From a virus, in the IMG/VR virus record IMGVR_UViG_3300037189_003735, positions 1-26,226 of that record: DNA of 26,226 bases. One strand, given 5' to 3'. Below, in pieces: positions 1 to 26,226 of the stretch (positions are counted from its first letter, which is position 1; each line of letters starts with the position of its first letter). The position numbers were made by a program, and so were the translations under genes. The notes below the pieces were generated by a model that did no database searches, was not told the origin of the DNA, and was given only the letters and a program-made list of their open reading frames with translations.

Positions 1-159
1 ATGTGGGAAGTAAATTCTTGCGATCACTCTGACGAGCGTTATGAAGTAACACGCTCGATCATTGTTGGTGGGAAATATCAGTTGGAAAAAGCTGGAGTTT
101 TTAAAACACAAGAATCAGCACGTAAGGTTGCTGATCGTTTAAATAATTTGGAGGCTTAA
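1..159 (+). CDS. Small hypothetical phage protein (52 aa)
   Basis: An ATG at the first base opens a 52-codon frame ending in TAA at 157-159. I do not recognise the product. It is polar and mixed-charge, with aromatic residues in the first half and a helical C-terminus rich in Ala, Arg, Lys and Asn. Its last codons contain GGAGG, which probably serves as the ribosome-binding site for the next gene 8 bases downstream, so the two are probably cotranscribed. Because the window begins exactly at this ATG, I cannot tell whether this is the true start or an internal Met of a longer protein. Confidence 0.6.
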   Translation: MWEVNSCDHSDERYEVTRSIIVGGKYQLEKAGVFKTQESARKVADRLNNLEA

Positions 160-167
160 AAAAAACC

Positions 168-362
168 ATGAACATTAACGATATTAAAAAACGGTATCAC
201 CCCGAAGTTGTCGAACATATGTTAGAAGTCCTGTTCGATACCCCTGTTGATCAGTTGGTTGAAGAGTTGTTATTCAACATGACTGATGAGACCTTGGACA
301 ATTGGGCAAAAGTAATCCAAGCGGATAATTCTTATTCAGAAAGGGTTAACCATGAATCCTGA
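168..362 (+). CDS. Small acidic hypothetical protein (64 aa)
   Basis: This 64-residue, Asp/Glu-rich, mostly helical protein has no motif I recognise. It starts with ATG after an A-rich stretch, and GGAGG about 14 bases upstream lies inside the end of the preceding gene. Its last 11 bases overlap the start of the next frame, the usual packing in this phage. It belongs to a four-gene plus-strand cluster that stops at the terminator at 824-859. No cysteines, signal peptide or membrane segment are visible. Confidence refers to its being a gene; no function can be given. Confidence 0.7.
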   Translation: MNINDIKKRYHPEVVEHMLEVLFDTPVDQLVEELLFNMTDETLDNWAKVIQADNSYSERVNHES

Positions 363-651
363 TCGCTGGTTACAACGTGGTGCAGAAGAACAGATGGATG
401 CGGAAGACGAGCGTGAGGAGGCTCTTGATAAACAACGTGCATACATCATTGACTGCATTAAATCGGGCGATTCAATCGCCTATTACGGTCGCTCATTAGG
501 CATTGATAACTGTGACTTTCATAAACGTATTGAAGTTGTGCAAAAGCAGTTGATGTTTGCTATTGCCAGTGGATGCGATCAGGAAGTTTTAAAAATAGTT
601 AATCGATGTTTTGATGATGAGGTCAATTGGTTGGTGGACTTAACACTATGA
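352..651 (+). CDS. Hypothetical protein (99 aa)
   Basis: This is a 99-residue protein with a highly charged N-terminal third (runs of Glu, Asp and Arg) and a helical remainder. The stretch around residues 42-60 (SIAYYGRSLGIDN) could be part of a helix-turn-helix, but that is a weak impression. It overlaps the previous gene by 11 bases and the next by 4 (ATGA at 648-651), which implies translational coupling. I do not recognise the family. A role in early takeover or regulation would only be a guess from its position in a cluster of small genes. Confidence 0.7.
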   Translation: MNPDRWLQRGAEEQMDAEDEREEALDKQRAYIIDCIKSGDSIAYYGRSLGIDNCDFHKRIEVVQKQLMFAIASGCDQEVLKIVNRCFDDEVNWLVDLTL

Positions 652-818
652 ACGAACAAGTCCGATTCAATCGAGTGATGTTAAATTTTAAAGTTAACTT
701 AGCTTTAAACAACACCAAGGCAATGCCTAAACTTTTGGATGAAATGCAAGACATCGATGATGCTTGCTCGACTCCTGAAACTAAGGATGCCTTACTGGAA
801 ATCTATCAAGCTTTATAA
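648..818 (+). CDS. Small hypothetical protein (56 aa)
   Basis: The longest frame opens at 627, but I place the start at the ATG at 648. That ATG overlaps the stop of the preceding gene as ATGA and has GGTGGA about 10 bases upstream. The product is a 56-residue helical protein with an acidic C-terminal half (LLDEMQDIDDA). I do not recognise it. It is the last gene of the first plus-strand cluster; its stop lies 5 bases before the stem of a strong terminator. Confidence 0.7.
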   Translation: MNEQVRFNRVMLNFKVNLALNNTKAMPKLLDEMQDIDDACSTPETKDALLEIYQAL

Positions 819-823
819 CCAGT

Positions 824-859
824 TCCCCCCAAGGCTCACGCTGAGGGGGGATTTTTTTT
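824..859 (+). terminator. Rho-independent terminator closing the first plus-strand cluster
   Basis: Six C at 825-830 pair with six G at 845-850, with an added T824-A851 pair. A run of eight T follows at 852-859. The T-tract is only on the plus-strand 3' side, so it acts on the cluster ending at 818. The minus strand shows no U-tract after the stem. Confidence 0.88.
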
Positions 860-1021
860 GTCCAAAATTACGTTGGACATCAGTCGAGCATCTGCGATGC
901 ATTGCATCGAGTAGACGTAAGCCTCGTCCATCCGACCCCTGAGCAATGCCTCATAACACTTGTCGGTATTCTTTTTCAAAGATAAATAAAATTCTGAGTA
1001 GTCCATATATTTTTTCGGCAT
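836..1021 (-). CDS. Small hypothetical protein (61 aa) downstream of the primase-helicase
   Basis: This 61-residue helical protein is basic at the N-terminus and has a Tyr-rich middle (DEAYVYSMQCIADARLM). I do not recognise it. It follows the primase-helicase on the same strand after 64 bases. No Shine-Dalgarno sequence is evident before its ATG. Its start does overlap the stop of a 17-codon upstream frame (minus strand, 1074-1021) as TAATG, which could supply coupling. Its last codons run into the stem of the opposite-strand terminator at 824-859. The tight fit and protein-like composition favour a real gene. Confidence 0.55.
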   Translation of the reverse strand: MPKKYMDYSEFYLSLKKNTDKCYEALLRGRMDEAYVYSMQCIADARLMSNVILDKKNPPSA

Positions 1022-1085
1022 TAAGTACTTACAGAACGTTTAAACGATCTGCCTTTAAACGGCGGATAGTTCATTTTTTGTGAGG

Positions 1086-2768
1086 CTAAAACGCATCTTT
1101 ATTTTCGTAGTAAGTTCCAGTTGTCCTGTTGTACTTCAAAGTTGTTTCGCCTTGACCGCCAACCCAACGATAGCGACATTTCCATACCGCAATTTCAACC
1201 TCAGTCTTAGTCCGATGAACCGTAATACCGCAGTCCGCTTTAGCCCACCATGCCATCGAGCCTGAGATAGCCATACCGTCAGGACGTGGCAGATCCATGC
1301 CTGAGCGTGTGATCTTACTGGGGTGGGCAACGAACCATACGTGAACACCGAAAGCTTTAGCAAAGGTCTGCATTCTCGTGAGCATTGACGAAATAAATTC
1401 ATGTTCAGCTTGACCGCCCTTGTTCTCAATGTAGTTGTAAGGATCAATTACAAGACCCCTGATGCCTGTCCTTGCTACCGCTATCCTTGCCCGCTCAAGA
1501 ATTGAATCGATCGTAGATGGCTCTTGACCCTCAGAATCCAAGAACATAAAATGAGTTTCAACCCAAGTAAAGGCTTCATTCTTTTCAACTTCGGTCATGC
1601 GCTGAGTACCGTCAAAGAACCGCTTTTCTTTGTAAACCTCCATGAGTCTTGATATGTGAACCTCAGGCTGGTTTTCAAATGAGCAAAGGGCAAACTTCCA
1701 GTCGTGAGTACGAGCAAGGTTAACCATTAACTGATCAACAAAATTTGATTTACCGCTCGATGGATAGCCAGTAACGATAGTTAGCTGACCCTGAACGACT
1801 GTGTAAATCTCGTCCACATTAGCGTAACCCGTAGAAACACCCTTACCCGTGCCCTTCAACCACAAGTCGTTTAAACGCTCAGTAAACTTTGACGCAAAGG
1901 ATAATCCCGCTACTGGATATGGTTCTGCGTTGTCGATTATCTGTTTAACTGAATCCGCACCATCAGCAAGGAACGCTTCATTCAAGTCTTTAAAAGGAAA
2001 TTTAGCAATGCGACATTTGTCTTTGCCTATCCGTCTCGCAAGTTCTTCTGCTAATGCTTGACCCGCAGTATCTGTATCAGTTGCGATTGTTACATAAGGA
2101 ACGCTACTCAACATATCAAAGGCATTCCAAACAAAACTAAATCGCTTGTCTTCTGAGGCATCGACCTTGCCATCTGAAACTTTGATTGGCGCACCGCTTG
2201 GCACAGAGAGGACATTTACTAATCCGCATTCCATCAGTGTGAGCGCATCGATCTCACCCTCGACTATGATCACAGGCTTAGTCAGATCAATGTTATCAAT
2301 CCCAAAGAAATCGTGAGCACCGCCTGAGTCTTGAGTGAAGTCTTTCGATTCAATACTTCTGTACTTAGCTGAAATGAATTGTCCGTTTTTAAAATACGGA
2401 AAACCGATGCTGTCGGTAGTTCTTTTTAAACGCTGAAAATATTTTTCGGCGGGAAACAATTTCATGGAGTCCGCAGTTTGTTCTGATATACCCCTCGTTT
2501 TTAGAAAATCATAATGTTGTGATTGCAGTTTCGTTGATTCAAATTTTCTAATGGGTATCACATTTAACTCCGTTTTCTGTTGGGTTTTAAAAGGTACAAA
2601 ACCAGCAATGTTGCAATGATGACAGAAGTACCGCCAGCCATCGTTTGTACTGTGGATGGCTAAGTCTTTACTGCCATATTTCTTACGCTCGCTAGAGCAT
2701 GATGGGCACTGCACTCGCTTTGTATTGTCAATACGTAGTGATGAAACTAAATCCGCTACTGCGTTCAA
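1086..2768 (-). CDS. T7 gp4-like primase-helicase
   Basis: This 560-residue replicative protein has the full architecture of phage primase-helicases. A zinc ribbon lies at residues 21-52 (Cys21, Cys24, Cys49, Cys52). A TOPRIM primase domain follows, with VEGEIDAL at 169-176 (first E at 170) and Asp231/Asp233 in ATDTDTAG. A RecA-fold DnaB/gp4-type helicase then carries Walker A GYPSSGKS at 334-341, Walker B LVIDP at 439-443 and a sensor-like His482 in VAHPSK. It would synthesise RNA primers and unwind DNA at the fork. The start is a TTG, chosen because GAGGAGG sits 5 bases upstream (2780-2774) and no in-frame ATG precedes it. It lies 16 bases downstream of the HNH gene, in one operon. The length is close to that of T7 gp4 (566). 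Confidence 0.95.
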   Translation of the reverse strand: MNAVADLVSSLRIDNTKRVQCPSCSSERKKYGSKDLAIHSTNDGWRYFCHHCNIAGFVPFKTQQKTELNVIPIRKFESTKLQSQHYDFLKTRGISEQTADSMKLFPAEKYFQRLKRTTDSIGFPYFKNGQFISAKYRSIESKDFTQDSGGAHDFFGIDNIDLTKPVIIVEGEIDALTLMECGLVNVLSVPSGAPIKVSDGKVDASEDKRFSFVWNAFDMLSSVPYVTIATDTDTAGQALAEELARRIGKDKCRIAKFPFKDLNEAFLADGADSVKQIIDNAEPYPVAGLSFASKFTERLNDLWLKGTGKGVSTGYANVDEIYTVVQGQLTIVTGYPSSGKSNFVDQLMVNLARTHDWKFALCSFENQPEVHISRLMEVYKEKRFFDGTQRMTEVEKNEAFTWVETHFMFLDSEGQEPSTIDSILERARIAVARTGIRGLVIDPYNYIENKGGQAEHEFISSMLTRMQTFAKAFGVHVWFVAHPSKITRSGMDLPRPDGMAISGSMAWWAKADCGITVHRTKTEVEIAVWKCRYRWVGGQGETTLKYNRTTGTYYENKDAF

Positions 2769-2784
2769 ATGAGCCTCCTCATGG

Positions 2785-3060
2785 TTACTTCTTTGACTTG
2801 TTTACTTTAACCGTGTGATCACTATTGCGGGTGAACGAACGATTATTTTTTGGTGCTTTCAATTTTAAATTACTTGGTGCATTTGTCCCGCCTTTAGAGA
2901 GAGGAATCACATGATCGATGTCTTTACCAATTCTGTCAATGCCTTTTTTATCGACTGCGTATCGTGCTCTTGCACGAGCATTTCGATTGGGTTGTTCGCC
3001 ACGTTCTTGTTGTTGTTTGTATTCCTTTTCGTAAGGACGTTTTTTATTGACGTATGGCAT
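2785..3060 (-). CDS. HNH endonuclease-like protein (91 aa)
   Basis: This small basic protein has an HNH core in its second half: IDHVIPLSKGGTN (Asp48 and His50 at the first position, Asn60) followed by SNL and KNNRSF. The last canonical His is replaced by Asn, a common HNN variant. The N-terminal 40 residues are Arg/Lys/Gln-rich and probably bind DNA. AGGAG lies 4 bases before the ATG. It is the first gene of the unit containing the primase-helicase and follows the structured intergenic region. It could be a free-standing homing-type nuclease or a DNA-processing nuclease. No terminase or intron context is seen here to decide. Confidence 0.82.
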   Translation of the reverse strand: MPYVNKKRPYEKEYKQQQERGEQPNRNARARARYAVDKKGIDRIGKDIDHVIPLSKGGTNAPSNLKLKAPKNNRSFTRNSDHTVKVNKSKK

Positions 3061-3548
3061 AAGACTCCTGAATAGAAAAAACCGCTTTAGACTTTACTAA
3101 AGATACGTTAACACTTACTGATGTATTCGTAAGTATTACTAAGACTGCCCTTGGAGAGGGCAGACTCGCCTATAAACAAGCTTTAGCGAGTCTTCCTTTA
3201 CATACTCTGCCCCACGGTGTCGGTATGACTCGACAGACTTTTCATGCGAGGGACTCTGTCTTCGCCATCCCTTTCCGATTTCAAACGCACTAACCATAGT
3301 ATCGGCAATAAACTTTTCTGACCCTACCGTTTTTCATCGACGATCAGAAAGACTATGTTAAATCAAAAAAATAAAAACGCAAGTCAGGGTTACTACTCAC
3401 GAACGTAATGCGTACGAAAAAATAGGTACGCTCGTCGCAGCGTACTGCTTGTTTAAACAAATATTATTGACCCGGCTGCGGCGTGAGCTGCCAAAAAAAA
3501 AGAGAGTGCGTTTAAACACTCTCTAAAACCACAGAAGGAACTTCCATT
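3061..3548. other. Noncoding, hairpin-rich region (candidate structured RNA, regulatory leader or origin)
   Basis: No gene fits in these 488 bases. Inverted repeats are unusually dense. They are 3145-3151/3157-3163 (7 bp), 3162-3169/3186-3193 (8 bp), 3158-3164/3206-3212 (7 bp), 3187-3192/3227-3232 (6 bp), 3232-3237/3255-3260 (6 bp), 3291-3300/3352-3360 (9 bp with one bulged C) enclosing 3315-3321/3344-3350 (7 bp), 3426-3432/3439-3445 (7 bp), and the terminator at 3493-3524. Several are mutually exclusive. Two GTTTAAAC copies lie at 3451 and 3510. Read on the minus strand it would be a leader for the HNH and primase genes. On the plus strand it would precede the 22-codon ORF. I see no convincing promoter and recognise no known RNA class. 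Confidence 0.55.
3493..3524 (-). terminator. Rho-independent terminator for the minus-strand rusA transcript
   Basis: The stem AGAGAGTG (3501-3508) pairs with CACTCTCT (3517-3524) around an 8-base loop that contains most of a GTTTAAAC site. Eight A on the plus strand at 3493-3500 give a U-tract for minus-strand transcripts. It separates rusA from the HNH/primase unit downstream. Confidence 0.75.
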
Positions 3549-3617
3549 ATGGAACAAAACGTTCAGCTTGACAAACCTTTTTTTTATGTCTACTATTTAA
3601 GCGTTGATAGGAAATGA
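3549..3617 (+). CDS. Candidate 22-residue small protein or leader peptide
   Basis: An ATG at 3549, with AGAAGGAA ending 8 bases upstream, opens 22 codons and closes with TGA at 3615-3617. The peptide is charged at both ends with an aromatic centre (FFYVYYL) of only about seven residues. That is short for a membrane helix. A plus-strand terminator follows 29 bases later. The whole ORF lies antisense to the untranslated 3' part of the rusA transcript. The ribosome-binding site and dedicated terminator argue for translation, but 22 codons can arise by chance and no family is recognised. Confidence 0.4.
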   Translation: MEQNVQLDKPFFYVYYLSVDRK

Positions 3618-3646
3618 GCCTCCGATCGATAAGACCAGTAGGTCGG

Positions 3647-3674
3647 AAAGCCACCGTAAAACGTGGCTTTTTTT
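3647..3674 (+). terminator. Rho-independent terminator downstream of the 22-codon ORF
   Basis: AAAGCCAC (3647-3654) pairs with GTGGCTTT (3663-3670) around an 8-base loop, and T runs through 3674. The T-tract overlaps the rusA stop codon on the other strand. On the minus strand only three T follow the stem, so the plus orientation is favoured. Because no annotated large plus-strand gene precedes it, it implies an independent short plus-strand transcript. Confidence 0.75.
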
Positions 3675-4032
3675 ATTGTCTTTCCTGAATTTCAATCTCG
3701 CACCGTGGATTAGCCTTATCCACACCCATCCAATAGATATGCTTTTCTTTAACCTGACGGTCGTTCTCGTAAGCTACGTCCTGTAATAGATCCAAGATCA
3801 AGCTTTCATCCAAGTCAGGTCTGCGGGATGCATACCATATACGAATCGTTACCACCACATCCGTTGTAATTATTTGACTCGGAGCTGAGACTACTTGCTG
3901 TTTAAACGCTTTGGCATAGGCTAATGCCTTCTCTGACTTTATAAACATTGGCTTGCCTGAGATGTAAACCATTTTGCGGGAATTTGCTTTACTGGCTGGC
4001 TCGCCAAATATTTTTAAGGATAGTGTTTGCAT
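3673..4032 (-). CDS. rusA: RusA-family Holliday junction resolvase
   Basis: This is a 119-residue protein, the usual RusA size. It has the N-terminal GEPASKANSRK segment (residues 10-20) and the catalytic core RRPDLDE...ENDRQV. Asp73, Asp75 and Asp91 match the three metal-binding aspartates of Escherichia coli RusA. The family cuts four-way junctions symmetrically as a dimer, so it would resolve recombination and replication intermediates before packaging. It is transcribed divergently from the exonuclease-ERF operon across a 45-base gap. It starts at an ATG preceded by AT-rich sequence without a clear Shine-Dalgarno. One GTTTAAAC copy (3900-3907) lies in the coding sequence as Phe-Lys codons. 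Confidence 0.92.
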   Translation of the reverse strand: MQTLSLKIFGEPASKANSRKMVYISGKPMFIKSEKALAYAKAFKQQVVSAPSQIITTDVVVTIRIWYASRRPDLDESLILDLLQDVAYENDRQVKEKHIYWMGVDKANPRCEIEIQERQ

Positions 4033-4055
4033 TTATATTAAAGTAGTATTAGTAT
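4027..4055 (+). promoter_or_regulatory. Possible sigma70-type promoter for the recombination operon
   Basis: TTGCAT (4027-4032), a 17-base spacer and TAGTAT (4050-4055) sit just before the AGGAGG of the exonuclease gene, in a 45-base divergent gap with rusA. The match is weak (3/6 and 4/6), but the AT-rich gap must hold promoters for both directions. A matching minus-strand promoter is not clear. Confidence 0.3.
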
Positions 4056-4077
4056 TGTGGTTCGTATAGGAGGCTTA

Positions 4078-4971
4078 GTGAAAATTACCAACAACTTCAA
4101 TGTACCAGAAACATTACTGGCTTTGGCAAAGAAAGATTTCTACACCAAAGGTAGTGCTGATTTTTCTGTTACCGAAATCATCTCCCCGCCCCGTATTCAA
4201 AGGCTTAGAAGAAAGCATTGGGATGATATGGAACAGGATGTCGCAGATATGTTATGGATGTTATTAGGCACTGCGTTACACGTTGTAGCCGAACGATCTG
4301 AAGTAGACAACCACACTAATGAAGAACGACTTGCAGTAGAAATCGATGGCATTGTTTTGTCAGGTGCGATTGATCTACAGGAAGACACTACTGACGGTGT
4401 GGTTATTACAGACTACAAATTTACCTCAGCTTGGTCACTCATGCATGACAAGCCTGATTGGGAACAACAACAGAATATCTATGCTTACTTAGTACACAAG
4501 GCTAAGGGTCAACCTGTCAAGTCATTGCGGATCTGCGCCTTTGTGCGGGATTGGTCACGCAGAGAGGCTATGTACAAGTCAGACTACCCATCAGCACAGA
4601 TCCAGCTTGTTGAGATGCCACTGTGGTCATTTGAAAAGACCGAAGCTTTTATTAAAGAACGAATCACTATGCACCGTGATGCCAAGGTCAATGCGGATTG
4701 GGATGAGGAACTACCCTTTTGCACAGACGAAGATCGTTGGCAACGTGAAACTAAATATGCAGTTAAGAAAGAGAATCGCAAAACTGCGGTAAGAGTGTTT
4801 GACTCAGAAGAAGAGGCGGTAAGTCTTTTATCTGAGATGCCCGAAAAGGACAAAGGTTTTATTGAGATCCGCAAGGGTGAGGCAGTACGTTGTACAGGTA
4901 ATTTTTGTGGTGTTAATAAATGGTGTACGCAGTATCAAGCAAATTTAAAGGAGGAAGAAAATGCTAACTGA
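4078..4971 (+). CDS. PD-(D/E)XK exonuclease with C-terminal cysteine cluster (Cas4/RecB-like)
   Basis: The longest frame begins with GTG at 4057, but AGGAGG at 4068-4073 lies 4 bases before a GTG at 4078, so I start there (297 aa). The RecB/Cas4-type nuclease motifs are His68 (LGTALHVVAE), Asp99 (SGAIDL), Asp112-x-Lys114 (TDYKFT) and the QxxxY motif (QQQNIYAYL, 130-138). Four cysteines (215, 272, 277, 283) are placed as in nucleases that hold an iron-sulfur cluster; the cluster itself is inferred. It would resect double-stranded ends to single strands for the ERF protein two genes downstream. It heads the long plus-strand operon. The last 11 bases overlap the next gene. Confidence 0.88.
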   Translation: MKITNNFNVPETLLALAKKDFYTKGSADFSVTEIISPPRIQRLRRKHWDDMEQDVADMLWMLLGTALHVVAERSEVDNHTNEERLAVEIDGIVLSGAIDLQEDTTDGVVITDYKFTSAWSLMHDKPDWEQQQNIYAYLVHKAKGQPVKSLRICAFVRDWSRREAMYKSDYPSAQIQLVEMPLWSFEKTEAFIKERITMHRDAKVNADWDEELPFCTDEDRWQRETKYAVKKENRKTAVRVFDSEEEAVSLLSEMPEKDKGFIEIRKGEAVRCTGNFCGVNKWCTQYQANLKEEENAN

Positions 4972-5212
4972 TTTGCAACAGGTAAGACTTAAATCGGCGG
5001 CTCGTGATAGTAACCATCCGCTTTTTGGATATGTTAACGAAGCACTTGACAATGTAATAGATAACATTAAACAAGAAAATCCCTTGGCTTTTCTGCCAAA
5101 AGATCAGCTAATGGACAGGGTATTTTTTGATGAGCCATTACAGAACATCCCGTTTAAGAATTTTGTTAAACGATATGTACCAAGAATATCAACCATGAGA
5201 AAAGAGAAATGA
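4961..5212 (+). CDS. Small hypothetical protein between exonuclease and ERF (83 aa)
   Basis: This 83-residue protein has a helical acidic first half and a basic C-terminus (FVKRYVPRISTMRKEK). It has a strong ribosome-binding site (GGAGG, about 9 bases upstream) inside the end of the exonuclease gene. Its TGA overlaps the ERF start as ATGA. I do not recognise the family. The sandwich position between exonuclease and annealing protein suggests an accessory role in recombination or DNA binding, which is inference from context only. Confidence 0.75.
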   Translation: MLTDLQQVRLKSAARDSNHPLFGYVNEALDNVIDNIKQENPLAFLPKDQLMDRVFFDEPLQNIPFKNFVKRYVPRISTMRKEK

Positions 5213-5838
5213 AAATAACTAAAAAGTTAATGGCAGTAAGGAATGACCTACAGGGTATGCCCCTGAGTAAGTCAGGTCATAACAAATTTGCTGGATATAA
5301 ATACTTTGAACTTGGTGATTTTTTGCCAGCAATTCAACAGTTATTTAATAAGCATGGATTATGTGACGTGATTTCATTTACGCAAGACTTAGCAACGATG
5401 GTTATTTATGACATCGAAGATGATTCTTTTGTTACGTTTACATCACCTATGGGTTCAGCAAATCTAAAGGGATGCCACGAGGTTCAAAACATCGGTGCGG
5501 TTGAAACATATCAAAGACGTTATTTGTATGTGACTGCCTTAGCGATTGTTGAGCATGATGCGTTAGATGCAACAACAGGATCTACCCCTGTTGAAAAGAA
5601 GCCTGAGGTGGTAGCAGTAAAAAAGCCTGAGGTGGTACAACAAGACGATCAGAATTTAGAGGTACTGGTTGACGTGTTGGTGGAGTTTGGTGACACCTGT
5701 GAATCTTTATCTGAGTTATCTGGTCTTTGGAAAAAGAATCAGAAAGATATTGATCGTATTAAAGCAACAAACAAAGAGTTGTACCAAGTACTGCAATCTA
5801 AATTTGCAGAATACAAAGCCAAATTCAAGGAGGAATAA
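5209..5838 (+). CDS. erf: ERF-family single-strand annealing protein
   Basis: This 209-residue protein has the ERF signature in its first two thirds: KSGHNKFAGYKYFELGDF near residues 21-38, then FTSPMGSANLKG and VQNIGAVETYQRRYLYVTAL (about 92-120), ending with an acidic EHDALDA. ERF proteins such as P22 Erf form rings on single-stranded DNA and anneal complementary strands. Here it would act on tails made by the upstream exonuclease. The C-terminal part is a charged linker with a duplicated KKPEVV unit (a tandem DNA repeat near 5600-5640) and then a helical domain. It overlaps the preceding gene by 4 bases and ends 3 bases before the acidic-tail protein, so the three genes form a cassette. 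Confidence 0.88.
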   Translation: MKITKKLMAVRNDLQGMPLSKSGHNKFAGYKYFELGDFLPAIQQLFNKHGLCDVISFTQDLATMVIYDIEDDSFVTFTSPMGSANLKGCHEVQNIGAVETYQRRYLYVTALAIVEHDALDATTGSTPVEKKPEVVAVKKPEVVQQDDQNLEVLVDVLVEFGDTCESLSELSGLWKKNQKDIDRIKATNKELYQVLQSKFAEYKAKFKEE

Positions 5839-5841
5839 ATC

Positions 5842-6105
5842 ATGGCATATGAACAACGTCCAAATCAAGGAAGTCTTTTCCCAACGAAAATTAAAAAGAA
5901 TCCCAAGTCACCAGATTATTTTGGCGACATTCTTGTGGAGGTAAGCAGTTTAAACGTGGTAGATGGTATGGCAAAAATTAAACTTGGTGGTTGGAAAAAG
6001 AAAGTTGAAGCCACTGGCAATACATTCTTATCCTTACAAGTTGATACATGGAAGCCCGATGGTTCACCACAACCTGAGGTACAAGACGATGACATCGATT
6101 TTTAA
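5842..6105 (+). CDS. Small protein with acidic C-terminal tail, probable single-stranded DNA-binding role
   Basis: This 87-residue protein has a beta-rich core (YFGDILVEVSSLN, MAKIKLGGWKKK, NTFLSLQVDTWKP) and ends in DDDIDF. An acidic tail with a terminal Phe is typical of phage and bacterial single-stranded DNA-binding proteins, where it recruits partners. The core also resembles short DUF736-like phage proteins, so an SSB role is inference. It follows the ERF gene by 3 bases and has AAGGAGG upstream. One GTTTAAAC copy (5948-5955) falls in Leu-Asn codons. Confidence 0.65.
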   Translation: MAYEQRPNQGSLFPTKIKKNPKSPDYFGDILVEVSSLNVVDGMAKIKLGGWKKKVEATGNTFLSLQVDTWKPDGSPQPEVQDDDIDF

Positions 6106-6316
6106 AAAAATACCCAAGGCGGGTAAGGATGTTAGCTGGGAAAAAGCTTACAAGAAAACCTTAGCTAATCTTGAACGTGCTTATGAGCGTTTACGTGAAA
6201 CTAAGGATGTAAAAGCTGATCTCGATGCTATACAGGCTGAACTTGCACAAGCGAATGAGTCCATAGAAATATTGCGGATGATTGTTTATTACCTTGAGTC
6301 AAAATTAAAAATATGA
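6089..6316 (+). CDS. Helical coiled-coil-like hypothetical protein (75 aa)
   Basis: I start this gene at the ATG at 6089 (MTSIFKKIPKAGKDVSW) with GAGGT about 10 bases upstream. The upstream extension to 5963 only shadows the previous gene. The protein is almost all helix, with heptad-like leucines from residue 25 to the end, suggesting a coiled coil and oligomerisation. It overlaps the acidic-tail gene by 17 bases and the next gene by 4. I do not recognise a family. Its place in the recombination-replication operon suggests a DNA-transaction accessory role, without direct support. Confidence 0.7.
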   Translation: MTSIFKKIPKAGKDVSWEKAYKKTLANLERAYERLRETKDVKADLDAIQAELAQANESIEILRMIVYYLESKLKI

Positions 6317-6726
6317 ATGCTCTTCAATTTGAGGCTGTGAAGATTGCATTAAAGCAAGACCGTACTGGCTTTGTTTTAACGCTTAACATTCACCCCGATG
6401 AAATCCCACAGGAACTTATGCGGGACTTTGTCGGTGCTAGGTACGGTGTTGCAATGGTGCGGATTCAGGATAACGAAACCGTCACCAATTACGACAACCG
6501 AGTTAAGAGGGCTGGCATTCTTGGAAAAAGTAAACGCTTTCATTTGTGGTTACGTAAAGTAAAGGGCTTGGAAATTAACGGAGAAGATGATGCGGTTAAA
6601 GCTATCTACCGTGAATGTAGTATCCATTCCCGAACTGAACTCAATGGAAATCAAGACGCTCAAAATCAATTTGATGAAATGGTGGCAGATTATGAAAAAT
6701 GGGGCGAAGAAGATGAGCCGTTTTAA
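6313..6726 (+). CDS. Hypothetical phage protein (137 aa)
   Basis: This 137-residue protein has an N-terminal alpha/beta segment (FEAVKIALKQDRTGFVLTLN, then EIPQELMRDFVGARYGVAMV). A basic middle follows (NRVKRAGILGKSKRFHLWLRKVKG), and the tail is strongly acidic (EKWGEEDEPF). The pattern resembles small DNA-replication accessory proteins of phages, but I cannot name the family. It starts as ATGA on the previous stop and overlaps the next gene by 14 bases. Confidence 0.75.
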   Translation: MNALQFEAVKIALKQDRTGFVLTLNIHPDEIPQELMRDFVGARYGVAMVRIQDNETVTNYDNRVKRAGILGKSKRFHLWLRKVKGLEINGEDDAVKAIYRECSIHSRTELNGNQDAQNQFDEMVADYEKWGEEDEPF

Positions 6727-7018
6727 AAGTGTGGTTCCTCTCATGGTGTACATCGATCCAGTTGATAGAAACAAAATACAAACTTATGCAAAAAAGGAGG
6801 GTATCAATGTTAGTCAATTAGCAAGAGAAGCTTTTAAGATGCGTATGGCTGGAACTGATGATCCGTTTAACGGCGGCTTCAATCAAGGTTTAAACGAGGC
6901 GATGCGTATTGCACGTGATACGACAGGGGCAAAGATGATGTTCCCCTCAGGTAAATCATTTGCGGATTTGGTTTGCGATTCAATTGGAAAGTACTTGCGG
7001 GAGAAACCAAGTGAATGA
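6713..7018 (+). CDS. Ribbon-helix-helix-like DNA-binding protein (101 aa)
   Basis: I start at the ATG at 6713 (MSRFKSVVPLMVYIDPVDR); the longer frame from 6587 overlaps the previous gene needlessly. Residues 7-45 fit a ribbon-helix-helix fold: a short strand (PLMVYIDP), a helix (DRNKIQTYAKKEG), a turn and a second helix (NVSQLAREAFKMRMAG). RHH proteins bind operators as dimers, so this may be a regulator. The C-terminal half (MRIARDTTGAKM) is unassigned. A GTTTAAAC copy at 6888-6895 lies in Leu-Asn codons. No operator is identified. Confidence 0.65.
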   Translation: MSRFKSVVPLMVYIDPVDRNKIQTYAKKEGINVSQLAREAFKMRMAGTDDPFNGGFNQGLNEAMRIARDTTGAKMMFPSGKSFADLVCDSIGKYLREKPSE

Positions 7019-7193
7019 ACAGGACTTGCGTGATTGTTTTGCTATGTTTGCTTTAAACGGAATTTTATCTTGTAATTATTCGGTGATTGAATCCCCAGCA
7101 ATCTTGGCATATAAGTACGCAGATGAAATGCTTGAGGCTCGCAAACCAAGGCAAGAGGGCATTGTTTCAATTAAGAAAAGGAGGACGAAGTGA
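7011..7193 (+). CDS. Small conserved-type phage protein (60 aa)
   Basis: I start at the GTG at 7011, with GGGAG 8 bases upstream, overlapping the previous stop by 8 bases. The frame extension to 6960 has no ribosome-binding site. The product reads NEQDLRDCFAMFAL, then LAYKYADEMLEARKP. That resembles short phage proteins of unknown function with a Tyr-x-x-Ala-Asp-x-Met-Leu-x-Ala-Arg motif. It ends in a basic tail (KKRRTK) and overlaps the next gene by 4 bases. No enzymatic residues are evident. Confidence 0.72.
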   Translation: MNEQDLRDCFAMFALNGILSCNYSVIESPAILAYKYADEMLEARKPRQEGIVSIKKRRTK

Positions 7194-7507
7194 ATTTTGA
7201 AAGGGCATTTTGGTCTGGAGTTTTAATTGCAACGGTCTTTGTTTGCATCTTAGTCCAATGTAATTATGTTAAGGCTCAAACCAGTTGGGAAAACAATCCA
7301 TTGAACTATAAAAACAGTGAACTTAATTACGAGAATACCTCGTATGACTGGAAGAATAGTCAATACAACTGGGATAACAACGCATTAAATGTTTATAACA
7401 ATACAGGTATATACAACAACCAAGGCGAACGCATTGGTTATGGTACTTTTTTTGACAACACAGGTAACCGAATCGGTTATAACGGAGGAAGAAATGGAAC
7501 AAATTAA
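7190..7507 (+). CDS. Secreted or membrane-anchored Asn/Tyr heptad-repeat protein (105 aa)
   Basis: A GTG start has AGGAGG 5 bases upstream. Residues 7-29 form a signal peptide or membrane anchor, with a plausible cleavage after VKA. Five tandem heptads follow at residues 35-69: NNPLNYK, NSELNYE, NTSYDWK, NSQYNWD, NNALNVY. Two copies of an N-x-G-x-RIGY unit then cover about 76-97 (NNQGERIGY and DNTGNRIGY). Such Asn/aromatic repeats occur in exported bacterial proteins of unknown role. In this phage it would sit at the periplasm or outer surface and might alter the envelope during infection, an inference. Neighbours are cytoplasmic-type proteins, so it is an outlier in its operon. Confidence 0.8.
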   Translation: MNFERAFWSGVLIATVFVCILVQCNYVKAQTSWENNPLNYKNSELNYENTSYDWKNSQYNWDNNALNVYNNTGIYNNQGERIGYGTFFDNTGNRIGYNGGRNGTN

Positions 7508-7859
7508 ATTGCAACAGTTGGAAAAGATTAAGAAGTTACTTGGCACAATGGGCTGTAAGTACGCAATCATTGATCAGGACAATACAAAGCATGGAGACTT
7601 GGAGATAGTATCGGCAAAACATCGCACCAGAGCGCCATCGGAGTTTCCGCATGGAGAAATGAGTACTCATATTCGTAATTATATGGATTACGATAACTTT
7701 ACTGTTGGTGAGGTTGCTATTATTCCTATTGATAAATTCCCGCCTGAGCGTATTCGTAGTGCTACTTGTGCCAAGTTAAGTACAGTCTGGGGCAAGGACA
7801 CTTATCACTCAATGATTAATGTTTCTAAAAATCAAATTGAAGTGTTACGCATAGCATGA
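7494..7859 (+). CDS. Hypothetical phage protein (121 aa)
   Basis: I start at the ATG at 7494, with GGAGG 7 bases upstream; the extension to 7389 lies in the repeat gene. The N-terminus is helical (MEQIKLQQLEKIKKLLG). An alpha/beta body follows with FTVGEVAIIPIDKFPPERI and a C-terminal part ending VSKNQIEVLRIA. The overall look is of a small phage DNA-binding or regulatory protein with a helical oligomerisation segment, but I recognise no named family. It overlaps the methyltransferase start by 4 bases (ATGA). Confidence 0.7.
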   Translation: MEQIKLQQLEKIKKLLGTMGCKYAIIDQDNTKHGDLEIVSAKHRTRAPSEFPHGEMSTHIRNYMDYDNFTVGEVAIIPIDKFPPERIRSATCAKLSTVWGKDTYHSMINVSKNQIEVLRIA

Positions 7860-8797
7860 TTGAATTTGGCGATTGCAGAACCATCATGGCTCGTTGGGCT
7901 AAGGAGGGGGTAAAGGTGCAAACTTGCATCACATCACCTCCTTACTTTGGCTTGCGAGCCTATGGCGGTGGCGATCAAGAGATTGGAGTTGAGCACGACA
8001 TCAATGAATATGTAAACAATATTGTTTATGTTTTCAGTCATGTTTGGGATCTACTTAAAGATGATGGCACGGTTTGGCTTAATCTTGGGGACTCTTATGC
8101 GGGTAGCGGTAAGGGTAGGAACCCCGATGGTACGGTTCATGTCAGTGCTTTAATGGCTAAGCAAGGAACGTCCGCTGGCACGATTATGGGCAATGTTAAG
8201 GGTGGGCTAGTACCCGACGGATTAAAGCCTAAGGACTTGATTGGAGTACCTTGGCGGGTCGCTTTTGCCTTACAAGCCTTTGGCTGGTACTTACGTCAGG
8301 ACATCATTTGGCACAAGCCTAATCCTATGCCTGAGTCAGTTAAGGATCGTTGTACCAAAGCCCATGAGTACATTTTCCTACTAAGTAAAAACCCTAGGTA
8401 TTACTTTGATAACGAAGCGATTAAAGAGCCAGTTAAAGAAGACTGGGGTACACGTGATAGAACGGGCGGTAAGTACCACAACGAGGGTTCTGGGCTACAA
8501 CCCCACACGGGGCTGGAAAAGAGCTACGAGATGGCTAACAAACGTTCCGTATGGACTGTTAACACCAGTTCCTACAAGGGGGCGCACTTTGCCACCTTTC
8601 CGACCGACCTGATCGAGCCTTGCGTATTGGCTAGTACAAAGGCTGGGGATGTAGTGCTTGATCCTTTCATGGGAAGCGGAACTACCGCCGCAGTAGCAGA
8701 GCGTTTAAACAGGCTATACATTGGCTGCGAGCTGAATCCTGAATATGAAAAGTTGCAGAAGGAAAGACTTAAGCAACCATCACTGGAGTTGTTATGA
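7856..8797 (+). CDS. Beta-class site-specific DNA methyltransferase (orphan)
   Basis: This 313-residue protein has motif IV TSPPYFGLRAYG near residue 26 (SPPY 27-30) and motif I DPFMGSGTT at 269-277. That is the beta-class order, with the catalytic motif first and the AdoMet-binding motif last. SPPY is typical of N4-cytosine enzymes but also occurs in N6-adenine ones, so the target base is open. Lengths and motifs look intact. No restriction endonuclease is next to it, so it probably shields phage DNA from host restriction or marks it for regulation. Recognition sequence cannot be read from the protein. A GTTTAAAC copy lies at 8703-8710. Confidence 0.93.
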   Translation: MIEFGDCRTIMARWAKEGVKVQTCITSPPYFGLRAYGGGDQEIGVEHDINEYVNNIVYVFSHVWDLLKDDGTVWLNLGDSYAGSGKGRNPDGTVHVSALMAKQGTSAGTIMGNVKGGLVPDGLKPKDLIGVPWRVAFALQAFGWYLRQDIIWHKPNPMPESVKDRCTKAHEYIFLLSKNPRYYFDNEAIKEPVKEDWGTRDRTGGKYHNEGSGLQPHTGLEKSYEMANKRSVWTVNTSSYKGAHFATFPTDLIEPCVLASTKAGDVVLDPFMGSGTTAAVAERLNRLYIGCELNPEYEKLQKERLKQPSLELL

Positions 8798-8958
8798 TAA
8801 AAAACATAGGAATTGCCATTCTTTTTATTGCTTTGATTCTGTCGTTTAGTAGTAACAACTGTCAAAAAGTAACGGTAGAACCATATCAACAGAACCAAAT
8901 GGTAGATGGTTGTGTTATGCAGAAATCTGGCGATAACTGGATAAGGACTTGTGGATGA
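8794..8958 (+). CDS. Small exported or membrane protein (54 aa)
   Basis: This 54-codon frame starts as ATGA on the methyltransferase stop and its own stop overlaps the next start the same way, so it fits the operon exactly. Residues 3-18 (KNIGIAILFIALILSF) form a signal peptide or single membrane helix, followed by a polar domain with Cys23, Cys40 and Cys53. The residues before Cys23 (SNN) do not fit a lipobox, so it is not clearly a lipoprotein. The two C-terminal cysteines could form a disulfide in the periplasm. Function unknown; a lysis or envelope role is possible. Confidence 0.72.
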   Translation: MIKNIGIAILFIALILSFSSNNCQKVTVEPYQQNQMVDGCVMQKSGDNWIRTCG

Positions 8959-9203
8959 ACGCAAATGAACTAACAGATGACGAAATAGACGAAGTTTTTT
9001 GCGAAGTATTTTGTTTTGATAAAGGTTCTAAGCCAACATCATTAGGATATGAATTTTGTAGAGCAATACTAAGAAAGGCACAAGAAAAAACAACCGAATC
9101 AGTCATGTCAGAGCATTGCACCTGCTACAAATTAGGTTATAGCCAGTTAAACAATTACACAAAAGTAGAAAATGAATTATTAACCAAAGGAGAAGTGAAA
9201 TGA
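8955..9203 (+). CDS. Cysteine-rich hypothetical protein (82 aa)
   Basis: I start at the ATG at 8955, which overlaps the previous stop as ATGA; the in-frame TTG at 8949 adds only two residues. The protein is acidic at the N-terminus (ELTDDEIDEVFCEVFCFD) and has further cysteines near CRAIL and HCTCYKLGY, six in all. The spacing does not match a clear zinc finger. It has no signal peptide, so it is probably cytoplasmic and reduced. Its stop overlaps the lipoprotein start. Confidence 0.7.
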   Translation: MNANELTDDEIDEVFCEVFCFDKGSKPTSLGYEFCRAILRKAQEKTTESVMSEHCTCYKLGYSQLNNYTKVENELLTKGEVK

Positions 9204-9478
9204 AGAAAGTACTGTTTTTAACTATTATATTTTTAAATGGCTGTTCAATGTTCGGTAGTAGTTATCCGACTATTCCAAACACGGTGCTGATAGTAGATCC
9301 ACAAACCACCGTCATCAGTAGGAATGAGATCATTAACGGGGTACATGAATGTGAAACTAGCGGGCTACGTCCAGTTATTATCACGACAAGACGTAAGATC
9401 AACGGATTTATATCCGATGCTCCAGTTGATGTTACTTGTTATCCCGATGCCAAAAGATATAACAAAGTTAATCAATGA
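9200..9478 (+). CDS. Phage-encoded lipoprotein (92 aa)
   Basis: The N-terminus MKKVLFLTIIFLNGCS is a short basic segment, a hydrophobic core and a lipobox (LNGC, Cys15). It should be lipidated and anchored in the inner or outer membrane of a Gram-negative cell. The mature part is a small beta-rich domain with PNTVLIVDPQTTV, GLRPVIITTRR and a Cys pair (Cys51, Cys80). Size and location class fit an outer-membrane spanin subunit or a superinfection-exclusion lipoprotein, but no lysis genes are next to it. It overlaps both neighbours by 4 bases. Confidence 0.75.
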   Translation: MKKVLFLTIIFLNGCSMFGSSYPTIPNTVLIVDPQTTVISRNEIINGVHECETSGLRPVIITTRRKINGFISDAPVDVTCYPDAKRYNKVNQ

Positions 9479-9903
9479 ACTCTTTTAATGCAGACAAGGA
9501 GCGTGGCTTAGTTATTGAGCAAAGGGTACTAGCCCTTGTTCAAAGAAAATATCCATCTGCAAGTCTGGTTAATTCGTTTAAAGGTTATGACATTTGGATT
9601 CCAGAAACACACAAATCGATTGAAGTAAAGTATGATCCGATGAGTAATGACACTGGTAACGTGGTAATAGAAATTGAAATGAATGGCAAGGCTTCGGGCT
9701 TGATAACAACAACCGCTGATTATTGGGTATTCTATGATGATTATGTGTTTGTAACGCTGAAGCCAATAAGCATTGTTAATTGTATTTTTCAGAATAAATT
9801 GCAGTACGTAGAGTTTGTTGGTAAGGGGGACAAGGCTAGTAAAAAGGCTTTTTTAATTCCCAAGAAAATGTTGTTTAACTGCGGTAAATTATTGGAGGCT
9901 TAA
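9475..9903 (+). CDS. PD-(D/E)XK nuclease-like protein, possible Holliday junction resolvase (142 aa)
   Basis: The first 80 residues carry a restriction-endonuclease-type core: Glu15 (VIEQRV), Asp39 in GYDIWIP, and Glu50-x-Lys52 in KSIEVKYD. Then follow GNVVIEIE and SGLITTTADYWV, which also occur in small phage nucleases. The E...D...ExK pattern resembles archaeal-type Hjc resolvases, so it may cut branched DNA, but mismatch- or end-specific activity is equally possible. It would be a second junction-type nuclease besides RusA. The start overlaps the lipoprotein stop by 4 bases; the next ATG follows directly after its TAA. Confidence 0.68.
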   Translation: MNSFNADKERGLVIEQRVLALVQRKYPSASLVNSFKGYDIWIPETHKSIEVKYDPMSNDTGNVVIEIEMNGKASGLITTTADYWVFYDDYVFVTLKPISIVNCIFQNKLQYVEFVGKGDKASKKAFLIPKKMLFNCGKLLEA

Positions 9904-10116
9904 ATGGATTATGCAGAATGGGTATCACGTAAGTACGGTTTAGGAAAAACTTACAGTAGTGTAGACGAAGCATTTAAAACAGCGGACTACGCAACTGGGC
10001 TGTGGAAATGCGAAACTGACTTTGATCGGTTTAAACGGGGTAATGGATTACCTGCAATGCTTGGATTTGCAGGAATGTTTGGATTATTAATTTATATTGC
10101 GTATGTATTTAAATGA
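9904..10116 (+). CDS. Small membrane protein with C-terminal helix (70 aa)
   Basis: This 70-residue protein has a soluble N-terminal 48 residues with one Cys and a hydrophobic C-terminal segment (MLGFAGMFGLLIYIAYVF), making it a tail-anchored single-pass membrane protein. It begins right after the previous stop with GGAGG 7 bases upstream, and its TGA overlaps the next ATG. A GTTTAAAC copy at 10029-10036 lies in Phe-Lys codons. No family recognised; holin-like behaviour is not excluded but only one membrane segment is present. Confidence 0.7.
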   Translation: MDYAEWVSRKYGLGKTYSSVDEAFKTADYATGLWKCETDFDRFKRGNGLPAMLGFAGMFGLLIYIAYVFK

Positions 10117-10319
10117 CAACATTTACTACCGAAGACAGGATTAACGCAAGCAAAGTCTTGGAACCCATTCCTTTTGCGGGAATGGTTGCCCTTACTATTC
10201 CGCTTAGTGACACTCAAATAAGGATGCTGTACGATAGCTATTTTGCTACTCAATCAGCTAATTCTGATTTTTTTTTAGGGTTTGCCAGAATAATTGAAAG
10301 AGCGCATGGCATAGCCTAA
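10113..10319 (+). CDS. Small hypothetical protein (68 aa)
   Basis: A 68-residue protein coupled to the previous gene by ATGA. The centre reads PIPFAGMVALTIPLS, moderately hydrophobic but with two Pro and probably not a membrane helix. It is followed by an amphipathic helix (QIRMLYDSYFATQ). I do not recognise it. Confidence 0.65.
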   Translation: MTTFTTEDRINASKVLEPIPFAGMVALTIPLSDTQIRMLYDSYFATQSANSDFFLGFARIIERAHGIA

Positions 10320-10329
10320 AGGGGTCAAA

Positions 10330-10521
10330 ATGAAAAAGGTCATATTTGCTGAGGGTTGTTTTGATGAATTTGAGGGTACTCCACAAGAATTGCAGGATCT
10401 TGTTGCTTTGATCCATTCGTTGAATGAGTCGGGAGAGCTTGAAGCTGATTCGGTTCGGTTGGATGCGGAAGAGGAGTCTGAGTTATTAAAGTTGTTGGAT
10501 AACCGAAAAAAAAGAAATTAA
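10330..10521 (+). CDS. Small acidic hypothetical protein (63 aa)
   Basis: A strong ribosome-binding site (AAAGGGG) lies 5 bases before the ATG. The 63-residue product starts with a short strand (MKKVIFAEGCFDEF), then a helix with TPQELQDLVALIHSL, and is rich in Glu. It ends with a basic KKRN tail. No enzymatic motif is seen. One base separates it from the next gene. Confidence 0.72.
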   Translation: MKKVIFAEGCFDEFEGTPQELQDLVALIHSLNESGELEADSVRLDAEEESELLKLLDNRKKRN

Positions 10522-10522
10522 C

Positions 10523-10675
10523 ATGGACATTAAAATTACTGTAATACGGGAAAACAAAGACGGATCTGCTGATATAGCGTTGGAAATGGACAAAGAAGCA
10601 AAAGAATTGATTATTGCTGAGGGTTTTTTATATTTAATACGTAAATTTATAAAAGAAAATAAACCTAAAAAATGA
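10523..10675 (+). CDS. Small hypothetical protein (50 aa)
   Basis: This 50-codon frame fills the gap between two other genes. It starts 1 base after the previous stop, ends as ATGA on the next start, and looks protein-like: MDIKITVIRENKDGSADIAL, then an amphipathic helix and a Lys-rich tail. The composition suggests a strand-strand-helix mini-domain. Its fit in the operon is the main support. Confidence 0.7.
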   Translation: MDIKITVIRENKDGSADIALEMDKEAKELIIAEGFLYLIRKFIKENKPKK

Positions 10676-10881
10676 CATGGAACTATCGAGTAGTTGAAAT
10701 GATTAATGGCGATGAGTCTTGGTTAGAGATTTGTGAGGTCTACTACGAGGGCGATAAGCCAATTGGTTATTGCACCGTTAGCGTTGGAGAAGACAGCATT
10801 GAATCTTTAAAAAGTACGCTGCAACGTATGACAGACTGTTTAAACAAGCCAACATTAAAGAAGGAAGATTTTAATGAGTAG
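10672..10881 (+). CDS. Small phage protein of WNYRVVE type (69 aa)
   Basis: The 69-residue protein opens with MTWNYRVVEMINGDESWLEI, then EVYYEGDKPIGYCTVSV and a helix ending near KPTLKKEDF. This fold-like pattern (WNYRVV...EVYYE...L..M) recurs in small phage proteins of unknown function. It overlaps the next gene by 8 bases. A GTTTAAAC copy (10838-10845) lies in Leu-Asn codons. Confidence 0.75.
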   Translation: MTWNYRVVEMINGDESWLEICEVYYEGDKPIGYCTVSVGEDSIESLKSTLQRMTDCLNKPTLKKEDFNE

Positions 10882-11044
10882 CTGGTTAATTTGGATAATC
10901 GGGATTGTTTACTTGGTTGTAGCGGTTGACCTGTTTAGAAAAGGTCAGGTAGGGCTAGGCTTAGCTTTTATTGGTTACTTCATTGGTAACTGCGGACTAG
11001 GTCTTGCGGCTAGAGTTCCAGCGGGTCAAATCCTAGTTCAGTAG
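10874..11044 (+). CDS. Small two-helix membrane protein (56 aa)
   Basis: An ATG at 10874, overlapping the previous stop and preceded by AAGGAAG, opens 56 codons. The protein has two hydrophobic segments (WLIWIIGIVYLVVAV and LGLAFIGYFIGNCGLGLA) around a short basic turn (FRKGQ). Similar short two-helix proteins occur in phages without a known role; a small holin or membrane modulator is possible. It is the last gene of the plus operon. Its 3' end overlaps the converging SprT-like gene by 35 bases. No terminator is visible after it. Confidence 0.72.
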   Translation: MSSWLIWIIGIVYLVVAVDLFRKGQVGLGLAFIGYFIGNCGLGLAARVPAGQILVQ

Positions 11045-11363
11045 CAATCAGGTGTGCCCTACGTCTAAACGTAGCGTCATGCTTTGTCCATGCGTCAGTT
11101 ACTGTTCCCGCACGACTCATGTGAATAATCTCATGAGCCACGGTTCTAATGACCGTATCAAGATGTCCACATTTTGCTTTTGAAATAGTCAGGGTATGTA
11201 CGTAGTCTTCATCATCGTCATACTGATACGTACCCATCGCATCAATTTCATTGGTAACAAGAAACTTAATTTCTTCTGGGGCGGGTAGAGTCCAGCCTGT
11301 AAAAGGCTTGCATTGGCATAACATTAAGTAAATGCCCTCAAGGGCTTTTGGCGTTAACTTCAT
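11010..11363 (-). CDS. SprT-like zinc metallopeptidase-type protein (117 aa)
   Basis: Residues 73-82 read RTVAHEIIHM, an HExxH zincin site (His77, Glu78, His81), with a further conserved-type His95 in AWTKHDATFRRRA. Size and pattern match SprT-like domains, related to the DNA-protein crosslink protease Spartan and to small phage metalloproteins. A Cys pair near CQCKP and one at CGH may help fold. It may cut proteins on DNA or another target; that is family-based inference. It overlaps the metallophosphoesterase stop as ATGA, so the two are coupled on the minus strand. The C-terminus overlaps the converging plus-strand gene. Confidence 0.78.
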   Translation of the reverse strand: MKLTPKALEGIYLMLCQCKPFTGWTLPAPEEIKFLVTNEIDAMGTYQYDDDEDYVHTLTISKAKCGHLDTVIRTVAHEIIHMSRAGTVTDAWTKHDATFRRRAHLIATELGFDPLEL

Positions 11364-12334
11364 ATTCTGTTTACACAGCCCCTAAATTCAAATTCATCCT
11401 CACCAGAAACCATAACAAGCTCTGGCATTAGCATCTTGCCATTTTCCCATGAAAGTAAAACAAATCCTGAGCGCCAGTCGGTTGGGGCATCTTCGATGTA
11501 ATGTATGAAAGCACTGGAATGCGGATCAGCCAGACAGCCCGTTTGAACGCCCCAGCGGGTTCCGTTGTAATCCGTTATCGGGAAGGCGGAAAGATTGTGT
11601 GTATGACCTGTAATCATATTAGTTCCGCTGTTTAAACTGTTCGATCTTGTAGCTCCAAAGCCGCCTTTCCATCGATGTTTAATACAGGTATCCTCGTTAA
11701 CCCAAAAGCTCCAACAGGACTTCCATAAAGGAAAGTGATCTTTAAGGGAAAACCCTAATACGCCCTCGTAGGTTGTAATTCCAGCGTTTGACAGAAAGGT
11801 CTCAAAACGAGCGTCATGGTTGCCCAACGTCCAGATAAGCTCAGCATTACCCGCAAGCTTTTCAATGCCTCCCATGAACTCCTGACAAGCCTCAAGCTCT
11901 TCCTTGACGGTAGGGGTTTGAGACCAGTTAATTCTTGGATGCCGACTAGCCTGACTGCCATCAAAGATATCACCGTTGGCTACAATAGCCTTGATCTCGC
12001 CTTTAAATTCTTTAAGCATAAGCAGTAAGGCTTTGTAGGCGGTAGTGACCTCATTGGGCTGGAAGTGGGCATCGCTAAAAACAATGACCCGACCCTTTTC
12101 AATATTAATTCCCCGCCTGACATTGCCTTCTACTTGCTCTATTTTTGGAATTTGCGGACCAGTTCTTTGAGGGTTTGTTAGTACCAAATCCATCTGATAT
12201 TTAAACTCAATAGACCGTCTACGGTGATGCACCGATCTGACCGCCATTTTAAGTTTTTGCGCCACGAGTGTGGGGCTTCCCATCTCATTCCAACAACTGA
12301 TAAACTGCTCATCCGTTACAGGGTAATTTGACAT
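11360..12334 (-). CDS. Calcineurin-like metallophosphoesterase with N-terminal HTH-like region (324 aa)
   Basis: The catalytic domain has all family motifs: FSDAHF (Asp88, His90), ANGDIFD (Asp122), LGNHDARF (Asn172, His173, Asp174), His220 in IKHRWKGG, and TGHTHN (His244, His246). The N-terminal 45 residues (SPTLVAQKLKMAVRSVHHRR) look like a helix-turn-helix, suggesting DNA binding fused to a phosphoesterase. The phage family could act on DNA ends, RNA or cyclic nucleotides; the substrate is unknown. A GTTTAAAC copy lies at 11630-11637 in Leu-Asn codons. AAGG lies 9 bases before the ATG. It is divergent from the DUF3310 gene and coupled to the SprT-like gene. Confidence 0.9.
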   Translation of the reverse strand: MSNYPVTDEQFISCWNEMGSPTLVAQKLKMAVRSVHHRRRSIEFKYQMDLVLTNPQRTGPQIPKIEQVEGNVRRGINIEKGRVIVFSDAHFQPNEVTTAYKALLLMLKEFKGEIKAIVANGDIFDGSQASRHPRINWSQTPTVKEELEACQEFMGGIEKLAGNAELIWTLGNHDARFETFLSNAGITTYEGVLGFSLKDHFPLWKSCWSFWVNEDTCIKHRWKGGFGATRSNSLNSGTNMITGHTHNLSAFPITDYNGTRWGVQTGCLADPHSSAFIHYIEDAPTDWRSGFVLLSWENGKMLMPELVMVSGEDEFEFRGCVNRI

Positions 12335-12355
12335 ATCAGTACCTTATAGTAAGAT
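12328..12355 (+). promoter_or_regulatory. Probable sigma70-type promoter for the DUF3310-Ref pair
   Basis: A perfect TTGACA (12328-12333), a 16-base spacer and TAAGAT (12350-12355, 4/6) point to the plus strand, about 55 bases before the DUF3310 start. The -35 box overlaps the first codons of the divergent metallophosphoesterase gene. This is the best promoter match I noticed by eye in the window. Confidence 0.5.
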
Positions 12356-12409
12356 TTTATGATATAAATCAACACATTAAACCATACTTTTGTGAAAGGT
12401 TAAAGAAAA

Positions 12410-12697
12410 ATGGATAGGGCATTTTGTGAGGTTCATGGCATTTCTTACGAAGAAGACGAGTGCCCATATTGCTTTCAAAAGCATGATCCAGTTAATCGAC
12501 CAAAGCATTATACGAACCACCCAAGCGGGATTGAATGTATCCAAATTGCAGAACACATGGGTTTTAATTTAGGTAATGCGGTTAAATACATTTGGCGATG
12601 TGATCTTAAAAATGATGAAATTGAAGATTTAGAAAAAGCCGTTTGGTACATACAGCGTGAAATAAAAAAACGCAAGAAAGTAAGAAGTGGCAACTAA
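12410..12697 (+). CDS. DUF3310 protein with N-terminal zinc-knuckle-like motif (95 aa)
   Basis: The C-terminal two thirds match phage DUF3310 proteins: DPVNRPKHYTNHPSGIECIQ, then GNAVKYIWRCDLKN and IEDLEKAVWYIQREI. This family, related to T7 gp1.7-type nucleotide kinase regions, is common next to phage DNA metabolism genes; its exact activity here is unknown. The N-terminus has Cys6, His9, Cys18 and Cys21 (CEVHG...CPYC), a possible zinc site added to the domain. A ribosome-binding sequence (AAAGG) lies about 12 bases upstream. The last 11 bases overlap the Ref-like gene. Confidence 0.82.
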   Translation: MDRAFCEVHGISYEEDECPYCFQKHDPVNRPKHYTNHPSGIECIQIAEHMGFNLGNAVKYIWRCDLKNDEIEDLEKAVWYIQREIKKRKKVRSGN

Positions 12698-12989
12698 GGA
12701 TGAAAAAAAGCATTTTAGTAAACTCGCCCAAATCGGGTGTGTCCTTTGCTGGCATCTTGGCTACGAAGAAACCCCAGCAGAAATGCATCACATACGCAGA
12801 GCTGGAAAAAGAAGCACGTCGCCTGTTATTCCATTGTGCCCCGAACATCATCGTGGAGATTCCGGCATTCATGGCATGGGACGTAAGGCATTTGAAAGGA
12901 AGTATGGCATCACTGAGGAAGCCTTACTTCAAATTGTCAACGAGATCTTATCAATCAAAAGCACGGGGACTGAAGCTACCAGTCAATAA
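12687..12989 (+). CDS. Ref-like HNH nuclease (100 aa)
   Basis: The GTG-started 100-residue protein has a Cys pair (GCVLCWH), then EMHHIRRAGKRS, VIPLCPEHHRGDSGIHGMGR and FERKYGI. This is the pattern of Ref family HNH proteins; P1 Ref cuts DNA at RecA-bound D-loops. Conserved histidines (HH, HH and IH) and the Cys residues bind metals. Paired with the ERF cassette, it could act in recombination. It overlaps the DUF3310 gene by 11 bases and has only a weak ribosome-binding site. Its stop is 2 bases from the stop of the converging giant gene. Confidence 0.85.
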   Translation: MATKDEKKHFSKLAQIGCVLCWHLGYEETPAEMHHIRRAGKRSTSPVIPLCPEHHRGDSGIHGMGRKAFERKYGITEEALLQIVNEILSIKSTGTEATSQ

Positions 12990-12991
12990 AC

Positions 12992-15900
12992 TTACTCACG
13001 AGATTTCCGCAGAATCCTTACACGTTCCGTTAGCTTTAATTGAGCCTCGTGAATTTTATCGAGAGCTACCCGCTTGTCATCCGCTGACATCGTCTTGGAA
13101 GAATTTATCATCTTGCTCGCTTGATTTAGTTGCTTCATGTTCTTATCCAAAACACCGATATAACCTTTTAGTGCATACAATTGCTTATTTTCTGTTAGAT
13201 AATCTTTAAGATCATCCGTGTTTCCAGTACGCTGTAATGTATTGACTGTGTTTACTACGGTATCTACTTCTTCTTTTAAGTCGTAGTACGCAGAAATAGT
13301 ACCGCTATCACCAGCAAAGAATCGCTTGATAACAGGTAACTGCTCCATACGCTTAGCGGCTTTAACAGAATCGCCCTCGCCTGTTAATGCGGCATCCATC
13401 AGCATCATTGCGTATGTGCCCATCGTGCCAGTGTAGCCACGAATAAAGTTATCAATCTTTTGTGGCGAGTAATCTATTTCACGACCTATTTTCTTGGCAA
13501 CTTCAGATGTACCAGCGGTGTATTGGAATTTAGGCGCAAGACCTTCAACACCTTTACCGATGATTGGCTCGCCAGTAAAGAATGAATGGTTAACTGTATT
13601 TTCAACGACTGGCAGTATAGCCTGTGGAATAGGATTGAACGACAAGGTAGACATTGCATTTCTCATTAATGATTCCCGTAAGTCTTTGCCTGTGTCGGTT
13701 CCAAAAGAGTATTCAAGAATACGTTCAGGAATAACTTTAAAGACTACACCAAGCTCGAAAGGAATTGGGAAACGGAAAGGCTTACCGTTAATTTCCATTG
13801 CTGGAATGATCCAGTAATTATCACGTTCTTCTTTGCTTAACTTTTTGTATTCATCATCGTCTGACATTGCCGCCCAGTACATAACTGAAAGACCAAGCAA
13901 AACTGACGAGCGGAAGATAAATGCTTTCTGTATCTGCTCTTTGTTTTCCATTGCCGCTTTACCCCAACCTGTGCGGTACAAAACGTCAAGACCTTGAACA
14001 CGAGCATTAAAGAATGGAATCATTGCGGACAGGATTCTAATCATTGCTGAATTACCTTTGCGTGAAAAGTTCATAACTTCCATCGCTTGATAAAAAGCTT
14101 CTGCTTCCGAGCCAGTTCTCTCTAAAGTTCTCTTATAAACTTCAGCACGGGTCGCCATGTCTGAGGCGTGTGAGCCATGCTCAAGCATATCCCAAAACGC
14201 AGTGATTGGAAGTAAAGCCTTTTCCTTAGCCGTACGTGTTCCCGTACGCTTACGTAGTTCTTTTTCAACCTGTTCCGCAGTAGACTTCACGTCGCCAGCA
14301 AAGTCATAACCCGTTAGTCCAGCTTTAGCTAAAGCATAAGCTTCAGGGGAATGCCCAGCCAAAGTCTTACTAAATTGTTTAACCGAATCCACCAGTGGTG
14401 TCATGCCAGTGCCGCTGGTAATCCAAGCTTGCATTGAATCCCGACCTAAGTTAGCCAGCATAAATCCGGGATCTTTGGTCACAAAGTTACGCAATAAGTT
14501 AGCGGGAGCGGATAAGAAATCCATAAACGGTAACTGCGGGAGGTTTAAACCCTTTAATGATTCGACAAGCAGCGGGTCATCTACACGGTAATACTTGGTT
14601 TCACCGCCTTCTTTAATAGTTACGATGTCTGTACCAACCGTACCCGTTTGAACTTGTTCACCAAGACCTACTTCGACTACGTCTCGAATAACTCGACGGG
14701 CGGCTTCGTTCTTCATGCCAGCCTCAATAGCGGCACGAGCGTTGCGGACAATGGTTTCCATAAAATCGTCCAAGGGAGCTTCAGAACTTTTAAGCTTCTT
14801 GGGTTTAGCTACTCCAGCAATTGGCGAGAAGACCTTCGGACCCGCTGTTTTCTCACCGTCAAGCTGACGATAGAATGGAATGTAGTCAAAGTTTTGAGTC
14901 CAGATCTTAGCTTCTTCAGCAGAGATGACACCCGTGTCCATCATGTACTTAACCAGACCTTGATTATAAAGCTGGTAGTCATCAAAGACCTGTTTAAACT
15001 CAGGGAACTGCTTAGCTAAGGCTTCGCCATCTTGAATGTCGTCCTTGGTAAAATTTTTCTCACGACCTTCTGCATCTAAGCGTTTACCCCGACGAGTGCC
15101 AGCATAGAACTGGAACAGTTGATAAATAGTAGGATCACCGTATTTTGATAGTGGCTCAAGAATTGGGATCAGCCCTTTGACCTTACCATCCAAGTCGCTA
15201 ACATAGGTATAACCCTTATCAAATACTGGAACACCATCACGGAATGAAGAAGCGGCTACACCAGCGGCTCTATCAGATTGAAGTGCGGCGGCAAGCGCAG
15301 AAACTTCAGCCAGCAATCGATCTGCACCAAATTTTTCAGCAATTAAATGAGTTAGTCTTTCAATTGACTCATATTTATTAATAAAGGCTTGACGAAAGCG
15401 AGTCATTGCTGTTGGTGACATAGCATCAACAATACGCTCAGGATAACCTTTTGTTACTCGCTGAGTCGTGGTAGCTTCAACACGACTTAATATGCGTGGG
15501 TCAACCTGTGAGCGCAAAGATAGTTTGCCTTGTGGCGCTTCCTGATCAACCATATTAGGGGTTATGACACGACGCTTCTTAACTGTAGTCGGAACAGCTT
15601 TTGGTGCAACTCGACCATTTTCAGCAATAACAGCAATGCCTCTTGCCTTGGTTTGAAAAGTTTGATTTTCCGCTGGTTGAACATTCCTACCAGACCAGAC
15701 TGGATTACCGTACCTACGGTTAGCGTTAGGATCGTTATACATCGTAGCAATTTCATAATGATCCGCTTTTGGTTTGACAAACATCAGGTCATTTGAAAGT
15801 GAATCATATAAGACGTACTTGCCCTCAACCTTATAAATGCGGTTGAATTTCTTACCAAGATCCATTAAATGAACGGCTACGCTTTCTAATAAATCCTGAG

Positions 15901-18900
15901 CAGAATCTTTTGGTTTGCGGGATGGATCTTTAAGCATCCGATCAAGAATGTGATTAGCACCATAGCCTGTGTCATCGACATTACTATGTGTGCCAACAGG
16001 CAATCGGATTGGGTTTTTAGGAATAGACGCATTAAACGGAATCTGGGCTAAATCACCGCTGTCGTTTAAATGCTCATTCGGTACAAGGAACGTTTCAGGC
16101 GCAATACCATTTAACGCTACTGCATACTTAACATCAGACTCAGTTAATCCGTCTGCTCTGATTGAGAATTTTGGTTCTTGTCCCGATTCTCTAACTGTTC
16201 GTCTAATTTCTGCGACAAAGGATTCACGGAGACTATCAAGCCCTCCTTGTAAATCGGGTCGTTCGGGTCTGCTTGTTTGAATCCCAGTGACAATGCTAGT
16301 TCCACTAGGCTCTGTTTTCCAGTCATGATAGTTGTACTCCGATTTTGCCCCAAAAAAATCTTGGGATTGTATTGTAGAAACCTTACTAATTTCACCGCTT
16401 ATTTCAGCAAGTCCTTTTATAAAATCTTCATCAGAAGCTAAAAATGGTTTGCCATCCTCGCCACGATAATTAATTATAACTAATTCATCGCCTTTTATTT
16501 TGGTAAATCCAGCATCCTCACCAAATTTAGCCTGAAAAATATCTAAAATCTTCTTTTGTTGTGTTGGCGTAAGGTTAGCTGTGTCAAATTTAAACTTGTA
16601 TCCCAGTTGAGCAGTGTCAATTAATTTTGGATCCGCCCTGAATAATGGCGTAGCATCCTGTTTAAACACGTAGGACATGGCGTTAGCAAGATCTGCCGCA
16701 TCTTTTTGTGCTATTTCAGCGTCATCATCAATTACCTGAACAATTAAGTTTGGATTAACTTTGTTGGCATATGCCCCAGATCCAACCGTTACCCGAATCT
16801 TGCTTTCAATTCCAAGAAAGTTGGCAATGTTTTTAATTGTTTCTGAATTAGCAATTTGTTTTGTTAATTTTTCTTTGTAACTAAAATTCATTGTTTCGGC
16901 TTGAGACATCTCCGTTTGAACAGACGGAATAACTTCGCCAGTAATGTTTTGAGTACGAGCTTTAATATCACCAGAAGTTTCACGCATTGCTTCAGTAACA
17001 GGAAGCTTGCTAACTTCTTTTTTCATGAAATGAGAATAGTCTGCTACCGCTCTTTCAAAAGCAAACTCTCTTAAATCTGTATCTGACAAACCTTTTTTTA
17101 ATCCTCTTGCACGGTAATCTTCAAAAATACCTTTGGCTTTTTGCGTTACCCAAGCCGCAGCTTGTATTTGTCTAGGTAATAACCCTACCTTGGATGAAAG
17201 CAAGCGCACCATATTCTCAGCCAATTCATACTGGGCATCAGTAGGCGCATCTTTATCAAAGAGCAGTCTGGTCATGTGTAAATCAATAGTTGATCTACCC
17301 GTGTCCTTGCCTTCCATTGCTTCCATTAAGTTTGTATAGAACGTATTGGTTTTGCGACCGCCCCAATCTTCACCAAAATTTAAAAGCGCATCAACCTTTT
17401 TGTTTGTATCCCCAGTGCCAACCTTAATAGGCTTGCCTTCAGCAAACTGTTTCCATGCATTAATGGTTTTGGTAAAATTAGCACCAACTTCAGTTCCAGC
17501 CGAGGTGATGGCAATGATCTGAAAGAATTTTTCAGCCAAAATTGGATCGCCATTAAAGGCTTCGAGGACTGCTTTAGCAGAACGTTCATACCAGTCTTTT
17601 CCTTCTAAGCCCTGAGCGGTAAAGTCTTGAAGTTTTTTAACTGCCTTCTTAACATCTGCCAGCGTTTCACCAGACTTCATGCCAGCAACACGATTGCCAA
17701 CTTTTTTAATTAAGCCTTCCATTTCACTTGCATAGATTCTGGCTTGCTGAACCGTTAATGGAGTAACCTCTTTTGGTTTCTGAGCAAACTTAACTTCAGT
17801 ATCTTTAGGCTCAACCGCTAAAGTCTTAATGCCGCCTTCTTCAATATTGCTAAAGATAGCATCGGAAGTTTTAAAGCCAAGCTTAGCAAATCCATTCCGC
17901 AGCGCTTCAAACATCCTGTTTAAACGCATCCAGATATTGCCAATCATGCCGGGTTGCAGGTTGCCAACTTTAAAGTGTTTAAACGCTTCGGCAATTGCTT
18001 CTTCCATCATGTCGTCTTGATTAAGACCCATTGCCTTATAGCGGTCGTACAACGAAACACCTTCTGCACTTTTCACATCTTTTAAGTATTTCTGAATCCA
18101 GTCTGATTTGGCTTTGTTTTCCAGAACCTGCCATTCTTGCTTAGTAAAAGCGCCCAGTTCTTTCAAGGCATGGATGCTTTCATGCTTTAGCGTACCCATT
18201 GGATCTTTGGAATCCATCGCAATGGTCATAATCTGTTGAACCCACTGTCCGTCTGCCCGCCCGTCCTGAATGCTGTTCACAATCCGTAAGCCTACGTTCT
18301 CCAGTCCATACCGTTTAAGGGCTGGTAAAAGGCTTAAACGAAGCTGAGCGAGCTTATCGTGGGTTTCCTTGGTGTATATGCCTAAAGCCTCTAAACGCTC
18401 TGTAGCGCCTTTTAAGCCCTTTGTAGTCGTTACGGCTATGCCACGCTCTTCCTCAATGGACTGGCGGTCATTTAGCTCTTTCTGGGCTAAATCCGCATAG
18501 CGTTTAACTTTGCCTGTCTGTTTCTGGGCTGACGCAGAATCTATGATTTGCTGTAATGTCTCATCGTTTAAACGGCTTATACCAAACTCATCCGCCTTTT
18601 CTTCGCTATCAAAGCGGGCTACGGGTTTACCCTGTTCGTAGAAAGTAAACTTATCCTCGGTAACTGCTTTATTGCCAAAAGGATTAACCGATACAGGGGC
18701 TGTAAAGCTTTCAATTTGTTGCTGTTTTTCGGCTATTAAAGCTTTGGCTTTTTCGTCCTTAGCCATTGCATCGCCTTGAGCAATAAAGAACGCTGAAGTC
18801 TTGCCTTGACCTAAGGCTTTCATTTCTTCCAGCTTAGCTGCACGTCTGAGCGTAGCGGCTTCAGAATTAGCAATGTCCTGTCGAAGCTGGGTAATGGTCT

Positions 18901-20884
18901 TTTCGTTTAAGTCCTGAGCCAAGATTGCTTTTTGAGTAGCTTCTTCAGCGGTATTGGCAACGTCTAATTCTTGAGCACCCCGACGAATCTGGTAGCCCTC
19001 GGGTCCTTCAGACTGTTTAAACGTCTCCTTGCGGATATCCATGCCACCCGGCAGCCCCTCAGTCTCGGTGGTTGGTTTAAACGTTTGAATGTTAGTTAGT
19101 ACGCCGTTTACATTGCGGGTTTCGTTACGGCTTTCAATCAGCCCTTCTTTAAGAGCACGGTCTAAAAGACGTTGTTGGTCTTCTTCTTTTAATAGTCCGC
19201 TGTATTTTTCAATCTGCTTGAGGACGGATTCACGCCCATTGGCAACATTACCAACTTCCTTAAATTCTTTAGCCAAGCCGCTAACGGTATCTTGGTATTG
19301 ACTTTCTGTGTAGTTCCTTGCGTTACTGCCAGATTCTAAAATGCGGAAATCGGAACCAACAGGAACCTTATCTAAGGCTTGTTTAACGGCTAGTCTTTGT
19401 GGCTCAGCCATACCCAAAAGGTTGTCAACGCCTGTGGTTCTTTTTAGGAAATCTTTAAAGCCTTGAGTGCCAGTATCAATACCACGGTTTCTAGCCTGTA
19501 CTTCTAAAATCTTGGGCGAGAATGTATCGCCATCTTGATAGCCTGTACGCTCTGCAATTAAACGGTTAAGAACACCCTTTTGATCTTTTGCTTCTTCTGA
19601 AGTAAAGACATCAGCCAAGTCTTCTATTGAAAACTCACGACCAATTCTGGGCTTGCCAATATCTTTTCTGCGTTTGTTAATGATGGCTACTTCTTGCGGA
19701 CTCATAACCTTAGTGCTGAAATTGCCCAACGGGTTAATTAATGGGTCTTCTTGAATGGGGGCTTCGTATTTGGTTGTTGGTGCTGGTAATGCGGCAATGC
19801 CAACTTGTTTCCCTGTAACGTCAGTTGTGGTTCCAGAAGGCACACCTAGCATTTCTGCTGTTTGTTTTAACTGCGCTTGTTCTGCTAAGTAAGCATCCCG
19901 TTGAGCCTTTTGCCGCTCAACAATTTCTTTTTTCTGCTCTTCTTTTTCAAGTTCCTTGCCTTTGGCAATGGTTTGGCTACGTTGAACATAAGTTCCAACA
20001 GGGGCTAAGCCAAGACCTAAAGCTGCACCGCCAATGTAGTTGTCAAAATATTCACTGCGAGCTTGTTCATCAGTAAGGTTTAAACCAGCCTGAAGTCTTT
20101 CAAAGAACTGTTGACCAGCCTCAGTAGCGCCTTCAATATTAGCTAGTTTTGCACCTGATACACCATAAGATAAGGCAGTTTTAGCAATACCTTCTTCCGC
20201 AATTTTTCTAGCTATTTCTGGGGTAATTGGTTTTCCTGCTGCGCCAAATATCTTGCCAACTGCTGGAATCATCCGCAGTGAAACTACATCTAATGCGGCT
20301 TGCGGTAGGGCGGCTGCACCAGCAGCACCAAGATTGGTTTCTGCCAAGCGCAATTTGGGATCTTCTTGCATTTGACGGGATAGGTTAGAGCCCGTAAATT
20401 GACCCAAAGAAGCTAGTCCAGCACCACCAACGCCAAGAGCTGTTCCAAGCGTTGTAAGACCACCCAAGACGGGAGCAGCCGCAACCGTTGCGGGCAAAGC
20501 TAAAGTAGCCGCACCAGCCGCCAACGGAGCCGCCATATAAGGAAGCGAACCGCCAACAGTTTCTTTAAATTTTTGAAAGGGAGATTCAGTCCAACCAGCA
20601 GTGGTTGGTTTAAACATCTTCTCAGCTAATATGTCTTTTTCGGCTTTATAACGCTCAGCCTCTTCTACATCCATTAGTCCAGTACGACCAGCTAATGCGG
20701 CGATGTCGCCTTTTAAGCGTTCTTTTCCAGCGCTAAATGCGCCAGTAAAACCAGTGTCGGCTTTAATTTCTTTTGGACGATACATTTTCTGAGCATAAAA
20801 AATGATCTGCTCATCAGTAGCACCTTCCGGTCCTTCTACTTCCAGAATTTTTCCGTCTGGAGCGGTTACCTCATAAAGTGGCAT
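12992..20884 (-). CDS. Giant polyvalent virion-associated protein (2630 aa) with zincin motif and LPD38-like C-terminal region
   Basis: The N-terminus (MPLYEVTAPDGKILEVEGPE) is typical of large internal or ejected phage proteins. Residues about 105-175 are Ala/Gly-rich and hydrophobic and could insert in membrane; about 300-350 are coiled coil. A zinc protease-like site HESIH lies at 901-905, with a downstream EEAIAEAF at 961-968 that could supply the third ligand. A helical domain with DLHMTRLLF lies near 1200. A segment with GYGANHIL near 1640, then YKVEGKYVLYDS, resembles nuclease-like (BECR-type) domains, tentatively. The last third, including DPGFMLANLGRDSMQ near 2140 and AMIPFFNARVQGLDVLYR near 2295, matches large polyvalent LPD38-type domains. 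It is likely packaged and ejected. The ATG lies 5 bases after the previous gene without a clear Shine-Dalgarno. Ten GTTTAAAC copies lie inside it. Confidence 0.88.
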   Translation of the reverse strand: MPLYEVTAPDGKILEVEGPEGATDEQIIFYAQKMYRPKEIKADTGFTGAFSAGKERLKGDIAALAGRTGLMDVEEAERYKAEKDILAEKMFKPTTAGWTESPFQKFKETVGGSLPYMAAPLAAGAATLALPATVAAAPVLGGLTTLGTALGVGGAGLASLGQFTGSNLSRQMQEDPKLRLAETNLGAAGAAALPQAALDVVSLRMIPAVGKIFGAAGKPITPEIARKIAEEGIAKTALSYGVSGAKLANIEGATEAGQQFFERLQAGLNLTDEQARSEYFDNYIGGAALGLGLAPVGTYVQRSQTIAKGKELEKEEQKKEIVERQKAQRDAYLAEQAQLKQTAEMLGVPSGTTTDVTGKQVGIAALPAPTTKYEAPIQEDPLINPLGNFSTKVMSPQEVAIINKRRKDIGKPRIGREFSIEDLADVFTSEEAKDQKGVLNRLIAERTGYQDGDTFSPKILEVQARNRGIDTGTQGFKDFLKRTTGVDNLLGMAEPQRLAVKQALDKVPVGSDFRILESGSNARNYTESQYQDTVSGLAKEFKEVGNVANGRESVLKQIEKYSGLLKEEDQQRLLDRALKEGLIESRNETRNVNGVLTNIQTFKPTTETEGLPGGMDIRKETFKQSEGPEGYQIRRGAQELDVANTAEEATQKAILAQDLNEKTITQLRQDIANSEAATLRRAAKLEEMKALGQGKTSAFFIAQGDAMAKDEKAKALIAEKQQQIESFTAPVSVNPFGNKAVTEDKFTFYEQGKPVARFDSEEKADEFGISRLNDETLQQIIDSASAQKQTGKVKRYADLAQKELNDRQSIEEERGIAVTTTKGLKGATERLEALGIYTKETHDKLAQLRLSLLPALKRYGLENVGLRIVNSIQDGRADGQWVQQIMTIAMDSKDPMGTLKHESIHALKELGAFTKQEWQVLENKAKSDWIQKYLKDVKSAEGVSLYDRYKAMGLNQDDMMEEAIAEAFKHFKVGNLQPGMIGNIWMRLNRMFEALRNGFAKLGFKTSDAIFSNIEEGGIKTLAVEPKDTEVKFAQKPKEVTPLTVQQARIYASEMEGLIKKVGNRVAGMKSGETLADVKKAVKKLQDFTAQGLEGKDWYERSAKAVLEAFNGDPILAEKFFQIIAITSAGTEVGANFTKTINAWKQFAEGKPIKVGTGDTNKKVDALLNFGEDWGGRKTNTFYTNLMEAMEGKDTGRSTIDLHMTRLLFDKDAPTDAQYELAENMVRLLSSKVGLLPRQIQAAAWVTQKAKGIFEDYRARGLKKGLSDTDLREFAFERAVADYSHFMKKEVSKLPVTEAMRETSGDIKARTQNITGEVIPSVQTEMSQAETMNFSYKEKLTKQIANSETIKNIANFLGIESKIRVTVGSGAYANKVNPNLIVQVIDDDAEIAQKDAADLANAMSYVFKQDATPLFRADPKLIDTAQLGYKFKFDTANLTPTQQKKILDIFQAKFGEDAGFTKIKGDELVIINYRGEDGKPFLASDEDFIKGLAEISGEISKVSTIQSQDFFGAKSEYNYHDWKTEPSGTSIVTGIQTSRPERPDLQGGLDSLRESFVAEIRRTVRESGQEPKFSIRADGLTESDVKYAVALNGIAPETFLVPNEHLNDSGDLAQIPFNASIPKNPIRLPVGTHSNVDDTGYGANHILDRMLKDPSRKPKDSAQDLLESVAVHLMDLGKKFNRIYKVEGKYVLYDSLSNDLMFVKPKADHYEIATMYNDPNANRRYGNPVWSGRNVQPAENQTFQTKARGIAVIAENGRVAPKAVPTTVKKRRVITPNMVDQEAPQGKLSLRSQVDPRILSRVEATTTQRVTKGYPERIVDAMSPTAMTRFRQAFINKYESIERLTHLIAEKFGADRLLAEVSALAAALQSDRAAGVAASSFRDGVPVFDKGYTYVSDLDGKVKGLIPILEPLSKYGDPTIYQLFQFYAGTRRGKRLDAEGREKNFTKDDIQDGEALAKQFPEFKQVFDDYQLYNQGLVKYMMDTGVISAEEAKIWTQNFDYIPFYRQLDGEKTAGPKVFSPIAGVAKPKKLKSSEAPLDDFMETIVRNARAAIEAGMKNEAARRVIRDVVEVGLGEQVQTGTVGTDIVTIKEGGETKYYRVDDPLLVESLKGLNLPQLPFMDFLSAPANLLRNFVTKDPGFMLANLGRDSMQAWITSGTGMTPLVDSVKQFSKTLAGHSPEAYALAKAGLTGYDFAGDVKSTAEQVEKELRKRTGTRTAKEKALLPITAFWDMLEHGSHASDMATRAEVYKRTLERTGSEAEAFYQAMEVMNFSRKGNSAMIRILSAMIPFFNARVQGLDVLYRTGWGKAAMENKEQIQKAFIFRSSVLLGLSVMYWAAMSDDDEYKKLSKEERDNYWIIPAMEINGKPFRFPIPFELGVVFKVIPERILEYSFGTDTGKDLRESLMRNAMSTLSFNPIPQAILPVVENTVNHSFFTGEPIIGKGVEGLAPKFQYTAGTSEVAKKIGREIDYSPQKIDNFIRGYTGTMGTYAMMLMDAALTGEGDSVKAAKRMEQLPVIKRFFAGDSGTISAYYDLKEEVDTVVNTVNTLQRTGNTDDLKDYLTENKQLYALKGYIGVLDKNMKQLNQASKMINSSKTMSADDKRVALDKIHEAQLKLTERVRILRKSRE

Positions 20885-20889
20885 AGGTT

Positions 20890-22803
20890 TTACTTACTTT
20901 TTACTTTAACATTTCCCCAGCCTTCTTGACTTTGGGTTTTTTCGGCTTTTCTTTGATATGGAACGCCATGTGTTGCTTGATACCTATTCGTAAACGCATC
21001 GTTATCTAATAAAATATTTCTTGTAGCTAACTCAATTTTAGCAGCAACATTTGGATCATTTAAATCTTCGCCCAATAAACCTTGTTGTCTTAATCCAGCA
21101 ATAGCCATTGTTCTTGCATTAGAAACTTCATCTTTTAAATAGCCTAAGTTATGTGCATAATTCTTTTCTTCAAGCTGTTTATATCCAAGCGCTAACTGAG
21201 CAGCTTTCTCTGCTGCGGTTTGTGCTTTACCGCCAGCGGCAATGTCACCCAAGTCTCTGTAGCGCATTGCGGTCATTTGATTTTTATCTAAAGCAGCTTT
21301 TTCAGCAGCACGAGCTTTGTTGGCTTCTGCAAGATACTGTACCCCAGACAATCCACCTTGACCAACGTTAGCAAAGGCATAAGGCGATGTACCACCCATC
21401 ATGCCAAGACCAGCGGCAAGTAAAGCCATATTACGATCTTCGCCACGCTGTGCAGTTAAATTTTCACGTTGAGCAGCAATCTCTTCCATAAATGTATCGT
21501 ATTTATTTGGTGGAGGAGGAGCTTCTTTTGGAGCAGCCATACCGCTTGTTGTATCTTTTTCCATTGCTTCAAACGTGCCAGCACGACTTGATCCTCTTGC
21601 CATTTCTTCTGGCGTGAATCCAGCCTGTTCAATTGCCGTTGGGTAATTAACTTCAAAAGGGTCTTTGTCAAACTGATTACGGGTATATTCAGGCTTGTAA
21701 TCAGCCACATCTTTTTTATGGGCTTTTGAACGTTGACTGCCGCTAGTAAAAAGCTTTGCGATGTCACTATCGGTCATAGCCTGTACTGGATCACCCGCAA
21801 AGAAATGCTTAATTTCACCGCCTTGTGCAAGGGTGGCAACATAGTTACGGGTTTCTTTTGGAAGCTTATTCATATCCGCTCCCGCTTTTAACCATTTGTT
21901 AGTATTGCCTTCGCCCCAGTTGTAAGCAATTGCCGCAACCTTTGGATCTTCGTACTTATTAACCAAATACTTTAAATGCTTGTTCATGCCGTAAGCGGCT
22001 TCTGATGGAATGTCAGGATTAATGTTGTATTGCTTGGCAGTTGCTGGCATAAACTGAGCAATGCCCATCGCTCCCGCACGAGACCTTGCAGCCTCAGGAT
22101 TTTTCATGCCGCCTGTTTCTTTGTTTAGAATAAACGAAGCCAGCCGAGGATCAACTCCTTGCTTTTCAGCTTCAGCCATGACCATTGCGTCATAAGGATG
22201 TTTACCGCCCTTGTAATTAATGCCCGTAACTTTAGGTAGAGGTTCTGCATAAGCCATTCCATAAGGTGATTGTTGGGGTGCTCTTTGTGGTGGTGCTTGT
22301 TGAGGTGCCTTTAATTCATATTCAGAAGCTCTACGTCCAGCTTCCATTGCCGCTGCATACTCGGCAAGAATGTCTTCATCATCGCTTTCTTCATCAACTA
22401 AATCGCCTTTAGCAAAAGCAATAATTCCACCGCCAGCGTACTGCCGTTCTGGAATAGGTAATTGTGCTACTCCCATTTCTTGTGGCATTGGAGGCGGCAT
22501 TTGCATTGGTGGGGGTGCTACTTGCTGTGGCATTTGTCCCGGAATCTGCGGAGCCATTGGATTTTCAGCTTGAATGTTTTGCGACATCAACTGTTCCATA
22601 ACGGTTGGCTGCATTACTGGTTGCTGTAAAGCTTTAGAGCGGGAAACAGCTTCCATCATTTCTGCTTTTCTGGACAGAATAGGAGCAACCATATCAGGAG
22701 AAATTTCTTTCTTCTGTGCCATCTGCATAATCAAAGCTTGCGGAAGCTTAGCTAGGTCATCAATAGAACTGTGCTGTTGTTTCAGTGCATTAAGAATGCT
22801 CAT
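20890..22803 (-). CDS. Virion-associated lytic transglycosylase (637 aa)
   Basis: A soluble lytic transglycosylase domain spans about residues 200-315. The catalytic Glu229 is in ILNKETGG, GAMGIAQFMPATA lies at 244-256 and AIAYNWGEGN at 291-300. It would cleave peptidoglycan during DNA entry, as T7 gp16 does. The N-terminal region is Gln/Met/Pro-rich (80-115). A YAGGGIIAFAKGD segment lies at 122-134 and a similar AQGGEIKHFFAGD at 326-338. The C-terminal half is Ala/Gln-rich helix. GGAAGA precedes the ATG, inside the end of the 301-residue gene. It sits between that gene and the giant protein. Confidence 0.92.
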   Translation of the reverse strand: MSILNALKQQHSSIDDLAKLPQALIMQMAQKKEISPDMVAPILSRKAEMMEAVSRSKALQQPVMQPTVMEQLMSQNIQAENPMAPQIPGQMPQQVAPPPMQMPPPMPQEMGVAQLPIPERQYAGGGIIAFAKGDLVDEESDDEDILAEYAAAMEAGRRASEYELKAPQQAPPQRAPQQSPYGMAYAEPLPKVTGINYKGGKHPYDAMVMAEAEKQGVDPRLASFILNKETGGMKNPEAARSRAGAMGIAQFMPATAKQYNINPDIPSEAAYGMNKHLKYLVNKYEDPKVAAIAYNWGEGNTNKWLKAGADMNKLPKETRNYVATLAQGGEIKHFFAGDPVQAMTDSDIAKLFTSGSQRSKAHKKDVADYKPEYTRNQFDKDPFEVNYPTAIEQAGFTPEEMARGSSRAGTFEAMEKDTTSGMAAPKEAPPPPNKYDTFMEEIAAQRENLTAQRGEDRNMALLAAGLGMMGGTSPYAFANVGQGGLSGVQYLAEANKARAAEKAALDKNQMTAMRYRDLGDIAAGGKAQTAAEKAAQLALGYKQLEEKNYAHNLGYLKDEVSNARTMAIAGLRQQGLLGEDLNDPNVAAKIELATRNILLDNDAFTNRYQATHGVPYQRKAEKTQSQEGWGNVKVKSK

Positions 22804-22805
22804 AA

Positions 22806-23711
22806 TTATCTTCCAAGCATATTAAATAATGACAATCCGCTAAGTCCTACACCAGCCAATTGACTAGCAAAGCTAGGAGGAGGAGTCGTAACGGCATTAG
22901 TCTGAGCAGTATCAGTAACAGGTATGCCACGTAAAATTCCAGACAGACCACTTAATTGTTGTTCTGGGAATGCTAAAGCTTTCATTTGATCTTGATACTG
23001 AGCATCAATTTGCTGCTGTGCAATACTTCTTTCTGTGCCACCATAAGCGCCAAGAGCGGTAGATCTAGCAAGATCAGATTGTTGCTGTAAAGAACCTTGT
23101 TGACCAAGTCCCTGACCAAGTTGTCCGTAGGCTGTAGCGGATCCTAATTGTGCTTTCTGAGCCGCTTCATAAGCGTTTTGCATACCGCTAGATTGGATCT
23201 GGGCTAACTGTGTTTGTAAGTTGCGATCGGCTTCTGAAGTCATTAATGCATTGCGAGCGCCACCGTAAGTTCCTTGACGAGCCGCTGCCATGTTTTGACT
23301 AACAAGACCTTTTTGAGCGTTCCTAATGGCTTCTTGTTGATTAACATCAATAACATTTTGCACGTAAGGACTCATGTATGCTTGAGTCTGCTGAGGACTC
23401 AACATTGAATCTAAAGCGCCAAGACCTTGAGCGTAGGCTCCATAACCAGTTTGAAACTGACCCGGTTGTTGCATACCAGCAACTTGTTGACCAGCCGCCA
23501 ATTCTGACGGGGACATTCCTGCAATACGTCCAGCGCCTTCTAATCCTTGACCAGCCAAAGCATTGCCGTAAGCAGAAGCATAATCACGGGAAAATATTTG
23601 TTGGGCTTTAGGTATTAACCCTGCGCCTTCAGTGCCTTCACCAGTGTAATATGGCTCTAAAAAATCTGGGATTGTTCCTGTGCCTGTTGTGACCGAGGTA
23701 GTTGTTGCCAT
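22806..23711 (-). CDS. Gln/Ala-rich virion-associated protein (301 aa), possible internal or head-tail protein
   Basis: The 301-residue protein starts MATTTSVTTGTGTIPDFLEP, then has long amphipathic Gln/Ala/Gly helices with YMSPYVQNVIDVNQQEAIRN near residue 111. The C-terminus is hydrophobic (LAGVGLSGLSLFNMLG). It resembles uncharacterised structural proteins in aquatic phages. Position before the transglycosylase and giant gene parallels T7 gp14, which forms part of the ejection channel; this is contextual only. AGGA lies about 8 bases before the ATG. No GTTTAAAC copies occur in it. Confidence 0.75.
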   Translation of the reverse strand: MATTTSVTTGTGTIPDFLEPYYTGEGTEGAGLIPKAQQIFSRDYASAYGNALAGQGLEGAGRIAGMSPSELAAGQQVAGMQQPGQFQTGYGAYAQGLGALDSMLSPQQTQAYMSPYVQNVIDVNQQEAIRNAQKGLVSQNMAAARQGTYGGARNALMTSEADRNLQTQLAQIQSSGMQNAYEAAQKAQLGSATAYGQLGQGLGQQGSLQQQSDLARSTALGAYGGTERSIAQQQIDAQYQDQMKALAFPEQQLSGLSGILRGIPVTDTAQTNAVTTPPPSFASQLAGVGLSGLSLFNMLGR

Positions 23712-23721
23712 GTCTTATCCT

Positions 23722-26226
23722 TTATGCGGGCATAAATTTGGTAGGTTTAATTTCACGCCCTTGCTTTTTATTTCCTGTACGAGCTTGACGAATTCTGTCC
23801 ATCATGTTGTACAACTGCTTTGCTCCCGCCTTAGAAGATCCATTGCCAATGTGTGAAACTACATCAGCAGGAATTACGAACTCTCCATCAGCAAGTCTTG
23901 CTTCTTGATTGCCTTCTATTGAGGCATGAATTGAATCGCTCATGCCATCTCCACCGCCTGATAAGAAACGACCACCCATTGCGTAGCCGCCCATCGCATA
24001 TCCCATGGCTCCACCATTATCAAAATTTCGCATAGGGCTTTGATTTGGCATACCAGTTTGGTCATCTGGCGGATTAGGAATCATGCCGCCCATTGCATAC
24101 TGAAACGGATACTTATTCATGGTTTCAATAGCGTACTTTTTTTGTCTGTCAATTTTTGCTTGACGAGCAGCGCCAGTAGAATCTGCTTGAGCTTGAGCTT
24201 CGTTAGCTTGATTCTGCTGTGTAATTCCTTCATTAACCGCATTTACACCAGCCGCACCCATAATTGACATGGCAGCAGACGGCATTCCCGCCTTAGTTGC
24301 AAAGTTAGCGGCAGCTAATTTATAACTGTCGCCACCAGCGGCTAGGTTCTGTAATCCTTGGGACATTGTTTCTGGACTTCTAAAAAAGTTATTAGCTTCT
24401 GTTGGAATGGATACTCCAGCAGTTTCTGCGGCTGGGGTAAGGCTTCCAGCGGCTTCTACTCCAGCACCAAGATTAGATAAGCCATAAGCGCTAATTCCGC
24501 CCATGAGTGCACGTTTTAAATTAAATCCACCCTGACCTATGCCTGATGCTAAAGCACCAACACCAGCAGCAGCAACTGGACTTGCAATAAACGGAGCTGC
24601 TATCATTCCAGCGTATGGCAAAGCATCTTTTAAAATTGGAACAGCTCGACCTATAGGTTGAACTACAGACTTCTCAAGTGGCTGAAATGTTTTTGTTAAG
24701 GCATCCGAAAGACCACCAAGTCCAAAGTGTTTAACTTCTCCACCCTGTGCAAATGGCTTTGCATATCCAGTAGCCCCAGAATAAACATTACTTGCATTAA
24801 TACGATTACGTAGTAAATAGTTAGGATCAAGGTCACCAGCACCGTAAGGCTTGCCAGTCTTTGGATTAATCGGAAGCTTTCCCGGAGTTCCCGGAGTTCC
24901 GGGCTTTGACGGACCAGATGGTGTTGGAGTAGTTGGAGTCTCGGTTTTCTTAGAAGTGCCTAATAAATTACCCAAAAATGCTAACGGTCCTTTACCCATT
25001 AATCCCAAGGCACCAAGTGCAGTTGCGCCTAAAATACCAGCAGCAGAATAAGGATTTTCTTTAGCCCAATCTAATGCATCTTGTGAGCCTTTCTGAAGAT
25101 CCTCTAATAAAGTTGTTTCACGAGAAATGCTACTGGGAAGAGCTGCTGACCCCTCAGGGAATACGCCTTGCCCTTGAGCAATTTGATCTAATAACTGTGT
25201 ATCAGTAGGATCAAAGTTAGGATAACGAGCAGCAAAATCTTTGGCAAGTTGAGCGTTAGTTTCTGTTACAAGCGGATCTATAACATCAGGAGTTGGGGGT
25301 GCAAGTGGTAATGAATCCAGCGGAGGAAACTCGTCTGGAAAATAAGGCTGTGCTTCTGGTGTTAAATAACTGGGGTTTCCAGCGCTTTGCGTTCCCGTAT
25401 TAATAGCAGCGGTAGCATCTTGCTGTCCTAATCTTATGGCTTCAAGCTCTGCTGGTGTTAATCCTTCTGCCCCAGCCGGTGTAAAAGTAAAGTTAGTACC
25501 TAAGTCTATACCCGCAGTTGCTGCATTAGCTGCATTAATGCCAACGTTAGCCGCTGTTTCTGCTCCCAGAGTAGCGGCAGTTCCAGCATTAGTAATAGCA
25601 CCACCATAATTAATAGCGCCTTCTGCTGCAAGTTCAGCAGCCGTAAGGGGCGTAGACGCTCCAAACGTTGCTATCATTGAAGCTATGCCGGGTAAATAAG
25701 GTCCAAGTTTATTAGCAAGCCCTGCAATACCACCGGGCTCTTCAGACGGCTTGTACTTACCATAACCCATACTAAGAAAATTGGTAGTATTGGTTAGCGG
25801 ATCTATTGCGGCACGATCAACGTCACCGCTATCACCGCCCTCACCCTTGTGAGCAGCCACTCCGCCCAATAAATTTTGTTTTCCTGATTTGGTTGCGGTA
25901 GTAAATTCAGGGCTGTCTAAAACTCTACCAATTAATTTGTTGTAATCATCAGGGTTAGATGACAACATTTTTGAGTCATTTAAAATTTCTGTGGGTGTAG
26001 CTGGACGACCCAAGAGTGACATATAAACATTGTTAATATCTTGTACAAACGGATTGCCTTTTGAAACACTTTGATAATCTTTGGTTTGAAAATCTGCTGG
26101 ATTTGTAAAGTTAAATGCTTGAGTAGGATTATTCCCGCCAAACAGCGACTGTTTCTTTTTTCCTGAAGCATCAAATCCGTTTGCCGCATAATCTTTTGGA
26201 TCCATCCCAGCGGGTGCTGTTATAAA
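23722..26226 (-). CDS. Large virion structural protein, 5' end cut by window edge
   Basis: The last in-window Met is at 26205, but the frame stays open to 26226 (FITAPAG before that Met) and no ribosome-binding site precedes it, so the true start probably lies outside. At least 834 codons are present. From the Met at 26205, residues 51-105 (VYMSLLGRPATPTEI) resemble a DUF4214-type helical domain. A Pro/Gly linker (PSGPSKPGTPGTPGK) lies near 430-445, an AQGGEVKHFGLGG segment near 486-498, and Ala/Gly-rich hydrophobic stretches elsewhere. The C-terminus has RLADGEFVIPADVVSHIGNG near 770, a DGEFV motif shared with tape-measure and internal virion proteins, then a basic tail. It precedes the 301-residue gene by 10 bases. 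Confidence 0.75.
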   Translation of the reverse strand, partial: FITAPAGMDPKDYAANGFDASGKKKQSLFGGNNPTQAFNFTNPADFQTKDYQSVSKGNPFVQDINNVYMSLLGRPATPTEILNDSKMLSSNPDDYNKLIGRVLDSPEFTTATKSGKQNLLGGVAAHKGEGGDSGDVDRAAIDPLTNTTNFLSMGYGKYKPSEEPGGIAGLANKLGPYLPGIASMIATFGASTPLTAAELAAEGAINYGGAITNAGTAATLGAETAANVGINAANAATAGIDLGTNFTFTPAGAEGLTPAELEAIRLGQQDATAAINTGTQSAGNPSYLTPEAQPYFPDEFPPLDSLPLAPPTPDVIDPLVTETNAQLAKDFAARYPNFDPTDTQLLDQIAQGQGVFPEGSAALPSSISRETTLLEDLQKGSQDALDWAKENPYSAAGILGATALGALGLMGKGPLAFLGNLLGTSKKTETPTTPTPSGPSKPGTPGTPGKLPINPKTGKPYGAGDLDPNYLLRNRINASNVYSGATGYAKPFAQGGEVKHFGLGGLSDALTKTFQPLEKSVVQPIGRAVPILKDALPYAGMIAAPFIASPVAAAGVGALASGIGQGGFNLKRALMGGISAYGLSNLGAGVEAAGSLTPAAETAGVSIPTEANNFFRSPETMSQGLQNLAAGGDSYKLAAANFATKAGMPSAAMSIMGAAGVNAVNEGITQQNQANEAQAQADSTGAARQAKIDRQKKYAIETMNKYPFQYAMGGMIPNPPDDQTGMPNQSPMRNFDNGGAMGYAMGGYAMGGRFLSGGGDGMSDSIHASIEGNQEARLADGEFVIPADVVSHIGNGSSKAGAKQLYNMMDRIRQARTGNKKQGREIKPTKFMPA

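Follow-up and report, generated by a model that had tools for sequence, protein, structure and literature searches.

A dispersed 8-bp phage word as the probable docking site of a SprT-like zinc-ribbon protein

Short DNA words that recur over a whole genome are known from several systems. In mycobacteriophage L5, a monomeric immunity repressor binds 13-bp, asymmetric sites that are mostly found in one orientation. Cluster K mycobacteriophages carry Start-Associated Sequences (SAS), in which the asymmetric word GGGATAGGAGCCC is found at gene starts only; the factor binding it was not known when SAS were described. In cyanobacteria, the highly iterated 8-bp palindrome HIP1 occurs about once per kb and forms a chromosomal signature. 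On the protein side, the SprT / Spartan (SPRTN) crosslink proteases combine a SprT-like zincin fold with a small C-terminal metal-binding region, and SPRTN itself is a DNA-bound protease. We know of no sequence-specific site for this group.

Here we describe an 8-bp palindrome, GTTTAAAC, that is iterated through phage genomes. Comparative genomics suggests that it is the probable docking site of a phage-encoded SprT-like protein.

The word in the window and its relatives

The window, which is the whole 26,226-nt stretch of viral DNA analysed here, spans its IMG/VR record from end to end; the record is probably a fragment. The window contains exactly 21 copies of GTTTAAAC, about one per kb, between positions 1038 and 20615 (Table 1), making this the most frequent 8-mer of the window. 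The initial annotation had counted 21 copies against fewer than one expected, and this is confirmed by dinucleotide shuffles, which gave a mean of 0.92 (sd 1.0, maximum 5) and reached 21 in 0 of 100 cases. A third-order Markov model, the check that the annotation had suggested, predicts 1.27 copies in the window. The annotation had further described the word in two stop-free reading frames (xGT TTA AAC, Leu-Asn; xxG TTT AAA C, Phe-Lys), in both gene orientations and in noncoding DNA. All of this holds in the window, with noncoding copies starting at 1038, 3451 and 3510. Its proposal that the word is selected as DNA is strongly supported by codon choice: in the window's lineage, TTA-AAC encodes Leu-Asn 303 times, where codon use predicts 97 with the amino acids held fixed.

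Table 1. Copies of GTTTAAAC in the window, and the left edge of the contig
Feature	Position	Context
GTTTAAAC site	1038..1045	noncoding, past primase gene 3' end
GTTTAAAC site	1869..1876	within primase/helicase, Leu-Asn; kept in 63/77 aligned relatives
GTTTAAAC site	3451..3458	intergenic; first of 59-bp-spaced pair
GTTTAAAC site	3510..3517	intergenic; second of pair with 3451; loop of intrinsic terminator 3501-3524 (-)
GTTTAAAC site	3900..3907	within gene 3673-4032 (-); kept in 45/45 aligned relatives
GTTTAAAC site	5948..5955	within gene 5842-6105
GTTTAAAC site	6888..6895	within ribbon-helix-helix gene, ORF 6587-7018; kept in 12/15
GTTTAAAC site	8703..8710	within methyltransferase gene; kept in 16/17
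GTTTAAAC site	10029..10036	within gene 9904-10116
GTTTAAAC site	10838..10845	within gene 10672-10881
GTTTAAAC site	11630..11637	within metallophosphoesterase gene
GTTTAAAC site	14543..14550	within giant gene 12992-20884
GTTTAAAC site	14992..14999	within giant gene
GTTTAAAC site	16660..16667	within giant gene
GTTTAAAC site	17918..17925	giant gene; 59-bp-spaced pair with 17977
GTTTAAAC site	17977..17984	giant gene; pairs with 17918
GTTTAAAC site	18566..18573	within giant gene
GTTTAAAC site	19015..19022	giant gene; 60-bp-spaced pair with 19075
GTTTAAAC site	19075..19082	giant gene; pairs with 19015
GTTTAAAC site	20078..20085	within giant gene
GTTTAAAC site	20608..20615	giant gene, near 5' end
Left edge	1..1085	predicted cognate gene (SprT-like, KQxTR zinc ribbon) absent from contig

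The sites are dense in the early/replication region and in the giant gene. Positions 20616-26226 of the window contain none, and in longer relatives the word becomes sparser past the giant gene, in the structural module. About 80% of the sites in the window's lineage are intragenic, which is unusual for plain operators. The flanking bases favour Y on the left and R on the right, giving the extended consensus Y-GTTTAAAC-R. Pairs spaced by 50-80 bp occur at about four times the baseline, a solid excess, and a helical phasing of the paired sites at about 10 bp is only suggestive (best period 8.7-9.9).

According to the initial annotation, related phages that have conserved genes but lack the enrichment would speak against selection for the word. 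Regardless of whether they carried the word, we collected 80 viral contigs whose primase/helicase is 63-82% identical to that of the window. The whole set contains 1163 copies in 1.23 Mb, the word is the top palindrome in nearly all contigs, and 77 are enriched; the other three are without one gene module, described below. Whole records of the enriched relatives hold 12-44 copies, compared with 0-4 of the reversed control word. Where relatives are aligned pairwise at 60-80% DNA identity, the sites are unchanged in 67-85% of cases, versus 6-19% for other 8-mers with the same composition. This conservation of positions, together with the TTA-AAC excess at fixed amino acids, indicates purifying selection that acts on the DNA word at individual positions.

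In its length, palindromy and density, GTTTAAAC resembles HIP1, and the initial annotation had raised the possibility of a host-like signature or a methylation mark. Neither idea held up. Scanning GTDB genomes with the primase recovered relatives in two betaproteobacterial MAGs, whose totals of GTTTAAAC are close to those of the control word (90 vs 103 and 89 vs 67). In 300 genomes of the order to which the MAG with a relative belongs, the word is usually rarer than its reversed control. In the Umea MAG, the densest clusters among those fetched lie on phage contigs, where the structural genes on one side are free of sites and the early region has 26 in 8.3 kb. The excess is thus a phage trait and not a host trait, and we rejected a host signature on the counts in host-order genomes. 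A PmeI-type restriction-modification mark likewise found no support, since the methyltransferase family encoded in the window is patchy and occurs in only 5 of the 15 genomes that were clustered. Moreover, the word varies with a phage protein across phages of several bacterial phyla, and we give a HIP1-type origin virtually no weight.

A SprT-like zinc-ribbon family as partner of the word

Clustering the proteins of these 15 genomes revealed a family of ~196 aa that is present in all enriched near-complete genomes, including the distant Umea contigs, and absent from the unenriched genome G026. It is SprT-like, with an HExxH zincin and a C-terminal zinc ribbon that opens with KQxTR, more precisely KQ[STG]TR. 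Two further candidate binders were rejected. The ribbon-helix-helix (MetJ/Arc-like) family of the window is also encoded in G026 and was not found in genome G010 or the Umea contigs, and the MoxR, HExxH and VWA genes are not common to unrelated array phages.

The family occurs in 163 named phage records. PF10263 matches the member from phage Venkman with an E-value of 1.3e-9 and other members more weakly, below the Pfam cut-off; a PDB sequence search returned no relatives. An AlphaFold (AF2) model of a copy from the window's lineage, built from an alignment without named-phage rows, has a pLDDT of 94. Its top PDB fold match is a metallopeptidase (E 0.016, prob 0.96), followed by a weak match to CapP, and its C-terminal part resembles small zinc ribbons (weak fold matches). 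HExxH is conserved over most of the family but missing from the actinophage branch and some others, where members keep the C-terminal domain without it. In four dense actinophage records, this domain is the only part left (ORFs of 77-101 aa), which makes it the common unit of the family.

In the window's lineage, the gene lies in a SprT / MoxR-type AAA+ / HExxH / VWA operon. The closest relative, L005, carries it 4.4 kb past the 3' end of the primase gene, and by this layout the window's own copy should lie ~3.4 kb outside the left end.

The three poorly enriched relatives provide natural losses. L051, L069 and L074 represent three separate losses of the SprT-AAA+ module on the primase tree, all accompanied by lost or decayed GTTTAAAC arrays. 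Only a ~50-aa remnant persists in L069 and L074, which in L069 is C-terminal and contains QTTR. Although L069 is 88% identical in DNA to SprT-positive phages, 2 of 6 sites survive in it, close to the neutral rate, whereas its SprT-positive kin keep 10 of 10 and 7 of 7. Within this lineage, SprT was lost jointly with the AAA+, HExxH and VWA genes. The decaying array beside the QTTR remnant, set against dense arrays with a stand-alone domain in actinophages, suggests that the sufficiency of the domain differs by lineage.

Word and protein also co-occur outside this lineage. Two unbiased triple-site scans of viral contigs, with an estimated chance expectation of fewer than one match, uncovered a second lineage, actinophages with WhiB-like genes, that carries up to 46 sites per 10 kb among the matches listed. 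Conversely, among long records, the family is encoded in 25 of the 27 that have 20 or more sites and in none of the 6 that have 4-12. The SprT-like gene was not found in G336 (37 sites) and G341 (23 sites), both of which are fragments. For a prospective set, 104 contigs were drawn from three viral scans by SprT-like protein queries alone; the query from phage Yang used a KQGTRM peptide pattern, which favours QxTR-positive proteins and is blind to the DNA word. Among all 8-mers of this set, GTTTAAAC shows the strongest over-representation (494 vs 13.1), and the next independent word is GTGTAAAC (277 vs 17). Enrichment at p<0.001 is seen in 75 of the 83 QxTR-positive contigs of 6 kb or more in the prospective set (683 sites vs 25). 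In the primase set, 50 of 51 such contigs are enriched. These counts overstate the sample size because related contigs are not independent.

Single phages illustrate the range. Venkman (Methylophilales) carries 34 copies of GTTTAAAC, Dinoroseobacter phage R5C 17 at 61% GC (0.04 expected), and Mica, Persinger and Arya 7, 4 and 7 (0.98 expected for Arya). Several GC-rich named phages have none, and three QxTR-positive named phages without sites seemed to argue that the SprT-like family is not sufficient. This objection was resolved by the second word: the GC-rich QxTR-positive exceptions, phages of Arthrobacter, Microbacterium and Streptomyces, carry one variant, GTGTAAAC, with 20 copies vs 0.05 expected in Yang, 22 vs 0.08 in Zeta1847, 39 vs 0.06 in UNTPL, 13 vs 0.2 in 4A, 14 vs 0.02 in Percival and 27 vs 0.1 in Powerpuff. 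The two words combine to GTKTAAAC. Homologs without QxTR (Dismas, CN2, PSA20, L406, L410, L411) are accompanied by neither. Residues that covary with T or G sites provide leads, confounded by descent.

The site might instead belong to another DNA-binding factor of host or phage, on which the SprT-like protein acts as in ImmA/ImmR or CapP/CapH. Metallopeptidases that cleave separate repressors are known, and the weak CapP match points in the same direction. However, between any two representatives of unrelated groups (the window's lineage, the Umea contig, Venkman, R5C, the Arya/Mica/Persinger group, Percival and the actinophages) the number of other shared genes is 0-6, and none of them unites all groups. 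The smallest unit that is conserved is the zinc ribbon, not the protease, and the T to G change of the site goes with protein variants, both site variants being found among actinobacterial phages. We therefore regard a separate factor as improbable. Recurring in unrelated phages of very different bacteria, the same protein-site pair probably constitutes a genome-wide gene switch.

Site placement and a putative expression switch

Promoter elements, read by eye, place sites at positions where a bound protein could control transcription. In Powerpuff, five promoters of the form TTGCG(C/T)AAG...TAGACT are directly followed by GTTTACAC, and one of them drives the SprT-like gene, whose product is gp49; 13 of the 27 sites are intergenic in a genome with 8% noncoding DNA. 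Percival and Zeta1847 have further sites within the -35/-10 spacer, and in Mica and Arya a site follows the -10 element at about the start point. In Venkman, a site fills the gap between Shine-Dalgarno sequence and start codon (AGGAGT-GTTTAAAC-ATG), and some sites at gene junctions include a stop codon. Across the family, a site lies within 100 bp upstream of 60 of 155 SprT-like genes, compared with 16.6 expected. The ratio of GTTTACAC to GTGTAAAC on the plus strand is 20:7 in Powerpuff, 14:6 in Yang, 16:6 in Zeta1847, 16:23 in UNTPL and 8:6 in Percival.

This placement bears on two further explanations. The initial annotation had considered a site for a DNA-organising or packaging protein; a protein-binding site is strongly supported, packaging is not. 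Dispersed sites, and pairs at 50-80 bp that could suit bridging or looping, would be compatible with a virion protein that packages or condenses DNA. Yet density peaks near the SprT-like gene and drops in the structural region, and sites occupy promoter positions, so that we consider this role very unlikely. Alternatively, the SprT-like protease could be tethered at GTKTAAAC and, with its MoxR and VWA partners, strip phage DNA, as it enters or replicates, of host nucleoid, restriction or cross-linked proteins. SPRTN cleaves DNA-bound proteins in a DNA-dependent manner (PMC5127644), most members of the phage family have the SprT-like fold with HExxH, the operon includes AAA+ and VWA genes, and sites occur throughout coding DNA. 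However, dense actinophage arrays persist without HExxH or without the entire protease domain, and cleaning does not predict a concentration of sites on promoters and Shine-Dalgarno/ATG spacers. Clearing is thus an unlikely function, if a somewhat better candidate than a separate factor.

Taken together, we propose, with good though not full confidence, that GTKTAAAC is the site of the phage SprT-like zincin with a KQ[STG]TR zinc ribbon, acting as a genome-wide expression switch. The protein would bind dozens of sites in its own genome. At promoters, including its own, it would block initiation; it would also bind at gene junctions and Shine-Dalgarno/ATG spacers, and inside early genes it would act as a roadblock to elongation. 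Such a combination of promoter, own-gene and roadblock-type sites suggests the anatomy of an autoregulated, L5-like repressor.

Phages of cluster AZ are proven temperate and "lack identifiable repressors"; Powerpuff, a member of this cluster, was experimentally shown to be temperate and immune, with no identifiable repressor (PMC8758107). In the temperate members (Arthrobacter cluster AZ, Microbacterium cluster EH), the SprT-like protein could be the missing immunity repressor. Tyrosine and serine integrases are missing from most of the array phages tested, and lysogeny is therefore not the general role. A role in the lytic cycle is likely in general, and in integrase-less members the protein would serve as a temporal regulator of early genes. 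More tentatively, the KQxTR protein may be both the missing AZ/EH repressor and the first representative of a novel class of phage master regulators, in which a sequence-specific zinc ribbon is fused to a metalloprotease that possibly inactivates itself on a DNA signal, in unrelated phages of Proteobacteria and Actinobacteria with operator-rewritten genomes. We see this broader proposal as possible, with the balance somewhat against it. Self-inactivation of this kind may be the metalloprotease counterpart of LexA/CI self-cleavage.

Significance and comparison with known systems

Our literature search for GTTTAAAC or GTGTAAAC together with phage returned nothing relevant, and as far as the literature was searched, the putative KQxTR DNA-binding family appears not to have been described before. 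The analysis provides a probable recognition site for a family in more than 200 phage contigs, and a likely function for a gene that about 160 named phage records annotate as 'SprT-like protease'. For the repressor that published studies of temperate cluster AZ phages failed to find, it proposes a specific candidate. More generally, it shows that selection for DNA words reshapes codon and even amino-acid choice across whole phage genomes.

The closest parallel is the cluster A immunity system of L5. As in L5, tens of short sites are dispersed over the phage genome, with 20-54 per record in most array phages (27 in Powerpuff), in the range of at least 20-30 that is typical of an L5-type system. 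Like L5 operators and stoperators, they occupy promoters, short intergenic gaps and the gene of the regulator itself, so that at the level of sequence there are putative operators at lytic promoters and at the regulator, and they change jointly with the regulator. The single orientation of L5-type sites is not found here, as GTTTAAAC is palindromic and GTTTACAC/GTGTAAAC occur in both orientations. Unlike the L5 sites, which are bound by a repressor of another family, those described here are 8 bp long, palindromic or near-palindromic and in many cases intragenic, and their predicted partner is a SprT-like zinc-ribbon protein that occurs in phages of Proteobacteria and Actinobacteria alike. With SAS, the arrays share a short word repeated at gene starts; they are not SAS, since the word differs from GGGATAGGAGCCC and many sites are intragenic. 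HIP1 marks chromosomes, whereas GTTTAAAC is confined to phages and follows a phage gene. Finally, the family shares its fold and domain layout with SprT and SPRTN, but here protease-dead and protease-less versions retain arrays, and KQxTR marks the array-bearing members.

Array sites at promoters and other words in array DNA

The Arthrobacter cluster AZ phage Powerpuff carries five near-identical promoters (34931, 35656, 41032, 41449 and 41702), with the elements TTGCG(C/T)AAG at -35 and TAGACT at -10. In all five, a GTTTACAC site lies directly 3' of the -10 element. In the window, the loop of the intrinsic terminator holds one GTTTAAAC site. The DnaA-box-like word TATCCACA is also in excess across the viral contigs selected by SprT-like protein queries (L392-L495), with 114 copies against 16.8 expected.

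Small proteins of the window

The apparent ribbon-helix-helix protein gave no Pfam match above the cut-off. It has a conserved MMFPSGKSFG motif in the C-terminal end region, and the usual DNA-contact positions of its strand are occupied by hydrophobic residues. The small HEIIH zincin is present in few relatives.

Features of the window
Feature	Position	Strand	Remark
Intrinsic terminator	3501-3524	-	AGAGAGTG-TTTAAACG-CACTCTCT, then T run
Apparent ribbon-helix-helix protein (ORF)	6587-7018	+	assigned by eye
Second, small SprT-like zincin (HEIIH)	11010-11363	-	without zinc ribbon

Distribution of the SprT-like gene and its operon

A phage fragment of 57% GC (G336; L360 and L361) holds 37 copies of GTTTAAAC against 0.11 expected, and no SprT-like gene was detectable in it. 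Contigs 8, 27, 42 and 133 of the betaproteobacterial MAG G031 are phage contigs binned with it; the last three carry the SprT-like gene. In a conserved four-gene operon (L109:7479-11506, with homologs in 11 genomes), this gene is accompanied by those for a MoxR/CobS-like AAA+ protein, a HELGH metallopeptidase and a VWA protein. In the array-bearing phage contig from the Umea MAG, some different genes seem to form a diverged counterpart of this operon.

Follow-up and report, generated by a model that had tools for sequence, protein, structure and literature searches.

What does the noncoding DNA just upstream of the HNH and primase-helicase genes of this virus encode? The window that we analysed is the whole stretch of 26,226 bases taken from one virus record, and an earlier note, made from the sequence alone, had singled out nested hairpins at positions 3121-3360 as a candidate structured RNA or replication origin. 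We found that the minus strand of this region encodes a member of the Rfam family RF02932. The RNA is carried by a phage and is located just upstream of the co-directional HNH and primase-helicase genes; its core contains several pseudoknots, and its 3' domain lies outside the Rfam model. These results partly confirm the original observation and partly support its interpretation.

Family membership and the folded core

RF02932 (Betaproteobacteria-1 RNA) was the sole Rfam family that cmscan found in the window. It matched positions 3351-3228 on the minus strand, which is the relevant strand for the RNA, with a score of 68 bits (E 9e-11), about 19 bits above the gathering cut-off of 49.4 bits. 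The match was full length (model positions 1-120 of 120), and we take it as the core of the RNA. We regard membership of RF02932 as practically certain. The earlier note had recognized no known class and had itself named a match to one as grounds for dropping its reading; RF02932 is such a match. Rfam lists the family as an sRNA gene, and our search of the literature on the family found no function for it. ARAGORN found no tRNA or tmRNA genes in the window.

The Rfam model, as printed, contains only the nested helices P1, P2 and P4, and each of them showed compensatory changes among relatives. P1 is a hairpin (3349-3342 with 3323-3316) in which all eight pairs were compensatory and 97.2% of cells were paired. 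It contains the 7-bp inner helix (TTTCTGA/TCAGAAA) that had been described from the sequence. P2 (3305-3301 with 3279-3275) had compensatory changes in 4/4 counted pairs, with 88.7% paired, and P4 (3260-3255 with 3237-3232) in three of its six pairs, with 99.0% paired. On its 5' side, P4 is preceded by the segment GGCGAAG, which is strongly conserved and nearly invariant.

Three of the six helices, P1.1, P3 and P5, are pseudoknots outside Rfam's model. In P1.1, the P1 loop (3327-3324) pairs with 3299-3296; all four pairs were compensatory and 95.5% of cells were paired. P3 (3272-3268 with 3253-3249) crosses P4, and four of its five pairs were compensatory, with 93.2% paired. P5 (3290-3286 with 3248-3244) crosses both P2 and P4 and was compensatory in 5/5 pairs; 96.5% of cells were paired in the close set, and the figure for the wide set, which was aligned without fitting to P5, was 74.4%. 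The support for P1.1, P3 and P5 is not circular, because the wide alignment was made with a model that lacks these helices. We consider it very probable that the pseudoknots are real.

Taken over all helices, 28 of the 32 pairs were compensatory in the wide set of 100 diverse relatives (830 cells, compared with 245 after shuffling). The covariation score was 0.693, compared with 0.201 for shuffled alignments and at most 0.122 when the strands were slid. In the close set of 26 relatives, compensatory changes were seen in 25/30 pairs, and none of 500 shuffles scored as high. Unbiased mutual information recovered the same helices, including P1.1. For P3, it showed that columns 132-145 covary and that the next pair switches between U-G and C-A. 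Thus, the comparison among relatives that the earlier note proposed gives strong support to a structured RNA. Single-sequence folding energy was dropped as evidence, as it was not significant on either strand: the fold of the region was no better than chance, with z scores of -0.34 (plus) and -0.97 (minus), and 64/200 (plus) and 35/200 (minus) shuffles folded equally well. The support for the RNA structure is comparative, not energetic.

The 3' domain, the probable promoter and the upstream neighbourhood

The RNA runs about 85 nt past the end of the Rfam model, and both conservation and covariation persist there in relatives. We therefore propose, from conservation and covariation in relatives, a whole RNA of about 210 nt (3353-3139, minus strand) that joins the core to a conserved 3' domain and has its proposed 3' end at 3139. 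Within this 3' part are the covarying helix P6, two more hairpins and a locus-specific pair of direct repeats of 6-9 nt. P6, which is beyond the Rfam model, pairs CATAC (3227-3223) with GTATG (3205-3201); over 67 distinct strand pairs, a mean of 4.40 of its 5 pairs could form, compared with 2.52 (sd 0.12) after shuffling. P7 is a hairpin of GACTCGC (3192-3186) with GCGAGTC (3169-3163) that was identified in the sequence and has an equivalent in relatives. The order within the domain is P6, P7 and then CACC or a similar anchor. The further stem-loops that had been noticed within 3121-3290 are indeed present, and most of them belong to this RNA or its 3' extension. Judged by its relatives, the RNA is larger and more intricately knotted than is catalogued in Rfam, and the added architecture may be new.

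The direct repeats of the window are R1 (GGGGCAG, 3213-3207) and R2 (AGGGCAG, 3151-3145). In relatives, one repeat site comes after an anchor, often GGCUCC, that lies in the P6 loop, and the other comes after a second anchor. The 6-9 nt repeat varies between loci and agrees within each locus: the longest common substring averaged 6.35 within a locus and 4.65 across loci, a difference reached by none of 300 permutations. We assigned the anchors by pattern; a few of the assignments are wrong, an error that weakens this signal and does not create it. No complementary partner for R1 or R2, within the RNA or in the 3 kb around it, was clearly above control.

On the 5' side of the RNA, a probable promoter consists of TTGCGT (3382-3377), a 16-nt spacer and TAACAT (3360-3355), with a start expected near 3349. 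Most relatives that share this gene order have a TTGC...TAAnaT pattern at an equal distance. A consensus scan missed the promoter of the window, whose -35 box is weak. The promoter also bears on the 70-nt element of the earlier note, within which the first helix of the RNA (P1) does lie. Its 9-bp, one-bulge outer helix (TAACCATAGT/ACTATGTTA) is present in the sequence, but it is accidental: it is outside the conserved structure and overlaps the probable -10 box. Further upstream, the RusA transcript probably ends at a strong terminator on the minus strand (3524-3501), and the RNA therefore probably needs its own promoter. Of expression as a separate small RNA, the Rfam type, the sequence shows the promoter pattern only.

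Several other features were seen in this neighbourhood. On the plus strand, 3568-3677 holds a TTGACA-N17-TACTAT promoter, followed about 50 nt further on by a hairpin and a T-run; this is a candidate for a short RNA of about 70 nt that would point into the RusA gene. The commonest 8-mer in the window is GTTTAAAC, with 21 copies where 11 are expected from its 7-mers. Copies lie at 3451, 3510 and 3900 and at 18 other places, and in 32/41 related loci the motif was found upstream of the RNA at a distance of at most 350 nt. The sequence GGUGGCGAAG seems to resemble a stretch of 16S rRNA, but a 10-mer in common is about what chance would give, and the resemblance was set aside.

About 20 relatives have an intrinsic terminator directly upstream of the RNA, which its T-run precedes by 11-28 nt. 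The terminator loop pairs back to the transcript start and so forms a pseudoknot. Over 30 terminator leaders, including nine from relatives without RF02932, the mean complement was 7.8 nt, compared with 5.26 nt (maximum 6.0) for shuffled sequences. The layout of this terminator is conserved and its sequence is not. A promoter-like site followed by the pseudoknotted terminator was seen 10-130 nt upstream of the RNA in L161, L162, L188, L195, L200, L204, L206, L217, L226, L233 and others. The nine scanned loci gave no confident Rfam match for the terminator, and a sub-threshold anti-hemB match adjoins it in one locus. The pseudoknotted terminator would thus be a further RNA element absent from Rfam. 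About 1.2 kb upstream of the RNA in L195 (1444-1501), there is also a near-threshold match to the type II hammerhead ribozyme (34.4 bits, cut-off 37).

The same kind of terminator occurs in phages that have a similar primase-helicase and lack RF02932; there it is followed by other apparently structured, unclassified sequence upstream of the HNH gene. This sequence lies 300-700 nt upstream of the primase-helicase in L040, L041, L044, L045, L050, L051, L060, L062, L073 and L078. Two of these loci, L060 and L062, carry GGCUCC/CACC repeat motifs that resemble the RF02932 3' domain. No Rfam match was found in seven loci without RF02932.

Distribution and gene neighbourhoods

RF02932 scored above the cut-off in 29/50 related phage records, and the model that we built here (model R1) gave strong scores in 51/82 loci; these and all other counts of distribution ignore relatedness. 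When only loci that extend at least 700 nt upstream of the primase-helicase are counted, the RNA was present in 50 of 72 phages with a related primase-helicase, and it was present in all 32 relatives whose primase-helicase is at least 74% identical. A short RNA pattern picked out 36 loci in genomes and, in viruses, at least 79 more. All of the 76 searched viral loci that were picked up by this pattern carry the RNA with strong scores, as do 18 genome loci, in records that are named as betaproteobacterial. By nucleotide search, the window matched no cultured phage. The relatives matched only Acidovorax phage AP1, which has one unannotated copy of the RNA after its primase gene, plus 39 nt of an uncultured phage record. 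The strong genome matches are betaproteobacterial, and Acidovorax phage AP1 adds to them.

In bacteria, RF02932 was above the cut-off in 5/399 sampled genomes of the host order, and in a class sample of 369 genomes the RNA was found in the centre genome only. The RNA is an accessory element that is mostly borne by phages and is rare in bacteria. Several chromosomal copies have neighbours that, read by eye, are unlike phage genes, and a plasmid search with two chromosomal copies gave no match. The chromosomal copies L130, L131, L142 and L147 have a further block in common (GGGGGAGGCTC ... GGGGGCAAAGCCCC), which follows the RNA by about 150-250 nt; in L131, a gene that by eye resembles one for a plasmid replicase lies about 1 kb downstream. 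In the Paraburkholderia genome of L126 (G052), there are four RF02932 matches, of which one is below the cut-off and two lie within 5 kb.

In the window, the HNH gene (2785-3060) and the primase-helicase gene (1086-2768) are both on the minus strand, and the RNA is positioned upstream of them, as had been described. The nearest conserved downstream gene was co-directional with the RNA in 77/77 loci, and the nearest conserved upstream gene in 76/85. Sets of neighbours differ among the relatives, with some of the gene names assigned by eye or from weak matches: HNH plus primase-helicase, ParB-like/helicase/Toprim, RecT-like, NinB and 2OG oxygenase. Only in the primase-helicase group was the HNH gene found next to the RNA. 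In one group, the RNA lies 6-20 nt after the primase gene, not before it. In most loci, no terminator of its own was found downstream of the RNA. The RNA recurs beside replication or recombination genes of many Betaproteobacteria phages.

A model for the RNA, its alternatives and known systems

We have proposed a model for what this RNA might do. The RNA would be made early. It would have a sigma-70-type promoter of its own or, in those relatives in which a primase gene directly precedes it, would be part of an early transcript. The folded RNA of about 210 nt would then work in trans by binding a factor that is conserved in Betaproteobacteria. The GGCGAAG segment would be presented to this factor, held in the P3, P4 and P5 pseudoknots, and the RNA would help the phage to gain control of the host as replication begins. 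The strong conservation of unpaired residues and the restricted host range of the RNA both fit binding to a conserved host factor. Action in trans is the least certain step, and we put it forward tentatively, as slightly short of an even chance. The model as a whole, which is built from sequence comparison, seems to us about equally likely to be right or wrong. The rarity of the RNA in host genomes and its unrelated phage DNA-metabolism neighbours count in favour of the model, and the relatives that have the same primase-helicase without the RNA, some of them with another apparently structured RNA in its place, count against it.

The RNA could instead be a cis-acting leader or an intercistronic part of an early messenger that controls the replication genes that follow, for instance as an autoregulator that binds a protein or as an antitermination signal of the put kind. 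We consider this possible but on the doubtful side. The invariable co-direction of the conserved downstream genes and the lack of a terminator after the RNA in most loci count against the model of trans action in that they also fit such a leader, as do the roughly 20 relatives in which the RNA directly follows a promoter and the pseudoknotted terminator and precedes the early operon. Co-direction is, however, expected for any early phage gene; the downstream genes and their distances vary, no conserved terminator or element that sequesters a ribosome site was seen after the RNA, and the group with the RNA 6-20 nt after the primase gene does not suit a leader. An origin role, which was raised in the earlier note and which we take to mean that the RNA or a single-stranded DNA fold would serve the adjacent primase-helicase as a primer or landing site, appears improbable and gained no specific support. 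In two layouts that are unrelated to each other, a primase or primase-helicase gene does adjoin the element, and the cumulative GC-skew minimum (3862) is about 500 nt away. But this minimum, like the maximum at 11056, falls where the coding strand switches, and the skew is uninformative on an origin because it follows gene orientation. In addition, recombination genes are the conserved neighbours at other loci, and the switch between U-G and C-A points to a fold of RNA.

The locus-specific repeats would suit a guide-like or recognition RNA, in which a constant pseudoknotted scaffold displays two copies (R1 and R2) of a 6-9 nt motif that varies between loci, and each phage's RNA recognizes its own DNA, RNA or protein target, with production gated in many phages by the pseudoknotted intrinsic terminator. 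We think that this reading, too, is unlikely to be correct. Functionless chance hairpins in intergenic DNA would agree with the non-significant folding energy, but they are refuted by the Rfam match and by the massive covariation, and we give them almost no credence.

Once RF02932 is placed in phage replication and recombination regions, within Betaproteobacteria only and together with the pseudoknots, the longer 3' domain and the variable repeats, this orphan Rfam entry becomes a testable question, namely what the phage gains from the RNA and which host factor the RNA meets. The RNA of the window shares with RF02932 a full-length match, the helices P1, P2 and P4 and a betaproteobacterial host group; the window RNA and its relatives add to that model three pseudoknot helices, a conserved 3' domain of about 85 nt and the locus-specific repeats. 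The put antitermination RNA of HK022 and the CI RNA of phage P4 are structured RNAs in early phage leaders. The likeness to them is that of a structured RNA in an early leader; we saw none in sequence or structure, and the RF02932 core is larger and pseudoknotted; as for put-like antitermination, only the position of the RNA in an early transcript fits. HEARO, or IscB omega RNA, is a structured RNA that adjoins an HNH gene. It has no Rfam match in the window, and the HNH protein here is a phage HNH of 91 amino acids.
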